From NCBI RefSeq assembly GCF_038023995.1, contig NZ_CP150660.1, positions 928,501 to 992,500 on the forward strand: a stretch of DNA of 64,000 nucleotides, read 5' to 3'. A model generated the notes under the pieces. The model was not told the DNA's origin and made no database searches. It saw only the letters and a list, made by a program, of their open reading frames with translations. The translations under genes and the position numbers were made by a program. Positions 1 through 64,000 of the stretch are shown one piece after another. How positions within the stretch are numbered: position 1 is the first letter of the stretch; every line of letters starts with the position of its first letter. Source of the stretch: Polaribacter atrinae (lineage in GTDB: Bacteria; Bacteroidota; Bacteroidia; Flavobacteriales; Flavobacteriaceae).

Positions 1-212
1 TTTAGTTTTTTAAACCGTTTCTCTTCTTTTAAATTTTTCGAAAACTTTTTAAGATGCGAGAGATCTTGTAATCCTAAATTATAAAACCCTAAAAAATCTT
101 CAATAAGATTTATAGGTATTTCTTTATTATTAATTTGATATTTATTATCAATAGACCTTAATTCATTGTACTCATATAATTTTTTAACTTCCATAGTAGA
201 TTTCTTTTTCAT
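1..212 (-). CDS. Partial hypothetical protein (N-terminal 70 residues)
   Basis: An open frame runs off the left edge from an ATG at 212-210, with no stop for 70 codons. The product begins MKKKSTMEVKKLYEYNELRS and is rich in Lys, Glu, Asn and Leu, as expected of a soluble, largely helical protein. No signal peptide, membrane segment or known motif is visible. It is transcribed away from the sensor kinase gene at 277, so the 64-bp gap should hold two divergent promoters. I do not recognise the family; the rest of the gene lies outside the window. A chance open frame is possible in such AT-rich DNA but the codon use looks coding. Confidence 0.5.
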   Translation of the reverse strand, partial: MKKKSTMEVKKLYEYNELRSIDNKYQINNKEIPINLIEDFLGFYNLGLQDLSHLKKFSKNLKEEKRFKKL

Positions 213-276
213 TAACAAAATTAGTTTGAACTTAAAAAAAAAAACCATACTTTAGTCGGGTATTTTAAAATTATAC

Positions 277-2100
277 ATGAAGATAAAACTACTCATACTC
301 ATATTTTTACTTACTTTATCTTCTTTTTCTCAAAAAGATACTTCTTCAATTTACAACGCAATTTCATTTTTTAAACAACCTTCTAAAGATGCTCTTTCTA
401 TTAAAGACATTATTAAAAATTATGAATTAGGTAAGTTTCAACAAGAAGAAACCCCTAAACTTTATAAATATTTAGAAAAAAACACTTTGTGGAATCATTT
501 TGTATTGCCACAATCGACTAAAGAGAATAGCTATAAATATTTTACAATTGCAAATACGTATTTACCCTATGGAAAAATATATTTAAAAAAAGGTGATGAA
601 ATCGACTCACTTTATAGGGTTTCTAACAACAAAGAATTCCCTCATAAAAATATTTTTTACAGGCATCCAGTATGGAAATTACCTTTAGATACAAGCCAAC
701 AAACAGAGGTTTTTCTTGAAGTTAAAAATACCGATACTAGAACACGTTTGTCTTACTTTTTAGAAACAGAAAATCAATTTTTGAAACGTGTAGAAACGGA
801 GTATTTCTATTTTGGAATGTATATTGCTTTTCTAATTTCTATGGCTTTTATTTTGGTCTTTTTTGCCGTTATAAAAAAGGAATACGCCGTTATATTTTAC
901 GCTATCTATATTTTTACGGTATTAATAGAGTTTTTAGCTGGTAAAGGAATTGGCGTACAATATTTTTGGTCAGCTAGCGAATTTGCAATCAACAATATTA
1001 GGAGTCTTAGCCAAACAATTGGTGTAGCCTCAATTGGTTGTTTTTATTTAAAATTTTACAAATTAAACAAATCTCAAGCAATTCCTAAATTACTTTTTAA
1101 AATTGGTGCTTATATTGCATTAGCTCTTTTATTGTTCTATTTGTATAAGTTTTTCTTTGGCGGACTCATAGTTTTATATCTTTATGTCTGGACTATCTTA
1201 AAAGTAATAGCGTTTATTTGGATTTTAAATCACTTGTATTTAACCATAACAAAACAACTACCTATTTATTTAGTAATTGCTTTTATTTTACCAATTATAG
1301 CAATTATAAGCGGTCAGATTATAAACCCGAGCGTGTACAATAACTTAGCCATAACATTTAGCGGATCTACAATTTATTATATAGCATTGGCTTTAGAAAT
1401 TTTACTTTTTACTCGTTTTATTTTTGGTTCTGTCATAGAAACTCAATTTAAATATTTTAAACTCAAAAAAGTAAGCGATGAGTTAAAATATAATTTCCAA
1501 AACAAAACCTTAGCATTTCAGCATACAGAAAGAAATAATTTAGTAAACAATGTTCACGATACTTTTGGTGGGTATTTAGAAGCTTTAAAATTACGTTTAT
1601 TACAAAACGATGAAAAATCACCAGAAAAAGTAAAAGAAATATTAGATGCTTTCTATAACGATTACAGATATTTATTAAACAGTTTGTACGCTCCAAAAAT
1701 TAATTCTGATAATTTTATTGATAGTTTAATTGAGTTCTGTACTAAAATTGATAATTTAACAAAACACAAAATAACTTATAACTTCAACCTTAATAATATT
1801 GAATTATCACAAGATAAATGTGTCCATTTATATCGTATAATATCAGAATTAACTACAAATGCCATAAAATATTCTAAAGCCTCAGAAATCAAAATAAGCC
1901 TGAATCAAAATAAAAACCAACTCATTACACTTAACGTTTCTGATAATGGAATTGGTTTTAATGAAAACTTAATTTTAAAAAAAGGATTTGGTCTAGAAAG
2001 CGTAAAAAAAAGAGTAGCACAAATTAATGGAACCTTAAAAATAGATACCAATAAAAAAGGTTCTAATTTTGAAATAAACCTCCCAATTACAAATGACTAA
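277..2100 (+). CDS. 7TMR-DISM sensor histidine kinase
   Basis: Membrane sensor kinase of a two-component system. Residues 1-19 are a signal peptide (ending SSFSQ). About 30-170 form a periplasmic domain of the 7TMR-DISM extracellular type, and about 178-390 contain seven hydrophobic helices. A short coiled linker leads to an HWE-free, NarL-type dimerisation segment with the phospho-acceptor H427 in NNVHDTFGG. The C-terminus is a GHKL ATPase with an N box (ELTTNAIKYSKA), a G1 box (DNGIGF) and a G2 box (GFGLESVKKR). The last 8 bp overlap the start of the response-regulator gene at 2093, which implies translational coupling and a cognate pair. The ligand is unknown; DISM-type periplasmic domains in this architecture are often thought to bind carbohydrate-like molecules, but nothing here fixes the signal. 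Confidence 0.88.
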   Translation: MKIKLLILIFLLTLSSFSQKDTSSIYNAISFFKQPSKDALSIKDIIKNYELGKFQQEETPKLYKYLEKNTLWNHFVLPQSTKENSYKYFTIANTYLPYGKIYLKKGDEIDSLYRVSNNKEFPHKNIFYRHPVWKLPLDTSQQTEVFLEVKNTDTRTRLSYFLETENQFLKRVETEYFYFGMYIAFLISMAFILVFFAVIKKEYAVIFYAIYIFTVLIEFLAGKGIGVQYFWSASEFAINNIRSLSQTIGVASIGCFYLKFYKLNKSQAIPKLLFKIGAYIALALLLFYLYKFFFGGLIVLYLYVWTILKVIAFIWILNHLYLTITKQLPIYLVIAFILPIIAIISGQIINPSVYNNLAITFSGSTIYYIALALEILLFTRFIFGSVIETQFKYFKLKKVSDELKYNFQNKTLAFQHTERNNLVNNVHDTFGGYLEALKLRLLQNDEKSPEKVKEILDAFYNDYRYLLNSLYAPKINSDNFIDSLIEFCTKIDNLTKHKITYNFNLNNIELSQDKCVHLYRIISELTTNAIKYSKASEIKISLNQNKNQLITLNVSDNGIGFNENLILKKGFGLESVKKRVAQINGTLKIDTNKKGSNFEINLPITND

Positions 2101-2719
2101 TCTTCCTATAAAAATTGTTATTGCAGACGACAATCGTTTTTTTTGTGACGCTTTAAAAGATAGTTTAAATACGCATCAAGAATTAAATGTAACAAATATT
2201 TTTACCACATTAAAAGAACTGATAGCCTATACAAATAACTGTAAACTTGATCTTTTAATTTTAGATGTTAATTTTAACGGAGAATGTTCTTTAGATTTTA
2301 TGAATCAAATAAAGGAAAGAAATAAAGACTTTAAAATTATTGCTTTAACCACTATGAATAATAATTTTATCAAAGAAAAAGCATTAAAAAAAGGGGTTGA
2401 TATTTTTGTTGGAAAAGATGGAGATCTAGCAAATTTTAAAACAATTATTATAAATTGTTTTACTAACAAATCTGAAAAAAAAGGTAAAACTTCTTCTAAA
2501 GTAACTATTGATAATTATACATTCACAAAACGAAAGTTAGAAATATTACAAGCATTATTTATGCATTCAGATAAAAATGAAAAAGAACTTTCGGCAATAT
2601 TACATATCACAGAAAGTTCTTTAAAGTCTCATAAAAGAGAGCTATTTGAAATTACAAATACCAAAAGTACTCCTGAATTAATCAAATTCGGAATTCAGAA
2701 ATCCTTAATTGTTGCTTAA
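2093..2719 (+). CDS. LuxR/NarL-type response regulator
   Basis: Cytoplasmic DNA-binding partner of the kinase encoded just upstream, sharing 8 bp with it. The receiver domain (residues 6-125) has the acidic pair D12-D13, the phospho-acceptor D58 in LILDVNFNG, a Thr in ALTTMN and the conserved Lys in FVGKDGD. The C-terminal part (about 140-208) has the helix-turn-helix layout of LuxR regulators: TKRKLEILQAL, then KELSAILHITESSLKSHKRE. The HTH is somewhat divergent (Ser-Ser-Leu-Lys-Ser-His in place of the usual Thr-Val-Lys-x-His). The stop codon overlaps by 4 bp the stop of the convergent bcp gene. Its targets cannot be read from this window. Confidence 0.86.
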   Translation: MTNLPIKIVIADDNRFFCDALKDSLNTHQELNVTNIFTTLKELIAYTNNCKLDLLILDVNFNGECSLDFMNQIKERNKDFKIIALTTMNNNFIKEKALKKGVDIFVGKDGDLANFKTIIINCFTNKSEKKGKTSSKVTIDNYTFTKRKLEILQALFMHSDKNEKELSAILHITESSLKSHKRELFEITNTKSTPELIKFGIQKSLIVA

Positions 2720-3168
2720 TCTAGTATTTGAGCAGCGTGTGCTTTTGTTTTTACTTTAGCAATAACGTCTTCTATTACACCATTTTCATCAATCACAAAA
2801 GTAGTTCTATGGATTCCGTCATATTCTTTACCCATAAATTTCTTTGGTCCCCAAACACCAAAAGCTTCAATTACAGCTTTATCTTCATCCGCCAAAAGAG
2901 GAAAAGGTAATTCGTTTTTATTGATAAAATTTTGTTGTCTTTTTGCAGAATCTGCACTTACACCTAAAACATCATACCCTTTTGCTAAAAAAGATTGATA
3001 ATTATCGCGTAAATCACACGCTTCATTGGTACAACCTGGTGTACTTGCTTTTGGATAAAAGAATAAAACTAACTTCTTACCAGCATAATCAGATAATTTT
3101 ATGGTATTTCCTAAATTGTCTTTTGCTTCAAACTGTGGTGCGTTATCACCTATCTTTAGTGTTGTCAT
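2716..3168 (-). CDS. bcp: Peroxiredoxin, Bcp/PrxQ type
   Basis: Thioredoxin-dependent peroxidase that reduces H2O2 and organic hydroperoxides in the cytoplasm. The active-site motif PKASTPGCTNEAC contains the peroxidatic Cys and a second Cys five residues on, the spacing of atypical 2-Cys Bcp proteins. The canonical Arg (RTTFVIDENG) lies in the C-terminal half. I chose the start at 3168 (MTTLKIGDNAPQF, 150 aa), which is the usual Bcp N-terminus. A longer frame to 3204 would add 12 residues that do not look like the family, and a TAnnTTTG element at 3186-3193 sits inside that extension. The gene converges with the response regulator, overlapping stops by 4 bp, and diverges from nth. Confidence 0.93.
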   Translation of the reverse strand: MTTLKIGDNAPQFEAKDNLGNTIKLSDYAGKKLVLFFYPKASTPGCTNEACDLRDNYQSFLAKGYDVLGVSADSAKRQQNFINKNELPFPLLADEDKAVIEAFGVWGPKKFMGKEYDGIHRTTFVIDENGVIEDVIAKVKTKAHAAQILD

Positions 3169-3185
3169 ATTTTTTATTTTAATTT

Positions 3186-3248
3186 CAAAGATACAAAGTA
3201 ACAAAGTATTTTTAGAGGTAAATAAATATGGTTTTCATTATAACTTTG
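3186..3248. promoter_or_regulatory. Divergent promoter pair for bcp and nth
   Basis: Two matches to the Bacteroidetes -7 consensus TAnnTTTG face outwards. TATCTTTG on the minus strand (3186-3193) lies 18 nt before the bcp ATG, and TAACTTTG on the plus strand (3241-3248) lies 36 nt before the nth ATG. The -33 TTG elements are weak. Assignment rests on motif and position only. Confidence 0.45.
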
Positions 3249-3284
3249 TAACTTGCAGACTTAGAAAACTTGTAATACCAAATA

Positions 3285-3947
3285 ATGACCAAACAAGAAA
3301 AAGTACAATTTGTAATTGACACACTTCAAGAAAAATATCCAGAAATACCGGTTCCTTTAGATCATAAAGATCCTTTTACACTTTTAGTAGCAGTTTTATT
3401 ATCTGCTCAATGTACAGATGTTCGTGTAAATAAAATTACGCCTTTGTTGTTTGCTAAAGCGGATAATCCTTTTGATATGGTAAAAATGACCGTAGAAGAA
3501 ATTAAGGAAATTATTAGACCTTGTGGCTTATCTCCAATGAAAAGTAAAGGGATTTATGGTTTGTCTAAAATATTAATAGAAAAATATGATGGAGAAGTTC
3601 CTAAAACTTTTGAAGCTTTAGAAGAATTACCTGCTGTTGGTCATAAAACTGCTGGCGTTGTTTTAAGTCAGGCTTTTGGTATTCCTGCATTTCCTGTAGA
3701 CACTCATATTTTACGTTTAATGTATCGTTGGAATTTAAGCAACGGAAAAAGTGTTGCTCAAACAGAAAAAGATGCAAAAAGACTGTTTCCTAAAGAATTA
3801 TGGAACGATTTACATTTACAAATAATTTGGTACGGAAGAGAATATTCTCCTGCTCGTGGCTGGGACTTAGATAAAGATATTATCACTAAAACAGTAGGTC
3901 GAAAAACAGTTTTAGACGACTATTATAAAACAAAAAAAACACCTTAA
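3285..3947 (+). CDS. nth: Endonuclease III (base-excision DNA glycosylase/AP lyase)
   Basis: Removes oxidised pyrimidines and cleaves the resulting abasic site. The helix-hairpin-helix is ELPAVGHKTAG, where the Lys is the Schiff-base nucleophile, and the catalytic Asp is in FPVDTHILR. LLSAQCTD in the N-terminal half matches the family's intercalating loop region. Length (220 aa) is normal. The tail after GREYSPARGW lacks all four cysteines that hold the [4Fe-4S] cluster in the E. coli enzyme, so this appears to be a cluster-free form. The gene stands alone between divergent bcp and a strong terminator that begins inside its last codons. Confidence 0.92.
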   Translation: MTKQEKVQFVIDTLQEKYPEIPVPLDHKDPFTLLVAVLLSAQCTDVRVNKITPLLFAKADNPFDMVKMTVEEIKEIIRPCGLSPMKSKGIYGLSKILIEKYDGEVPKTFEALEELPAVGHKTAGVVLSQAFGIPAFPVDTHILRLMYRWNLSNGKSVAQTEKDAKRLFPKELWNDLHLQIIWYGREYSPARGWDLDKDIITKTVGRKTVLDDYYKTKKTP

Positions 3948-3964
3948 AAAGGTGTTTTTTTTTT
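3932..3964 (+). terminator. Intrinsic terminator of nth
   Basis: AAAAAAAACACCTT pairs with AAGGTGTTTTTTTT across a 3-nt loop, leaving a T run. The left arm overlaps the nth stop codon at 3945-3947. Confidence 0.9.
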
Positions 3965-3982
3965 ACGTAAAAGAATATTTGG

Positions 3983-4606
3983 TTACTGAATAATTGCTTC
4001 TTTTATTAAAGTAGATCCTGCTATTATTTCAAAAGTATTATTAACAGCGGCAGCATCATATAAAGCATACACCAAAGTTTCTGCTACATCATCTCTACTA
4101 ATCTCTCCTGATTTATTTAACTTATTGCTCTTTTCTATTTTACCTTTTCCTTTTTCATTCGTTAAAGACCCTGGTCTTACAATAGAATAAGGCAAAGCAC
4201 TTTCTGCTAAATAAGTATCGGCATTTTGCTTTGCTTGTAAATAATCTTTAAGCGTGTTAGAACTTTCTGGATTATCTACTCCCATAGAACTCAACATTAC
4301 AAATTTTTTGACTTCCGTTTTTTTAGCAGCATCAATTAATTTCATAGCACCTTCTTGATCTACTGCTTCAACTTTTTTTCCACCAGAACCAGCTGCAAAT
4401 ATAATTTTATCAATATTTTCTGTTGTAAAGGATACATCTCCTTCTAAATCTGCTAAAATCGTTGTTACACTATTATCTTCAAATTGCTTTTTCTGGCTTT
4501 CTTTACGAACCATTGCAATTGGATTAAAATATTCTGACGCTTGTAATAAGTTTACTATCTTTTTTCCTGTGGTGCCATTAGCACCTGCTACTAATATATT
4601 TTCCAT
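3983..4606 (-). CDS. NAD(P)-binding Rossmann-fold protein (atypical SDR, NmrA/YwnB-like)
   Basis: Small atypical short-chain dehydrogenase-like protein, about 207 aa. The N-terminal nucleotide-binding loop is VAGANGTTGKK, followed by an Arg after beta-2 (AMVRKES) that suggests NADP preference. Further family marks are IIFAAGSGG, VMLSSMGVDNP in place of a canonical Ser-Tyr-Lys triad, and SIVRPGSLTNEKG. Members often act as redox-sensing or flavin/quinone-related proteins; no substrate can be assigned. I chose the start at 4606 (MENILVAGANG), because the nucleotide loop normally begins within ten residues of the N-terminus; a start at 4621 would add MELAV. It is monocistronic, with a terminator-bounded gap on its upstream side. 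Confidence 0.75.
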   Translation of the reverse strand: MENILVAGANGTTGKKIVNLLQASEYFNPIAMVRKESQKKQFEDNSVTTILADLEGDVSFTTENIDKIIFAAGSGGKKVEAVDQEGAMKLIDAAKKTEVKKFVMLSSMGVDNPESSNTLKDYLQAKQNADTYLAESALPYSIVRPGSLTNEKGKGKIEKSNKLNKSGEISRDDVAETLVYALYDAAAVNNTFEIIAGSTLIKEAIIQ

Positions 4607-4671
4607 GACTGCAAGTTCCATAGAAAATTAATACTCTTTTACCTCATATCACATAAAAAAGAATGCATATA

Positions 4672-4703
4672 AAAAAAAGCCCCAACGTTAGTTGAAGCTT
4701 TTT
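4672..4703 (-). terminator. Intrinsic terminator after the sigma factor/small-gene unit
   Basis: Read on the minus strand, AAAAAGC-TT-CAAC pairs with GTTG-GG-GCTTTTT around loop TAAC, then a long T run. It lies 7 bp beyond the stop of the 47-residue gene, so it probably ends that transcript. Confidence 0.75.
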
Positions 4704-4709
4704 CCTCTC

Positions 4710-4853
4710 TTAATTCAAATTCAATTCAATGAAGTCTTTTGATTTCGTTTTAACAAAAGTTAGCGATTTGGAAAAATTAATCAAAAATTGAACTGTTTCT
4801 TGTTTAGGTTGCATCTGTAAATCAGAAGGCTTTTTAGAGTAAAGTTGCATCAT
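4710..4853 (-). CDS. Small conserved-looking protein next to ECF sigma factor (47 aa)
   Basis: A 47-codon frame starts at ATG 4853, begins MMQLYSKKPSDLQMQPKQET and ends FIELNLN. It starts 57 bp after the sigma factor stop and ends just before an intrinsic terminator, so it appears to be the last gene of that transcript. The middle (VQFLINFSKSL) is an amphipathic helix. There is no signal peptide or membrane segment. From memory, short proteins with a KPS...ETxQFLxxxSK pattern recur beside this sigma factor in flavobacteria; a database search would settle this. Its function is unknown; a regulator or partner of the sigma factor is only a guess. Confidence 0.6.
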   Translation of the reverse strand: MMQLYSKKPSDLQMQPKQETVQFLINFSKSLTFVKTKSKDFIELNLN

Positions 4854-4910
4854 ATAGTTAATTTAATAAACTGGTTATAAACTACTAACGACACCTTTTT
4901 CCTTTTATTG

Positions 4911-5498
4911 TTAATCTACTAAAATAATTTTATGTTTCTCTATTAACTTGCGTATATTTATTAATGCATAACGCATTCTCCCCAAAGCTGTATTGATGCT
5001 AACACCTGTATTTTCACTAATTTCTTTAAAACTCATGTCTTTATACATACGCATTACCAAAACTTCTTTTTGTTCTTCTGGCAATTCATTTATAAGTTCT
5101 CTAACATCATCATGTATCTGATTTTTTATAATTTGTTTTTCAGCATTTAAGTTCCCATCACCTAACACAGAAAAAATATCAAATTCATCTGTGTTTTTAA
5201 AAGAAGGCATTCTATTTGTTTTTCTAAAATGATCTATCACTAGATTATGAGCAATTCTCATCACCCAAGGTAAAAACTTACCTTCCTCATTATAGTTTCC
5301 TTTTTTTAAGGTTCTAATAACTTTTATAAATGTATCTTGAAAAACGTCTTCTGTAATATCTCTGTCATGCACTTTACTATATATAAAGCTAAACAATCTT
5401 TGCTGATGTCTTTTTATTAAAATCGCTAAAGCTGCTTCATTACCCTTAATGTAATTGCTTACTAAAGTACTATCTGTAATTGAGTTTTTTTGCATCAT
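4911..5498 (-). CDS. RNA polymerase ECF-type sigma-70 factor
   Basis: Alternative sigma factor of 195 aa. Region 2 (about 25-95) is clear: ITEDVFQDTFIKVIR and WVMRIAHNLVIDHFRK, the core-binding and -10 recognition parts. Region 4 (about 130-185) carries LPEEQKEVLVMRMYKDMS and the helix-turn-helix FKEISENTGVSINTALGR. No anti-sigma (FecR-like) gene is adjacent, so it is not the usual FecI pair of glycan loci but resembles the stand-alone flavobacterial sigma. The start at 5498 gives MMQKNS; the second Met is equally possible. A perfect palindrome lies 11-29 nt upstream of the ATG. A 47-residue gene follows in the same direction. Confidence 0.9.
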   Translation of the reverse strand: MMQKNSITDSTLVSNYIKGNEAALAILIKRHQQRLFSFIYSKVHDRDITEDVFQDTFIKVIRTLKKGNYNEEGKFLPWVMRIAHNLVIDHFRKTNRMPSFKNTDEFDIFSVLGDGNLNAEKQIIKNQIHDDVRELINELPEEQKEVLVMRMYKDMSFKEISENTGVSINTALGRMRYALINIRKLIEKHKIILVD

Positions 5499-5508
5499 AA
5501 CTACCTTT

Positions 5509-5527
5509 GAAGAACAAGTTGTTCTTC
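5509..5527. promoter_or_regulatory. Perfect 19-bp palindrome upstream of the sigma factor
   Basis: GAAGAACAA-G-TTGTTCTTC, two 9-bp arms around one base, ends 11 nt before the sigma factor ATG on the minus strand. In that transcript it would be a 5'-UTR hairpin next to the ribosome site; as DNA it could be an operator. On the plus strand it is followed by six T, but no plus-strand gene ends here. Confidence 0.5.
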
Positions 5528-5713
5528 TTTTTTAATATTAAATTAATAATTTAAAAGTAGTTTTTCTAGTATATGCTGCTAATTTAGTGATGCTTATGAG
5601 TTTCAAATATCATTAATATTTTTCAATTCAACAAATATTTTAGCAAAATTCATTCACATTTCTTTTAGAATGGTTTAAAAAAAAGGTATTTTTATAGCTT
5701 ATATTTTTCATGA

Positions 5714-8506
5714 ATGAAGACTGACATTTCTAAAGTAAATCCTAAAGAAAATATTATTATTAAAGGAGCTAGACTCCATAACCTAAAGAATATAGATGTA
5801 GTAATACCAAGAAATAAATTGGTAGTAATTACAGGGCTTTCTGGTTCCGGAAAGTCATCTTTAGCTTTTGATACGCTATATGCAGAAGGTCAAAGACGTT
5901 ATGTAGAGAGTTTATCTTCTTATGCGCGTCAGTTTTTAGGCAAACTACACAAGCCTAAAGTAGATTATATAAAAGGTATTGCTCCGGCAATTGCCATTGA
6001 GCAAAAAGTAAATTCTACAAATCCGCGTTCTACAGTAGGTACATCAACAGAAATTTACGATTATATAAAATTATTATACGCCAGAATTGGTAGAACCTTC
6101 TCTCCTATTTCTGGTAAAGAAGTTAAAAAAGACACCGTTTCTGATGTTGTTAACTTTGTAAAAGAATTTGATGATAAAACAAAACTGTTATTATTAGCAC
6201 CTATTGCTATTGATGAAAATCGAGATTTAAAAACCGTTTTACAAGTTTTAGAACAACAAGGATACGCACGTTTAAAATGGAACGATAAAGTATATAGAAT
6301 TTCTGATTTCCCGCAAGCAGAATTTAAAAATGAACTTTTATATTTAGTAGTAGATAGAATTGTAACAAAAGATGATGAAGATTTTTACAACCGATTAGCA
6401 GATGCTATTCAGACTGCTTTTTTTGAAGGAAAAGGCATTTGTTTTATCGAAAATTTAGAAGACAATAAAGTTGCTGAATTTAGCAATAAGTTCGATTTAG
6501 ACGGAATGTCTTTTCTTGAGCCAAACACACTTTTATTCAGTTTTAACAATCCGTATGGTGCGTGCCCAACTTGCGAGGGCTATGGAAACGTAATTGGTAT
6601 TGATGCAGATTTGGTTATTCCAAACACTGGTTTGTCTATTATGGAAGATTGCATTTTCCCGTTTAAGACACCTTCTTACATACATTATAAAGAAGACTTA
6701 ATAGATGTTGCGTATCAGTTTGATATTCCTATTCACAAACCATGGTTTCAACTTACAGAAGCACAAAAAGAATTGGTGTGGAACGGAAATAAATCGTTTA
6801 ACGGAATACACCATTTCTTTACTGTTTTAGAAGAAAAAAGTTATAAAATTCAGAACCGAGTAATGCTTTCTCGCTACCGCGGAAAAACAAAATGTACGTC
6901 TTGTAATGGAAAACGTTTAAGACACGAAACTAATTTTGTAAAAATAAACGAAAAGACAATTTCAGACTTAGTAACACTACCTTTAGATGAGTTGGCTGTC
7001 TTTTTTAAGAACATCAAATTAGATAAATACGAAGAAAAAATAGGAAAACGTTTACTTACAGAAATCAACAATCGTTTGTTGTTTTTAACTGATGTTGGTC
7101 TATCTTATTTAACCATCAACAGAACTTCTAATACACTTTCTGGAGGTGAAAGTCAGCGTATTAATTTAGCAACTTCTTTAGGGAGTTCTTTAGTGGGGTC
7201 TATGTATATTTTAGATGAACCAAGTATTGGTTTACACCCAAAAGATACCGAACGTTTAATTGGTGTTTTAAAAGATTTACGAGATTTAGGAAACACCGTT
7301 GTTGTGGTAGAACACGATGAAGATATTATGCGAGAGGCCGATTATATTATAGATATTGGTCCAGAAGCGGGTACTTTTGGAGGTCACGTAGTTGCAGAAG
7401 GAAACTTTGATGCCATCTTAAAATCAGATTCTTTAACGGCTAAATACCTTAACGAAGAATTAAAAATCGAAGTGCCTACCAAACGTAGAACTTCTAGAAA
7501 TAAAATTCAAATAATTGGCGCAAGAGAAAACAATTTAAAAAATGTAGATGTTACGTTTCCACTAAATTGTTTGTCTGTAATAACAGGTGTTTCTGGTTCA
7601 GGAAAAAGTACATTAGTTAAAAGTATTTTGTACCCTACAATGCAAAAAAAACTGATTGGTCACGGAGAAAAAGTGGGTCAACATACAGAGGTTACAGGAG
7701 ATTTTGATACCTTAAAACACGTAGAATTTATCGATCAAAACCCAATCGGACGCTCATCTCGTTCCAATCCGGTAACGTATATTAAAGCTTATGATGATAT
7801 TCGCTCGTTATTTGCAAATCAGAAATTATCTGGCATTAGAAACTACAAACCAAAACACTTTTCTTTTAATGTAGAAGGTGGCCGTTGCGAGGTTTGTAAA
7901 GGAGAAGGAGAAGTTACCATCGAAATGCAATTTATGGCAGATGTACATTTAGAATGTGATGCTTGTAACGGTAAACGCTTTAAAAAAGAAGTTTTAGAAG
8001 TAAAATTCGATGGAAAATCTATTGACGATATTTTAAATCTAACCATAGATGATGCAGTAGCATTTTTCTCAGAAAATTTAGTTCCTAAAATTGCAAGTAA
8101 ATTAAAACCTTTGCAAGATGTTGGTTTGGGTTATGTGCAATTAGGCCAATCTTCTTCTACCCTTTCTGGTGGAGAAGCGCAGCGTATAAAATTGGCTTCC
8201 TTTTTAGTAAAAGGAAACACCAAAGACAAAGCATTGTTTATTTTTGATGAACCTACAACAGGTTTACATTTTCACGATATTAAGAAATTATTGGCGTCTT
8301 TTAATGCTTTAATAGACAAGGGGCATTCAATTATTGTGATAGAGCATAATATCGAATTAATTAAATGTGCAGATTATATTATCGATTTAGGTTTAGAAGG
8401 TGGTAAAAACGGTGGAAACCTTATTTTTCAGGGAACTCCAGAAGAATTAGCAAAAAATAAAGAGTCTTATACTGCTAAATATTTGGCAGAAAAATTGGTT
8501 TATTAG
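5714..8506 (+). CDS. uvrA: Excinuclease ABC subunit A
   Basis: DNA-damage recognition ATPase of nucleotide excision repair, which loads UvrB. The 930 aa length matches the family. Two ABC ATPase modules are present: Walker A motifs [14 protein letters not shown] and [10 protein letters not shown], and signature motifs [11 protein letters not shown] and [11 protein letters not shown], each followed by a D-E Walker B ([21 protein letters not shown]). Zinc-binding CxxC pairs occur at [22 protein letters not shown] and CDACNGKR, so both zinc modules are intact. It is transcribed divergently from the sigma factor and followed by repeats rather than a downstream gene. Many Bacteroidetes carry a second UvrA paralogue; this one has full-length features of the canonical protein. 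Confidence 0.97.
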
Positions 8507-8532
8507 AAGCAATTTCCGGCTTTCACTACTCG

Positions 8533-8564
8533 CTTTTTTTATCCTTAAAAAAGGACTAAAAAAG
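8533..8564 (+). terminator. Hairpin downstream of uvrA, possible terminator
   Basis: CTTTTTTT-AT-CCTT pairs with AAGG-AC-TAAAAAAG over a four-A loop, 27 bp after the uvrA stop. It has no T tail after the right arm, so termination is uncertain. The stretch that follows to 8633 contains no gene. Confidence 0.4.
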
Positions 8565-8633
8565 AGCTCAAACAAACCGTTCAATCCGGGCTAGACTTGT
8601 TTGCAAACAAAGTGAAAAAGGAGAGTTTATTTA

Positions 8634-9187
8634 TCATTCCGAATGAGGTACGAAGAGGAATCTCAAAACATTATAATGACGAGATTTCTCAATCGCTAAA
8701 AAGCTCATTTCGAAATGACAGACGTTAAAAATAAAATGGATATTTATTGAAAGTATCTAACGAAGCTAAAAAAAAGATATTTAATATGTCATTCCGAATG
8801 AGGTACGAAGAGGAATCTCAAAACATTATAATAATGAGATTTCTCAATCGCTAAAAAGCTCATTTCGAAATGACAGACGTTAAAAATAAAATAGATATTT
8901 ATTGAAAGTATCTAGCGAAGCTAAAAAAAAGATATGTAATATGTCATTCCAAGTGAGGTACGAAGAGGAATCTTAAAACATTAAAATGATGAGATTTCTC
9001 AATCGCTAAAAAGCTCATTTCGAAATGAAAGACGTTAAAAATAAAATGGATATTTATTAAAAGTATCTAGCGAAGCTAAAAAAAAGATATGTAATATGTC
9101 ATTCCGAATGAGGTACGAAGAGGAATCTTAAAACATTAGAATCATGAGATTTCTCAATCGCTGAAAAGCTCATTTCGAAATGACAAA
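8634..9187 (+). repeat. Four tandem copies of a 155-bp unit with a palindromic core
   Basis: Copies begin at 8634, 8789, 8944 and 9099, exactly 155 bp apart; the last ends about 9187 without its spacer. Each unit has an 86-bp core beginning TCATTCCGAATGAGG and ending TCATTTCGAAATGAC, plus a spacer of about 69 bp containing AAGTATCTAGCGAAGC. The core folds on itself: GTCATTCCGAATGAG pairs with the end CTCATTTCGAAATGAC, and GAGGAATCTC pairs imperfectly with GAGATTTCTC. Copies differ at only a few positions each. The core resembles the interspersed GTCATTCCGA...GGAATCTC repeats common between flavobacterial genes. A degenerate half-copy occurs at 63405-63431. Confidence 0.9.
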
Positions 9188-9240
9188 CGTTATAAAGAAA
9201 GTATTAAAATGACAAGCGTTAGAAAATAAAAACAAATAAG

Positions 9241-10353
9241 ATGATTACAAATCTAACAGACAAGCAGAAAATAAACTGGGTAAGAATACTTGCAATTCTT
9301 GCTGTTTTAATAATGATGGTGTATGCGCCAAAATTATGGCTAACAACAAAAGTTTTCCCTGTAATACCTTTGTTCGATTGGTTGCCAATACCTAGTTATC
9401 CTTTCGATTATATTTTAGCCGGATTATTTTTTGCGATACAAATTGTTTACATTTTTCAGAATAAAAGATGGCAAGGATTGACAATTCTTACACTCTATCT
9501 CTTTTTAGCACTTGTTGATCAAAACAGACTACAACCTTATTTTTATCAGAGTTTCTTAACCATATTAGCAATAGAAATTTTCAATAGAAAAGCAAATCCA
9601 AGAAAAATATTATATGCAATAATTTTAATCTTTTTTGCTACTTATTTTTGGAGTGGAATTCAGAAATTAAATGAAGCTTTTTACATACAATGGTTAAGTG
9701 CCATCAACAAACATTTTAGTTTTTTGCCACAATGGTTTTTAGTTGCTTTTACGTATGCTGTGCCTTGGTTAGAGGCTTTAATGGGCGTTTTATTACTATT
9801 TAATAAAACTAGAAAATTCGGAGTCGTTTTTATCCTATTAATGCATTCAACAATTACATTTCTATTATTTTATTTAGGGTATGGTTACAATGTTGTGCCT
9901 TGGAATATTCAGAATATATTAAGTGTCATCATCATCTTTTGGACTTTAAAAACATCAAATGCATTTGAATTCTTTTTACAGTATTTTAATACACAAAAAT
10001 TAGCCATCTTAGTTTTTACAATGATGTTACCGTTAGCAAACAACTTAACAGGTTTTTATGACAACTTGCTATCTTTTCACTTTTTTACGGCAGATTTAAA
10101 ATATTATATAGTCTATTTAGATGATGAATTAGAAGAGAATTTACCAGAACACATTCATAGTTTTTATAGAACCTTTGAAGGTAAAACATATATAAACGTT
10201 ATAGAATGGTCTAAAGAAGACAACAAAGTATTGTTTTATCCAGAAGACAGAGCAATTGAATATTTAGATACTTATTTACGTTCTTATGCTAAAAACCCAG
10301 CTAAGGAAGGTTTAACACAATTGGTAAATTACAACCAAGTAATTAAGGAATAA
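9241..10353 (+). CDS. Polytopic membrane protein, HTTM/DoxX-like
   Basis: A 370-residue integral membrane protein with about eight hydrophobic helices between residues 14 and 265 and a hydrophilic C-terminal tail of about 90 residues that contains DLKYYIVYLDDELEENLPEH. The segment YFWSGIQKLNEAFYIQWLSA followed by WLEALMGVLLLFNKTRKFG resembles the HTTM (vitamin K-dependent carboxylase-like membrane domain) and DoxX-like families, where a WSGxxKL motif is typical. The assignment is by pattern and tentative. No soluble catalytic domain follows, so enzymatic carboxylation is not supported. The gene stands alone after the tandem repeats and converges on the HmuY gene, with a terminator between. 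Confidence 0.6.
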   Translation: MITNLTDKQKINWVRILAILAVLIMMVYAPKLWLTTKVFPVIPLFDWLPIPSYPFDYILAGLFFAIQIVYIFQNKRWQGLTILTLYLFLALVDQNRLQPYFYQSFLTILAIEIFNRKANPRKILYAIILIFFATYFWSGIQKLNEAFYIQWLSAINKHFSFLPQWFLVAFTYAVPWLEALMGVLLLFNKTRKFGVVFILLMHSTITFLLFYLGYGYNVVPWNIQNILSVIIIFWTLKTSNAFEFFLQYFNTQKLAILVFTMMLPLANNLTGFYDNLLSFHFFTADLKYYIVYLDDELEENLPEHIHSFYRTFEGKTYINVIEWSKEDNKVLFYPEDRAIEYLDTYLRSYAKNPAKEGLTQLVNYNQVIKE

Positions 10354-10354
10354 A

Positions 10355-10384
10355 AAAGCCGTTTAAACTTTCATCTAAACAGCC
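10355..10384 (-). terminator. Terminator of the HmuY/TonB-receptor operon
   Basis: On the minus strand GCTGTTTA pairs with TAAACGGC (one G-T wobble) over a loop of about 9 nt, followed by TTTTTT. It lies 45 bp past the HmuY stop and overlaps the end of the convergent membrane-protein gene, so it may serve both directions. Confidence 0.6.
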
Positions 10385-10428
10385 TTTCCAACTAAAATTA
10401 CAATTTACAGAATAACTAAAAGATTAAC

Positions 10429-11511
10429 TTATTGTAATAAACTGTATATAAATTCTGGATGACCTCGTTCTCCTGCTTCGTTAGTTAATGCTAAAAATTG
10501 AAGTTTATATAAGTTACCATCTGTATCATTTACAACATAAAAGACATTGTCCTTTAAAGAAGGTAAACTTCCTGGTCCACCACCATTTCTCCAACTACTA
10601 CCAACGCTTCGTTGATCTGTGGTAAACTTTGTAGCATCTACATCTATTAAAGAAAAATCATCATAAGTATAAGCATCAACCTCTGTATCAATCATATAAA
10701 CCAATGCAGAAGAAGCTGTATTATTAACTACAAAATCAGAATATCCATAAGAACCAAAACCTTCAATTTCGTTTGTAAACACAGTAAAGTTTAAATCCCA
10801 ATTTGTTTTTTCTGGAGCTACAATAACTTCACTTTCTGTATTAAAACTAAAAAAAGTAAAACTATGCGTTGCACTTTTAGCAATGATTACTTCTTTATGT
10901 GTAGTTGCATCTAAATCTGCATATTGTAACACATAATTGTTTCCATCTTTTAAGATTCTTACTTTTTTCCATCCTCTAGCATCTCCTGCAACTGCTACAC
11001 TTCCTGTTGCTGCCGCTTCTGTACCTACTTCGTAACCTAAGTTTACTAGATACACTTTATTATTTGCGTCTGTATCAGAAATTTCTGCAATTGCAGTTGC
11101 TGTTATTGTACCATTTGGTGCATCTACATACGCTGTATTTTCTGGATCAAAAGTACCTACAGCAACTTTTTCTTGTAATTCTTGCACTTCTGTTGTTGTA
11201 GCATTTACAGCATCTATATCTGTTGATGATAATTGACCTGCTGCCATATAAAGAGAGCCATTAATGGTTACTCTAAATTCTGATCCTGAATAGAAACCTA
11301 AATCCCAAGAATCTCTTTTTACAACAGTAGTTGTATTTGTACTTAAATCTACATATACTTGGTTTGGTTCATTTGGTCCGCCAACTTCTGGAGAAATAGC
11401 TGCTCCGTCTATTATTACAGCAATTGGCGCTATTGGTGTGTCTTCTGAACTACAGCTTGTAAAAGAAAATACAGCTGCACATAAAATAAAGGTTAAAAAT
11501 TTGTTTGTCAT
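10429..11511 (-). CDS. HmuY-family haem-binding lipoprotein
   Basis: Predicted outer-membrane lipoprotein of 360 aa that would capture haem for the TonB receptor encoded upstream. The SPII signal MTNKFLTFILCAAVFSFTSC ends at a lipobox Cys followed by SSED. About residues 50-360 match the HmuY fold signature: NQVYVDLSTNTTTVVKRDSW, then DLGFYSGSEFRVTINGS near the start, and WDLNFTVFTNEIE in the second half, with YVLQYADLDATTHKE between. The gene follows the TonB receptor by 25 bp in the same direction. That receptor/HmuY order, beside a reductase operon, supports a haem or iron role. The haem-ligating residues vary in this family and cannot be assigned by eye. Confidence 0.82.
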   Translation of the reverse strand: MTNKFLTFILCAAVFSFTSCSSEDTPIAPIAVIIDGAAISPEVGGPNEPNQVYVDLSTNTTTVVKRDSWDLGFYSGSEFRVTINGSLYMAAGQLSSTDIDAVNATTTEVQELQEKVAVGTFDPENTAYVDAPNGTITATAIAEISDTDANNKVYLVNLGYEVGTEAAATGSVAVAGDARGWKKVRILKDGNNYVLQYADLDATTHKEVIIAKSATHSFTFFSFNTESEVIVAPEKTNWDLNFTVFTNEIEGFGSYGYSDFVVNNTASSALVYMIDTEVDAYTYDDFSLIDVDATKFTTDQRSVGSSWRNGGGPGSLPSLKDNVFYVVNDTDGNLYKLQFLALTNEAGERGHPEFIYSLLQ

Positions 11512-11536
11512 GATTTTAATATTTGGTTATTAGTGT

Positions 11537-13666
11537 TTAAAAATTAAGGTTATATAATAGTTTTAAGTAATAAGAACGTCCGTAGCCCAATAACAAAGAA
11601 TTATTGTTAGAAGCATGTGCTACTCCGTCTGTACTTGCGTTACTCACATTTACATTAGTAACATCAAATAAGTTTCTACCGCCTAAAGTGGCTTGAATTT
11701 TATTGTTAAAGAATGATTTTTTTACAGAAGCATCTACCCAATTATAAGCGCTAGTAGAAGATTTAGAAAATATAGCATTCCCATTATCATCTACACCCGA
11801 TGAAATATAATTTTGCTGATTCCCATTGTGTTTAAATAACACTGTAAACGCCGTTTTCCATTTTTCTATATTGTAACTCGCACTGGTATTTAATTGAAAA
11901 GAGTATAAAAAGTCGTTTTCTGCATGTATTTCATTCGTAGCTATTCTAGAAATACCTTGTAAAGTAGCCCCCAAATTAAAGGTCCAATTATCTTTTTTAA
12001 TACTATTTTCAGAAGAGATTCCCCATAATTTATAAGCATCAATATTAATGTATTGATATTGCAAAGGAGTAGGATTTACAATAGCTAAATCTATCTTATC
12101 GGCAACATCTAAATAACTAACCTTTAAACTGTTTAATAAAGACAAATCATGAATATAACTGTGTTTTTTCAGGTTGATAAATGCCGTAAATCCGTTTTCT
12201 GGATTCAGGTTTTCATTCCCTCTAACATCGTGATTAGAATCTACAAAGTAATAATACAACTCTTCAAAATTTGGAGTTCTGTAAGATGTACCGATGTTAC
12301 CACGTAACTCAAAACCATTATTCATTAAATAACGCGCACTAATAGAGGCTAATATTTTAGCTTTGAATAGCGAATTATATTCATATCGTATTCCGGGTCT
12401 TAACGTAAAAGCATTAGAAAACTTAAATTCTGACGAACCATAAAAAGCATAATTATTCTGAGATTGCGTTTTATCTTGTTGTGTAACATCGCCAGAAGCT
12501 TGCGTATCAAAACCATTAATAAACCTTGTTTCATATCCTAATTGAAAATTAAAAACATCACTTTTTACAAGGTTATTAATGCTTCCTTTAGAAAAGAAAA
12601 CTTTACTAGATTGGTACACTTCATCCGTTTCATCACTTCTTTCTGTACTTAAAATGTAGTAATTAAACTCGTTTAAATAACGCTTTTGTTGTTGATAAGA
12701 AAGTGAAACATTATAATTAGCACCTGTATTTAAACTCCCTACAAGATTTAGATTATTTACAAACCGATGCGTTCTAAAAATTTTATCCGTTGCAGACGGA
12801 TTACTCGTTTGCGCCTGTGTATCTATATTTGCTCTAACTGCTTCATCATAATAATTTATGAGCTCATTAAAGTATTCAAATTTGTAAAATAATTGAAAAT
12901 TATCTTTCTTGTATTGTACAAATGCAGTTGAATTAAATTGTTCTTTTGGTAACCAATCATATCCTCTTAAACCATCATTTTGGTAATAGCTTTTTCCTTG
13001 TTTACCATTAAAAAAACCTGCAAACTGATTGCGATTCACACCAACTCTAGCAAACCAATTTTCATTTATATTATGAGAGATATTAAACGCTTGTATATGC
13101 CTTCCTTCATCAAACCAAGCATACTCATCACTCACTGTTTCTTCTTGCAAAGAAGCATTAATATTCCATTGAGTTTTTATCGATTTTTTAGTGATAATAT
13201 TAATGACTCCAGATACAGCATTTGCACCATACTCTACCCCCATTGCTCCTTCTACAATTTCTATTCGTTCTATATTATCTAAATTAACTTGCGTTAAATC
13301 GATGTTGTTTCCTAAGCCGTTATCACTAACTAAAGGAATATTATCAACCAAAATATTAAAATATTGAGCATCTAATCCGAAGAAAGAAATAGTAGACTTA
13401 CCCGTTTGAGAACTTGGTACAATGGTTAGGTTTAAATTAAAATTTAATAAATCTGCTAAATTATTGGCGGCCTGACTTTCTATTTGGGCTCTTTTTATAA
13501 CCGTAACATTGTGTACAGATTTTTTTACAGATTGAGGATTGTACTGACCAGTAACCACAACCTCATCTAAAACAGTTACTTCTGTTGAATCTTTTTTAAC
13601 CTCTTGACCAAAAGTAGTCATAGAAAACACAAGCAATACAATTGTAAACTTCTTATTTAGAAACAT
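11537..13666 (-). CDS. TonB-dependent outer-membrane receptor (HmuR-like)
   Basis: Outer-membrane gated porin for haem or an iron chelate, powered by TonB/ExbBD. The signal peptide (MFLNKKFTIVLLVFSMTTFG) is followed by a TonB box region (VTVLDEVVVTGQY) and a plug domain with NIERIEIVEGAMGVEYGANA and GVINIITKK. The rest (about 180-709) is a beta-barrel ending in an aromatic strand, YYLKLLYNLNF. I chose the start at 13666 rather than 13708, because the -7 element at 13683-13690 would otherwise lie inside the gene and the signal peptide would be buried. There is no carboxypeptidase-regulatory-like N-domain, so it is not a SusC. The HmuY gene follows by 25 bp. Confidence 0.9.
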   Translation of the reverse strand: MFLNKKFTIVLLVFSMTTFGQEVKKDSTEVTVLDEVVVTGQYNPQSVKKSVHNVTVIKRAQIESQAANNLADLLNFNLNLTIVPSSQTGKSTISFFGLDAQYFNILVDNIPLVSDNGLGNNIDLTQVNLDNIERIEIVEGAMGVEYGANAVSGVINIITKKSIKTQWNINASLQEETVSDEYAWFDEGRHIQAFNISHNINENWFARVGVNRNQFAGFFNGKQGKSYYQNDGLRGYDWLPKEQFNSTAFVQYKKDNFQLFYKFEYFNELINYYDEAVRANIDTQAQTSNPSATDKIFRTHRFVNNLNLVGSLNTGANYNVSLSYQQQKRYLNEFNYYILSTERSDETDEVYQSSKVFFSKGSINNLVKSDVFNFQLGYETRFINGFDTQASGDVTQQDKTQSQNNYAFYGSSEFKFSNAFTLRPGIRYEYNSLFKAKILASISARYLMNNGFELRGNIGTSYRTPNFEELYYYFVDSNHDVRGNENLNPENGFTAFINLKKHSYIHDLSLLNSLKVSYLDVADKIDLAIVNPTPLQYQYINIDAYKLWGISSENSIKKDNWTFNLGATLQGISRIATNEIHAENDFLYSFQLNTSASYNIEKWKTAFTVLFKHNGNQQNYISSGVDDNGNAIFSKSSTSAYNWVDASVKKSFFNNKIQATLGGRNLFDVTNVNVSNASTDGVAHASNNNSLLLGYGRSYYLKLLYNLNF

Positions 13667-13676
13667 TCTTAATAAT

Positions 13677-13737
13677 TTTCGACAAATATATACGTTATTT
13701 TTAATCAATCTAAATAAATTTTATATTTTTGTCGAAA
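13677..13737. promoter_or_regulatory. Symmetric divergent promoter region with inverted TTTGTCGAAA half-sites
   Basis: TTTCGACAAA at 13677-13686 and TTTGTCGAAA at 13728-13737 are exact inverted copies, 51 bp apart. Each overlaps a -7 element: TATATTTG on the minus strand (13683-13690) for the TonB receptor and TATTTTTG on the plus strand (13724-13731) for the DUF6607-like gene. The layout suits shared control of both arms, plausibly by an iron or haem regulator; the regulator is not identifiable here. Confidence 0.6.
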
Positions 13738-13763
13738 TAATTAAAAAACCAAAAAATTATAAA

Positions 13764-14666
13764 ATGACTAAATCAATATTAACTACACTACTACTTTTAG
13801 TTTCGATAACTATTAGTGCACAAAGTAAAAAGAAGAAAGATCAAAATGCCATAAAAGAAATGTGTGGCTGTTATGAAGTGACTTTCAATTTTGCAGAGAC
13901 TTTTAACTATAGTAAAGATTCTACTTACAGACCTTCTAAAACAAAAGTTGATAAAGGTTTAGAATGGGCAGGCTTGGTTGAAGACGAGAATAATAAAATC
14001 TCTATTCAGCATTTATTACAAGTTGGTAACCCAAATGACCCAATGATTATTAAACACTGGCGACAAGATTGGTTGTATGAAAACACAAATTTTTACATGT
14101 TTAATGGTGATAACAATTGGACTTTTGAGCAAAAAAATAAAAGCGACGTAAAAAAACAATGGACACAAAAAGTATATCAAGTAGATGACAGTCCGCGTTA
14201 CGAAGGTTCTGGAACTTGGGTTCATGTAGACGGAAAAAGCTATTGGGAAAACGAAACTACTGCTCCTTTACCAAGAAGAGAATACACAAAAAGAAGCGAT
14301 TACAACATCACTTTAAGAGGAAATAGACATGAAATTACAAGCTACGGTTGGCTTCATGACCAAGATAACAGTAAAATTATTCGCGAAGCGGGAAAAGAAG
14401 ATGTTGTTTTAGCCAAAGAAAAAGGGTACAATACGTACGTAAAAGTTGATGATAGCAGATGTAAAGCGGCTTCTGACTGGTGGAAAACTAACAATAACAA
14501 ATGGCAATTAGTAAGAAATAAATGGGAAGATGTATTTAGTAGAAATAAAAATTTATCCTTAGAAACCAAAGTAGACAACAAACCTTTGTACAAGTTTTTA
14601 TTTTCTGATAAAATTACAGAAGAGCAAGAAATGAATGCAATAATTGAATCATTTGTAAAAAAATAA
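13764..14666 (+). CDS. Secreted DUF6607-like protein of the haem/iron operon
   Basis: Exported 300-aa protein with a signal peptide ending ITISAQ. It has a Cys-containing motif near the N-terminus (MCGCYEVTFNFAETF), a Trp/Tyr-rich middle (KHWRQDWLYENTNFYMFNG, WENETTAPLPRREYTKR) and ends in a charged helix. The layout agrees with DUF6607 as I remember it; no enzyme activity is known to me. It is the first gene of a tight five-gene plus-strand operon (gaps 3, 11, 11 and 11 bp), divergent from the TonB receptor/HmuY pair. That context points to a periplasmic or outer-membrane accessory in haem or iron uptake. Confidence 0.7.
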   Translation: MTKSILTTLLLLVSITISAQSKKKKDQNAIKEMCGCYEVTFNFAETFNYSKDSTYRPSKTKVDKGLEWAGLVEDENNKISIQHLLQVGNPNDPMIIKHWRQDWLYENTNFYMFNGDNNWTFEQKNKSDVKKQWTQKVYQVDDSPRYEGSGTWVHVDGKSYWENETTAPLPRREYTKRSDYNITLRGNRHEITSYGWLHDQDNSKIIREAGKEDVVLAKEKGYNTYVKVDDSRCKAASDWWKTNNNKWQLVRNKWEDVFSRNKNLSLETKVDNKPLYKFLFSDKITEEQEMNAIIESFVKK

Positions 14667-14669
14667 ATT

Positions 14670-16142
14670 ATGAAAAAATCTTATAAAGTATCCATACTGT
14701 TTCTTTTAATAAGTATAACAGTAACAGCACAAAAAACAAACATTTTTCATGATCGAGCGTTTTGGAAAACAAACCCAAACATAGCTATTGTAGATGAAAA
14801 AATTGCTGCAGGAAATGATGTTTCTGCATCAAACGAAAATGCATTTGACGGTGTTGTCTATGCTATTTTAAGTAAAGTAGATAATAAAACGATAGAATAC
14901 CTTTTAACTAAAAAAGGAAATGACGTTAATAAAAAAACACATGATGGGCGAACGTATATATTTTGGGCTGCTTATACTAACAATATAGAAATTATGAAAC
15001 ATCTTTTTTCTAAAGGAGCTAAAACAGATGTAATAGACACACACGGAAACACTTTTTTAAACTTTGCTGCTTCGGCTGGTCAATTAGATATTGAATTGTA
15101 CAAATACAGTTTTAGTATTGGGGCAGATATTACAAAAGAAAAAAACCATGATGGAGCAAACGCTTTATTATTAGTGGCATCTCATTTAAAGGATTTTAAA
15201 CTTGTAGAATATTTAATTACAAAAGGCGCTTCTTTAGATGATAAAGATGCAGAAGGAAATGGCCTTTTTGAATATGCTGCAAAAGGTGGTAACACCCAAT
15301 TTTTAAAAATTCTTTTAGACAAAGGTGTAGCTACCGGTAAAAATGCGATGCTGTTTGCAAGCAAAGGCTCTAGAAATAAACAGAACACTATAGAAACGTA
15401 TCAATTTTTAGAAAAAAATGGTATAAAACCAAATGTTGTTGATGCAAACAATAGAAATCCACTTCATTATATTGCTAGAAACAATAAAGACATCTCAACT
15501 TTTAAATACTTTATAGACAAAGGTGTTGCAACTAATTTACAGGATAAAGAAGGAAATTCTCCTTTTATGAATGCAGCCAATAGCAATAGTTTAGAAGTTG
15601 TACAATTATTATCTAAGGATGTAAAAGATATCAACCTAAAAAATAATGATGGTCACACTGCTTTAACAAATGCTGTTGGTAGAAACTCTGTTGATGTTAT
15701 TGAATACTTATTAGAAAAAGGTGCAGACATTAATACAGTTGATAAAGATGGAAATACGCTTTCATACTATTTAATTAACAATTTTAAGGCAAATAAGCCT
15801 GAAATTTTTGAAACAAAACTAAAAGTTTTAACAAAAAAAGGATTGGTTGTAAATCAACTTCAAAATTCTGGAAATACCTTATTACATATTGCAACATTAG
15901 AAAATAATTTGCCTTTATTAAAAAGATTAGCAGCTTTTAAAATTGATGTAAACGCAATAAACAAAGAAAATTTATCTGCATTACAAATAGCAGTAATGAA
16001 AGCTAAAAACACAGAAATTATTAAATATTTATTAAGCATTGGTGCTGATAAAAATATAAAAACAGATTTTGATGAATCTATTTTTGACTTAGCTTCTGAA
16101 AACGAATTGTTAAAAAAACAAAACATCCATTTTTTAAAATAA
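14670..16142 (+). CDS. Exported ankyrin-repeat protein
   Basis: 490-aa protein with a signal peptide (ending ITVTAQ) followed by about a dozen 33-residue ankyrin repeats. Clear repeats include NDGHTALTNAVGRNSVDVIE, EGNSPFMNAANSNSLEVV and SGNTLLHIATLENNLPLLK. Such repeats form a protein-binding solenoid; no catalytic domain is present. It begins 3 bp after the DUF6607-like gene, which suggests translational coupling. Periplasmic ankyrin proteins beside haem or peroxide-handling genes are known in bacteria, so binding to a haem enzyme or receptor component is possible but not shown. Confidence 0.85.
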   Translation: MKKSYKVSILFLLISITVTAQKTNIFHDRAFWKTNPNIAIVDEKIAAGNDVSASNENAFDGVVYAILSKVDNKTIEYLLTKKGNDVNKKTHDGRTYIFWAAYTNNIEIMKHLFSKGAKTDVIDTHGNTFLNFAASAGQLDIELYKYSFSIGADITKEKNHDGANALLLVASHLKDFKLVEYLITKGASLDDKDAEGNGLFEYAAKGGNTQFLKILLDKGVATGKNAMLFASKGSRNKQNTIETYQFLEKNGIKPNVVDANNRNPLHYIARNNKDISTFKYFIDKGVATNLQDKEGNSPFMNAANSNSLEVVQLLSKDVKDINLKNNDGHTALTNAVGRNSVDVIEYLLEKGADINTVDKDGNTLSYYLINNFKANKPEIFETKLKVLTKKGLVVNQLQNSGNTLLHIATLENNLPLLKRLAAFKIDVNAINKENLSALQIAVMKAKNTEIIKYLLSIGADKNIKTDFDESIFDLASENELLKKQNIHFLK

Positions 16143-16153
16143 TACTCTAAACG

Positions 16154-16645
16154 ATGATTAAAAAAATATTATTAGTAATTCCAATATTTTTATTGGTAGT
16201 AGCCTCTTTATTTAGCTTTAAGAAAACGAGCGAAAGTGCTCCATACAAATGTATGATTCAAATGAAAAACTACACGGGCGAAGGTGCTTACGTAGTAGTT
16301 TCATTATTAAACCCAAATGGCGAATATGAAGAAACTTTATACGTGCAAGGTGATGATGATGAATGGTATTTTGACATTACAGAATGGTGGAGTTTTCAAG
16401 GTAAAAAAAGAGCAGATATTGATGCAATTACAGGAGCTACAATTAGTGGCGGACAACGTACCATAAGTGTTATTAGAATTGATACTGACAAAATAGACAA
16501 AGGGTACAAAATCCGTTTTGAAACCGCTGTAGAAGATCAGGAATATCATAAAGACGATATCGAATTTGAGTTAACAACAGCTAATTTAAAGTCTAAAATA
16601 GAAGGAAAAGGATTTATACGCTACGTAAGAATGTTAGCACAATAA
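16154..16645 (+). CDS. DUF2271-like periplasmic protein
   Basis: 163-aa protein with an N-terminal hydrophobic segment (ILLVIPIFLLVVASLFSF), probably a signal peptide or anchor. The body matches the DUF2271 pattern: PYKCMIQMKNYTGEGAYVVV, then DEWYFDITEWW, DAITGATISGG and an immunoglobulin-like end. DUF2271 proteins frequently sit next to PepSY membrane proteins, as here, where the next gene starts 11 bp downstream. The motif DAITGATISGG resembles the FMN-attachment region of FMN_bind domains (D-x-x-T-G-A-T), which hints at a covalently bound flavin electron carrier, though this is inference. The context supports a part in electron transfer to iron or haem. Confidence 0.75.
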   Translation: MIKKILLVIPIFLLVVASLFSFKKTSESAPYKCMIQMKNYTGEGAYVVVSLLNPNGEYEETLYVQGDDDEWYFDITEWWSFQGKKRADIDAITGATISGGQRTISVIRIDTDKIDKGYKIRFETAVEDQEYHKDDIEFELTTANLKSKIEGKGFIRYVRMLAQ

Positions 16646-16656
16646 AAAGAAACAGA

Positions 16657-18855
16657 ATGACAATTTCTATTTGGAGATATAGCCACTTAACCCTGGCTAT
16701 ATCTTCTGCTTTATTTATTATAATAGCTTCTGTAACCGGAATTATATTGGCTTTTGAACCAATCTCAGACAAATTAAACTCGTTTGATGTTGTGCCTACT
16801 AATCAAATTTCTATTGCAGAAACCATTGCCGTATTGCATCAAAAATATGATGAAGTAATTACCATAGAAGTTGATGAGAATGATTTTGTGTCTGCAAATG
16901 TTATTTTAGAAGATGGTAAAAGTGTTACTTTTTATATCAACCCAAAAACAGGAGAAAAGATTGGAGATATTATCAAAAAAAAACCAATTTATGAATTTGC
17001 TACCAACTTACATCGTTCGTTGTTTTTAAAATCTACAGGAAGAATATTAATTGGTTTTGTTTCCTTTTTACTACTGTTAATTTCCGTTACTGGAATTGTA
17101 TTAATCGCAAAAAGACAAGGTGGTATTTCTAAGTTCTTCTCTAAAATTGTTAAAGAAGATTTTAACCAATATTACCATATTATTATAGGACGTTATACAT
17201 TAATTCCTATTATGATCATTACCGTAACCGGAGTTTATTTGTCTTTAGAAAAATTCTCTTTATTACCCAAAGACACTGCTGTTCATCAAAATATTGAACA
17301 GAAAAAAGACACATCAACAGTTAATAGAGCTAATGTTGAGTTTTTTAAAACAACAAAATTAGATGAAGTTAAAAAAATAGAATTACCTTTTTCTACAGAT
17401 GAAGAAGATTATTACTATGTAAAACTTACTGATAAAGAAGTTGCTGTGCATCAAAAAACAGGACAAATTATCAGCCTAAAAAAACAACCACTCGTAACTT
17501 TTGGGGCTTATTATAGTTTATTACTCCATACAGGAAAAGGTTCTATTTTATGGTCTTTTGTTTTATTATTAGCATGTTTTGCTATTTTATTCTTTATTTT
17601 TTCTGGTTTTGCAATGACTTTACAAAGAAGAAAGAAAACGACAATCATAAAAAATAAGTTTCACAAAAATGAAGCTGAATACATTATACTAGTTGGTTCT
17701 GAAACCGGAAGTACTTTTAATTTTGCAACGGCATTTTACAAAGCTTTAATAGCTTCTGGTAAAACGGTGTTTTTATCAGAATTAAACCAATACACAAGCT
17801 ATAAAAAAGCCACAAACCTTATTATATTTACAGCAACTTACGGTGAAGGAGAAGCACCTATAAATGCTAAGAAATTTATTTCTAAAATTGAAAGCACACC
17901 GCAAAACAATATCTTAAATTTCTCTGTAGTTGGTTTTGGCTCTAAAGAATATAAACAGTATTGTCAGTTTGCTATTTTAGTGCATGCTAACTTGCAATTA
18001 CACGACAAGTTCACTCCTATTCTACCCATTTCTAAAATTAATAATCAATCTTTTTCTGATTTTAATCAATGGTTAGAAGAATGGAATACTTTTCACAAAA
18101 CAGAACTTACCATAACGTCAGAAAGCCTTTTAACAACTAACAAAAAAGAACAGGAGTTTACAGTTATCGATAAAACGGACATTAATATTGATGACACTTT
18201 TTTAATTCAATTAAAACCGAATAAAAGAACAACTTTCGAATCTGGAGATTTACTTTCTATTACTCCAAAAAACGAAACAAGAAGTCGTTTGTATTCTATT
18301 GCTAAAATTGATCATACAATTCTGTTAAGCATCAAAAAACATGAATTCGGACTTTGCTCTACTTATTTTAATAGCTTACATAAAACTGATAAAATGATTG
18401 CAAGCGTTCAAAAGAATGTTGCCTTCCATCTTCCGAAGAAAGCAAAAGAAGTTATTTTAATTGCCAACGGAACCGGAATTGCCCCTTTTTTAGGAATGAT
18501 TAATGGAAAAAAATCAAACACAAAAGTTCATTTATTTTGGGGAGGAAGAACAAAAGAATCCTTTAAAATTTATAAAGACACTATTAATACTGCTATAGAA
18601 AACAAAGAACTTACTTCTTTTTATACTGCCTATTCTCAAGAAGAAAAAGAAAAAATATATGTTCAAAATATATTAGAGCAGCAAGCAACTTTAATAGCCA
18701 ATACTTTAAAAAACGGAAATACAATTATGATTTGTGGCTCTATTGTTATGCAAAAAGGAGTTACAAAAGTATTAGAAGAAATCTCTAAAAAGCACCTACA
18801 ATCTTCATTACATCAATTTGAAGAAAACAATCAAATTAAAACTGACTGTTACTAA
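16657..18855 (+). CDS. PepSY transmembrane / flavodoxin / FAD-NAD reductase fusion
   Basis: 732-aa inner-membrane reductase. Residues 1-330 are a PepSY-associated TM module with helices near 12-32, 128-150, 172-195 and 290-322, and several membrane His residues (ATNLHRSLF, YYHIIIGRY, LLLHTGKG) suited to haem b. About 340-470 is a flavodoxin domain (ILVGSETGSTFNFA, FTATYGEGEAP). About 500-732 is a ferredoxin-reductase module with the FAD motif RLYSI, an NAD(P) loop (ANGTGIAPFLGM) and CGSIVMQKGV. Electrons would pass NAD(P)H to FAD to FMN to membrane haem, then to a periplasmic acceptor. In this operon the likely end target is ferric iron or a ferric chelate. CysJ-like diflavin reductases share the soluble half. 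Confidence 0.88.
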   Translation: MTISIWRYSHLTLAISSALFIIIASVTGIILAFEPISDKLNSFDVVPTNQISIAETIAVLHQKYDEVITIEVDENDFVSANVILEDGKSVTFYINPKTGEKIGDIIKKKPIYEFATNLHRSLFLKSTGRILIGFVSFLLLLISVTGIVLIAKRQGGISKFFSKIVKEDFNQYYHIIIGRYTLIPIMIITVTGVYLSLEKFSLLPKDTAVHQNIEQKKDTSTVNRANVEFFKTTKLDEVKKIELPFSTDEEDYYYVKLTDKEVAVHQKTGQIISLKKQPLVTFGAYYSLLLHTGKGSILWSFVLLLACFAILFFIFSGFAMTLQRRKKTTIIKNKFHKNEAEYIILVGSETGSTFNFATAFYKALIASGKTVFLSELNQYTSYKKATNLIIFTATYGEGEAPINAKKFISKIESTPQNNILNFSVVGFGSKEYKQYCQFAILVHANLQLHDKFTPILPISKINNQSFSDFNQWLEEWNTFHKTELTITSESLLTTNKKEQEFTVIDKTDINIDDTFLIQLKPNKRTTFESGDLLSITPKNETRSRLYSIAKIDHTILLSIKKHEFGLCSTYFNSLHKTDKMIASVQKNVAFHLPKKAKEVILIANGTGIAPFLGMINGKKSNTKVHLFWGGRTKESFKIYKDTINTAIENKELTSFYTAYSQEEKEKIYVQNILEQQATLIANTLKNGNTIMICGSIVMQKGVTKVLEEISKKHLQSSLHQFEENNQIKTDCY

Positions 18856-18866
18856 AAATTAAAACA

Positions 18867-19220
18867 ATGTGTCAAAAATCTAAAATAATAGCTAGCGTTA
18901 AAAACGGAGAAATATCAATTTGTAAAGATTGTAATAATTATAACCTTGTTTTTAATAACATCTTTTTTCAGTTTGATAAAGAGCAATTGAATAAATTTAA
19001 AGAGTATGTTGCAGAAATAGACATTAACTATTGGTTAGACTATAGCGCAAGCACCACACAACGAAGAAAAATACCTGTCCCTACTTTTCATCAGAATTTA
19101 GTTTTAGTATTTGATAGCTACGAAATTGAAGAATTAAAAATACTTTTGGGTATCAGTAAAGGAAATAAAAACAAAATGATAGCTACTGCGGACATTGATT
19201 ATACTTTAATCTTAAATTAA
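18867..19220 (+). CDS. Small DUF6686-like protein
   Basis: 117-aa cytoplasmic protein without a signal peptide. It has a Cys at position 2 (MCQKSK) and a CxxC-like pair in ISICKDCNNYNLVF, so it could bind a metal or haem. The layout fits DUF6686 as I remember it; no function is known to me. It is the last gene of the haem/iron operon, 11 bp after the reductase, and is followed by about 60 bp without a clear T-tailed terminator. Confidence 0.6.
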   Translation: MCQKSKIIASVKNGEISICKDCNNYNLVFNNIFFQFDKEQLNKFKEYVAEIDINYWLDYSASTTQRRKIPVPTFHQNLVLVFDSYEIEELKILLGISKGNKNKMIATADIDYTLILN

Positions 19221-19282
19221 ACTGCGAATTCTAATTCTTTAGCGACGGATTCTAAAACCGGTAAAATTTAAGTCAACTTCCC

Positions 19283-19321
19283 TTCTACTTTTACAGTGTA
19301 TTAACACTTAAAAAAGTAGAA
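19283..19321. repeat. Inverted repeat abutting the start of the lipoprotein gene
   Basis: TTCTACTTTT (19283-19292) pairs with AAAAGTAGAA (19312-19321), and inside it AGTGT pairs with ACACT around loop ATTA. The right arm ends 3 bp before the ATG at 19325. There is no T tail, so it is more likely an operator or 5'-UTR hairpin than a terminator of the preceding operon. Confidence 0.6.
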
Positions 19322-19324
19322 ATT

Positions 19325-20419
19325 ATGAAAACTATATTAAAAACATCCGTATTTGTAGTAGGTTTAATCCTATTAAGCAGCCCGTTTATCAGTTGTGATA
19401 ATAAAAAAATAATAAAAGAAAATAAATCAATTGTACTTGCAAACGATGCTGCTGCAATTAAAAAAGAATCTACCATAAAAGTTACATCAAGAAAACCTAT
19501 TGTTTTTATTGCCGGTTTTGATGTAGGAAATGAAACTTATTATACCAATGCTAGAAGTTATTTTGAAGAAAAAAATATCAAAATAATAGACGGACAATAT
19601 TCTCTAGAAGAAATAATTGTTTGGCTAAATAAAAACGCCAACGGAAATCCTTACGGAGATGTTCATATTGTAAATAACAGCAATCCGTATAAAGGCATGA
19701 ATTTAGAAACCATTGTTAGAGGCGATAAAATTACTGCAGAAACTTTAAGAAAAACGATAACACAAGGTACACTACCAACACTAAAAAATGTAGTTAATAA
19801 AGATACTCGAATAGTTTTTCACGCATCTGGATTAGTCGAAAATAAAGAGTTATTAAAAACATTAAAAGATGCTTTATCAGCACAAACATTACCAAAAGTA
19901 ATTGCATCTCCTTATTACACCATTTTTAGCGGCAAATTTTCTAACTATTATTTAGCACAGCCTTATTATGTATTTTATCCTACCGCTCATTCACCAGGAA
20001 AGATCGATTTATCTAAAGAGATTGCTAATAAATATCCAGAAGAAAAAAACATTAATTGGTATGATGCTTTAAATAATGAAGAAGAAAGATATGTTGGCGA
20101 AGCTTATACAACACAGTTTTCTATACCAATTAAATGGGAGTTTGGTTACCACAATACAGATGACGAAATGCCTATATTTACTTCTGAAAATGAGGTAAAA
20201 GAATGGATTGAGCAACATGAAGAATTGATGGTAGAAATTAACGATTATAACATTCCGTTAGATAAATACAGATGGACATGGCGTAGAAAAAACAGCACCT
20301 TAATTATTAGAGGTAGAACTACAGGATTGGTAGTATTAAAGCCCTTAATTAAACCATATGGAGATTTAAAACACATAGAGCCAGACACCAATAACAAGCG
20401 TTTGTATGCTATAAAATAG
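19325..20419 (+). CDS. Unrecognised lipoprotein
   Basis: 364-aa protein with an SPII signal ending SSPFISC, then a Lys/Ser-rich linker to about residue 55. The body begins KPIVFIAGFDVGNETYYTNA and looks like a mixed alpha/beta domain. Further on come DVHIVNNSNPYKGMNLE, a segment RIVFHASGLVENKE, and many aromatic residues (YYLAQPYYVFYPTAH). The pattern VFIAGFDxGNxxY might suggest a serine-hydrolase-like or CHAT-like fold, but no convincing nucleophile elbow is visible. I do not recognise it. It stands alone between two strong inverted repeats and precedes a signalling operon in the same direction. Confidence 0.75.
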   Translation: MKTILKTSVFVVGLILLSSPFISCDNKKIIKENKSIVLANDAAAIKKESTIKVTSRKPIVFIAGFDVGNETYYTNARSYFEEKNIKIIDGQYSLEEIIVWLNKNANGNPYGDVHIVNNSNPYKGMNLETIVRGDKITAETLRKTITQGTLPTLKNVVNKDTRIVFHASGLVENKELLKTLKDALSAQTLPKVIASPYYTIFSGKFSNYYLAQPYYVFYPTAHSPGKIDLSKEIANKYPEEKNINWYDALNNEEERYVGEAYTTQFSIPIKWEFGYHNTDDEMPIFTSENEVKEWIEQHEELMVEINDYNIPLDKYRWTWRRKNSTLIIRGRTTGLVVLKPLIKPYGDLKHIEPDTNNKRLYAIK

Positions 20420-20511
20420 AACCGTAACTAAGGCTATGATTAAATTTTCTATAACATATTTAGAAAAAATAATTCAAATTTATTATCAATCATTTTAAAA
20501 TTCATTTGGTA

Positions 20512-20569
20512 TTAAACGTCATTACACAAAACTAAAAACGATGTAATGGCGTTTAAATTAGTAAGTTTG
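20512..20569 (+). promoter_or_regulatory. 15-bp-arm inverted repeat and -7 element before the kinase operon
   Basis: TTAAACGTCATTACA (20512-20526) pairs with TGTAATGGCGTTTAA (20542-20556) with a single G-T. TAAGTTTG, a match to TAnnTTTG, follows at 20562-20569. Transcription from this element would begin around the annotated ATG at 20575, which favours the second Met at 20641 as the true start, or a leaderless message. The repeat could be an operator or the terminator of the lipoprotein gene. Confidence 0.5.
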
Positions 20570-20574
20570 TTATC

Positions 20575-22596
20575 ATGAAAATATTTTTTAAATTTTTATC
20601 TTCAACATTATATCCTAAAAGAGGAACGGAGCGTAATTTCATGGTTTTAATAATTTTTATTGCCCTTTTTTATATAAATCCCACTCATTCACAAAACCTT
20701 AATTTACAAAATTTTTCTATTTCTGATGGTCTACCAACCACTACAATAAATGATATTGATCAAGATGAAATAGGTTATTTATGGATTGCAACCGACAAAG
20801 GATATTCAAAATTTGATGGTGTAAATTTCACCAACTACAAGCAAGAAGAAGTAAATTGTCTGTTGATTGAAAAGAATAAAATTTACATCGGTTTAAAAAA
20901 TGGACTTTTAGTACTTCAAAATAATAAATCTACCTTTTTTGAGAGCAAAGAAATCTTAAAAATAAAATTGATTCACCATAAAATTATTTTAGCCACTGTA
21001 CAAGGAGTTTGCGAATTAAAAGAAGATTACATTCAGCCTTTAGAAATACATCCTCAAATAGATTTTTCTATTATTAACGATATTATTTCTTATAAAAACA
21101 CTGTTTACATCGCCTCTATAAAAGGTTTATGGAGTATAGAAAAATTATACAAACCTTTAAAAGTTGAGAAACTCATAGAAGAAAACACTACTTCTCTTTT
21201 AATAAATAACAATCAATTAATTGTAGCAACAGCTACTAAAGGATTAAAAATTATTGATGATCATACCATTGTAAAAAGTGTTCCTAATTTAGAAAATATT
21301 TCATCTATCAAAAAAAGAAATGATGAAATTTGGATTGCTTCCCCAAAAAATGGAATTGATGTTTTAGAAGCAAACACCTATATTTTTAAAAGAAAAATCA
21401 ACAAATACAATACCGCAATTTCTAGTCAGATAAACACCGTTTTTAAAGACAACCAAAACTCTATTTGGATTGGAAGTTCAAACAAAGGTTTATACAAATA
21501 TAGTAGCGAGATAGTAGTAATTAAACCAGAAGTATTTATTGAAAATATTGCCGTTAATTATAAATTAATAGACTCTTTAAACGTAACTAAATTAGTTTTA
21601 AAATCACATGAAAACAACATTTCGTTTTCTTATAAAACCATCAATTTAAAGAACCCTAAAAACACAGAATACCGTTATCAATTAAATAATGACTTTACGC
21701 CTTGGAGCCATCAAAATCAAGTTGATTTTGCAAATCTAAAAGCTGGCAACTATCAATTTACAGTACAATCTAAAGAAGGCAGTTTACTTAGTAAAAAAGT
21801 AACCTTTTCTTTTTTTATTGAAACACCTATGTATCAAAAAGCATGGTTTATAATATTATGTATTGCTCTTTTATGCCTCCTTTTAGCTCTTTTTATTGAG
21901 TTACATATTAGAAAGCTAAATAAAAAAAATCAGCAAAAAATTGATACTTTAAAAGTAGCAAATCATTTACTGACTTTAGAGCAGAAAGCATTACAGCTGC
22001 AGATGAATCCGCATTTTATTTTTAATGTTTTAAATGGGATAAAAGCACTTGGTAATTCTGGAAATTCTAAAGAATTAAATAAAACCATTTCACAATTCTC
22101 TATACTTTTAAGAAGTGTTTTAAACAATTCTCGTTTAGAAGAAATTAGCTTACATGACGAAATAGAAACTTTAAAAAACTATTTGGAGTTAGAGCAAAAA
22201 ATGAATTCGAAATCTTTTAAGTACACCATTCAAACTTCTTTAAATAATATAGACTCAGAAGAGATTTTAATTCCGCCAATGTTATTGCAACCTTTTATAG
22301 AAAACTGTATTAAACATGCTTTTCAGCCTAATACATCAGATGCAAAAATCAAACTTCTTATAGAAGTTAAAAATCGCTTCTTACATTTTACGGTAGAAGA
22401 TAATGGAATCGGTTTTCATCAATCTAAAAAAGTAAAAATAAAATCAAATCATCAGTCTGTAGCGTTAGAAGTAACTAAAGAACGAATTCAGCATTTGTCT
22501 AAATACAATTCATTTTCAATCGAAGAAATAAAAGAACAAAATGAAATAAAAGGAACAAAAATTGGATTTAAAATTCCTTTAAAAACTGACTATTAA
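20575..22596 (+). CDS. Propeller-type LytS-family sensor histidine kinase
   Basis: Sensor kinase with a periplasmic beta-propeller made of reg_prop repeats (GLPTTTINDIDQDEIGYLWI, NSIWIGSSNKGLYKY), a Y_Y_Y domain at about 340-415 (EYRYQLNNDFTPW), one membrane helix at about 423-443 and a cytoplasmic His_kinase domain. The phospho-acceptor H480 is in LQMNPHFIFNVLNGI, and the ATPase has PPMLLQPFIENCIKHAF and DNGIGF. This is not the hybrid type: no receiver or AraC domain is attached. A start at 20641 (MVLIIFIALFYINPTHSQ) gives a cleaner signal peptide than 20575. It is followed by a metallophosphoesterase and a LytTR regulator, which completes a three-gene operon (gaps 5 and 1 bp). Confidence 0.88.
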   Translation: MKIFFKFLSSTLYPKRGTERNFMVLIIFIALFYINPTHSQNLNLQNFSISDGLPTTTINDIDQDEIGYLWIATDKGYSKFDGVNFTNYKQEEVNCLLIEKNKIYIGLKNGLLVLQNNKSTFFESKEILKIKLIHHKIILATVQGVCELKEDYIQPLEIHPQIDFSIINDIISYKNTVYIASIKGLWSIEKLYKPLKVEKLIEENTTSLLINNNQLIVATATKGLKIIDDHTIVKSVPNLENISSIKKRNDEIWIASPKNGIDVLEANTYIFKRKINKYNTAISSQINTVFKDNQNSIWIGSSNKGLYKYSSEIVVIKPEVFIENIAVNYKLIDSLNVTKLVLKSHENNISFSYKTINLKNPKNTEYRYQLNNDFTPWSHQNQVDFANLKAGNYQFTVQSKEGSLLSKKVTFSFFIETPMYQKAWFIILCIALLCLLLALFIELHIRKLNKKNQQKIDTLKVANHLLTLEQKALQLQMNPHFIFNVLNGIKALGNSGNSKELNKTISQFSILLRSVLNNSRLEEISLHDEIETLKNYLELEQKMNSKSFKYTIQTSLNNIDSEEILIPPMLLQPFIENCIKHAFQPNTSDAKIKLLIEVKNRFLHFTVEDNGIGFHQSKKVKIKSNHQSVALEVTKERIQHLSKYNSFSIEEIKEQNEIKGTKIGFKIPLKTDY

Positions 22597-22601
22597 AAAA
22601 A

Positions 22602-23447
22602 ATGGAAAGAAGAAAATTTATAAAGAATACTTTATTTACAGGAATTGGAGCAAGTCTTGTTGGTGGATTTTATGCTTGGCAAGTAGAACCTTTTTGGTTG
22701 GAATTTGTACATGTAAAAATGCCTATTAAAAACTTACCGAAAAATTTAATAGGAAAAACATTAATGCAAATTAGTGATGTTCATGTAGGTAATAAATTTG
22801 ATTATAATTACATTATAGATTCTTTTAAAAAAGCACGCCTGTATAATCCCGATTTTGTTGTTTACACAGGTGATTTCGTTTCTTATGAAACTCCAGAACA
22901 GTTTGATCAATTAGAAAAAGTTTTTGAATATGCTGTAAACGGAAAATTAGGTACTGCTGGTATTTTAGGAAATCATGATTATGGAATCAATTGGTTAGAA
23001 AAAGATGTTGCTGATAGAATTTCTAACATTTTAGCTAAAAAAAATATTACAATTTTAAGAAACGAACAAATAAATTTTAATGGTTTAAATATATTGGGTA
23101 TTGATGATTATTGGGGCACTAATTTTAACCCAACAAAAATTATGAACAAATATGATGCTGAAAAAGCAAACCTTGTTTTATGCCATAACCCAGATGTTTG
23201 CGATTTAAATGTTTGGAACAATTATAAAGGATGGATTTTATCTGGACACACACATGGAGGACAAGTAAAACCTCCGTTTTTACCACCTCCTATTCTTCCT
23301 GTAGAAAACAAAAGGTATTCTTCTGGAGAATTTGATTTGTACGATGGTAGAACACTTTACATCAATAGAGCTCTCGGAAATTTATACCAAGTAAGATTAA
23401 ATGTAAGACCCGAAATAACCATTTTTGAATTAGAAGAACAAGTATAA
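22602..23447 (+). CDS. Exported calcineurin-like metallophosphoesterase
   Basis: 281-aa protein whose five phosphoesterase motifs are intact: QISDVHVG, YTGDFVS, GILGNHDYG, LCHNPD and LSGHTHGGQ. These bind two metal ions. The N-terminus (MERRKFIKNTLFTGIGAS) has a twin-arginine-like RRxFIK motif and a hydrophobic stretch, so it is likely exported or membrane-anchored. The family includes YkuE-like enzymes that hydrolyse UDP-diacylglucosamine-type lipids or other phosphodiesters; the substrate here is unknown. Its place between a sensor kinase and its regulator, 5 bp after one and 1 bp before the other, is unusual and suggests a link to what the system senses. Confidence 0.88.
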   Translation: MERRKFIKNTLFTGIGASLVGGFYAWQVEPFWLEFVHVKMPIKNLPKNLIGKTLMQISDVHVGNKFDYNYIIDSFKKARLYNPDFVVYTGDFVSYETPEQFDQLEKVFEYAVNGKLGTAGILGNHDYGINWLEKDVADRISNILAKKNITILRNEQINFNGLNILGIDDYWGTNFNPTKIMNKYDAEKANLVLCHNPDVCDLNVWNNYKGWILSGHTHGGQVKPPFLPPPILPVENKRYSSGEFDLYDGRTLYINRALGNLYQVRLNVRPEITIFELEEQV

Positions 23448-23448
23448 T

Positions 23449-24198
23449 ATGAAAGCATTAACAGCAATCTTAGTAGATGATATACCTGCAGCATTAGACA
23501 TGTTAGCGCATGATATTACAAACAATCACCCAGAGATAAACATTATAGGCAAGGCAAAGTCTGTTGTAGAAACTGCTAAACTGCTACGTAAACAACAACC
23601 AGATATTTTGTTTTTAGACATTATGTTAGGTGATGGAACTGGGTTTGATATTCTTGAAATTTTTCCTGATTTAAAATCGAAAATTATCTTTGTGACTGCA
23701 AGTGATGCTTTTGCTATAAAAGCTTTTAAATTTGCAGCTATAGACTATATTTTAAAACCTTATTCTGATGAAGATTTAGCTATTTCTATAGAAAAAGTAC
23801 AAAATCAAATTCAGCCAGATAAAGCACAACTGCATGTTTTGCAAGAAGCAGTAACGGCTCCTAATAATAAACCTAGCAAAATATCTTTACATACTTCAGA
23901 AAAAATAATTGTTGTTAATATTGAAGATATAATCCGTTGTAAAGCGGATAACAACTACACAACATTTTATTTTAAAGATAACTCAAAAATACTCGTTTCT
24001 AAAACCTTAAAATATTATGCTGATATGTTAAAGGAAGTCAATTTTTTAAGAGTACACCAAAGTCATTTAGTAAATACTATATTTATTAAAGAGTTTATAA
24101 AATCTGATGGTGGTTACCTTATGCTTACCGATAATTCTAACGTTCCGGTTTCTATAAGAAAAAGAAATGAAGTGTTAGAAGTGCTAAATTCTTATTAA
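23449..24198 (+). CDS. LytTR-type response regulator
   Basis: 249-aa regulator. The receiver (1-125) carries D10-D11, the phospho-acceptor D57 in LFLDIMLGDGTG, a Thr in FVTASD and a Lys in YILKPY. A linker leads to a LytTR DNA-binding domain (about 150-249) with IVVNIEDIIRCKADNNYTTF, LRVHQSHLVN and VPVSIRKRNEVL. It is the partner of the LytS-type kinase, separated only by the metallophosphoesterase gene, whose stop lies 1 bp before this ATG. LytTR regulators bind direct repeats upstream of target promoters; none could be picked out with confidence here. Confidence 0.92.
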   Translation: MKALTAILVDDIPAALDMLAHDITNNHPEINIIGKAKSVVETAKLLRKQQPDILFLDIMLGDGTGFDILEIFPDLKSKIIFVTASDAFAIKAFKFAAIDYILKPYSDEDLAISIEKVQNQIQPDKAQLHVLQEAVTAPNNKPSKISLHTSEKIIVVNIEDIIRCKADNNYTTFYFKDNSKILVSKTLKYYADMLKEVNFLRVHQSHLVNTIFIKEFIKSDGGYLMLTDNSNVPVSIRKRNEVLEVLNSY

Positions 24199-24245
24199 GT
24201 AAGAATTAATTTATACTTTTTTAGAATCTATACTTAAGCTTTTAT

Positions 24246-24285
24246 AAAAAAAAGGATTAAAAACAAAATGTTTCAATCCTTTTTA
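24246..24285 (+). terminator. Terminator of the signalling operon
   Basis: AAAAAAAGGATT pairs with AATCCTTTTT, with AAAAC/GTTT extending the stem, followed by TTTTAG. It lies 48 bp after the LytTR regulator stop. Confidence 0.8.
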
Positions 24286-24390
24286 GTTCTTAAAAATTAC
24301 TTTTAAAATAAAATCTATGCCTTATTTCTGAGTTAATAAAAAAGCATATCATTTTTTTCAGTGAACTTTATTTTTAAATTTTTTAGATTA

Positions 24391-24576
24391 TTAAAATCGA
24401 GTTCCTGGTGCTTCTGGACTTGAGCTTGAAGCTTGAGCTTTCTGTGGATTTAAAATTAAATAAGTTCCTAATGCTGTTAGAGCTGTATATTTACCATAAT
24501 TACCAATCTTTTTTATAGCTTCTTTACGTGTGATTTCTTTAATTTTATTTTCTGAATTATCTATTTGTTTCTTCAT
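24391..24576 (-). CDS. 61-residue membrane/exported protein paired with the amylase
   Basis: Small protein with a charged N-terminus (MKKQIDNSENKIKEITRKEA), then a hydrophobic helix (YTALTALGTYLILNP) and a short Ser/Pro tail (SSSSPEAPGTRF). It starts 26 bp after the GH13 stop on the same strand, so the two are probably one transcript. ITRKEAIKKIG before the hydrophobic helix is reminiscent of degenerate Tat-type or stop-transfer signals in many small Bacteroidetes proteins. From memory, similar small genes with an RKEAIKK-helix-KAQAS layout recur in this phylum. The role is unknown. Confidence 0.65.
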   Translation of the reverse strand: MKKQIDNSENKIKEITRKEAIKKIGNYGKYTALTALGTYLILNPQKAQASSSSPEAPGTRF

Positions 24577-24602
24577 GATGTATATTTCTAATATTTAGCT
24601 AA

Positions 24603-27600
24603 TTATTCTAGAATTATTTTTTTATTTAAAGTACCTGAATCTGTATTTAATTGAATAAGATAAATACCAGAAACTAATTTAGGTAAAGTAATCTCTTTTA
24701 TTTCGTTTGCTTTAAATGAAATATTTAGTAATTGTTTACCAAGAATTGTAAACAACTTAAGGCTTGCTTTTTCTTGTTTTAATCCATCAATTTTTAAAGT
24801 TGAGATATCTGATTTATAAATATTAATAGAGCTTAAAGAGGCCGTATCTTTTATACTTAAAGTACTTTCTGTTGCATATAAATAAAACCGACCACTCCCC
24901 TTTAAAGTTGATGTTAATGTAGTTGTATATTTACTTCCTGCTTCATCTAACCTTATAAAAACACCTTTGACTCTATCCTCTAAAAATATTTTTAAGTTCG
25001 TTGGTAAATTTAAGGTTTCTGCAGAAATTGTTATTTCTTTTCCATTATCGCCATTCACTCCAATTGGTACAATCATAGATTCTAAATTAGTGCCCGGTAA
25101 AGATTGTACTTGATATTTTTTTCCAATATTATTTTCAATTAAATATGAGTAAATCGAAAAATAATTTGAATCACCTTCATATAATTCCCCATCATATCCT
25201 ATATCCAAACCAGTTGTTGCAACTTCTAAATACTTAACTTTTGAATAATGATGTATAGTGCCATCTGTAAGTAATAATTTAATTTCTGTATTAGCTCTAT
25301 TTTTTTTAAACGTATCTACATTATGGATCTGATTGGATTCAGAAAAATTAAAGACTCCACCAATAGAATTTGCTTTTACCAAGAAACCTTGTCCTGGAGC
25401 TAATATAATATTATCTCCGATAGTTTTTACTTCATAAGCACCATTTTCGAGTAACCCTTGGTTCCAAAGCCACATTGTTTTGGTTTCTGATATAGCAGCT
25501 TCATTATTTAAGAAAAAAGCACTATTAATATAAGAAGTATATGGGTTTCCTAATAAATTGTATCGATTTGCAGAGTTGTTTAATATAAAATCTACTCCAG
25601 AATTGTTAGTGTTAATAGTTCCAGTAAATGATATATTGCCAGTATTTGTTCCTTTTTTTATAGAATACCCAACACCCGATATAAAAGAAGCACTTACTCC
25701 AACTTGATTATACATCCAACCATCAGTAGCTGTATTATAAATAGAAATTGCGGTATTAGGAGGATTAACTGCAATATCATTTTCAGCTATATATGTATCA
25801 TCATAATTTTGCCCCATAACTGGTGATGACATTAAGTACCATCCTTTTAAACCTCCTCCAGCTACAAAATCGATACTTCTGTTGTAAGTAACGTTACCCG
25901 TAAATGTAGATTGTGCTATTAAAGAAGCACCAGACTCTACAATAGCCGAACTAATAGCAACAGCACTTGAAGCTGTAGGGAAATTAGTTATTCCTATTTT
26001 TGGAATTGTCACTTTAGCTGTTGTAGTTGGAATTGAATTAGAGTTCCAGTTCGAAGCCGTATCCCAGTCTGAACTAGTTGCTCCTGTCCACTGTATATTA
26101 TTACAACCATTTAAAGTGTAAAGCCCTGCTTCATTAGGGCAATTATCAACATCGTCATAAACTCCATCTCCATCTGAATCTACAAAATTAGGTACAGGAA
26201 GTATAAAGTTTGTTAAAACCATCGTTTGCCCTGGTTGTAACGTGTAAGTTTGTGATTGCGAGTTTACTGTAAGTGGTGTGTTTATAAAATTTGTATCACC
26301 GTTGTTTTGATACCATTGACCTACAATAGTATAAAAAGGTGTTGCATCTACTGATCCTGCATTTGCATATGGGTTAGAAAGTATAATTAAATGATTGCCA
26401 TTGGTATCAGATAGAGATAATCTTTTTATGCTATAATCGCTTCCATTTCCTAGATTTGTATAATCAATAGGCTCACTATACCAGTTGTGGTCTAAACGAG
26501 ATTGTAGTAATTGAGAAATCAACGTATATAATTCTTTTCTGTTGGCATCATCATAATATTCCCAGTGTACTGGTTTCTCGCCAGTACGTCCGTTAAAATC
26601 AATATCAATGTCATATCCCAATTCTTGAAATTGCCATAGCATTCTAGGTCCAGGCAGCATTAAATTGAATACTGTACCTCCTTTAAGCCTTTCTATACCT
26701 TCTGCTATTTTTTGTATTGGATCTGCAATATCTTTAATACCGTTACCGTATGTAAATAGCTCATATGCTTGCCTTTGCTCATCATGACTTTCTGCATAAG
26801 ATACTAGATTTGCGTAATTAAAATTCCATTGACTAGAGTTAAAAACCCCTGTTGTATACACATCAATATTATCTGTATCATATCCCAAATTAAAATTTTT
26901 AATTTGATTGTGATGTCCTACACCAGACCACATTAAAATACCATAATCTGCTAAAACTTTATCTTCTGCAGGATTTGCTAAATGTTCAAAAATAGCAACT
27001 GAACTCGGTTTAAAACTCCACATTTCATCTACCATTCTTTTTAGAAGTCCTTGTCTGTCAGTGTCTACATTACTTGCCCACTCATCACTTGGGTTTTGTG
27101 CTGTTTGCGTAATTCCTTTAGTAAAATCAAATCTAAAACCATCAAAGTTAAATTCGTCTAACCAAAACTGTAATGCCCTATCTACAAAGGCTTGTGTATG
27201 TTCACTTTCATGATTCCAATCATTACCCCAATGTCCGTCTGTACTATAGACCGCCTTGTGTTCTGCATTAAACCATGGATTATCTGCCGAAGGACGATTA
27301 TTTACATCATCCCAATACATTAGAACCATAGCATTAGAACCAAAAGCATGGTTTAATACAACATCATTAAAAACTGCGATTCCTCTTTTGTGTGCTTCAT
27401 CTATAAACTTTTTAAGATGTTCTCTGTTACCATAAGCTTTATCAGCTGCAAAATAGTAATTAGGGTTATAGCCCCAACTAGAATTTCCTTCAAACTCTGA
27501 AACTGGAAGCACGTGAATTGCATTTATTCCTAAATTTTTTAAATAATCTAAACGTTCAATAGCTGCTAAATAACTACCATCTTCTGTAAAGTCTCTAAAA

Positions 27601-29327
27601 TGAAGTTCGTATATATTTAATTCATTTCTTGATGGAGCTACAAAATCTGTTACTTCCCATTGATAAGAAACACGTCCTGTTTGAAGCACCGAAGCTCTTG
27701 TTTCTAAAGATGAAACACCAACAAATTTATTGGTTGGAAAAGTTGGTAAATCAGAATAAATGGTAGCAGATATTTGAGTATCTTGACTATCTGATATTTG
27801 CTCAGAATAAGGGTCTGCTATTCGAATAATTCCATCTATAAAATACTGAAAAACATATTGATGATTTTCTTTCAGATCTGTTAATTCAATCCACCAGAAA
27901 TCACCATCTTTATTCATTTTATACTCCTCTAGAACTTCCCAGTTATTAAAATCTCCAATAACATGTACAACATTTTTAGAAGCTGTTGTATTAGAACCAG
28001 AGATAGTTCCATCTCCTTTTTTATAATTTGTAAACGTAGGTGTGTGTAAAACTAAATAGGCATGAGAAGTGTTAGCATTGTCATAATTAATACCAGCTTT
28101 TAGCCCTTCTGGCATTGTAACATTTACTGGTGTATTGTATCCTTGTATAGAAAACGTTTTAGATTTTAATAAACCTCCACCAAAATCTGCTGTTATTTTA
28201 TAATCTTTCTTTATGGTATTCGAAACGGGTACATTATAAATAAAATTATCTGATAAAGAAGTTGTTGCAATTGTTGAAGGAGTAGGACTAATCTCTTCTA
28301 ATACCCAATCTGCAACCATAGGATTGTTTTTTGTATTATTAAAGGACGTAGCTTCTACAGAAACAGAATTACCAACTGCTTCTAACTTTGTTATGTCTAC
28401 AGAATTTGTAAGTGCTATAAAACTACCATTATTTAGAGTAATATTATAGTTATTTCCTTTATTATCTTCTTTTGTTGAACTATCTGGACTTCTAAATAAA
28501 AAATTTAAACCAAAGGCATCATCATTATCGGTAAGAGCGTAATAATCTGTTATAGATGATAAGGTAATTGTATGTACCGTATTGTTGCTCATATCTTGTG
28601 TCATTTCCCCCACATGATCATCTTGCCCCCAGTTTCCAATGGCAATGTCAAATTGCGTTGTATTATCTGGGTTTGAAGAAACACCAGAATGAAAATAAAT
28701 AGACGATTCATTTTCTAAAGCTGTATGCTTTGAATACAAAACAACTTCAACTGATTGGTCTTTTGAAGGTACTTCTGGTATTATTTTTACATGAGAAATT
28801 GCAAAGTTTGCTTTATAATTAGCTCCTCCGTTATTCACATAATTAGAGTCATTACATCCAGAATTTCCAGAATTATCTCCTTTTACTTGAAGGTAAGATT
28901 CTATGGTATAGTTTCCGCCAGCAAAATCGGTAATATTAATACTAAGACCATTTTCTTCCCAACGTTGGTCGTTATTAGTTGCTAGATTTTCAACCCAATT
29001 TAAGGCAATAGGTTGAAACGGATATGCTGTAAAATCTGCATCACTTCCTTCTGGAAATATTCGATAAAACATACTTCCTCCACAAACATTTGCAGAACTT
29101 TTCCATGAATACATTTCTGCTCCAGTAATTTTAAGATTTCCATCGTTTACATAAAATGTTCCCAAATCTTTTCCTTGAAACGATTCTTTACCTATATCAC
29201 CTTCGAGATTATACCTTGTACTTGTTCCATTTTGATTAATATTAATTGCAGCTTTAAAAGCACCAAATTCTTGGGCATAAGAATAAGTACATGTTAGCGT
29301 TAAAATAAATAGTAATATTTTTTTCAT
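24603..29327 (-). CDS. T9SS-secreted multidomain alpha-amylase (GH13)
   Basis: 1574-aa secreted starch or glycogen-acting enzyme. Residues 1-19 are a signal peptide. Ig-like modules follow to about 400, then a CBM48/E-set domain at about 450-515 (VIGDFNNWEVLEEYKM). The GH13 barrel lies at about 562-1000, with region I (DVVLNHAFG), the nucleophile D734 in FDGFRFDFTKG, the acid/base E781 in FEHLANP and D849 in SHDEQ. A thrombospondin type 3-like calcium motif (VDSDGDGVYDDVDNCP) sits near 1050, and the C-terminus (about 1500-1574) is a T9SS sorting domain (SGIYLIQLNTDSGTLNKKI). It is not next to SusC/D or a MalT-like regulator, but a LacI-type palindrome lies 85 bp upstream. Confidence 0.93.
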   Translation of the reverse strand: MKKILLFILTLTCTYSYAQEFGAFKAAININQNGTSTRYNLEGDIGKESFQGKDLGTFYVNDGNLKITGAEMYSWKSSANVCGGSMFYRIFPEGSDADFTAYPFQPIALNWVENLATNNDQRWEENGLSINITDFAGGNYTIESYLQVKGDNSGNSGCNDSNYVNNGGANYKANFAISHVKIIPEVPSKDQSVEVVLYSKHTALENESSIYFHSGVSSNPDNTTQFDIAIGNWGQDDHVGEMTQDMSNNTVHTITLSSITDYYALTDNDDAFGLNFLFRSPDSSTKEDNKGNNYNITLNNGSFIALTNSVDITKLEAVGNSVSVEATSFNNTKNNPMVADWVLEEISPTPSTIATTSLSDNFIYNVPVSNTIKKDYKITADFGGGLLKSKTFSIQGYNTPVNVTMPEGLKAGINYDNANTSHAYLVLHTPTFTNYKKGDGTISGSNTTASKNVVHVIGDFNNWEVLEEYKMNKDGDFWWIELTDLKENHQYVFQYFIDGIIRIADPYSEQISDSQDTQISATIYSDLPTFPTNKFVGVSSLETRASVLQTGRVSYQWEVTDFVAPSRNELNIYELHFRDFTEDGSYLAAIERLDYLKNLGINAIHVLPVSEFEGNSSWGYNPNYYFAADKAYGNREHLKKFIDEAHKRGIAVFNDVVLNHAFGSNAMVLMYWDDVNNRPSADNPWFNAEHKAVYSTDGHWGNDWNHESEHTQAFVDRALQFWLDEFNFDGFRFDFTKGITQTAQNPSDEWASNVDTDRQGLLKRMVDEMWSFKPSSVAIFEHLANPAEDKVLADYGILMWSGVGHHNQIKNFNLGYDTDNIDVYTTGVFNSSQWNFNYANLVSYAESHDEQRQAYELFTYGNGIKDIADPIQKIAEGIERLKGGTVFNLMLPGPRMLWQFQELGYDIDIDFNGRTGEKPVHWEYYDDANRKELYTLISQLLQSRLDHNWYSEPIDYTNLGNGSDYSIKRLSLSDTNGNHLIILSNPYANAGSVDATPFYTIVGQWYQNNGDTNFINTPLTVNSQSQTYTLQPGQTMVLTNFILPVPNFVDSDGDGVYDDVDNCPNEAGLYTLNGCNNIQWTGATSSDWDTASNWNSNSIPTTTAKVTIPKIGITNFPTASSAVAISSAIVESGASLIAQSTFTGNVTYNRSIDFVAGGGLKGWYLMSSPVMGQNYDDTYIAENDIAVNPPNTAISIYNTATDGWMYNQVGVSASFISGVGYSIKKGTNTGNISFTGTINTNNSGVDFILNNSANRYNLLGNPYTSYINSAFFLNNEAAISETKTMWLWNQGLLENGAYEVKTIGDNIILAPGQGFLVKANSIGGVFNFSESNQIHNVDTFKKNRANTEIKLLLTDGTIHHYSKVKYLEVATTGLDIGYDGELYEGDSNYFSIYSYLIENNIGKKYQVQSLPGTNLESMIVPIGVNGDNGKEITISAETLNLPTNLKIFLEDRVKGVFIRLDEAGSKYTTTLTSTLKGSGRFYLYATESTLSIKDTASLSSINIYKSDISTLKIDGLKQEKASLKLFTILGKQLLNISFKANEIKEITLPKLVSGIYLIQLNTDSGTLNKKIILE

Positions 29328-29411
29328 ATACCGATTATAATAATTGTTTATATTTTATTTATTAGCATTAAAATTAAGTAAATAATTGAATCCGTATCAA
29401 CTAAACACAAT

Positions 29412-29427
29412 ACGAAAACGTTTTCGT
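29412..29427. promoter_or_regulatory. LacI-family operator-like palindrome upstream of the GH13 gene
   Basis: ACGAAAACGTTTTCGT is a perfect 16-bp palindrome with a central CG, the form of LacI/GalR-family operators. It lies 85-100 bp upstream of the amylase ATG. No LacI gene is in the window, so the regulator would act in trans. Confidence 0.65.
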
Positions 29428-29597
29428 GTTGATAACTTCTTTTTTATGCAGTAAATATTTAATTTTTTCGGTATAATTAATTAGAAAACAACAAATTTAT
29501 GACACATTTTTAATATATCTTTAGATTGCGATACTGTATAATTAATGAAACTTATAAAGTGCTTTATGGACTACCTAATAAAAATGGGACTAATTTT

Positions 29598-30443
29598 TTA
29601 GGCCGCATTGTTGATAATTCGTTTTAGTTTTAGTTCCATTTCTAATGGTGTTAAATAATCCAGGCTTGAATGAATTCTCTTTGTGTTATACCAAGTAATG
29701 TATTGGCTTACTTTGTCAAATAATTGCAAGTAAGATTTAAATTTAAAGCGATACAGCCATTCGTGTTTAATAGTCTTGAAAAAGCTTTCCGCTACTGCAT
29801 TATCCCAACAGTTCCCTTTCCTGCTCATGGATTGTGTTATATTGCTATTGAAAGAAAAGATATTAGTCATTGTATTAGCTGAATATTGAACCCCTCTGTC
29901 AGAATGAAATATGAAGTTATTTGAAATATCTCTTGTTCTTCTAGCATGAACCCAGGCTTTTAGTACTGTATTTTGAACCGTCATGTCTTCACTTAACGCC
30001 CATCCTACTACTTTTCTGTCAGCTAAATCTATAATAGTTGTTAGGTAATTCCAGCTGTTATTTACCCTAATATAAGTAATATCTGACACCCATTTTTCTC
30101 CTATTATTGAACTTGAAAATTCTCTATCCAGTTCATTTTTAGCCAATGGAAAGCTATGCTTGGAATCTGTTGTGTTTACAAACTTTCTTCTTAAAACACT
30201 TTTTAGTCCCATTTCTTTCATCAATATTGAGATATAAGAACGGCAATAATTCAGGTCTTCTCGTTCTAACATTTTTTGTATTCTACAGCTTCCATAAATC
30301 TCTTTACTGTCTTCAAAAATTGCCTTAATCCTTTCTTTTAGGAGTATTACGGAGTTTTTAGCTCTTACTAACCCCCTGCTCTTACGCCAATTGTAATATG
30401 CATTTTTACTGACCCGCATACATTTACACATCTTCTCAACCAC
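29598..30443 (-). CDS. IS3-family transposase OrfB (DDE integrase domain)
   Basis: Catalytic part of the transposase. The rve integrase core has the DDE triad: D in GEKWVSDITYIRV, D in FHSDRGVQYS and E in WDNAVAESFFKT, with the IS3-typical Lys shortly after. The N-terminal HTH_21 region includes CKCMRVSKNAYYNWRKSRG. The frame continues open upstream of the annotated Met to 30518, encoding GSKHLFQERPIKYQFI, so OrfB is most likely made as an OrfAB fusion by -1 frameshifting rather than from Met 30443. No internal stop or truncation is seen. Confidence 0.92.
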   Translation of the reverse strand: MVEKMCKCMRVSKNAYYNWRKSRGLVRAKNSVILLKERIKAIFEDSKEIYGSCRIQKMLEREDLNYCRSYISILMKEMGLKSVLRRKFVNTTDSKHSFPLAKNELDREFSSSIIGEKWVSDITYIRVNNSWNYLTTIIDLADRKVVGWALSEDMTVQNTVLKAWVHARRTRDISNNFIFHSDRGVQYSANTMTNIFSFNSNITQSMSRKGNCWDNAVAESFFKTIKHEWLYRFKFKSYLQLFDKVSQYITWYNTKRIHSSLDYLTPLEMELKLKRIINNAA

Positions 30444-30478
30444 AAAATCTGTTTCATTTGATAATATGAATTGATATT

Positions 30479-30760
30479 TTATTGGTCGCTCTTGGAAAAG
30501 ATGCTTACTGCCTTTTTTAAAATATCACGCTCCATTTTCACATCACGTAATTCTTTACGCAGCGCTTTAAGTTCTTGCTCTTCTTTTGTAAGTTCCCTTT
30601 TCTTGGAAAAGTCTCCAGATTTAGCCTCATAATCCTTTTTCCAACGACTTATAAGGCTGGGAGCAACAACATAGTCCTCGCTAATTTGTTTTGCCTTGAT
30701 TCCTGATTGCAATAGTTCTACTATTGTAACCTTTAATTCGTTATCGTATCTTTTTGCCAT
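30479..30760 (-). CDS. IS3-family transposase OrfA (HTH) with frameshift site
   Basis: 93-aa DNA-binding part of the transposase: an HTH_Tnp_1 domain (VTIVELLQSGIKAKQISEDY, then APSLISRWKKDY) followed by a leucine-zipper coiled coil (EEQELKALRKELRDVKMERD). Near its 3' end the slippery heptamer A-AAA-AAG (minus strand, 30518-30512) is in phase for a -1 shift into the OrfB frame, as expected for IS3 elements. Confidence 0.92.
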   Translation of the reverse strand: MAKRYDNELKVTIVELLQSGIKAKQISEDYVVAPSLISRWKKDYEAKSGDFSKKRELTKEEQELKALRKELRDVKMERDILKKAVSIFSKSDQ

Positions 30761-30826
30761 AATTCAAATATATAATTTATGACCGTAAAAATTCGTCACA
30801 TCTAAACTAGACAATCCAGTTTGCTA

Positions 30827-31039
30827 TTATTTTTTTAAAAGTGATTTACTTATTATATCTAGAGCGTTTTCCTTTTTTGTTTTTTTTGGTGCCGCTTCCT
30901 TTTTGATGTTTTTGTATGATTTCATAAGATTTAATTTTGATTTACTTCCCATAATGCCTTCGCTGTTTCCTTTTTTTGTTGCTGATACATTTTCATTATT
31001 TTGAATTGATAAAGACTTATAAAAAGTGGAGCGCAGCAT
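30827..31039 (-). CDS. Possible small Lys-rich hypothetical protein
   Basis: A 70-codon frame 27 bp outside the IS right end. The product is basic and unstructured-looking (KSKLNLMKSYKNIKKEAAPK, then KKTKKENALDIISKSLLKK). A second start at MGSKSKLNLM would shorten it to about 41 aa. No domain is recognised. It could be a genuine small gene, or a chance frame in DNA rearranged by the IS. Confidence 0.3.
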   Translation of the reverse strand: MLRSTFYKSLSIQNNENVSATKKGNSEGIMGSKSKLNLMKSYKNIKKEAAPKKTKKENALDIISKSLLKK

Positions 31040-31199
31040 AACGGTTTATGCAGTCTGTTCAACTTCAAAATCTTGGTATTTTGCTGTCAAAAAAGGAAGA
31101 AATAGGGAGGCATGGGAATTAATCGAAATATGTATGCGAAGTACAAAAACATAGGAAGTGGCACCAAATGATAAAATAAAATTCCTATCTGGCGGAGGC

Positions 31200-31283
31200 A
31201 TTCACAATTTTCGCTCAGAAATGGAGTGCCCCATTCAGGCGCAGCAGAATGGGGCAACGAAATGGAAAGCTAAAATTGTGAAT
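31200..31283. repeat. 84-bp compound hairpin
   Basis: Outer arms ATTCACAATTTTCGCT (31200-31215) and AGCTAAAATTGTGAAT (31268-31283) pair at 15 of 16 positions. Inner arms GCCCCATTC (31228-31236) and GAATGGGGC (31247-31255) pair perfectly around a 10-nt loop. The GC-rich core stands out in AT-rich DNA. A structured RNA, a small mobile element or a recombination site are all possible. Confidence 0.7.
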
Positions 31284-31585
31284 TGTGTCCAAGATCATTT
31301 TTAGAGAAGCGTTTTTTTCGAAATGAAGCTTTTTTCGAAATGCAGGAAAATGTGCTGAACGGAATATAAAAACAAAATTTTCTTGTATAGCAGTATTTAA
31401 AGCGGACTTGACTTTAAAGTCGTAGTTTGGAATGTAGTTTGACCTCTTCCCGATTTTTTTTTCGGGAATAAGTGGTCAAGTGAAATGTAAATCGGAGACT
31501 TTAAAATTGTGTCCAAGACTTTTTTTAGAGAAGCGTTTTTTCCGAAATGAAGCTTTTCGCGGAATGCAGGGAAATGTGCTGAACG
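31281..31585 (+). repeat. Pair of diverged 81-bp direct repeats
   Basis: Copy 1 at 31281-31361 and copy 2 at 31505-31585 both begin AATTGTGTCCAAGA and end AATGTGCTGAACG, with AGAGAAGCGTTTTTT and CGAAATGAAGCTTTT inside. They differ at roughly a dozen positions. Copy 1 starts within the right arm of the compound hairpin. Confidence 0.75.
31439..31479. repeat. Hairpin between the direct repeats
   Basis: TTGACC (31439-31444) pairs with GGTCAA (31474-31479), and inside it TTCCCGA (31447-31453) pairs with TCGGGAA (31462-31468) over a T-rich loop. It lies between the two 81-bp repeats. Confidence 0.6.
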
Positions 31586-32436
31586 TTTTATGAAACTTAC
31601 ATTTATACATAAATTATTTCAACCATTAGAAGCTTATCCCAAATCGCTAATATAAAAGAAAGGTAAAATCAATCCCCCATCTTAAAATCTTCTAAAACTA
31701 CACTAACTCAATATTTACTAAACAATTACTTAGAAACCCTGTAATAGAATATAAAGATCCTGTCAATACATCAGAACCTATTTTAGTACAGTTAATAACA
31801 TTTATTGTATTTTTTACAGAGACAAATAAAATTTGTGTTTTAAAACTATAATTATCAAAAATCTATCTAACTTCTTTAATAAAAAGTAAACACCTAGGAA
31901 ATTGATAATTATCTAATAAAAATTCTTTATCCCATAAAAACTCTACCTATTATAAAATACTAATACATGTTTTTTCTATTATCATTTATAAATCCTATTT
32001 TTTAGAAAACTACAACCAACTCCTAAGAACTATGATTCAATATATTTACAACCGGTAAACTACTGAGGGAGTAGACAATAAGTAAAGTCAGTCTGAAACA
32101 AATATTACTATTAACTATTTCCTAAAAAATGCAAATGTTAGTTTTGAATAAAAAATTAAAAGTCTATTCAAAAAAAAATAGTAAAGCAAAAAATTAAGAA
32201 GATCTAAAGTTGCTAGTAAAAAAGATTAAAAACACTAATATTTGGAACTTCAATACATTGTACAACATTCTTCCACCTATTGCTTAGTAATTTTCTTATG
32301 CTTCTTTATGCTACTAAGGTATTGTCAACCAAACTAGATTTTTTCTCCAAAAATACAAGTATCTCTACCAATTACAGCTTTTACTTTCACTACACCCGAA
32401 TTACTTATTTTTACTTCTTATTAATAAATTCTAAAT
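31586..32436. other. AT-rich stretch with no convincing gene
   Basis: About 850 bp between the repeats and the GlcNAc-kinase-like gene. All frames are broken by frequent stops. On the minus strand near 32335-32415 a short open stretch encodes NSGVVKVKAVIGRDTCIFGE before a stop, which resembles the beta-rich tail of a larger protein and may be a gene remnant. No RNA gene, terminator with a clean T tail, or repeat was found. Confidence 0.5.
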
Positions 32437-33288
32437 TTAGATAAAAAAATTATTAATGTTTGCAACTAAGTTATCCATTGGCTTTTTCACAAAAGATCCA
32501 ATTTTTATTCCGCGTTTATTAGCTTCTATTTTAATATCTTCTTGTAAATAATAAGCAATCGAACCTACAAAATGAATAGGATGCTGTTCTAATTCTTTAC
32601 TATAACACATTATTAGATTATCAAATAATTCAAAAACTCCAACATTTATAATTTTAGCCATAAAGGGATTTGATTTATTTTCAATTAAAAACTTAGCAAA
32701 ACCTGCTAAATATGCACTCGGATTTCCCTCTTCATATAAACTTTTTAAAACAGATTCTAGAGATAAGCTAAAGTTCCTTTTAAATTTCTCGTGTAATTCT
32801 GATGGCATTTTGTTGTAAAAATAAGCTTTTAATAACTTTCTTCCGAAAAAATTCCCACTCCCTTCATCCATAATTGAATACCCAAGAGATACCTGGTGAA
32901 TAATTATATTTTTACCATCAAAATAACAACAGTTAGAACCTGTCCCTAATATACAAATTACTCCTGGAGAAGATGTAGTACCATGAACAGCTGCTGTTAA
33001 ATCTTCTTCTATTTTCACTTTTGCTTTTGAAAAAAAACTAATGAGTACTTTTTCTATTTTTAATTTAGAGTCTTCTCCACCACAACCTGCTCCATAAAAC
33101 AAGACGTTATCGATATTTTCCTTTATACTTTTAAGATCGTTATTTCCATCAATGATTTCAAATATTTGAGAAGCTGTAAGAAGCTGTGGATTTATTCCTT
33201 TTGTTTTTGTTTTTAAAACGACTTCTTTATTTTCTCCTAGAACCACCCAATCAGATTTAGTCGATCCACTATCTGCAATTAGTATCAT
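32437..33288 (-). CDS. N-acetylglucosamine kinase-like BadF/BadG-family ATPase
   Basis: 283-aa ASKHA-fold sugar kinase expected to phosphorylate free GlcNAc (or a related amino sugar) with ATP in the cytoplasm. Motifs: phosphate-1 ADSGSTKSDW at the N-terminus, VLFYGAGCGG, ILGTGSNCCYFDG (phosphate-2) and LGYSIMDEGSG, all typical of the BadF/BadG/BcrA/BcrD subfamily that contains GlcNAc kinases. Length is normal. It is the last gene of the minus-strand arm, 2 bp after the 126-aa unknown, behind the NagB fusion. The neighbourhood supports the amino-sugar assignment; glucosamine kinase is the main alternative. Confidence 0.82.
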   Translation of the reverse strand: MILIADSGSTKSDWVVLGENKEVVLKTKTKGINPQLLTASQIFEIIDGNNDLKSIKENIDNVLFYGAGCGGEDSKLKIEKVLISFFSKAKVKIEEDLTAAVHGTTSSPGVICILGTGSNCCYFDGKNIIIHQVSLGYSIMDEGSGNFFGRKLLKAYFYNKMPSELHEKFKRNFSLSLESVLKSLYEEGNPSAYLAGFAKFLIENKSNPFMAKIINVGVFELFDNLIMCYSKELEQHPIHFVGSIAYYLQEDIKIEANKRGIKIGSFVKKPMDNLVANINNFFI

Positions 33289-33290
33289 AA

Positions 33291-33641
33291 TTAAGATATT
33301 TTATTATATTCATAATTTAAAACATGATTTAAAAGCATTTCTAACCTCATCATCATATTCTGACATATTTTTTCTGACCTTCCTTCTACCTTTATTTCTA
33401 TAAATCTCTTATTAACTTTATTATTAAAATTACTAATTCTAAACTCTCCATTTGGAAAATACACTTTCAGATTTTCAGATTCGTTCATAAGATAGAGATC
33501 AAACTCTCCCGCAACCCAATTCACGAATCTCTCATAAACATCATTAGACTTGTTATCTTGTACTTTTTTTAGAATTAAATATGGGAATTTAGATTTTAAA
33601 CCCTCTATTTTAGAATCTAACTTATCATTCACAGACGTCAT
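33291..33641 (-). CDS. Small hypothetical protein between nagB and the sugar kinase
   Basis: About 116 aa from MTSVNDKLDSKIEGLKSKF; a longer frame from 33671 would overlap nagB by 13 bp and add ten hydrophobic residues. It is soluble, with a mixed alpha/beta pattern (YLILKKVQDNKSNDVYERFV, then GEFDLYLMNESENLKVYFPN). No family is recognised. It lies 17 bp after the nagB fusion and 2 bp before the kinase, so it is firmly in the catabolic operon. It could be a sugar-sensing or accessory protein. Confidence 0.6.
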   Translation of the reverse strand: MTSVNDKLDSKIEGLKSKFPYLILKKVQDNKSNDVYERFVNWVAGEFDLYLMNESENLKVYFPNGEFRISNFNNKVNKRFIEIKVEGRSEKICQNMMMRLEMLLNHVLNYEYNKIS

Positions 33642-33658
33642 ACATAGGTTTAAAAACA

Positions 33659-35587
33659 TTAATAATGCCATCTTACAAACGCTTCCATAGCAGCGTAATG
33701 AGACAACCCTAATTGATCATATAATTCTGCAGTTTCTCTATTTCTGTCTTCTGCACGTTGCCAAAACTCTCTACTATCTGCTCCTTGAAAAACAACACCG
33801 TCTTTTTGAGATTGATGTTTAAAAATTCCTTTTCGTTTTTCTAAAACTTGATCAGGACCCATTGGTACTGCCATTTCTATTTCATCAACTCCCCATTCTT
33901 GCCATGCACCTCTGTATAACCAAACCCAACAATCTTTCATAAATTTCTTAGGTTTTAGTTCTCTTACGGCTGCAAAAATTGCATCTAAACATACTTTATG
34001 AGTACCATGAGGATCTGCTAAATCTCCTGCTGCAAATATTTGATGTGGCTTAATTTTTTCAATTAATTCTTTGGTTATTTCTACATCTCCAACACCAATT
34101 GGGTTCTTTTTTATGGCTCCTGTTTCATAAAAAGGAAGGTTCATAAAATGAATCTGTAAATCTGGCAAACCTATAAAATTACAGGCTGCTCTTGCTTCTC
34201 CTTTTCTGATCAATCCTTTTATATAGCGAACCTCTGGAGTATCTATTTCACTTGCTTTTTTGTTCTTTAAAAAGGTAGCTGCATTCTTGTAAATTGTAGT
34301 TGCTTCAGAATTATCAATTCCGAATTTTTCATTGTAATCACACACAAAACTAGCAAAACGCAATGCTTCATCATCTGCAACCGCAATATTACCAGAAGTT
34401 TGATATCCTAAATGCACTTCATGACCTTGTTCATGCAATCTCTTAAAAGTACCACCCATACTAATGATATCATCATCTGGGTGAGGACTAAAAATTAAGA
34501 CACGTTTCTTAGCAGGTTCTGCTCTTTCTGGTCTTTTACTATCGTCTGCATTTGGTTTTCCACCTGGCCAACCTGTAATGGTGTTTTGTAGTTTATTGAA
34601 TATTTTTATGTTGATGTCATACGCAGGACCTGAGTCTGCTAACAAATCGCTCATTCCGTTTTCTATGTAATCTGCATCAGTTAACATTAAAATAGGTTTC
34701 TTTAAGTTTAGAGCTAAACTTAAAACAGCCTTTCTAATTAATTGATCTGTCCAAACAATTTTTTCTACCAACCAAGGAGTATTAATTCTTGTTAATTTAG
34801 AAGCTGCCGCTTGATCTAAAATAAAAGTTGCATTTCTATGTTCTTGTAAGTAAGATGCAGGCACTAAACTAGTAACTTCTGCTTCTACAGAGGCTTTTAT
34901 AATGTTAGATTTACTTTCTCCCCAAGCCATTAAAATGACTCTTTTAGCTTCCATTATTTTTTTAACTCCTAGAGTAATTGCAGTTCTTGGTGTATTTTCT
35001 AATCCAGAAAAATCGCCACTTGCCGCTACTCTTGTAATGTGGTCTAAGGCAACCAATCTTGTTTTAGAGTTTTGAAGAGATCCCGATTCGTTAAAACCAA
35101 TATGACCATTTCCTCCAATTCCTAAAATTTGTAAATCAATGCCTCCTAAAGCTTCAATTTTTGCTTCATATTGATCACAATAATCTCTAATACTTTCTTT
35201 TGACAATGTTCCGTCTGGAACATGACAATTTTCTGGTAAAATATCTATGTGATTAAACAATTGTTCTTGCATAAAACGAACATAACTGTTTATAGAATCT
35301 GGTTCAATTGGGTAGTATTCATCTAAATTAAAAGACACTACGTTTTTAAAACTTAGGCCTTCTTCTTTATGTAACCTTACCAATTCTGCATACAGACCTT
35401 TTGGTGAAGAACCTGTTGCTAAACCTAAAATACACGGTTGTCTTTGCGATTGTTTTACCTTAATTAGGTTTGCAATTTCTTGTGCAATTGATTTAGCTGC
35501 TGATGTAGAGTCTTCATAAACGATAGTTCCAATATTTTCGAATCTTTTTTCGAAACCTGTTGCTTTGTCTATAGTACTTTTTAACAT
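33659..35587 (-). CDS. nagB: NagB glucosamine-6-phosphate deaminase fused to PIG-L deacetylase domain
   Basis: 642-aa two-domain cytoplasmic protein. Residues 20-285 are a NagB/SugP isomerase domain: LGLATGSSPKGLYAEL binds phosphate, D89-E90 in FNLDEYYP and H162 in GGNGHIGFNE are catalytic. This domain turns glucosamine-6-P into fructose-6-P and ammonia. Residues about 355-600 are a PIG-L/LmbE zinc deacetylase: H369-P-D371-D372 in FSPHPDDDIISMGG, and DPHGTHKVCLDA as the distal His ligand motif. PIG-L proteins remove acetyl groups from GlcNAc conjugates. Similar fusions are known in Bacteroidetes, usually annotated NagB-like. No nagA is seen in the window, so the second domain may do the deacetylation step. 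Both active sites look complete. Confidence 0.9.
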   Translation of the reverse strand: MLKSTIDKATGFEKRFENIGTIVYEDSTSAAKSIAQEIANLIKVKQSQRQPCILGLATGSSPKGLYAELVRLHKEEGLSFKNVVSFNLDEYYPIEPDSINSYVRFMQEQLFNHIDILPENCHVPDGTLSKESIRDYCDQYEAKIEALGGIDLQILGIGGNGHIGFNESGSLQNSKTRLVALDHITRVAASGDFSGLENTPRTAITLGVKKIMEAKRVILMAWGESKSNIIKASVEAEVTSLVPASYLQEHRNATFILDQAAASKLTRINTPWLVEKIVWTDQLIRKAVLSLALNLKKPILMLTDADYIENGMSDLLADSGPAYDINIKIFNKLQNTITGWPGGKPNADDSKRPERAEPAKKRVLIFSPHPDDDIISMGGTFKRLHEQGHEVHLGYQTSGNIAVADDEALRFASFVCDYNEKFGIDNSEATTIYKNAATFLKNKKASEIDTPEVRYIKGLIRKGEARAACNFIGLPDLQIHFMNLPFYETGAIKKNPIGVGDVEITKELIEKIKPHQIFAAGDLADPHGTHKVCLDAIFAAVRELKPKKFMKDCWVWLYRGAWQEWGVDEIEMAVPMGPDQVLEKRKGIFKHQSQKDGVVFQGADSREFWQRAEDRNRETAELYDQLGLSHYAAMEAFVRWHY

Positions 35588-35611
35588 AATTATGCTATTA
35601 GATTTTTTATT

Positions 35612-36970
35612 TTAATACGTTTCTTTTATCCAATTATAAGGTTTACGCTTTACCCACATACCTCTTGTAAAATCTGGAAAATCTTGAGGTTCTCCATTAT
35701 TTTCAATAGAAGCTTCAGAGAGCGGTGTTACAGCACTCCAAGCTGCAGCATCATAGACATCTATAGGTGGTGCTACATTTTCTTTTACAGATTCTATAAA
35801 GGCATTTAATACAAAAAAGTCCATACCTCCATGTCCTGCTCCAGTAGCCTGTTCTTCATACTTTTTCCATAAAGGATGATCATATTTCTTAAGCCACTCA
35901 CCTGCTTCATCCCAATGGTGTGGTTTAGATTCACCTTCAATATACATGCGGTTACCATCTACTTCCCATAAACCATTAGCTCCTTGCACTCTAAAACCTA
36001 AAGAATATGGTCTTGGTAAATTACAATCGTGAGTTATAATAATGGTTTCTCCGTTAGCTGTTTCAATTGTAGAAGTAATCACATCTCCTTGCTTAAATTT
36101 TAATTTTGCATTAGGATGCTCTTTTCCCCCTTTTTCGATAATATAATTATGCAAACCAATACCTTTAGTAGCATGTGAGGTTAAAGACATAAAACGGTTT
36201 CCTCTATTAATATCACACATTGCAGCAATAGGACCTACACCATGAGTAGGATACACGTCTGCATTTCTTAAAAGTGAGTGTTGTGTGCGCCATTTAGCTT
36301 CCGAATATCCTTTATCACCAAACTCCACACCTCCTCCGTAAGGTTGTTTACCATTGTTAAACTTAACTTCACGTAAATCGTGCTGGTAACCACATCTAAA
36401 ATGAACCAACTCACCAAAAACATTTTGTTTTACCATATTTAAAACTGCAAGTACATCTCTACGATAATTTACGTTTTCTAAAAGCATTAAATGTGTCCCT
36501 GTTTCTTCATGAGTATTCACTAAGTCCCAACACTCTTCCATTGTATTTGCGGCAGAAACCTCTAACCCCGTATATTTCCCTGCTTTCATGGCGTCTACCG
36601 CCATTCTTGTATGCCATAACCAAGGTGTAGAAATTACTACAGCATCTACTTCTTTTAATGCTAGTAAGTTTTTATAATCATAATCTGAATTCCCAAAAAC
36701 TTGTGGTTTTTTAAACTTTCTATCAGCTACCATTTTTAGCGCAATATCTATTCGTTTAGAATCTACATCACAAATAGCAGTAACTTCTAAATCTTTTCTA
36801 TGCATAGCATTGCTTAAATGCATAATACCCCTTTCTCCAATACCAATAAAAGCTAACCTAACTTTTTTGGTAGAACTACTATCTACAGCACCAAACGCCA
36901 TGTTTGGTAGCATTGTTAATCCAGCACCCAAAAGCGCTGTTTTTTTTACAAAATTTCTTCTAGAACTCAT
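35612..36970 (-). CDS. GH109-like NAD-dependent glycosidase (Gfo/Idh/MocA fold)
   Basis: 452-aa exported protein with a twin-arginine signal (SSRRNFVKKTALLGAGLTM). The Rossmann domain has RLAFIGIGERGIMH, with a second Asp at ICDVDSKR for NAD ribose. The C-terminal domain carries GGGVEFGDKGYSEAKWRTQH and YPTHGVGPIAAMCDINRG, close to characterised GH109 alpha-N-acetylgalactosaminidases. GH109 uses tightly bound NAD to cleave alpha-GalNAc, as on blood-group A and mucin glycans. An oxidoreductase role cannot be excluded by eye. It lies 32 bp after the symporter and 24 bp before nagB, so is part of the amino-sugar operon. Confidence 0.82.
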   Translation of the reverse strand: MSSRRNFVKKTALLGAGLTMLPNMAFGAVDSSSTKKVRLAFIGIGERGIMHLSNAMHRKDLEVTAICDVDSKRIDIALKMVADRKFKKPQVFGNSDYDYKNLLALKEVDAVVISTPWLWHTRMAVDAMKAGKYTGLEVSAANTMEECWDLVNTHEETGTHLMLLENVNYRRDVLAVLNMVKQNVFGELVHFRCGYQHDLREVKFNNGKQPYGGGVEFGDKGYSEAKWRTQHSLLRNADVYPTHGVGPIAAMCDINRGNRFMSLTSHATKGIGLHNYIIEKGGKEHPNAKLKFKQGDVITSTIETANGETIIITHDCNLPRPYSLGFRVQGANGLWEVDGNRMYIEGESKPHHWDEAGEWLKKYDHPLWKKYEEQATGAGHGGMDFFVLNAFIESVKENVAPPIDVYDAAAWSAVTPLSEASIENNGEPQDFPDFTRGMWVKRKPYNWIKETY

Positions 36971-37002
36971 CTCTTATATTTTTAATTATCCTTTTTTCTA
37001 AA

Positions 37003-39621
37003 CTAAAAACTTTCTACCTTTTGCTTATTAGGTAATATCAAACTAAAAATATATCCAAAACAAAAACAAGAAGCTACACCTAAAAATGAATACATTAAAA
37101 AATTGATTTCAGTAAATACACTTATATACCAAATAAAAATAGCACTTACCAACAAGCCTAATAACGTTCCTTTTGCATTGGCTTTTTTAGTAAGCATCCC
37201 TAAAAGAAACATACCCCCTAAACCTCCTGTAAAAAGACCTAAAAAACGATAAAATTGATCCCAAAGAGATTTAATATTAGAACCAGCCATCCAAAGTGCC
37301 AACAACACACCTAAAACACCTGTTACTAAAGTTACTATCCTTGCTATTTTTAAAAGATTTACATCTGGCATATTAGGTTTAAAATGCATGTGAAAATCGT
37401 TGCAATACGCTGTAGAAACAGAATTTAAACTACTACTAATACTAGACATTGCTGCAGAAAAGATACCTGCTACCAATAAACCAGAAACTCCTACTGGTAA
37501 TTCTCTAACAATATACCAAGGAAAAATAGAATCGTTATTTGAAATTGCAGGCGATAATTTTTCTGGCATTTCTGTATAAAAAACAAACAAGAGTGTACCT
37601 AAACCAAAAAATATTATTGTTGCTGGTAGCGTAAGTACTGCATTCGTGTAAAGCGTTTTTTGAGATTCTTTTACACTAGAACTTGTTAAGAAACGTTGTA
37701 CTATAGTTTGGTCTGTACCCTGAGTAACCATTGCAGAAGCAAGCCCTCCAATAAATACAACCCAAAAAGTAGAATCTGTAAAATTCATCTCAAAATTAGC
37801 TATATTGAACTTATCCCTTTCAGATGCATAGGTTATCATATCTCCAAAAGAAGTTTCTGTATGTAACATAATCCATACTACCGCTAATACACTTCCTCCA
37901 AGAAGCACAACTACTTGCATTACATCCGTCCAAATAACTGCTTCAATACCTCCAAAAGTGGTATAAAAAACACAAAGTATTCCCATTATTAAAATACTGG
38001 TTTCTACAGGAATCCCCGTTACAATAGAAATTGCTAAAGAAGGTAATAATAATACAATACCAATTCTTCCTAATTGAAATAATATAAAAGATAAACTACC
38101 AAAAGCACGTGCTGTATAATTAAAGCGATCTTCTAAGTATTCGTAAGCTGTTTTTATTTTTAACCTATTAAAAAAAGGAATAAAAATAAAAGCAATAACT
38201 GGCGTTATTAAAATTGCCGTAATATTTAAGAAAAAGAAAGACCAATCTGTTACAAAGGCTTTGGCAGGAATAGCCATAAATGTAATAGCACTTAGTAAAG
38301 TACCAAAAACACTTAAACCTGCTGCCCACCAAGGTATTCTACCTCCACCTGTAAAGTAGTCTTCTGTAGATTTTTGTTTACGAGCAAAATAAAGACCAAT
38401 TAATACAGAGATCAATAAGTACAAAGCCAGTATAGTATAATTAACTATTCCGAAAGGATGATCAGCATCCCCAATTTTAAAAATTTGCACACCTGGTGTC
38501 CGTATCCCAGGAGAAACTTCTCCAGAAACAATTACAAATTCATCATTATTTTTAAACGAAAGTGCTGTTACAGGTATTTTTGTTGTAATACGATCATAAA
38601 CAAACCATTTCTTTGTTATGGTGTTATAAGCTAAAATATCTTTAGAAAAACCTTCATGATTATTTAAAATAGAGTCTCTTCTTTTTTTCAATTGGTTCAC
38701 GATAGAATCATCTTGTGTAGCTCCCATTTGTAGAGAAATATTTTCCAACTCATCAAAAAGAGACTCATCACTACCGCCATAAGTCATAATATGCATAGAC
38801 CCCATCGTTTCTGCTGAAGCACCCATTAAAACTCTAGGTTTTCCATCTATTTCGAGATCTCCTTCTTCTTGCCATTTTTTCTCCTTAAAATCATAAGATA
38901 AATAACTTGTAAGTGTTTTAGATTTTTTCCCGGCCACTTCATTTCTTCCACCAATAACAAATAATTTTTTATTGGTTTGTGTTTCTTGAACCGCTATACT
39001 ATTAAGTGCTCTGGGAGCACCAGGAAAATCTGCTAATTTTATCCAATTGTTCTCTTTTAGATTTAGTCTATAAAATAAGTTTGTGCTATTCTTAACATTA
39101 TTATTACCACCTACTACATATACAAAATCATCTACTACAACGGCAGATGAAAATGCTAAAGGTTCAGGAAGGTTTGGGTATTCTGAAATCTCAACATCTT
39201 TGGTAGATTTATTATAAGACAAAAGCAGCACTTTATCACTTATAAGAGTTTTATTATTACCCCCAATACTTAAAACTCCTTTTGGAGTAGCAACTGAAGC
39301 TGCATATCCTAAAGGAATAGGTAATTGTTTTGTAGATAATCGCCATTCGTTGTTTTCAAAAATATAAATACGCTTACTCCATACTTTATCACCACCCTCC
39401 CATGGCAAACCATCAGGAAAATTAGCTCCACCTGCAGCTAAAAACACTCCATTATGAGTACCACCCAACATACCCGCAAATCCTAACGATTCTGTAGAAG
39501 TATTATCTGCTGGTAAACTTGGTAAATCGGTAATACTTAATTTGGATATTTCTTGTCCGTAAAAAGGAATTAAAGTTAAAACTATAAATAGAATTAAGAC
39601 TAAACTTTGATTTTTTTTCAT
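37003..39621 (-). CDS. Kelch mutarotase / sodium-solute symporter fusion
   Basis: 872-aa protein. After a signal peptide (ending LIPFYG) residues about 30-370 form a Kelch beta-propeller with GGTHNGVFLAAGGANFPDG, VYVVGGNNN and LFVIGGRNE. This is the NanM/cyclically-permuted mutarotase type that interconverts sialic acid or related sugar anomers. Residues about 390-870 are a sodium/solute symporter (SSS): a first helix YTILALYLLISVLIG, YFTGGGRIPWWAAGLS, AIPAKAFVTDW, and about 13 helices. The propeller is periplasmic and would hand the right anomer to the transporter. It is the first gene of the catabolic operon and divergent from the GH29 gene. Without sialidase or NanA in view, GlcNAc or GalNAc is as likely a substrate as sialic acid. 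Confidence 0.88.
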   Translation of the reverse strand: MKKNQSLVLILFIVLTLIPFYGQEISKLSITDLPSLPADNTSTESLGFAGMLGGTHNGVFLAAGGANFPDGLPWEGGDKVWSKRIYIFENNEWRLSTKQLPIPLGYAASVATPKGVLSIGGNNKTLISDKVLLLSYNKSTKDVEISEYPNLPEPLAFSSAVVVDDFVYVVGGNNNVKNSTNLFYRLNLKENNWIKLADFPGAPRALNSIAVQETQTNKKLFVIGGRNEVAGKKSKTLTSYLSYDFKEKKWQEEGDLEIDGKPRVLMGASAETMGSMHIMTYGGSDESLFDELENISLQMGATQDDSIVNQLKKRRDSILNNHEGFSKDILAYNTITKKWFVYDRITTKIPVTALSFKNNDEFVIVSGEVSPGIRTPGVQIFKIGDADHPFGIVNYTILALYLLISVLIGLYFARKQKSTEDYFTGGGRIPWWAAGLSVFGTLLSAITFMAIPAKAFVTDWSFFFLNITAILITPVIAFIFIPFFNRLKIKTAYEYLEDRFNYTARAFGSLSFILFQLGRIGIVLLLPSLAISIVTGIPVETSILIMGILCVFYTTFGGIEAVIWTDVMQVVVLLGGSVLAVVWIMLHTETSFGDMITYASERDKFNIANFEMNFTDSTFWVVFIGGLASAMVTQGTDQTIVQRFLTSSSVKESQKTLYTNAVLTLPATIIFFGLGTLLFVFYTEMPEKLSPAISNNDSIFPWYIVRELPVGVSGLLVAGIFSAAMSSISSSLNSVSTAYCNDFHMHFKPNMPDVNLLKIARIVTLVTGVLGVLLALWMAGSNIKSLWDQFYRFLGLFTGGLGGMFLLGMLTKKANAKGTLLGLLVSAIFIWYISVFTEINFLMYSFLGVASCFCFGYIFSLILPNKQKVESF

Positions 39622-39773
39622 TTTAAAAATACTTTAAATAAGGGATTCTTTTTGTAAAGCCAAAACCCTCTAAATTTTATTACCTATACTCTTTGTGTTC
39701 TAAATTAACAAAATATAACTTTTACATTACAAAATTTTATGTTGCGAAGCTAATAAAAATAATTCAATTGTAT

Positions 39774-39802
39774 TATGTATAACATATAAAATTGTAAATT
39801 TG
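39774..39802 (+). promoter_or_regulatory. Inverted repeat and -7 element before the GH29 operon
   Basis: TATGT-ATA-ACATA (39774-39786) is a 13-bp inverted repeat. TAAATTTG (39795-39802) matches TAnnTTTG, 31 nt before the GH29 ATG, with a TTG at 39768-39770 as a loosely spaced -33 element. The repeat overlaps the promoter spacer, a position suited to a repressor or activator. Confidence 0.45.
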
Positions 39803-39833
39803 CATATCGTTTAATTTTTTTAATGTACTTTTC

Positions 39834-41921
39834 ATGAAATCTGTAACAATCTCTTTATTAATACTTGTAGTAGTAATTGTTCAATCTTGCTCTTCAGTAG
39901 AACCTCCAAAACCAAACTACCCAATCCCTACAGAACATCAAATGGCGTGGCAAGAAATGGAGTTTTATGGTTTTATTCACTTTAGCATCAATACATTTAC
40001 AGATGTAGAATGGGGATATGGAGATAAATCTCCAGAATTATTTAACCCAACCGAATTAAATGTGCGTCAGTGGGTAAAAGTAGCTAAAGAAGCAGGAATG
40101 AAAGGTTTAATTTTAACAGACAAACACCACGACGGATTTTGCTTATGGCCTTCTGAATACACGGATTATTCTGTAAAAAATTCTCCATGGAAAAACGGTA
40201 AAGGTGATGTTGTAAAAGAACTAGCAGAAGCTTGTAAAGAATACGGCTTAAAAATGGGGATTTATTTATCTCCATGGGACAGAAATCATGCCGACTATGG
40301 TAAACCAGAGTATATTGAATATTTTAGAAACCAACTAACCGAATTATTAACCAATTATGGCGATATTTTTGAAGTTTGGTTTGATGGCGCCAATGGTGGC
40401 GATGGATATTACGGAGGCGCAAATGAAGTACGAACAGTAGATAAAAAAACGTATTACGATTGGGAAAACACGAATGCTTTAATAAGAAAACTGCAACCTA
40501 ATGCAATTATTTGGAGCGACAATGGTCCAGATGCACGTTGGGTAGGTAATGAACATGGTTTTTCTTATGATACCACTTGGTCTCCGCTATTAAGAGACTC
40601 TATTTATGGCGGTATGCCAGAATACAAAACCAAATATGCTTTTGGGCAAGAAAACGGTACACATTGGGTGCCTGCAGAAGCAGATGTATCTATTCGTCCG
40701 GGTTGGTATTACCATAAATCTGAAGATAATAAAGTAAAAACCTTAAAAGAATTATTAAACATATACTATAATTCAATTGGAAAAAACAGTACTTTTTTAT
40801 TAAACCTACCGGTTGATAGAAGAGGTATAGTAAACGAAAATGATGAACGCCAACTAAAAAAATTAACAGCACAGTTAAAAGTAGATTTTGCTAATAACCT
40901 AGCTTTAAAAGTAAAAACTACTGCAAGTAATGTTCGTGGAAGCTCATCTACTTATAATGCTGATAACGCTGTAGACAATGACAAAAACACGTATTGGGCA
41001 ACAGATGACAACATTATAAAATCGTCTATAACTATAGATTTTGAAAAACCTACCCTATTTAACAGGTTCTTAATTCAAGAATACATTCAATTAGGACAAC
41101 GTGTAAAACAGTTTTCTTTGGAAGCTGAAATTAATGGAAAATGGAAAACTATAGACAACCAAACTACCATAGGTTACAAAAGAATTTTAAGGCTTGCTGA
41201 GGTAACAGCAACCAAAATTAGAATAAATATTGAAGATGCAAGAGGTTGTCCATTAATTTCTAATATAGAAGTTTACCACGCTCCAATAATTGTAGATGCT
41301 CCTAAAATAAGCAGAAATAAAAAAGGCGAAATCAGTTTACAAGCACCAGAAGAAGGCTTAATAGTTTATTACACTTTAAACGGAGAAACACCTACAACAG
41401 CATCTTCAAAATATTCGATTCCTTTTTTAATTGAGCACCCAACGGTTCTAAAAACAATATCAATAGATCCAGCTACTGATCGTACAAGTGACATTATCAC
41501 AGAAAATTTTGATATTAGTAAAAATCTTTGGAAAATAACGACATTAAAAGGTGCACCAATTACAGAACAGGCTATTGATGAAAACCCATTAACAAATTGG
41601 ATTGCCAACAAACATACACTATCCAATTATAAAATAGATTTAGGAAAAACTACCGATATAAAAGGATTTACCTACACACCTACTCAAGGCAAAAGGGTTT
41701 CTGGCGTAATTACACATTATATTTTTTACGGAAGTATCGATGGTAAAAGTTGGATTCAATTATCAAAAGGTGAATTTTCTAATATCGTCTCTAACCCTAT
41801 TCAACAAAAAGTACTTTTCAAAAAAACTACTTCTGTAAAATATATAAAATTAATTGCCAATAAAATAATGAATGATAAAGACCAAGCAACCATTGCAGAA
41901 ATAGGCGTTATCACAAAATAA
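39834..41921 (+). CDS. Alpha-L-fucosidase lipoprotein, GH29 with two discoidin-like domains
   Basis: 695-aa lipoprotein (lipobox VVVIVQSC) that would release fucose from glycan ends in the periplasm or at the surface. The GH29 barrel (about 30-350) has WGYGDKSPELFNP, GLILTDKHHDGFCLWPS, GIYLSPWDRNHADYG and the nucleophile D184 in EVWFDGANGGDG. After it come an F5/8-type carbohydrate-binding domain (about 355-480), a CHB_HEX_C-type beta-sandwich (about 490-560, YYTLNGETPTTASS) and a second F5/8-like domain to the end. It is the first gene of the plus-strand arm and is divergent from the symporter. Confidence 0.9.
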   Translation: MKSVTISLLILVVVIVQSCSSVEPPKPNYPIPTEHQMAWQEMEFYGFIHFSINTFTDVEWGYGDKSPELFNPTELNVRQWVKVAKEAGMKGLILTDKHHDGFCLWPSEYTDYSVKNSPWKNGKGDVVKELAEACKEYGLKMGIYLSPWDRNHADYGKPEYIEYFRNQLTELLTNYGDIFEVWFDGANGGDGYYGGANEVRTVDKKTYYDWENTNALIRKLQPNAIIWSDNGPDARWVGNEHGFSYDTTWSPLLRDSIYGGMPEYKTKYAFGQENGTHWVPAEADVSIRPGWYYHKSEDNKVKTLKELLNIYYNSIGKNSTFLLNLPVDRRGIVNENDERQLKKLTAQLKVDFANNLALKVKTTASNVRGSSSTYNADNAVDNDKNTYWATDDNIIKSSITIDFEKPTLFNRFLIQEYIQLGQRVKQFSLEAEINGKWKTIDNQTTIGYKRILRLAEVTATKIRINIEDARGCPLISNIEVYHAPIIVDAPKISRNKKGEISLQAPEEGLIVYYTLNGETPTTASSKYSIPFLIEHPTVLKTISIDPATDRTSDIITENFDISKNLWKITTLKGAPITEQAIDENPLTNWIANKHTLSNYKIDLGKTTDIKGFTYTPTQGKRVSGVITHYIFYGSIDGKSWIQLSKGEFSNIVSNPIQQKVLFKKTTSVKYIKLIANKIMNDKDQATIAEIGVITK

Positions 41922-41953
41922 AAACTAAAATTAAATTAAAACTAAATTGTATT

Positions 41954-43636
41954 ATGAAAACTACTTTTTTAACATTAATCATAATGATGCTTTTTGCATG
42001 TAACACCCCATACAAAGACCATCAGAATTTAGCAACAGATTATCAAATTATTCCAAAACCAGTGTCTTTAGAACTATCTAATGGTCTATTTTTGGTTGAT
42101 CATAAAACGAAGGTTGTTGGTGCCGAAAATTTAAAAAATGAAGGTGATTATCTTGCAGATATGTTAAGTCATATTTCAGGTTCAAACATTACTTTTAAAG
42201 CAACTTCTACTGGTAATATTGAATTAAAAATTGATGAGGCTATAGAAAATAATGAAGGATATACACTTTCTGTTACCTACAACAAAATAACTATTTCTGG
42301 TAAAACAGCAAAAGGTGTGTTTTATGGTATTCAAACATTAAAACAATTAATACCAGCCACAAAAGTTAGCCAAGAAACAGCACTAACCATACCTGCAGTT
42401 ACTATAAAAGATGAGCCAAGGTTTATTTATAGAGGAATGCATTTAGATGTAGCTCGTCATTTTTTCTCAATAGATTTTATAAAAAAATACATCGATTTAT
42501 TAGCAATGCATAAAATGAATACGTTTCATTGGCATTTAACAGAAGATCAAGGGTGGCGTATTGAAATTAAAAAATATCCAAAACTTACCCAAGTGGGTTC
42601 TAAAAGACATGGAACTATTAATGGGCATTTTAATAAAAAAGAAGGAAATGATGAAACAGCCTACGGCGGATTTTACACGCAAGAAGATATTAAGGAAGTT
42701 GTTAAATATGCTACTGAAAGACATGTAACCGTAATTCCAGAAATAGAATTACCTGGTCATGCTAGTGCTGCAATTGCTGCCTACTCATTTTTAAGCTGTT
42801 TTCCAGAAGAACCAACCATCGTTAGCAACAACATGGGCTCTAAAGCAGGACAAAAAATACAAGCCAATGGTACACCAAAAATAGTACAAGAAACTTGGGG
42901 TGTTTTCGATGATGTTTTTTGTGCAGGAAATGAGAAAACGTTTCAGTTTCTAGAAGATGTATTAGCAGAAGTAATTCCGTTATTTCCATCAGAATACATC
43001 CATATTGGTGGAGATGAATGCCCTAAATCTAACTGGAAACGATGTGCAGATTGCCAAAAGAGAATTAAAGATAACAACCTAACAGATGAACACCATTTAC
43101 AAAGTTATTTTATTCAACGTATAGAAAAATACTTAAATGCTAAAGGCAAAAAAATTATTGGTTGGGATGAAATCTTAGAAGGAGGTTTGGCACCTAATGC
43201 CACGGTAATGTCTTGGAGAGGAGAAAAAGGCGGAATAGTAGCCGCAAAAGAACAGCATGATGTTATTATGACACCAGGACACTCTTGTTATTTTGACCAT
43301 TATCAAACTGAAAACAAAGAAGAGGAACCTTTAGCAATAGGTGGTAAAACAACCGTAGCAGATGTATATGCTTATGAACCGATCCCTAAAGAATTAAGCC
43401 AAGAGGAAAGTAAATATGTTTTAGGAGCCCAAGGAAATGTTTGGACTGAATATATGGAAACTTCAGACCACGTAGAATATATGATTTTACCTAGAATGAC
43501 AGCTTTATCAGAGGTAATATGGTCTCCTAAAGAAACCAAAGATTTTAACGATTTTAAATTGCGTTTAAAAAATATGAAAGAACATTATGACGCTATGGAC
43601 CTAAATTATGCAAAACATATCTTTGAAACTAAATAA
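41954..43636 (+). CDS. Beta-N-acetylhexosaminidase lipoprotein (GH20), copy 1
   Basis: 560-aa lipoprotein (lipobox IIMMLFAC). A GH20b domain (about 30-150) precedes the catalytic barrel. The substrate-assisted pair D354-E355 lies in YIHIGGDECPKSNW. FHWHLTEDQGWRIEIK, VIPEIELPGHASAAIA and GWDEILEGG complete the pocket, and VMSWRGEKGG supplies the Trp/Arg contact. It removes terminal beta-linked GlcNAc or GalNAc. It is the nearest relative in the window of the GH20 on the minus strand at 54937. It begins 32 bp after the GH29 gene. Confidence 0.93.
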   Translation: MKTTFLTLIIMMLFACNTPYKDHQNLATDYQIIPKPVSLELSNGLFLVDHKTKVVGAENLKNEGDYLADMLSHISGSNITFKATSTGNIELKIDEAIENNEGYTLSVTYNKITISGKTAKGVFYGIQTLKQLIPATKVSQETALTIPAVTIKDEPRFIYRGMHLDVARHFFSIDFIKKYIDLLAMHKMNTFHWHLTEDQGWRIEIKKYPKLTQVGSKRHGTINGHFNKKEGNDETAYGGFYTQEDIKEVVKYATERHVTVIPEIELPGHASAAIAAYSFLSCFPEEPTIVSNNMGSKAGQKIQANGTPKIVQETWGVFDDVFCAGNEKTFQFLEDVLAEVIPLFPSEYIHIGGDECPKSNWKRCADCQKRIKDNNLTDEHHLQSYFIQRIEKYLNAKGKKIIGWDEILEGGLAPNATVMSWRGEKGGIVAAKEQHDVIMTPGHSCYFDHYQTENKEEEPLAIGGKTTVADVYAYEPIPKELSQEESKYVLGAQGNVWTEYMETSDHVEYMILPRMTALSEVIWSPKETKDFNDFKLRLKNMKEHYDAMDLNYAKHIFETK

Positions 43637-43646
43637 TCTTAATATT

Positions 43647-44603
43647 ATGATAAAAACATTCATATCATCTACCTTAGTTCTTGTTTCATTTATGGGGTTT
43701 TCTCAATCTGAAATTACAGAAAATGAAATTAAAGACCACATTATATTTTTAGCTTCAGAAAAAAATGCAGGTAGGTACCCTGGTACAAAAGCAAACAGAA
43801 AAGTTGTAAAATATATTGCAAAAGATTTTAAGAAACAAGATCTTATTCCTTTTGAAAAAGGATACAAACAAAAATTTAAAGCTCGTTTACGTGTAGAAAA
43901 AGGCGAGAATGAAAAACCTTTAGCAAAAACAAGTAACGTGGTGGGCTATATAGAAGGTACCGACCCAATCTTAAAAAATGAATATATTATTTTAGGAGCA
44001 CATTACGATCATTTAGGTTTGGGAGGACCATCTTCTAAATCAGAAAACAAAAAAACCATTCATTATGGTGCCGATGATAATGCTAGTGGAACTGCAGCTC
44101 TTTTAGAAATTGCAGAAAAAATAGCAGCTAACAAAAAAGACTTAAAACGTAGTGTATTATTTATTGCTTTTGGAGCCGAAGAGCAAGGTTTATTAGGAAG
44201 CAAGTTTTTTATAGACAACGCTCCTATTCCACTTTCAAAAATTAAATTAATGATAAATATGGACATGGTGGGCAGGTTAAATACAGAAAAACACGTCTAT
44301 ATAAACGGTGCTGGTACACTTCCAGAAGGGGTTGCATTTATGCAAAATTTAGGAGAATCCTTAGAGTTAAGGCCTGTTGTTCATGCTGGCTCTGTTGGTG
44401 GATCGGATCATGTTTCTTTTTTTAAAAAAGACATCTCCGTTTTAGGGATGCATACAGGTGCACATCCACAATATCATAGACCAGAAGATACGGTAGATTT
44501 AATTAATGTTCCAGGACAAAAAAAAGTGTGTGACTATATTTATAAAACAATAATGGAACTTGCAACTACAAATTATAAAATGGAATTTATTCCACAAAAA
44601 TAA
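43647..44603 (+). CDS. Exported M28-family zinc peptidase
   Basis: About 318-aa aminopeptidase-type protein with a signal peptide (MIKTFISSTLVLVSFMGFSQ). Two-zinc M28 ligands are present: ILGAHYDHLG, HYGADDNASGTAA (Asp), FGAEEQGLLG (Glu pair), MINMDMVGR (Asp) and HTGAHPQYH (His). The start at 43647 removes a 13-residue extension that would overlap the GH20 gene. It lies 10 bp after that GH20 stop, inside a chain of glycosidases. Peptidases of this kind would trim the protein part of a glycoprotein. Glutaminyl cyclase and carboxypeptidase members also exist in this fold; an aminopeptidase is the likelier call. Confidence 0.88.
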   Translation: MIKTFISSTLVLVSFMGFSQSEITENEIKDHIIFLASEKNAGRYPGTKANRKVVKYIAKDFKKQDLIPFEKGYKQKFKARLRVEKGENEKPLAKTSNVVGYIEGTDPILKNEYIILGAHYDHLGLGGPSSKSENKKTIHYGADDNASGTAALLEIAEKIAANKKDLKRSVLFIAFGAEEQGLLGSKFFIDNAPIPLSKIKLMINMDMVGRLNTEKHVYINGAGTLPEGVAFMQNLGESLELRPVVHAGSVGGSDHVSFFKKDISVLGMHTGAHPQYHRPEDTVDLINVPGQKKVCDYIYKTIMELATTNYKMEFIPQK

Positions 44604-44791
44604 AATTCATTAAAAAAAGAGGGTTTAATACATATTATAACCTATTAACACCTCTATCCTAGAAGCTTAGTCGTTTGTCGAAATAATCTAAAGCTTGCTA
44701 AACATTATATTTATATTCGATACGATTGGTTTAAAACAACATTTAGACTAATTATAATTATTCCGTCTTCTTAAAATAAATCTATTAAAAA

Positions 44792-46462
44792 ATGAAAATT
44801 ATTGTATTCGTACTAATCGCTCTTTTAACATTTAGTAACTGCGCAGAAAAAAACAGGTCCTTTACTCAATCTGAAATAGCCATTCTACCAAAACCAGCCA
44901 ATTTAAAGCTACAAGAAGGCTCATTTGCTATTCTAAAAGATCAACATATTTTAGCAAACCTAGAAGAACAAAAAAAGGCCGCTAAAGATCTAGAAAAACA
45001 TATTAATGAAACAGCAAATTACACAGCTACCATAAGTGAAAGCAACACAGCTACAATCCGTTTCGAGAAAAAGGAAGATTTAGAGACAGAAGCATACGAA
45101 TTAATAGTGACCCCAAAAAACATACGCATTTTAGCAAACCATGCTGCAGGATATTTTTATGGCGTTCAAACGATAAAACAATTGATGTCTATAGAAACTT
45201 CTGATAAAAGTAAAAAAACGAATTATTTAATTCCTTCAATTACCATTAAAGATAATCCGCGTTTTAAATGGCGTGCATTTATGTTAGATGAATCTCGTTA
45301 TTTTCATGGTGAAGTATTTGTAAAACAAATGTTAGATCAAATGGCATTGCTTAAAATGAACACTTTTCACTGGCATTTAATAGACGATGCAGGCTGGCGT
45401 ATTGAAATTAAAAAATACCCCCTATTAACAGAAGTTGGTGCTTTTAGATCTGATAGTGAAATTGGTACTTGGAAAAGTGGAAAAACGTCTGGAAAGCCAC
45501 ATGGCGGATTTTACACGCAAGAACAAATAAAAGACATTGTAGCTTATGCTGCAGAAAGAAACATTAAGATAGTACCAGAGTTTGAAATGCCAGGACATTC
45601 TAGTGCTGCTATTGCCGCTTATACTTGGCTAGGAACTGCTGGTGTAGATATAGATGTTCCTGTAAAATTTGGTCGTTTATACGACAATTATGATGTTACA
45701 AAACCAAAAGTAATAACTTTTATAAAGGATGTAGTAAACGAATTATTTGTATTATTCCCTTCGGAAGTAATACACATTGGGGGAGATGAAGTAGGTTATG
45801 AAGTATGGGAGAAGTCTGCTTCTGTTCAGAAATACATGAAAGAACATAACATTAGTACTCCTGCCGATTTACAGATAAATTTTACCAATAAAATATCTAA
45901 ATACCTAGAAGAAAACAAGAGACGTATGATGGGTTGGAATGAAATTTTGGGGAAAAATATTCATAAAGATTTTGGAGAAAAGAAAAACGACAAAGAGGCA
46001 GAAACAACTTTAGCGAAAAATGTAATTGTTCACTTCTGGAAAGGAGATTTAGAACTACTAACAGATGCCGCAAAAAACGGCTATGGCATTGTAAACTCAT
46101 TACATAGCGAGACATACTTAGACTATAATCATAAAAACATAACGTTAGAAAGAGCCTATTCATTCAATCCAATTCCTGAAGGTTTGGATGCAAAATATCA
46201 TAAAAACATATACGGTTTAGGTTGCCAAATGTGGAGCGAATGGACACCTACAAATGCAGATGTAGAACGCCAAACTTTTCCTAGAATTGCTGCTTATGCA
46301 GAAGTTGGCTGGACAACTCCTGAAAATAAAGAGTACAGCAGTTTTAAAATTGCACTAAAAAAAATGCAAAAACATTGGGACAAACTAGGTATCAATTATT
46401 TTAAGGATAGTGATAAAATTGAAGCTGAATTAAAATCAAAACAAAATAATTTAAACAACTAA
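44792..46462 (+). CDS. Beta-N-acetylhexosaminidase lipoprotein (GH20), copy 2
   Basis: 556-aa lipoprotein (lipobox LTFSNC). The GH20b domain precedes a catalytic barrel with the pair D332-E333 in VIHIGGDEVGYEVWEKS. Other pocket motifs are FHWHLIDDAGWRIEIK, VPEFEMPGHSSAAIA and GWNEILGKN. Compared with the first GH20, the ED before the Trp is replaced by ID/DA, WDEI is WNEI, and the WRGEK motif is replaced by IVHFWKGDLEL, so its aglycone preference should differ. A 188-bp gap upstream, the largest in this arm, leaves room for a separate promoter. It is 4 bp before the next GH20. Confidence 0.92.
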   Translation: MKIIVFVLIALLTFSNCAEKNRSFTQSEIAILPKPANLKLQEGSFAILKDQHILANLEEQKKAAKDLEKHINETANYTATISESNTATIRFEKKEDLETEAYELIVTPKNIRILANHAAGYFYGVQTIKQLMSIETSDKSKKTNYLIPSITIKDNPRFKWRAFMLDESRYFHGEVFVKQMLDQMALLKMNTFHWHLIDDAGWRIEIKKYPLLTEVGAFRSDSEIGTWKSGKTSGKPHGGFYTQEQIKDIVAYAAERNIKIVPEFEMPGHSSAAIAAYTWLGTAGVDIDVPVKFGRLYDNYDVTKPKVITFIKDVVNELFVLFPSEVIHIGGDEVGYEVWEKSASVQKYMKEHNISTPADLQINFTNKISKYLEENKRRMMGWNEILGKNIHKDFGEKKNDKEAETTLAKNVIVHFWKGDLELLTDAAKNGYGIVNSLHSETYLDYNHKNITLERAYSFNPIPEGLDAKYHKNIYGLGCQMWSEWTPTNADVERQTFPRIAAYAEVGWTTPENKEYSSFKIALKKMQKHWDKLGINYFKDSDKIEAELKSKQNNLNN

Positions 46463-46466
46463 AAAC

Positions 46467-48764
46467 ATGAAAAATTACGCTATACTCTTACTTCTTTTTG
46501 TTGCTTTTACTAGTTGTAAAAACACGTCTAAAACATTTACAGCAGAAGAAATTTCCATCGTTCCTAAACCTTCTTCAATGCAAATTGCAAAAGGTTCTTT
46601 TTCGATTACTAAAAATAGCAAAATTTCTGTTGAAAATGAGGCTCAAAAACCAGCTGCAAAATACTTGTCAGATTTATTTGAGAACGCAGCAGGTTATACA
46701 CTTGCCATATCTGAAGTTACAAACAATGCAAATATTATTTTCATAGAAGACAAAACATTAAACCCGGAAGCATATACTTTAGAAGTTACTACAGGAAAAA
46801 TAGTTATTAGAGCAAGTGATGCTCCAGGGTATTTTTATGGAGTACAAACACTTCGTCAATTGCTTCCTCCTTCTATTGAAACCACAAACAGTGCAGAAAA
46901 AAACTGGATCATTCCAAGTATCAATATTACAGATGAACCTCGTTTTGCATGGCGTGGTATGCAAATGGATTTTAGCCGTCACTTTTTTAGTATAGACAAC
47001 GTTAAAACCTTTTTAAACTATATGGCTTTGTATAAGTTAAATACATATCACATGCATTTAACAGATGATCAAGGGTGGCGTATAGAAATAAAAAAATATC
47101 CATTATTAACAGAAAAAGGTGCGTGGCGCGTAGAAAGTTCTCATGATAAAACGTGCAACGAATTAGCTAAAAAAGATCCTTCATATACCATTGATAAGCA
47201 ACATTACCACAATCGTAATGGAGAAAGAATGTACGGTGGTTTCTTTACTCAAGAACAAATTAAAGAAATTATTGCATACGCTGCAGAAAGACAAATTGAA
47301 GTAATTCCGGAAATTGATATGCCAGGTCACTTTAAATCGGCTATAGACAATTATCCATATTTATCTTGTACAGGAAAAGCAGGTTGGGGAGAAACTTTTT
47401 CAGATCCTGCTTGTCTAGGAAAAGAATCATCTTATGAATTTACAAAAAACATTTTATCAGAAGTTGCCGAGTTATTTCCATCAAAATACATACATATTGG
47501 TGGCGATGAAGTAAGTATTCAATCATGGAAAGAATGCCCGTTGTGTCAAACAGCAATTAAAGATAACAACCTAAAAGACGAACATGAATTACAGTCTTTT
47601 TTTAATAAAGATATAGAAGCATTTCTAAAAACTAAAGGAAAACTACTTTTAGGATGGGATGAAATTGTTGAGGGCGGTTTATCTGATGACACTACTATGA
47701 TGTGGTGGCGTAATTGGGCTCCTAAAATGAGAGACATTGCAGCAAACAATGGTAATGATATGATTATTACGCCGTGTTTCGAGTATTATTTTGATGCACA
47801 ACACACTGTAACTCCATTTGAAAAAGTATATAATTACGAGCCTATCCCTGAAGATTTTAACCAAGAACAAGCCAAACACGTTTTAGGTATTCAAGCCAAT
47901 TTATGGTCAGAGATGATTCCTAATTTTAAGCGTTTAGAATACCAAGCTTTTCCTAGGTTATTGGCCATGGCAGAAACAGCTTGGACTTCTAAAGAGGCAA
48001 AAAACCTTGGTGATTTTCAAAATAGAATGACGCTTCAGTATAACAGGTTAGATGCCTTGGATATCAAATACCATATTCCGTCTGTAACAGGCTTTAATGA
48101 TAAAATAGCTTTTTTAGACAAAGCTACTGTAGAACTGCAAGCTCCGTTAAAAGGGATGGATATTTACTATACCACAGATGGAAGCGTACCTACAAAAGAC
48201 TCTAAAAAATACACAGAGCCATTAGAATTTAAAGAAACAATTACATTAAATACAATTGCCTACAGAGGCGATATTGCCAGTGACACTAGAGCTGCACATA
48301 TAGAAAAACAAACCTATTTAGAACCACTAGACATCAACCCTAAAACAGGATCTATAAACCGTTGGGTAGCTGTTAAAGAATTTAAAGTAGTAGATGATAT
48401 TGTTTTGCCTAAAAATGCTTCTTTTACATCAGTCGATCACATTTCTTTAGAAAATTATAATGTTGTAGAACAATTATCGATGGTATTTAAAGGCTACTTC
48501 TATGCAGAAGAAGAAGGTTTGTTTGAGTTTGCTACAAAATCAGATGATGGTAGTTTGCTGTACATAGGCGATAAATTTGTAGTGGATAATGGAGGTAACC
48601 ACTCTGCAATTGAGAAAAACGGAATGGTTGCACTTAAAAAAGGATGGCATCCTCTTTCTGTAAAATTCCATGAAGCAACTGGTGGCGGCCAGTTAACCGT
48701 TTGGTATAAATCTCCGAATGGAGAAAAGACAGTTTTAGAAGGAAATGTAATTGCTCATGATTAA
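46467..48764 (+). CDS. Beta-N-acetylhexosaminidase (GH20) with CHB_HEX_C and PA14 domains
   Basis: 765-aa lipoprotein (lipobox FVAFTSC). The GH20b domain and barrel carry the pair D347-E348 in YIHIGGDEVSIQSW. The barrel also has HLTDDQGWRIEIKKYP, VIPEIDMPGHFKSAID and GWDEIVEGG, with MMWWRNWAP in the position of WRGEK. After about residue 530 comes a CHB_HEX_C-type sandwich (DIYYTTDGSVPTKDSKKY), then a PA14 domain (about 630-765: FATKSDDGSLLYIGDK, LSVKFHEATGGGQLTVWY) expected to bind carbohydrate. This domain set is typical of long-chain or mucin-acting hexosaminidases. It is translationally coupled to the sulfatase that overlaps it by 8 bp. Confidence 0.92.
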   Translation: MKNYAILLLLFVAFTSCKNTSKTFTAEEISIVPKPSSMQIAKGSFSITKNSKISVENEAQKPAAKYLSDLFENAAGYTLAISEVTNNANIIFIEDKTLNPEAYTLEVTTGKIVIRASDAPGYFYGVQTLRQLLPPSIETTNSAEKNWIIPSINITDEPRFAWRGMQMDFSRHFFSIDNVKTFLNYMALYKLNTYHMHLTDDQGWRIEIKKYPLLTEKGAWRVESSHDKTCNELAKKDPSYTIDKQHYHNRNGERMYGGFFTQEQIKEIIAYAAERQIEVIPEIDMPGHFKSAIDNYPYLSCTGKAGWGETFSDPACLGKESSYEFTKNILSEVAELFPSKYIHIGGDEVSIQSWKECPLCQTAIKDNNLKDEHELQSFFNKDIEAFLKTKGKLLLGWDEIVEGGLSDDTTMMWWRNWAPKMRDIAANNGNDMIITPCFEYYFDAQHTVTPFEKVYNYEPIPEDFNQEQAKHVLGIQANLWSEMIPNFKRLEYQAFPRLLAMAETAWTSKEAKNLGDFQNRMTLQYNRLDALDIKYHIPSVTGFNDKIAFLDKATVELQAPLKGMDIYYTTDGSVPTKDSKKYTEPLEFKETITLNTIAYRGDIASDTRAAHIEKQTYLEPLDINPKTGSINRWVAVKEFKVVDDIVLPKNASFTSVDHISLENYNVVEQLSMVFKGYFYAEEEGLFEFATKSDDGSLLYIGDKFVVDNGGNHSAIEKNGMVALKKGWHPLSVKFHEATGGGQLTVWYKSPNGEKTVLEGNVIAHD

Positions 48765-50325
48765 TTCTCTAAGAAAAAACACCTATTTTCTACTATTTCT
48801 CACTGTTTTTATAGGCTGTAAAACGGTAAATAAATACACTGAAATAAATGAAGAGAAACCAAATATCATTTTGTTTATGTTAGATGATATGGGATGGCAA
48901 GATACTTCTGTTCCGTTTTGGAAAGAAAAAACAGCTTTTAATAGTCGGTATCATACACCAAATATGGAACGTCTTGCTTGTCAGGGCATGAAATTTACAC
49001 AAGCTTACGCAACACCGGTTTGTACGCCAACGCGGGTAAGTTTAATTTCGGGAATGAATGCTGCGAGACATAAAGTGACCAACTGGACTTTTAAAAGAGA
49101 TATTTCTATGGTAACGCCTCCCAAAGGGTTAAAAATGCCCCTTTGGAATTTAAATGGAGCACAACCTACAGATACAGTACCACGTTCTGTTCATATTACA
49201 CCGTTACCACAGTTATTAAAAAACAATGGCTATGAAACCATTCATGTTGGTAAAGCGCATTTTGGTGCAATTGGTACGCCTAGTGCAGATCCCAAAACAC
49301 TTGGTTTTAATGTAAATATTGGTGGTCATGCTGCAGGACAACCCGGAAGTTATTACGGAACGGATGACTTTAGAAGTCTAAACAGTCAAACCACTATTTG
49401 GGATGTTCCTGGTTTAGAAAAATACCACGGAAAAGACATTTTTCTTACAGAAGCACTTACTAAAGAAGCAATCACTGCAATAGACAATTCTATTGCCATT
49501 GATAAACCTTTTTATTTATACATGTCTCATTACGCAGTGCACACTCCAATTCAAGGAGATTCTAGGTTTGAACAAAAATATATGGACCAAGGATTGCATC
49601 CAACAGAAGCAAAATACGCTTCGTTAATTGAGGGAATGGATAAAAGTTTGGGAGATTTAATGAATCATTTGGAGGATAAAGGCATTGCAGAAAACACAAT
49701 TATTCTATTCATGTCAGATAATGGAGGTTTAAGCGCTGTTGCTCGCGGAGGTGAAAAACATACGCACAACAAACCATTATCTAGCGGAAAAGGTTCTGTA
49801 CACGAAGGTGGTATTCGCGAACCAATGCTCGTAAAATGGCCAGGAATTACCAAAGAAAATTCAATAAGTAATGATTTTGTTATTATTGAAGATTTTTTTC
49901 CTACCATTCTTGAACTAGCAAAAATAGATGGTTACAAAACCGTACAAACAGTAGACGGTAAAAGTTTTACTCCTATTCTAAAAGGAGAAAAACAAGACAA
50001 TACTGACAGAACCTTAATTTGGCATTATCCTAATAATTGGGGACCAACAGGCCCTGGAATTGGAGCTACAAGCACCATCAGAAAAGGAGATTGGAAATTA
50101 ATTTATTATCATCTAGACAGTAGTTTCGAGTTGTTTAATATCACTGCAGATATTGGAGAAACAACCAATTTAGCATCCAAAGAGGGTGAAAAGCTACACG
50201 CTTTAGCAAAAGAGTTGAGTACCTACTTAAGAAGTGTAGATGCTCAAATGCCAACGAACACAAACACCAACGAGCTTGTGCATTTACCAGACAATGAGTT
50301 CGTATTAAAATCTTATATAAAATAA
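48757..50325 (+). CDS. S1-family sulfatase (Cys-type), copy 1
   Basis: 522-aa lipoprotein (lipobox TVFIGC) that hydrolyses sulfate esters on sugars. The formylglycine motif is C89-T-P-T-R in YATPVCTPTRVSLISGM. Metal and substrate residues are seen in FMLDDMGWQD (two Asp), HVGKAHFG, MSHYAVHTP and FMSDNGGLSA. I chose ATG 48757 over the TTG at 48751. It overlaps the GH20 stop by 8 bp and precedes the GH123-like gene by 3 bp. Activation needs a formylglycine-generating enzyme acting in trans; none is visible in the window. The subfamily and the exact sulfate position are not assigned. Confidence 0.9.
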   Translation: MINSLRKNTYFLLFLTVFIGCKTVNKYTEINEEKPNIILFMLDDMGWQDTSVPFWKEKTAFNSRYHTPNMERLACQGMKFTQAYATPVCTPTRVSLISGMNAARHKVTNWTFKRDISMVTPPKGLKMPLWNLNGAQPTDTVPRSVHITPLPQLLKNNGYETIHVGKAHFGAIGTPSADPKTLGFNVNIGGHAAGQPGSYYGTDDFRSLNSQTTIWDVPGLEKYHGKDIFLTEALTKEAITAIDNSIAIDKPFYLYMSHYAVHTPIQGDSRFEQKYMDQGLHPTEAKYASLIEGMDKSLGDLMNHLEDKGIAENTIILFMSDNGGLSAVARGGEKHTHNKPLSSGKGSVHEGGIREPMLVKWPGITKENSISNDFVIIEDFFPTILELAKIDGYKTVQTVDGKSFTPILKGEKQDNTDRTLIWHYPNNWGPTGPGIGATSTIRKGDWKLIYYHLDSSFELFNITADIGETTNLASKEGEKLHALAKELSTYLRSVDAQMPTNTNTNELVHLPDNEFVLKSYIK

Positions 50326-50328
50326 ATT

Positions 50329-52089
50329 ATGAGTTATCGTTTTTTACTATTTTTAAGTATCAGTCTTATTGCTTTTGGTTGTCAAAAACAAGACTTTAAA
50401 ATTGAACAAACGTATCAAGAGCCAAAAGATCCGTCACCAAGTTTAGATGACAATTGGGCTGCCGTTCCTAAAGGGTTGCAAGCAGCTATTACTTCTACCA
50501 ACATTCGTTTTGTTAGAAGTGAAATTCCAACTATAGAACCACAAAACACTTGGTCTGGAAATGTTTGGCAAGGCGAGAGAACATCTGCACAATTAGTACT
50601 TTGGAGCACCGATTCTATAACAGAAGTAAAAACGACTATTTCAGCTTTTAAATCTGATACTGGAGACGTTTTACCTTCTAATATTGCTGAAATCAGTTTT
50701 GTGAAATATCTAATTACAGATGAATTTGCGAACGGTTGTGGTTATAGAAAACCAGAAGATTTCGCCGCTTCTTTAGCTGCAGATGTTTTAGACCCTGTGA
50801 GTTCTTATGCTGTTAAAGCAAATGAAACAAGACCAATTTGGATTACAATAAACACACCATCCGATGCCAAAGCAGGAAGCTATAAAAGTACTTTTGAAAT
50901 AGTAATAAACGGACAAAAAACTCAGAAATTCGAATTCACTTTACATGTAATTGATAAAGTATTGCCACCAGCAACCGAATGGAAATTTCATTTAGATTTA
51001 TGGCAAAATCCATATGCCGTTGCACGTGTTCACAATGTAATACCTTGGTCTTCGGAACATATAGAGCTATTAAAACCCGTGATGAAAAGACTTGCAGATG
51101 CCGGACAAAAAGTAATTACTGTATCGTTAAATAAACGCCCTTGGAATGGTCAAACTTTTGACCCGTTTGAGGCTATGATTGATTGGAAAAAGAAAACTGA
51201 CGGTACTTGGACTTATGATTTTACTGTTTTTGACAATTGGGTGCAGTTGATGATGGATTTAGGAATTAAAAATCAAATTAGTTGTTATTCTATGGTTCCT
51301 TGGGGAAATGAGTTTTATTATTTTGATGAAACAGAAAACAAGGAAATTAAAATAGCTGCAGCACCAGGCACCAAAGCTTACGAAGAATTATGGGTTCCGT
51401 TTTTAAAACAATTTAAGATACATTTAGAGCAAAAAGGATGGAATAAAATAACAAGAATTGCAATGGATGAACGCGGTCCTAAAGAAATGAAAGCAATGCT
51501 TGAATTATTAAATGAGCATGCGCCAGAATTTGGAGTTTCTTTTGCCGATAATCATAAAAGTTATAAATTATATCCAGATGAATTAAAAGATATGTCTGTT
51601 GCTTTTGGGCACCCTGTAGACGATAAAGACTTACAGCAAAGAAAAGCAGTTGGTCATATCAGTACCCATTATGTGTGTTGTACAGATAAATTTCCGAATA
51701 CGTTTACCTTTTCTCCTCCTGCAGAAGGTGTTTTTATAGGCTGGTATACAATTGCAGCAGATTTTGATGGCTTTTTACGTTGGTCTTACAATAGTTGGAC
51801 AGAAAACCCATTGCAAGATTCTCGTTTTAGAGCTTGGCCTGCGGGCGATACGTATATTGTGTATCCTAAAAACAGAAGTTCTATTCGTTTCGAAACGCTT
51901 CGAGAAGGGATTCAGGATGCTGAAAAAATTAGAATTCTAAGAGAAGAGTTTTCTAAAAAAGGAATGTTAGCGGAACTAAAATCCTTAAATAATTTAGTAG
52001 CCACTTTTAACATCACTACTAAACCAGCAGATTTAGAAAAGATGTTACAAAATGCAAAAAATAAAATTAATGCTTTCGCTGAAAAATAA
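50329..52089 (+). CDS. GH123-like beta-N-acetylgalactosaminidase lipoprotein (DUF4091-type)
   Basis: 586-aa lipoprotein (lipobox SLIAFGC). The N-terminal beta-sandwich (WQGERTSAQLVLWS) and the barrel with EWKFHLDLWQNPYAVAR match GH123/DUF4091 proteins. The probable substrate-assisted pair is D380-E381 in IAMDERGPKEM. The C-terminal part (LRWSYNSWTENPLQDSRFR, DTYIVYPKNRSSIRFETLRE) is the DUF4091 signature. GH123 enzymes release beta-GalNAc, first described on glycosphingolipid glycans. Activity on GalNAc beta-linked ends is inference from family. It lies between a sulfatase and GH84, with 3 bp and 11 bp gaps. Confidence 0.85.
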   Translation: MSYRFLLFLSISLIAFGCQKQDFKIEQTYQEPKDPSPSLDDNWAAVPKGLQAAITSTNIRFVRSEIPTIEPQNTWSGNVWQGERTSAQLVLWSTDSITEVKTTISAFKSDTGDVLPSNIAEISFVKYLITDEFANGCGYRKPEDFAASLAADVLDPVSSYAVKANETRPIWITINTPSDAKAGSYKSTFEIVINGQKTQKFEFTLHVIDKVLPPATEWKFHLDLWQNPYAVARVHNVIPWSSEHIELLKPVMKRLADAGQKVITVSLNKRPWNGQTFDPFEAMIDWKKKTDGTWTYDFTVFDNWVQLMMDLGIKNQISCYSMVPWGNEFYYFDETENKEIKIAAAPGTKAYEELWVPFLKQFKIHLEQKGWNKITRIAMDERGPKEMKAMLELLNEHAPEFGVSFADNHKSYKLYPDELKDMSVAFGHPVDDKDLQQRKAVGHISTHYVCCTDKFPNTFTFSPPAEGVFIGWYTIAADFDGFLRWSYNSWTENPLQDSRFRAWPAGDTYIVYPKNRSSIRFETLREGIQDAEKIRILREEFSKKGMLAELKSLNNLVATFNITTKPADLEKMLQNAKNKINAFAEK

Positions 52090-52100
52090 AATTGAATACA

Positions 52101-54344
52101 ATGAAAATCCAGAAAAATCATCAACAGAAAAAAAACAAAACGAACTTAAAGATGCGTCTTACTTTTTTAATAGCTTTCGTTTTAGTATCTAACTTTAGTG
52201 TTGCACAAAGTTTAGATATAAATCCTACACCTCAACAATTAATGAGTGAAGGAAGTATAGAAATGCCAACTAGTTTTAATATTCAACAGAAAAATACAGA
52301 CAAAGCTACACAACATTTATTGAGCTCATTTTTTACTACTGATAATACCGATGCTAAAGGCTTTTCTATCATTATTGGCGATGTTGATAGTAAAATATCA
52401 AGAAAACTAAGAAGAAAAGTTCCTGGTAAAGCAGAAGGTTATTTTATTAAAAGTACCCAAAAAAGCATCACTATTATTGGTAGAGATGCCAGAGGAACCT
52501 ATTATGGTGTTCGTACATTATTGGCATTATTGCAAAATAAAAAAATGCCTTTAGGAGAAATTTTAGATTATCCAGATGTTGCGGCAAGAGGAACAGTAGA
52601 AGGTTTTTACGGAACTCCTTGGAGTTTTGAACATAGAATTCGTCAGCTAGATTTTTATGGCGAAAACAAGCTAAATACTTATATCTATGGACCAAAAGAT
52701 GATCCTTACCACAGTTCACCAAATTGGAGAAAACCCTATCCAGAAAATGAAGCAGCGCAATTAAAAAAATTAATAGACAGAGCTGAAATGAATCAAGTGG
52801 ATTTTGTGTGGGCAATTCACCCTGGAAAAGACATCAAATGGAATGATGAAGACAGAAAAAATCTATTAAATAAATTTGAATTGATGTATGATTTAGGTGT
52901 GCGTGCCTACGCTGTTTTTTTTGATGATATTTCTGGTGAAGGTACAAACCCAAAGCAACAAGCTAATTTATTAAATTTTTTACATACCGATTTCATCAAA
53001 AAGAAAAAAGACGTAAAACCTTTAATTATGTGCCCAACAGAATACAACAAAGGTTGGTCTAAACCAGAAGGAGGTTATTTAAAAACTTTGGGAAAAGAAC
53101 TAGATCCTTCTATCAGAATTATGTGGACAGGAAATACGGTTGTTGCTGATATTGATAAAGAAACGATGAATTGGATTAATACTGAGATTAACAGAAATGC
53201 ATTTATTTGGTGGAATTTTCCAGTATCCGATTATGTAAGAAATCATATGCTTTTAGGTCCTACCTACGGAAACGGAAAAGATATTGCCAATGATGTATCT
53301 GGGTTTGTTTCTAACCCGATGGAACATGCAGAAGCTTCTAAAATTGCTATTTATGGTGTTGCAGATTATTCTTGGAATATGACTGAATATCAACCAGAAA
53401 AAAAATGGTTAGAGGCATTAAAAGTAGTGATGCCAAAAAGTTATAAATCTTTAGAGGTTTTCGCTCGTCATAACAGCGATTTAGGCCAGAATGGACATCG
53501 ATACAGACGAAAAGAATCTGTGTCTTTTTCGCCGAAAGCAACCGCTTTTCTAAAACAGTTAAAAGCAGGTGAAAATATTGATGATTTTAAAGCAGTAGAA
53601 AATGAGTTTCATGCAATGGTAGAAGCTTCTTATATTTTACTAAACAGTTCAGACAATGCGGTGCTTTTAGATGAAATTCGTCCTTGGGTACAACAATTTA
53701 AATTATTAGGTCAATCTGGACTTGGTATGCTACATATGTACACATCTTTACAAGCAAAAAAAACTGATGATTTCGAAAGAAGTTACAATGCTATTATTGC
53801 AGTTAAAGAAGAAATGTATCAAATTGATCGTACAAAAAACCAAAACCCATATCAACCAGGAGTAAAAACGGCTACTTTAGTGGCTACCCCTTTAATTGAT
53901 GACAGTTTTGCTTATTTAACAGCTGCTTACAACAAAGAATTTAATAAAAATTTAGCGGTAGCATCCAATTACAATCCACATGTTTTATTTACAAATATTA
54001 AACAATTACAAAACCAACAAATAAGTTTAACAGACAGAACATTGGTTTTAAATCCTCCATTAGAAGTAATTCAAATGGCTGCCAATGCCTATTTTGGTTT
54101 CGAATTAGACAAAACAACGCGCGTACCTAACGTTCAGTATCAATTAGAAAATACTTCTATTTATAAAAATTTAGAACTACAAACTTCTACTAATGGAACA
54201 ACTTGGGCAACTATAAAAACGGAAGTTAAAAAAGACGCCATTCATGTTAGACTAAACAAACAGGTAAAATACATTCGAATTGTAAATACTAGCACAGAAA
54301 ACATAGAGACTAAGATTGTTCATTTTAAAATTGAAGTGAAATAA
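52101..54344 (+). CDS. GH84 beta-N-acetylglucosaminidase (O-GlcNAcase-like)
   Basis: 747-aa exported enzyme. The N-terminal glycohydro_20b-like domain is followed by the GH84 barrel, with GTVEGFYGTPWSFEHRIRQL, FVWAIHPGKDIKW and the catalytic pair D275-D276 in YAVFFDDISGEGTN. CPTEYNKGWS and WWNFPVSDYVRNHMLLGP continue the pocket. This closely follows BtGH84-type bacterial enzymes. Starts: TTG 52092 is unlikely; ATG 52101 gives a 17-residue basic leader before MRLTFLIAFVLVSNFSVAQ, while ATG 52152 gives that clean signal peptide and may be the real start. Substrates would be terminal GlcNAc, including O-GlcNAc or hyaluronan fragments. It is the last gene of the plus-strand arm. Confidence 0.9.
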   Translation: MKIQKNHQQKKNKTNLKMRLTFLIAFVLVSNFSVAQSLDINPTPQQLMSEGSIEMPTSFNIQQKNTDKATQHLLSSFFTTDNTDAKGFSIIIGDVDSKISRKLRRKVPGKAEGYFIKSTQKSITIIGRDARGTYYGVRTLLALLQNKKMPLGEILDYPDVAARGTVEGFYGTPWSFEHRIRQLDFYGENKLNTYIYGPKDDPYHSSPNWRKPYPENEAAQLKKLIDRAEMNQVDFVWAIHPGKDIKWNDEDRKNLLNKFELMYDLGVRAYAVFFDDISGEGTNPKQQANLLNFLHTDFIKKKKDVKPLIMCPTEYNKGWSKPEGGYLKTLGKELDPSIRIMWTGNTVVADIDKETMNWINTEINRNAFIWWNFPVSDYVRNHMLLGPTYGNGKDIANDVSGFVSNPMEHAEASKIAIYGVADYSWNMTEYQPEKKWLEALKVVMPKSYKSLEVFARHNSDLGQNGHRYRRKESVSFSPKATAFLKQLKAGENIDDFKAVENEFHAMVEASYILLNSSDNAVLLDEIRPWVQQFKLLGQSGLGMLHMYTSLQAKKTDDFERSYNAIIAVKEEMYQIDRTKNQNPYQPGVKTATLVATPLIDDSFAYLTAAYNKEFNKNLAVASNYNPHVLFTNIKQLQNQQISLTDRTLVLNPPLEVIQMAANAYFGFELDKTTRVPNVQYQLENTSIYKNLELQTSTNGTTWATIKTEVKKDAIHVRLNKQVKYIRIVNTSTENIETKIVHFKIEVK

Positions 54345-54936
54345 CATATTTTATAAACAAAATTTATCAAGCTAGATTAACTGTTCATCAAAAATAAAGG
54401 TTGGTAATTAGATGTATTGGTCAAATTAAAAAATTTCTTTTTTATAACTTTAACAAAATACAACTTTATCAGTCAAAGCCATTTTACTCCATTTTTTTTT
54501 ACTAGGTTTCGTATTTTTTCGTATCTAATTTTTATCATCAATAATTAATTATATCTCTACATAAAATCTCAAAAAAGCACTTAATCTACTAAAAATATAA
54601 GTTATTAGTAAGCCAAGTGCTTAAATAAAATTAGACATTTAATGCAATACTACTTATTGCCGTTTTTATGGAAGCTTTTTACATATGTAATTAGACTATT
54701 TAATAGGTGCAATAGTGCAGCCGTAGTTATATGTTTTATCATTTTACACGGATAAAATTTTGATTGTGAAATTTAAGTCCATGCTGATCTTTAGCTCAAA
54801 AAATCGCTAATAACGAAATGAAAACTAAAAAAAAGAATGTGAAAACCACAATCTAAATTTTTAAAATTTGAGAATTAAATACATATTAAAAAGGTAATAA
54901 AACCTGACAAGTCTGAAGTACTAGAAACTGTTATAA
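54345..54936. other. Convergent intergenic region with a terminator hairpin
   Basis: Between two convergent operons. AAGCACTT (54575-54582) pairs with AAGTGCTT (54615-54622), and TACTAA with TTAGTA inside. On the minus strand a T run follows, so it probably ends the GH20/GH16 transcript, about 315 bp past the GH20 stop. All frames are short; no RNA gene or repeat is visible in the rest. Confidence 0.5.
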
Positions 54937-56589
54937 TTAATACACCGATTTTTTATAATACTTCGGATGAAAACGAATGCCATTTGCTTTCCAATAATCA
55001 TAGTGACCTTGATTTAAACGTTTCTTAAAATCGATGTAATTTTTATTTTTAGGAACAGACCACATATTTTCTGCAAAAGCAGGCATTCTAGGTAAAAGTG
55101 TGTATTCTAAATATTCTACGGATGAAATAAATTCTGTCCAAATAGCAAACTGTCCGCCAATAATATACTGCGCTTCTTCTTTATTCAATTCTTTCGGAAT
55201 TAAATTATATTCATATACTTTTTCTAATGTATTTATTGAATATGCCACAGCAAGTGGTTCATTTTTAGGATCTTCTTGATACCTATTAAAATATAACGGA
55301 TTATTAGGTGTCATAATTACATCTTGCTTTAGTTTTGCCGCTTCAATACCGCCTTTTTCACCTCGCCAAGACATTACGGTTGCATTTATCGGTGCTCCAC
55401 CTTCTAAAATTTCATCCCAACCAATTAATTTACGGTCATTTTTTTCTAAAAATTTTGCCATCCTTTTTATAAAATAACTTTGCAATTCGTTTTCATCTTT
55501 CAAATGATTATCTGCTAATCGCTGTTGACAATCAGCACATTTTTTCCAATAAGATTTATCAACCTCATCACCACCAACATGTATGTATTTTGAAGGAAAT
55601 AACTCCATCACTTCAGTAAAAACATCCTCTAAAAACTCAAATGTAGTTTCTTGACCGGCACAATAATTTAGGTTGACATTGGCTGGGTTTACAACCCCAT
55701 TCCACAACGTAGAATTAGGAGACTCTTGTACATGTTTTTCACAAGAAAATTCTGGATATGCTGTTAAAGCCGCACCCGAATGACCAGGAACATCTATTTC
55801 TGGAACTACCGTTATATTTCTGTCTTGTGCGTACGCAACAATTTCTTTGACTTGTTTTTGGGTGTAAAATCCGCCATATTTATATGGCTTACCATCTAAT
55901 TTTTTAGCATAGGTACTATCTTGCTTATAAAAAATACTACCCGGAGTTTCGGTTCTCCAACCACCAACTGACGTTAATTTTGGATATTTTTTAATTTTTA
56001 TACGCCACCCTTCATTGTCTGCCAAATGCCAGTGAAACACATTTAATTTATAAAAAGCCATTAAGTCTAACAGCTCTTTTATCGTTTTTGTATTGTAAAA
56101 ATGTCTGCTGACATCCATAACCATTCCGCGCCATTTTACATTTGGTTTGTCGCTTATTGTTAACCCTGGTAATTGAATAGGCGTTTGTGTATTGTTGTGA
56201 ATTACATATTGCAAAAGCGATTGTGTTCCGTAAAACAAGCCTGCATATCCATTTCCTGTAATATGTATTTCGGTTTCAGAGATTGTTAAAAGGTATCCTT
56301 CCTCCCCTAAATTCTTATTAGCCTTCTGTAGTATTTGTAAAATAATATTTTTTGAATCTTTCTTTTTCGAAGCGATGCGAACACTTGTTTCTGCTACTAT
56401 TTTATCAACCAAATAATTGGTTAACCTTGTGCTTTCTTGCTTTTTTAAGCCTTTAAAAGTGACTCCTACGGTTGCATCTAACTCAAAATTCCCTTTGTTA
56501 AATTCCATAGATGCTGGCGCAGGAATAATTTGCCCATAATGAGAGAGACTTCCTAAGATTAGAAAGATAATTACTAGTTGCTTTTTCAT
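54937..56589 (-). CDS. Beta-N-acetylhexosaminidase (GH20), copy 4, secreted
   Basis: 550-aa exported enzyme with a cleavable signal (MKKQLVIIFLILGSLSHYGQ) rather than a lipobox, unlike the plus-strand GH20 genes. The catalytic pair D341-E342 is in YIHVGGDEVDKSYWKKCADC. FHWHLADNEGWRIKIK, VVPEIDVPGHSGAALT and GWDEILEGGAPINATV follow, and MSWRGEKGG closes the pocket. Several segments are nearly identical to the GH20 at 41954, which suggests an old duplication. The start at 56589 avoids a 23-residue overlap extension into the GH16 gene. It lies 50 bp after that gene. Confidence 0.92.
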   Translation of the reverse strand: MKKQLVIIFLILGSLSHYGQIIPAPASMEFNKGNFELDATVGVTFKGLKKQESTRLTNYLVDKIVAETSVRIASKKKDSKNIILQILQKANKNLGEEGYLLTISETEIHITGNGYAGLFYGTQSLLQYVIHNNTQTPIQLPGLTISDKPNVKWRGMVMDVSRHFYNTKTIKELLDLMAFYKLNVFHWHLADNEGWRIKIKKYPKLTSVGGWRTETPGSIFYKQDSTYAKKLDGKPYKYGGFYTQKQVKEIVAYAQDRNITVVPEIDVPGHSGAALTAYPEFSCEKHVQESPNSTLWNGVVNPANVNLNYCAGQETTFEFLEDVFTEVMELFPSKYIHVGGDEVDKSYWKKCADCQQRLADNHLKDENELQSYFIKRMAKFLEKNDRKLIGWDEILEGGAPINATVMSWRGEKGGIEAAKLKQDVIMTPNNPLYFNRYQEDPKNEPLAVAYSINTLEKVYEYNLIPKELNKEEAQYIIGGQFAIWTEFISSVEYLEYTLLPRMPAFAENMWSVPKNKNYIDFKKRLNQGHYDYWKANGIRFHPKYYKKSVY

Positions 56590-56639
56590 GATTTTTAAAT
56601 TGAAACGTTCTTTTATTTTTAATAAGTAGTCATTATTTT

Positions 56640-57476
56640 TTATTCTACAAGCTCCCAAACCTTCACGTAATCTATTGCCATTTCATAAGGAAGGTTTTCT
56701 GTTGAAGTAACCTTCCCTGGCCAATAATAAATTCCTGATTGCCCTTTATCTGCAAGTGCGTGATTTAAAATAATGTAGAAATCGGTTTCAAAAGGCCATC
56801 TTTTTTCGAATTCTCCTTTAGATTCATGCACCATTGTTAAAATATCATTGACATAAAATTCAATGCGGTTTGGTAATTTTATAATTCCATACGTATTGTA
56901 AGCATCTACATTTATAGGAGCTGTTGTTGCAAAAGAATTTTTCATGGCTTCACCGTCTGTTTGATGTACTACTTGATGCACAAAATCATCATTATTTAGA
57001 CGTTCCATAATATCAATTTCACCACCATTTGGCCAACCTTTGTAAATTTCATTTTGTGGCATCAACCAAATTGCTGGCCAACCTCCTTGTCCAGCGGAAT
57101 TGAATTTTGCTTTCACTTCAATTTTTCCGTATTTAAAACTGAATTTATCTTGGCTTCGTATAGCACCCGTTTCTGGCAAATCGGTTTTAGTATTCCAACG
57201 CGCCCTCATGTGTAAATTCCCGTTTTTAACCTCTGCCAATGTAGGATCTTTTACCACATATCTATTCCAAGCAGCACCACTAGTTTGTGTTGGTAAACTC
57301 GTCCAATATTTAGTGTTATATGCATCTCCATTAAACTTGTCTTCGAAAACTAAATTATAACGTATTCCATTTTCACTATTGTTTATATTTTTATTTACCG
57401 AACATGAGGCAAGTAAAAGAAAAAAAAAGGTTCCAAGGCAAACTTGTACAAACTGTAATTTAAAATTTATTTTCAT
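56640..57476 (-). CDS. GH16 endo-glycanase lipoprotein
   Basis: 278-aa lipoprotein (lipobox FFFLLLASC) with the GH16 jelly-roll. The catalytic motif is E153-I-D155-I-M-E158 in GGEIDIMERLN: nucleophile, helper Asp and acid/base. Aromatic subsite residues lie in WPAIWLMPQNEIYKGWP and HQVVHQTDGEAM. GH16 enzymes cut internal beta-1,3 or beta-1,4 bonds of glucans, galactans or poly-LacNAc. Next to GH2, GH20 and sulfatases, an endo-beta-galactosidase acting on keratan-sulfate or O-glycan poly-LacNAc is the best-fitting reading; laminarinase or agarase-like activity is the alternative. It lies 5 bp downstream of the sulfatase. Confidence 0.88.
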   Translation of the reverse strand: MKINFKLQFVQVCLGTFFFLLLASCSVNKNINNSENGIRYNLVFEDKFNGDAYNTKYWTSLPTQTSGAAWNRYVVKDPTLAEVKNGNLHMRARWNTKTDLPETGAIRSQDKFSFKYGKIEVKAKFNSAGQGGWPAIWLMPQNEIYKGWPNGGEIDIMERLNNDDFVHQVVHQTDGEAMKNSFATTAPINVDAYNTYGIIKLPNRIEFYVNDILTMVHESKGEFEKRWPFETDFYIILNHALADKGQSGIYYWPGKVTSTENLPYEMAIDYVKVWELVE

Positions 57477-57481
57477 CCTGT

Positions 57482-59077
57482 TTATTTTTTATTATATAAT
57501 TCAATATAATGATTGTCTAATGTTTCTGAATCTTTATATTTTTTCCTTGTTTCTTTTAATTTCTGTTTCATTTCGAGAACCACTTCAGCATAAGTAGGAT
57601 CATTAATTATATTATTAATTTCTTTTGGATCCTTTTTACTATCATACAGTTCCCATTCATTCACATCATGGTAAAAGTGAATCAATTTAAATTCTTTCGT
57701 TGCAACACCGTAATGTCTTTTAACAGCATGCTCTGCAGGATATTCGTAATAATGATAATAGACAGCTTCTCTGTCCCAAGTTTCTTTTTTTCCTGTTAAT
57801 AAAGGCACTAGACTTTCCCCTTGCATCTCTTTTGGGGCATCAACCCCGGCAATTTCAAGAAAAGTTTGAGCAAAATCTAAATTCTGTACCATTTCATCTT
57901 CTGTAATTCCTGGTTTTATTTGATTAGGCCATTTAATTAGAAGTGGTGTTTTAAAAGACTCGTTATACATAAAACGTTTGTCGAACCAACCATGTTCCCC
58001 TAAATAAAACCCTTGGTCTGAAGTATACACTACCAACGTGTTATCAGCAAGTTTTTCATCATCCAAATAATCTAGTATATGTCCTACATTATCATCAACA
58101 GAAGCTATTGTACCTAAATAGTCTTGCATGTAACGTTGGTATTTCCAAACAGTTAATAAAGAATCATTCATGGTTGGATATCGCTTTTTAAAATCTTCAT
58201 TTATAGGTCCATAAACAGCATCCCAAGCCGCTCTTTGCTCCGGATTCATTCCGTCAATACTTTGTCCTAAATTACTCCATTCTTTTATTCGTAACTCCTT
58301 AATAGTTTGTGACGTCAATTTGTTATCATTGGTTAAAGACATGTGTTTAAAAATTCCCATTTGCGCAGTTTTAGACGCAGTTCCTCTTGTTTTATAATCA
58401 TCAAACAGCGTTGCTGGTAAAGGGAATGTCTTTTTAGTGTACTCCGTAAAATACTTTTTACTCGGCAACCAAGCTCTGTGTGGTGCTTTGTGCAAATACA
58501 TTAACATAAAAGGTTTTTTAGGATCTCTTCTATTTTTCATCCAATCTAAAGTAAGATCGGTTGTAATATCTGTTACATAACCGTTAATAATGGTATCTCC
58601 TTTTTGTGTGATAAATTTCGGATTGTAATACGCTCCTTGACCTGGTAAAATTTTAAATTCATCAAATCCTTTAGGATTATTACCAAAGTGTAACTTACCA
58701 AACATAGCAGTTTGATACCCTGCTTTTTGAAGCAATTGAGGAAACGTAACATTAGTAGTATCAAACTTACTTAAGTTATCTATTTTCCCGTTGATATGAC
58801 TGTGTTTACCTGTTAATATTACAGCTCTTGAAGGTGCACAAATAGAGTTGGTTACACTCGCATTTGTAAACAACATTCCTTCTTTTGCAATACGATCTAT
58901 GTTTGGTGTTTGTATCAAAGTATCATCATAAGCACTTATAGCTTGATACGCATGATCGTCGGACATGATGAAAATAATGTTTGGTTTTTGTGTGTTTTCT
59001 TTTGATGATTTTTCAGTTTTGCATCCTACAGTTAAAAGGGCTACAACAAAAAAGGTAATATGTTTAAATAATTTCAT
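57482..59077 (-). CDS. S1-family sulfatase (Cys-type), copy 2, possibly GlcNAc-6-sulfatase-like
   Basis: 531-aa lipoprotein (lipobox ALLTVGC). The formylglycine motif is C80-A-P-S-R in NSICAPSRAVILTGK. Metal ligands are in FIMSDDHAYQA and VYTSDQGFYLGEHGW. AMFGKLHFG, FDEFKILPGQGAYYNPKF and LHKAPHRAWLP resemble the group that contains GlcNAc-6-O-sulfatases, as I recall; this is from memory. The gene is 18 bp after the third sulfatase and 5 bp before GH16. It would release 6-sulfate from GlcNAc before GH20 action if the assignment holds. Confidence 0.88.
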   Translation of the reverse strand: MKLFKHITFFVVALLTVGCKTEKSSKENTQKPNIIFIMSDDHAYQAISAYDDTLIQTPNIDRIAKEGMLFTNASVTNSICAPSRAVILTGKHSHINGKIDNLSKFDTTNVTFPQLLQKAGYQTAMFGKLHFGNNPKGFDEFKILPGQGAYYNPKFITQKGDTIINGYVTDITTDLTLDWMKNRRDPKKPFMLMYLHKAPHRAWLPSKKYFTEYTKKTFPLPATLFDDYKTRGTASKTAQMGIFKHMSLTNDNKLTSQTIKELRIKEWSNLGQSIDGMNPEQRAAWDAVYGPINEDFKKRYPTMNDSLLTVWKYQRYMQDYLGTIASVDDNVGHILDYLDDEKLADNTLVVYTSDQGFYLGEHGWFDKRFMYNESFKTPLLIKWPNQIKPGITEDEMVQNLDFAQTFLEIAGVDAPKEMQGESLVPLLTGKKETWDREAVYYHYYEYPAEHAVKRHYGVATKEFKLIHFYHDVNEWELYDSKKDPKEINNIINDPTYAEVVLEMKQKLKETRKKYKDSETLDNHYIELYNKK

Positions 59078-59095
59078 ATTGTTTTTAGTGTGATG

Positions 59096-60655
59096 TTAGA
59101 TTGTTTCTAAAGCTTCAATTATAAAAGAGCTATTTTCTGGTGTAGTATGTTCTTTTTTAATGATTTCAAAGAATTTTTCAAGCAATTCTGGATGTTGCTC
59201 CATCACATTATTTTGTTCTTGAATATCAATATCTAGGTCATACAATTCTACTTCCTTGTTTCCTGTTTTAATATTTTTCCAAACCATTTTCCACTTGCCC
59301 ATTCTTACGGCAACTTGTCCTTTATATCCTGCAAATTCCCAATACAAATACTCATGTGCCTCTTGTTTGTTTTCATTTGTAAGTGCATTGTAAAAACTAA
59401 TTCCATCACTTTCATAATCGTTTTTTACGTTTGCAATTTCATTAAAAGTTGGTAATACATCATAAAATGCCGATATATGATTGCTTTTAGAGCCCGCTTC
59501 TATTTTAGCTGGCCAAGTAGCAATCATCGGTACTCTAATTCCACCTTCATAGGTAAAACCTTTTACCCTTCCGTAGTTATTCTTGAAGATTCCGCTACTG
59601 TTAAACCATTCAGAATCTGCCCCACCATCACCAGGACTCGCAGGCCCATTGTCTGATGTAAAAATGATTAAAGTATTCTCATACAAGCCTTCTTTCTTTA
59701 AATAAGTAACCAACTTCCCTACGTTTTCATCTAAATAAGAAACCATTGCTGCATAGGTTGCACGTGGGTTTCTAGCCGGAAAATAACTTCCTTTATTTTT
59801 GTGATAATAAGGTTTTTCATCTCCAAATTTTTTCACATAATAGTCTACCCATTTTTTTGGTGCTTGCAAGGGCACATGCGGAATAGGGCTTGCCCAGTAC
59901 ATAAAGAAGGGTTCTTTTTTGTTTTTTTCAATAAACCCCATCATTTTATCAAAAATTAAAGTCGGACTATAATCTGGTTGATAAAACTTCTCGTATGTTT
60001 TTTCATCTAATGGATTACCATCATTCCCTGTGCCTTCATGAGGTGCAATCGTGTCATTCTTTAAGTGAAAACGATGGTCATTTTCATATAAATGCACTGG
60101 TGCATAGGTATGTGCTTGTCTTTGGCAATTGTATCCGAAGAAGTAGTCGAAGCCCATTTCTGTAGGAATAGATTGTGTTTGCGGCGCTCCTAACCCCCAT
60201 TTACCAACAATACCTGTTTTGTAATTTGCTGATTTTAATAATTGGGAAATCGTTGTTGTGTTTTTAGGCATTGGCCTTTGACCTTCTAAAGTAGAATCTC
60301 TTAGCATAGCTGTATAACTCCAAACATCTCCTCTTTCTGCCCACTCGTCATTTCCGCGAATACTTACGCTTCCACCGTGTTTTCCAGTTAAAAGTGAAGC
60401 TCTTGCTGGCGCACAAACTGGTGCTCCTGTATAATGTTGGGTAAATAACATGCCTCCTTTTGCCAAAGCATCAATATTTGGAGTTTCAATTTTTGTTTGT
60501 CCATAAACGCCTAAATCTCCATAACCTAAATCATCTGCTAAAATATAAATGATGTTTGGTTTTTGATTTTTTTCTTCTTCGGATTGTTTTTTTGATGAAC
60601 AACTCACTAATGAAATTAATATAATAAGTGTTGTTAGAATGCGAAATGCTTTCAT
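59096..60655 (-). CDS. S1-family arylsulfatase-like sulfatase (Cys-type), copy 3
   Basis: 519-aa lipoprotein (lipobox LVSC). The formylglycine motif is C81-A-P-A-R in PVCAPARASLLTGKH. Metal ligands are in ILADDLGYGDLGVYG and FTSDNGPASPGDGGAD. The GVYG...GKWGLG...PHVPLQAP and GIRVPMIATWP segments match the arylsulfatase A/GALNS-like branch of S1, which includes galactose and N-acetylgalactosamine sulfatases. The exact sulfate position is not assigned. It sits 2 bp after the GH2 gene, so sulfate removal could prepare galactose ends for that enzyme. Confidence 0.88.
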   Translation of the reverse strand: MKAFRILTTLIILISLVSCSSKKQSEEEKNQKPNIIYILADDLGYGDLGVYGQTKIETPNIDALAKGGMLFTQHYTGAPVCAPARASLLTGKHGGSVSIRGNDEWAERGDVWSYTAMLRDSTLEGQRPMPKNTTTISQLLKSANYKTGIVGKWGLGAPQTQSIPTEMGFDYFFGYNCQRQAHTYAPVHLYENDHRFHLKNDTIAPHEGTGNDGNPLDEKTYEKFYQPDYSPTLIFDKMMGFIEKNKKEPFFMYWASPIPHVPLQAPKKWVDYYVKKFGDEKPYYHKNKGSYFPARNPRATYAAMVSYLDENVGKLVTYLKKEGLYENTLIIFTSDNGPASPGDGGADSEWFNSSGIFKNNYGRVKGFTYEGGIRVPMIATWPAKIEAGSKSNHISAFYDVLPTFNEIANVKNDYESDGISFYNALTNENKQEAHEYLYWEFAGYKGQVAVRMGKWKMVWKNIKTGNKEVELYDLDIDIQEQNNVMEQHPELLEKFFEIIKKEHTTPENSSFIIEALETI

Positions 60656-60657
60656 AT

Positions 60658-63093
60658 TTAGTATTTTTTAGTACTTATATTTATTTTTGCTGTTTTTAAA
60701 CCTTTACCTGAAACTGTTAAATCTATTTCCCCTTGTTCTTCATCAGATTGTACCAAAACCACTAATTTTCCGCTAAACAATTTCATAGTTGGTACATGAA
60801 ACATTTCTAGCGAAGTAGCATCGCCATTACTAGCTGCTCTAAACATACCATCTCCTTTTACTTTAAATTTTAATTGATTGGTTGCTGTGGGACAAGGAAT
60901 TCCGTTTTTATCAACTACAGAAACCGTAACAAAAGCTAAATCTTTTCCGTTAGCTTTTAATGTTTTTTGGTCTGATTCTAAAATTAGCTTGTAGGGTTTA
61001 CCAGCCGTTTTTATTTCTTTTTCTGATGCAACTTTTCCTTCATCATCAAAGGCAACCACTTTTATAGTTCCTGGTTCATATTTTACGTCCATCCACATTA
61101 AACGGTAGCGATTTTTAGGAGAACTATTATTCTTTTTCTGGATCCCCATACTTTTTCCGTTTACAAAAAGTTCTGCACTGTCATAACTTGTGTAGACAAA
61201 AACGGGGGTAATTTCTCCTTCTCGTCCTTCCCAATTCCAATGTGGCAACATGTGTAAAGTTTCTTCTTTTGTATTCCAACGACTGCGATATAAATAATAG
61301 CGGTCTTTTGGTAAACCTGCCAAATCGTTAATTCCGAAGTATGAACTTCGAGACGGCCATTTGGTATCATAAGGTGTTGTTTCTCCTAAATAATCGAAAC
61401 CTGTCCAAACAAACTCACCAATAACCCAAGGTTTATCATCTTGTAAAACAGAATCTTCATCAGGAATATTAGACCAGCTGCAAGCTTCTAAATCGTAAGA
61501 AGATGACTGAAAATCGTCATATTGTTTCATTTTAGCTTCTATGACTGGGAATTTATAAATTCCTCGTGAACTTACTGTAGAAGCTGTTTCTGAACCTAAA
61601 ATTAAACCTTGCGGAAAAGATTCGTACGCTTCTTCATATAAATGTGTACGATAATTTAAACCCGGAATATCTAATAAAGCCCCAAAACCAGATGCCATGG
61701 TAGCTTTTACTTGATCCATCCCCACAGTTACAGGTCTTGTTGGATCTTCTCTATGAAAAATATCTTGCAACCATTTAGCTCGTTTTGCGCCATCACTTCC
61801 CCATTGATCTGGCACCTCGTTTCCAGAACTCCACATAACAATACTTGGGTGGTTTCTGGTTGCATGTACCAAATTGACAATATCTTTTTCTGCATCTTCT
61901 TCAAAAAAACGATGGTACCCATTTTCTACTTTTGGTTTTGCCCATTCATCAAAACTTTCCGCTAAAAACAAGAATCCCATTTCATCACTTAATTCTAGTT
62001 GTTCTAAAGAAGGCATATTGTGTGCGCTTCGAATGGCATTTACGCCCATATCTTTTAAAATACGTAATTGTCTTCGGATAGCAGATTTGTTTACAGCCGC
62101 TCCGATAGGTCCCAAATCGTGATGCAAACAAACTCCTTTAAACTTTGTAATCTCTCCGTTTAAACTGAAGCCTTTTTCTGCTTCGTATTTGATGGATCTA
62201 ATTCCGAAACGTGTTGAAATTTCATCTTTTAGAATAGTTCCTTTGTATACTTGAGAAATAGAAGTGTATAAATAAGGCGTTTCCGGACTCCATAAATTCG
62301 GATTGTTGACAGCTATATTTTGCTCAAATTCATTTCCATAAATGGACGAAGTTTTATTGGTAGTAATTAGACTTCCTTGTGCATCTAAAATTTTGGTAAC
62401 AAGAGTCAATCCTTCTCCTAAAACTTTCGTTTTTACGTTTATTTTCGCTAATTCTTTGGTAACTATAGGCGTTGTTATAAACGTCCCCCATTGCTTAATA
62501 CTTTCTTTATTCTTGGTAATAATTCGAACATTTCTGTACAAACCAGCTCCAGGATACCAGCGTGAAGACAAACCTTTATTTGTTAATTTAACGGCTAATG
62601 TGTTTTTTTTATTTGCTAGAATATGCTCAGTAATATCAAAGTAGAAATAACTGTATCCATAGTTCCGACTTCCTATTTTTTTTCCATTCAGAAAAATTTC
62701 GGGTTCACTCATCGCACCTTCAAATAATAGTATTACCTTTTTATCTTTGTTGAAATTTGGCAACGAAAACTCATTTCTGTACCAACCAACACCAATGTAT
62801 GGCAACGCACCTGTTCTACCAGTTTTTTCGGTAGGGACTTTTTCTCCATTCTGAACAATGGCAACCATTTGTTTGTCTATTTCTTTATCAAAAGGACCTT
62901 TAATTGCCCAATCATGCGGAACAACAACCGTTTCCCATTTAGAATCATCAAAAGAAATATCTTGTGCATTTTTTAGATCACCTTTGGTGAATTTCCAGTT
63001 TTTTTCTAAAGTGAGTACCTCTCTTACATTGTTTTGCGCCAGTATTGAAACTGTAAAAAAAAGAATATAGAAAGTTGATATCAGATTTTTCAT
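60658..63093 (-). CDS. Beta-galactosidase-like GH2 enzyme
   Basis: 811-aa exported enzyme (signal ending VSILAQ). It has the jelly-roll sugar-binding domain, an Ig-like domain and a GH2 barrel. The acid/base is E426 in MWSSGNEVPDQW and the nucleophile is E560 in VIGEFVWTGFDYLGE. RSAHNMPSLEQLELSDEMG marks the entrance. The C-terminus has the DUF4982-like sandwich (FVYTSYDSAELFVNGKSM) and a further Ig-like domain (FVTVSVVDKNGIPCP). Beta-galactosidase is the most common activity of this architecture; beta-glucuronidase or mannosidase are less likely given the neighbours. It starts the visible minus-strand arm after a 430-bp gap. Confidence 0.88.
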   Translation of the reverse strand: MKNLISTFYILFFTVSILAQNNVREVLTLEKNWKFTKGDLKNAQDISFDDSKWETVVVPHDWAIKGPFDKEIDKQMVAIVQNGEKVPTEKTGRTGALPYIGVGWYRNEFSLPNFNKDKKVILLFEGAMSEPEIFLNGKKIGSRNYGYSYFYFDITEHILANKKNTLAVKLTNKGLSSRWYPGAGLYRNVRIITKNKESIKQWGTFITTPIVTKELAKINVKTKVLGEGLTLVTKILDAQGSLITTNKTSSIYGNEFEQNIAVNNPNLWSPETPYLYTSISQVYKGTILKDEISTRFGIRSIKYEAEKGFSLNGEITKFKGVCLHHDLGPIGAAVNKSAIRRQLRILKDMGVNAIRSAHNMPSLEQLELSDEMGFLFLAESFDEWAKPKVENGYHRFFEEDAEKDIVNLVHATRNHPSIVMWSSGNEVPDQWGSDGAKRAKWLQDIFHREDPTRPVTVGMDQVKATMASGFGALLDIPGLNYRTHLYEEAYESFPQGLILGSETASTVSSRGIYKFPVIEAKMKQYDDFQSSSYDLEACSWSNIPDEDSVLQDDKPWVIGEFVWTGFDYLGETTPYDTKWPSRSSYFGINDLAGLPKDRYYLYRSRWNTKEETLHMLPHWNWEGREGEITPVFVYTSYDSAELFVNGKSMGIQKKNNSSPKNRYRLMWMDVKYEPGTIKVVAFDDEGKVASEKEIKTAGKPYKLILESDQKTLKANGKDLAFVTVSVVDKNGIPCPTATNQLKFKVKGDGMFRAASNGDATSLEMFHVPTMKLFSGKLVVLVQSDEEQGEIDLTVSGKGLKTAKINISTKKY

Positions 63094-63522
63094 TGGTTTT
63101 ATTTTACTCTTTTATTTATTATTAATAGACAGAGATATAGTTTATAGAAGCTTCTTACCTCCTAAAATAATGCTTCCTTTAGTAACTTTTAAAATATCAT
63201 TTAATTATAAAAAAGAATCACCTTTAAAACATCTCAATATAATTTTGTGATAAACAAAATCACTAGTTCTCGCAGTTTGCAAACTAGAATTGATAAAATA
63301 GGTTGTCAGTTCACGTGAAATTACTATCTCAAAAATTTTGCCTCAAATAATCAATTTTACTTCATTTTTTTTAAGCTGTTCAACTGAACTTAAAACTAAC
63401 TTTATGAGATTCCTCCTATCGTCGGAAAGACACTACGAACAAAGTTTCGCAAAACTTAATGAAAACAATCAGAATATAGAGAACCTTCATTCCATTAAAC
63501 TTCAATCTAAATGACGTAAACT
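63094..63522. other. Intergenic gap between GH2 and GH27
   Basis: No gene. A degenerate inverted copy of the flavobacterial repeat core lies at 63405-63431. TTCACGTGAA (63310-63319) is a 10-bp palindrome and GTGAT...ATCAC a small hairpin at about 63246-63263; either could be an operator for the GH2 operon. The gap is the only break in the minus-strand arm large enough for a promoter. Confidence 0.4.
63405..63431 (-). repeat. Degenerate half-copy of the GTCATTCCGA...GGAATCTC repeat
   Basis: Read on the minus strand: GTCTTTCCGACGATAGGAGG followed by AATCTCA. It shares the ends GTC-TTCCGA and GAGGAATCTC with the cores at 8634-9187, but is solo and without the palindromic second half. Confidence 0.6.
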
Positions 63523-64000
63523 TTATTTATTCTGAAACACATTAAATGGTTTTGAAGTTCCATCTATTGTTAAAACTACTACTCCGTGAGGAGCTACTTC
63601 AAAGGTCCAAGTTTCTGTTGTTGTTTTATCATAGTCTTTTTTAGCCCAAACATCTCTAAAAGTATACCCTTTTGAAGCATCTAACCCTACTTGATCTAAA
63701 TCAAAAGAAATATTTGCTATTTTGTTTGACCTGTTCAATAAAGTTACTGCTACTTTACCACTCATCGTAGATACTAATGGTTTTGCCCAAACTTCTAAAT
63801 CGCCATGATCTACCAACCTTCTTGCTTGGTAAACCAACGGATCTTGATTTAATGCAATTATTTCTTTATTAGTTAAAATATCAATCGTTTGCTGGCTCAT
63901 ATCTCTTAAATCGTTACCAGCTAACAAAGGAGAACACATCATAGACCACATGCTAAAATGTGTTTTGTCTTCTTCAAAACTCATTCCTCTACCTACTTGT
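63523..64000 (-). CDS. GH27 alpha-galactosidase-like protein, C-terminal part
   Basis: The frame is open to the right edge (reading QVGRGMSFEEDKTHF), so the gene continues past 64000 and the Met at 63984 is internal. The visible 159 residues hold the end of the GH27 barrel (FSMWSMMCSPLLAGNDLRDM, TNKEIIALNQDPLVYQA) and the C-terminal beta-sandwich (VAVTLLNRSNKIANISFDLD, TFRDVWAKKDY). GH27 includes alpha-galactosidases and alpha-N-acetylgalactosaminidases. The catalytic Asp residues are outside the window, so the choice cannot be made. The beta-sandwich closes with HGVVVLTIDGTSK, a normal end. Confidence 0.85.
   Translation of the reverse strand, partial: QVGRGMSFEEDKTHFSMWSMMCSPLLAGNDLRDMSQQTIDILTNKEIIALNQDPLVYQARRLVDHGDLEVWAKPLVSTMSGKVAVTLLNRSNKIANISFDLDQVGLDASKGYTFRDVWAKKDYDKTTTETWTFEVAPHGVVVLTIDGTSKPFNVFQNK

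Follow-up and report, generated by a model that had tools for sequence, protein, structure and literature searches.

Background

The PULs of marine Bacteroidota are mostly read as algal, and loci for N-glycans, for mucin and for sialic acid are already known. In PNGases, Glu (Glu118) or Asp instead of Gly at one site blocks the acceptance of core alpha-1,3-fucose (PMC9522356). In Bacteroides thetaiotaomicron, sulfatases of the S1_20 and S1_11 types serve the use of mucin, and the BT1622 type prefers 3S-GalNAc (PMC10154612), while the available parts of the review do not tie BT3796 to a mucin PUL (PMC10154612, PMC10154620). A fusion of NanM with a symporter has been described in the sialic-acid PUL of Tenacibaculum maritimum (PMC5561996). 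The locus of Polaribacter atrinae described here brings N-glycan, sialic-acid and sulfatase genes together in one block; in the literature searched, with subscription journals largely outside, we found no account of it or of a Polaribacter PNGase/GH16 glycoprotein PUL.

Results and Discussion

The sequence examined was a window of 64,000 nt (positions 928,501-992,500 of NZ_CP150660.1, assembly GCF_038023995.1), with features considered from position 32437 on. The left boundary at 32437 is sound: to its left come an element of the IS3 type and some 1.7 kb without any ORF longer than 70 aa. On the right, coordinate 64000 is only the end of the window, which truncates the locus; the latter runs on to G000:C1:1056854 and comprises 54 listed genes in about 96 kb (95.9 kb) of a 4.01-Mb genome. 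The genes in the window are as follows:

32437..33288, minus strand: BadF/NagK-like sugar kinase, weak family match (PF01869 22.4 bits, NagK model 22.9 bits, both below cut-off)
33291..33671, minus strand: 126-aa protein overlapping NagB (no Pfam/NCBIfam match at E 0.001)
33659..35587, minus strand: glucosamine-6-phosphate deaminase (NagB) fused to a PIG-L deacetylase-like domain (NF002557 1057.6 bits; PF01182, PF02585)
35612..36970, minus strand: GH109 alpha-N-acetylgalactosaminidase (PF21252 and Rossmann fold; 521 bits to PDB 2ixa)
37003..39621, minus strand: NanM-like mutarotase fused to a Na+/solute symporter (PF24996, PF00474; TIGR03548 under cut-off)
39834..41921, plus strand: GH29 alpha-L-fucosidase with F5/8-type C domain (PF01120, PF00754; 567 bits to PDB 8ayr)
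41954..43636, plus strand: GH20 beta-N-acetylhexosaminidase a (PF00728; HIGGDE)
43608..44603, plus strand: M28 family peptidase (PF04389)
44792..46462, plus strand: GH20 beta-N-acetylhexosaminidase b (PF00728; HIGGDE)
46467..48764, plus strand: GH20 c with Fn3-associated and PA14 domains (PF00728, PF13287, PF07691; HIGGDE)
48751..50325, plus strand: S1 sulfatase nearest S1_16 (Gal/GalNAc-4S) (588 bits 6uss, 583 bits 7oza; CTPTR)
50329..52089, plus strand: GH123 beta-N-acetylgalactosaminidase (PF13320; 530 bits to 5l7r; MDE motif)
52092..54344, plus strand: GH84 beta-N-acetylglucosaminidase (NF041654 1123 bits, above cut-off; FFDD)
54937..56658, minus strand: GH20 beta-N-acetylhexosaminidase d (PF00728; HVGGDE)
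56640..57476, minus strand: GH16 endo-beta-galactosidase candidate (6t2r best in sequence and fold; EIDIME)
57482..59077, minus strand: S1 sulfatase nearest S1_11 (GlcNAc-6S) (542 bits 7p24 (BT3177), 537 bits 5g2v; CAPSR)
59096..60655, minus strand: S1 sulfatase nearest S1_20 BT1622 (Gal/GalNAc-3S) (563 bits 7ana, 350 bits 7an1; CAPAR)
60658..63093, minus strand: GH2 beta-galactosidase, GalB-like (NF041463 877 bits, just below the 900 cut-off)
63523..64000, minus strand: GH27 alpha-galactosidase, cut at the window end (PF16499, PF17801)

All enzyme families named in the original prediction were thus found in the window by Pfam, with the expected motifs in GH16, GH20 (HxGGDE in all four), GH84, GH123 and the three S1 proteins. 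Its GlcNAc-phosphate catabolism is represented by the NagB-PIG-L fusion, near which lies the kinase that has only the sub-threshold BadF/NagK matches listed above. The N-terminus of GH109 carries an Arg-Arg pair and is Tat-like, as judged by eye, and the NanM-symporter fusion is likely to serve sialic-acid uptake. The complete GH27 gene (L001:1523-2776) ends at window-equivalent 64776. A search of the window against Rfam gave no matches.

Beyond the window lie a PNGase F, four GH92, GH18, GH130, an asparaginase, a sialidase-like gene, sialate-esterase-like proteins, a sialic-acid lyase, an epimerase and three SusC/SusD pairs (G000:C1:1000072-1004939, 1034611-1039666 and 1052110-1056854). Pfam recognized SusC1 and the SusD genes, whereas SusC2 and SusC3 were seen only through matches to the Plug domain; with such neighbouring SusC/SusD genes and its CAZymes the region classes as a PUL. 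The genes are tightly packed, with gaps of at most 100 bp in 39 of the 47 same-strand neighbour pairs (the end of GH130 being estimated). The 95.9 kb contain every one of the six GH20 matches found in the 4.01-Mb genome, the sixth being a partial domain, for which a crude uniform model gives a chance of about 8e-9; they also contain the genome's only BNR_2 sialidase match and 3 of its 13 sulfatase-domain matches. A GH97 and a creatininase-like protein, also in the locus, fit no obvious pathway step.

The PNGase-side part (PNGase F, GH92 x4, GH18, GH130 and asparaginase) is N-glycan machinery, combining a PNGase/GH18 release enzyme with four GH92 and GH130, the gene content of an N-glycan PUL. 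The PNGase F (PF09112, PF09113) scores 402 bits with 4qhb and 390 bits with 3ks7, which we take to be the group-1 structures of the PNGase paper, versus 215 bits with PNGF-II 4r4z and 233 bits with 7zgn. The Asp in its WIDTW motif aligns with a Gly of both 4r4z and 7zgn, which corresponds to G380 of PMC9522356 by residue counting, assuming a 29-residue offset. Judged by this residue, the enzyme is of type I, with an acidic residue predicted to exclude core alpha-1,3-fucose. The asparaginase matches only Asparaginase_2 and, below cut-off, beta-aspartyl-peptidase, and the GH18 protein scores 153 bits with a chitinase model versus 20 bits with Endo H, both below cut-off.

The labels S1_11, S1_16 and S1_20 are those of the nearest PDB chains, with activity names taken from Table 4 of PMC10154620. 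All three sulfatases of the locus contain the C-x-P-x-R maturation motif (CTPTR, CAPSR, CAPAR), by which S1 enzymes acquire formylglycine. The anaerobic sulfatase maturase TIGR03942 gave no match and the FGE-type PF03781 gave 6 matches at 5 places; maturation is likely to be of the FGE type rather than anaerobic. The prediction that the sulfatases would not place with algal enzymes held among PDB chains: they score far higher with gut GlcNAc-6S, Gal/GalNAc-3S and 4S enzymes than with carrageenan or L-galactose sulfatases (S1_16-like protein, 588 bits for 6uss but 264 for the kappa-carrageenan S1_16 9fo1; S1_11-like protein, 542 bits for 7p24 but 332 for the L-Gal-6-sulfatase 7lha). Together with GH123, GH20 and GH84, these sulfatases could also be read as a set for gangliosides or glycosaminoglycans. 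GH123 enzymes act on glycolipid beta-GalNAc. That enzymes of the BT1622 type prefer 3S-GalNAc (PMC10154612) points the same way. However, no polysaccharide lyase or GH88 family is among the Pfam matches of the locus, and such a substrate leaves PNGase F, GH92 and GH130 unexplained, so that we regard this reading as very improbable.

The GH16 protein, with an N-terminus that looks lipoprotein-like by eye, is a candidate endo-beta-galactosidase on the O-glycanase side of the family tree. It was expected not to place with algal enzymes, and in the tree it does stand apart from the five laminarinase/glucanase references, on the same side as the single O-glycanase reference 6t2r, with support 100/100; no chain titled agarase or porphyranase is among its 40 significant PDB matches, and kappa-carrageenase scores only 28 bits. 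On the other hand, a tree constrained to unite its clade with the glucanases was not rejected (AU p 0.088). The fold comparison gives Z 30.7 for 6t2r, just 1.7 over the best laminarinase, and identity is 33% to BACCAC_03717 versus 30-35% to glucanases. A plasmid search with GH16 returned 115 records, every one below 60% identity. Since enzymes of the O-glycanase type cleave the poly-LacNAc of mucin and of keratan sulfate alike (PMC7419316), GH16 cannot tell O-linked from N-linked chains.

In another reading, the window's part of the locus acts chiefly on mucin O-glycans or keratan sulfate, as had originally been proposed; SusC1/D1-GH2-GH27-sulfatases-GH16 would then form an independent PUL, with the N-glycan genes as a separate neighbour. 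SusC1/D1 lies directly upstream of the GH2-GH27-sulfatase-GH16 run, on the same strand, and relatives of SusC1/SusD1 are found just upstream of GH16 in seven other Bacteroidota loci (L028, L029, L032, L036, L037, L052 and L066); the place of the pair at the head of this run and its recurrence before GH16 in those loci speak for a separate module. Of the 54 genes, 40 recur within a single 85-kb stretch of a second Polaribacter genome (G075), which keeps the N-glycan part but lacks GH16; SusD1, GH2c, GH20d, GH84 and GH29a gave no match in the stretch searched. As the SusC1/D1-GH16 pairing is missing there and recurs in other Bacteroidota without PNGase in view, this module may act on a substrate of its own. 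The placement of GH16 beside the O-glycanase in tree and fold, the mucin-related S1_20 and S1_11 types (PMC10154612), the nearest relative of GH109, which is an alpha-GalNAcase, and an M60 peptidase gene elsewhere in the genome also agree with mucin.

Yet the same G075 keeps GH2b-GH27a-GH2a-S1_20-S1_11 beside the N-glycan genes without GH16, and the sulfatases therefore go with both modules. GH16 and PNGase relatives lie on longest contigs of exactly equal size in four cases, and two further PNGase contigs are equal in size to contigs of GH16 loci. None of the three sulfatases has its nearest PDB relative among S1_15-type 6S-Gal enzymes, which full use of keratan sulfate would need. Among the families annotated in the locus, none is specific for the core of O-glycans or for the mucin peptide; M60 is found only elsewhere in the genome, and GH101 gave no match in a search whose controls were silent as well. 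We consider mucin or keratan sulfate unlikely as the chief substrate. What stands of the original proposal is sulfated animal-type glycoprotein glycans in general; its narrower target is not supported as worded, given the N-glycan machinery and the sialic-acid module outside the window. Mucin O-glycans or keratan sulfate may nevertheless be co-substrates of the GH16-sulfatase module.

Parts of the locus also occur in Gelidibacter, Pontibacter, Rufibacter and Carboxylicivirga. In Polaribacter G028, a 20-kb stretch holds MFS, AspGA, GH92, GH20 and PNGase together, and stretches of Polaribacter G013 and G059 carry, at separate places, GH109 together with S1_20 and relatives of GH16 together with GH29; comparison of the present PNGase with the PNGase matches of G013 and G059 gave nothing above the 110-bit limit.

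In the sialic-acid module, which adjoins SusC3/D3 as the N-glycan genes adjoin SusC2/D2 and a regulator, the sialidase-like, NanA-like and SASA proteins score above Pfam cut-offs and far below NCBIfam cut-offs, and the GDSL-SASA protein partly matches an acetylxylan-esterase model. This module bears on yet another reading, in which animal-type enzymes are used on chains derived from algae, the target being either an N-glycoprotein of algae or plankton or some other sulfated glycan from algae. Polaribacter PULs rich in GH92 and sulfatases have been tentatively assigned to algal glucuronomannan, perhaps glycoprotein (PMC6298971), and host-glycan genes, partly from Polaribacter, are higher in particle-attached bloom communities (PMC10877868). 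High-mannose algal N-glycans would use PNGase, GH92 and GH130 too. However, the sialidase-like and NanA-like proteins, the epimerase, GH109, GH123, the GlcNAc-6S type sulfatase and the O-glycanase-type GH16 would have no evident role in degrading the N-glycans known from diatoms; moreover, neither GH88 nor any alginate, ulvan or fucoidan lyase family is among the Pfam matches of the locus. An algal target appears improbable to us, though less so than gangliosides or glycosaminoglycans.

Proposed pathway

Judging from gene content, we propose that the locus is probably a glycoprotein utilization superlocus in which linked modules each have a SusC/SusD pair; the best reading is that its main targets are N-glycans whose antennae are sulfated, fucosylated, sialylated and partly poly-LacNAc. 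From gene content, gene order, motifs and the nearest characterized relatives we infer the substrates, the order of steps, the cell location, the pairing of SusC/D with modules and the marine-animal source. SusC1/D1 would head the GH2-GH27-sulfatase-GH16 run, SusC2/D2 and the regulator would belong to the N-glycan genes, and SusC3/D3 to the sialic-acid genes. PNGase F and/or GH18 would free N-glycans or glycopeptides, to be imported by the SusC/SusD pairs. The sialate-esterase-like proteins and the sialidase would then take off sialic acid, GH29 fucose, GH27 and GH109 the alpha-Gal and alpha-GalNAc caps, and the three S1 sulfatases the 3-, 4- and 6-O-sulfate of Gal/GalNAc/GlcNAc. Next, GH16 may cut poly-LacNAc internally while GH2, GH20, GH84 and GH123 trim the antennae, after which the four GH92 and GH130 would dismantle the mannose core, and the asparaginase and the M28 peptidase would finish the glycosyl-Asn and peptide end. 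Finally, NanA, N-acylglucosamine 2-epimerase, the NanM-SSF carrier, the MFS carrier and NagB would feed central metabolism. In nature the glycoproteins may come from marine animals, for which fish, eggs, mucus, gelatinous plankton and molluscs are candidates.

A stronger version, which we advance tentatively as quite possible and still short of probable, is that this one locus encodes the whole route, from end to end, for using sulfated, sialylated, blood-group-like N-glycans from marine animals, among them N-linked poly-LacNAc that resembles keratan sulfate. It would have evolved modularly, from a core block of N-glycan, sulfatase and sialic-acid genes held in common with one sister Polaribacter and a SusC1/D1-GH16-GH20-GH84 poly-LacNAc module found in this genome and recurring partly in distant Bacteroidota.

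A 96-kb locus for animal-type sulfated glycoproteins would suggest that fish mucus, eggs, gelatinous plankton or molluscs supply carbon, and it hints that some ocean bacteria thought to feed on algae also eat the mucus, eggs or tissue of animals. If the stronger version is true, there is an animal-glycoprotein guild within a genus known for algal polysaccharides. The locus gives a testable, genome-based means of telling animal feeders from alga feeders. It also offers a set of enzymes: a type-I PNGase, three HexNAc/Gal sulfatases and an endo-galactosidase candidate.

Comparison with known systems

With the PNGases of gut Bacteroides (PMC9522356) the present enzyme shares an Asp, typical of group 1, at the site that decides on core fucose, and the locus shares SusC/D, GH29, GH92 and GH130 near PNGase genes, an account that concerns group-2 enzymes. 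Some of the Bacteroides PNGase genes are described there as orphans or members of small separate loci, whereas Polaribacter has one 96-kb block to which three sulfatases, GH16, GH109, GH123 and a sialic-acid module are added. The operon of PNGaseRz from Runella zeae (PMC12381499) likewise combines PNGase with fucosidases, a mannosidase, GH18 and asparaginase; its available description names no sulfatases, GH16 or sialic-acid genes, and PNGaseRz selects core alpha-1,3-fucose.

The GH16 subfamily-3 mucin O-glycanase BACCAC_03717 (PMC7419316) is the best match of the Polaribacter GH16 by sequence and fold, on the same side of the tree, with a like EIDIME motif and, by eye, lipoprotein-like N-terminus. 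The Polaribacter protein nevertheless belongs to a clade of its own, whose named members come from Gelidibacter, Flavobacterium, Algoriphagus, Echinicola and others, not from gut Bacteroides. Similarly, BT3177, BT1622 and BT3796 of B. thetaiotaomicron (PMC10154612, PMC10154620) supply the best or second-best PDB match for each window sulfatase, but the three Polaribacter proteins cluster with a PNGase and are likely matured by the FGE type.

Among flavobacteria, T. maritimum has a sialic-acid PUL with the NanM-symporter fusion, NanA, epimerase and SusC/D, and like Capnocytophaga it harvests host glycoproteins; in the available account T. maritimum is without the Gpd N-glycan operon, and Capnocytophaga, with its Gpd complex, feeds on mammalian cells (PMC5561996). 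Flaviramulus ichthyoenteri Th78 from fish gut (PMC4324048) is a marine flavobacterium with sialidases, sulfatases and fucosidases predicted for mucus, listed genome-wide rather than as a locus in the published description, and with a TRAP sialic-acid carrier, not a fusion. Compared with T. maritimum and Capnocytophaga, Polaribacter has its N-glycan, sialic-acid and sulfatase genes in one locus.

Extent and gene content of the locus

Every enzyme named in the original prediction was recovered in the window with Pfam and NCBIfam profiles, and the expected motifs were seen in its sulfatases, GH20s, GH16, GH84 and GH123. When the DNA to the right was fetched and most of its longer ORFs were scanned, the locus proved about three times as long as its in-window portion. 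This superlocus spans positions 960937 to 1056854 (95,918 bases, 54 listed genes) of the source genome's single contig of 4,010,129 bases, and 39 of its 47 same-strand neighbour pairs are separated by at most 100 bp.

Features right of the window, from profile scans of most longer ORFs (coordinates on the source contig, G000:C1)
992023-993276, GH27 (straddles the window's right end)
993350-996466 and 996491-999847, GH2 (two genes)
1000072-1001808, SusD1 (first pair)
1001820-1004939, SusC1 (first pair)
1005169-1006350, PNGase F
1006368, endonuclease/phosphatase-like
1007212, GH97
1009267 and 1011502, GH92 (two genes)
1013970 and 1015362, GH29 (two genes)
1016683, GH20
1019117, Asparaginase_2
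1020149, GH92
1022459, MFS (above the gluP cut-off, slightly below that of fucP)
1023819, GHL10
1024963, GH18
1026105, CBM9
1027254, GH130
1028255, SSF
1030158, GH92
1032668-1034479, histidine kinase and LytTR regulator
1034611-1039666, second SusD/SusC pair (SusC2 seen as a Plug-domain match only)
1039850 (L003:11850-15344 in the fetched stretch), partial GH20 fused to a sialate-esterase domain
1043354, GH27
1044552, GDSL and sialate-esterase domain
1046667-1047800, BNR sialidase-like
between the sialidase-like gene and the epimerase, creatininase-like ORF split at a fetch boundary (outside the 54)
1048605, N-acylglucosamine 2-epimerase (NF052547, above cut-off)
1049872, GntR
1050584, YhcH
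1051101, DHDPS/NanA-like
1052110-1056854, third SusD/SusC pair (SusC3 seen as a Plug-domain match only)

The fusion at 1039850 covers the GH20 profile in part and lacks HxGGDE, so its GH20 portion may be non-catalytic. The superlocus makes up 2.4% of the genome and holds all six of its GH20 matches, its sole BNR_2 sialidase match and 3 of its 13 sulfatase-domain matches; this concentration of enzymes exceeds chance. An M60 domain, possibly of a mucin-type peptidase, lies far away (G000:C1:2700973-2701752).

Immediately left of the superlocus (window positions) is an IS3-type element at 29598-30760 (transposase 29598-30443, 93-aa ORF 30479-30760), followed by about 1.7 kb with no ORF longer than 70 aa. 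Within the kinase-hyp-nagB run, a 126-aa protein (33291-33671) overlaps nagB and has no Pfam or NCBIfam match. Elsewhere in the window are a 1574-aa protein with an alpha-amylase domain and a C-terminus resembling, by eye, a T9SS sorting domain (24603-29327), a 490-aa protein with numerous ankyrin repeats (14670-16142), and an HmuY-like protein adjoining a TonB-dependent receptor (10429-13708), which together with a nearby PepSY-flavodoxin protein (16657-18855) likely serve haem or iron uptake.

Probable enzyme specificities, from nearest relatives

GH109 scores 521 bits against 2ixa, titled alpha-N-acetylgalactosaminidase, which we take to be the blood-group-A enzyme of Elizabethkingia; GH123 scores 530 bits against 5l7r. 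The N-termini of most glycosidases appear, by eye, lipoprotein-like or signal-peptide-like. The NanM-symporter fusion in the window is probably a carrier of sialic acid rather than GlcNAc, by analogy with the fusion in the sialic-acid PUL of Tenacibaculum maritimum (PMC5561996, available part).

The PNGase scores 402 bits against 4qhb and 390 against 3ks7, and far lower against PNGF-II 4r4z (215) and 7zgn (233). In the alignment it carries Asp (WIDTW) where both of the latter have Gly, as does the PNGase of G075, another Polaribacter genome. By PMC9522356, Glu or Asp at the core-fucose site shuts out core alpha-1,3-fucose, which makes glycans core-fucosylated in the plant or insect manner less likely as substrate.

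The sulfatase at 57482-59077 (nearest S1_11) scores 542 bits against 7p24 (BT3177, GlcNAc-6S), 537 against 5g2v and 332 against the L-galactose-6-sulfatase 7lha. The last comparison matters because, in the available part of PMC10154612, about half of S1_11, aquatic members especially, lack the region reading the N-acetyl group, and those recognise L-galactose. The sulfatase at 59096-60655 scores 563 bits against BT1622 (7ana) versus 350 against BT1636 (7an1), and its loop is of the BT1622 type; BT1622 prefers 3S-GalNAc (same source). The third, at 48751-50325, scores 588 bits against 6uss, 583 against BT3796 (7oza) and 264 against a kappa-carrageenan S1_16 enzyme. Protein names for these chains follow Table 4 of PMC10154620, as far as available.

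The original prediction is half right: use of animal-type sulfated glycoprotein glycans is supported, with N-glycans, rather than mucin or keratan sulfate alone, carrying most of the evidence; the GH16-sulfatase module may serve those two as well. For the superlocus as a whole, the natural substrate, the site of each reaction in the cell and the sequence of steps are inferred.

Distribution in other genomes

Polaribacter sp. IC073 has a GH16 with 87% identity to the one in the window, and no match above 38% identity was found among 35 other genomes of the genus examined. PNGase F matches occur in five of 58 genus genomes, the source included. G075 was searched from 30 to 165 kb of its contig, and the best non-overlapping hits with at least 120 bits were retained. 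Between 71 and 156 kb, 40 of the 54 genes have a match with an identity of at least 65%, in rearranged order, including PNGase, four GH92, GH18, GH130, all three sulfatases, GH123, GH109, the sialidase-like and NanA-like genes and the carrier; the S1_11 and GH123 genes directly face each other. GH16 is absent from the entire G075 genome at E 0.001. In the searched 30-165 kb, SusC1 is matched at 30% only, and no match was reported for GH20d, GH84, GH29a, GH20a, GH29c, GH2c, SusD1, AspGA, YhcH, NagB, the 126-aa protein or the kinase. On this pattern, SusC1/D1 together with GH16, GH20d and GH84 would seem to form an optional module.

Two further Polaribacter genomes (G013, G059; stretches L118, L121) carry a different GH16, which branches on the O-glycanase side, next to GH29 and GDSL/SASA-like genes. 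In G028:C1:916001-936000 (L124) the PNGase has a smaller set of neighbours, namely MFS, asparaginase, GH92 and GH20; the 20 kb read show no GH16 or sulfatase match.

The wider neighbourhood scan covered 80 GH16-related loci and others, many distant ones being without such neighbours. Gelidibacter (L027) has GH2-GH27-GH2-S1_20-S1_11-GH16 in unchanged order at 73-84% identity. In seven loci (L028, L029, L032, L036, L037, L052, L066) GH16 has SusC1 and SusD1 relatives immediately upstream, and partial sets of sulfatases, GH29, GH20, GH84 or asparaginase occur in Pontibacter, Rufibacter, Carboxylicivirga and Maribacter. Among the matches listed, GH16 and PNGase records have longest contigs of exactly the same length in four cases (136829, 331742, 110542, 598597), and two further PNGase contigs (127897, 859438) are as long as those of L027 and L060, the GH16 of L060 belonging to a distant clade. 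Contigs of equal length are presumably one and the same.

The superlocus has precedents (PMC9522356, PMC7419316, PMC5561996, PMC4324048, PMC12381499, in their available parts) and is notable for its size, its integration and its marine setting.
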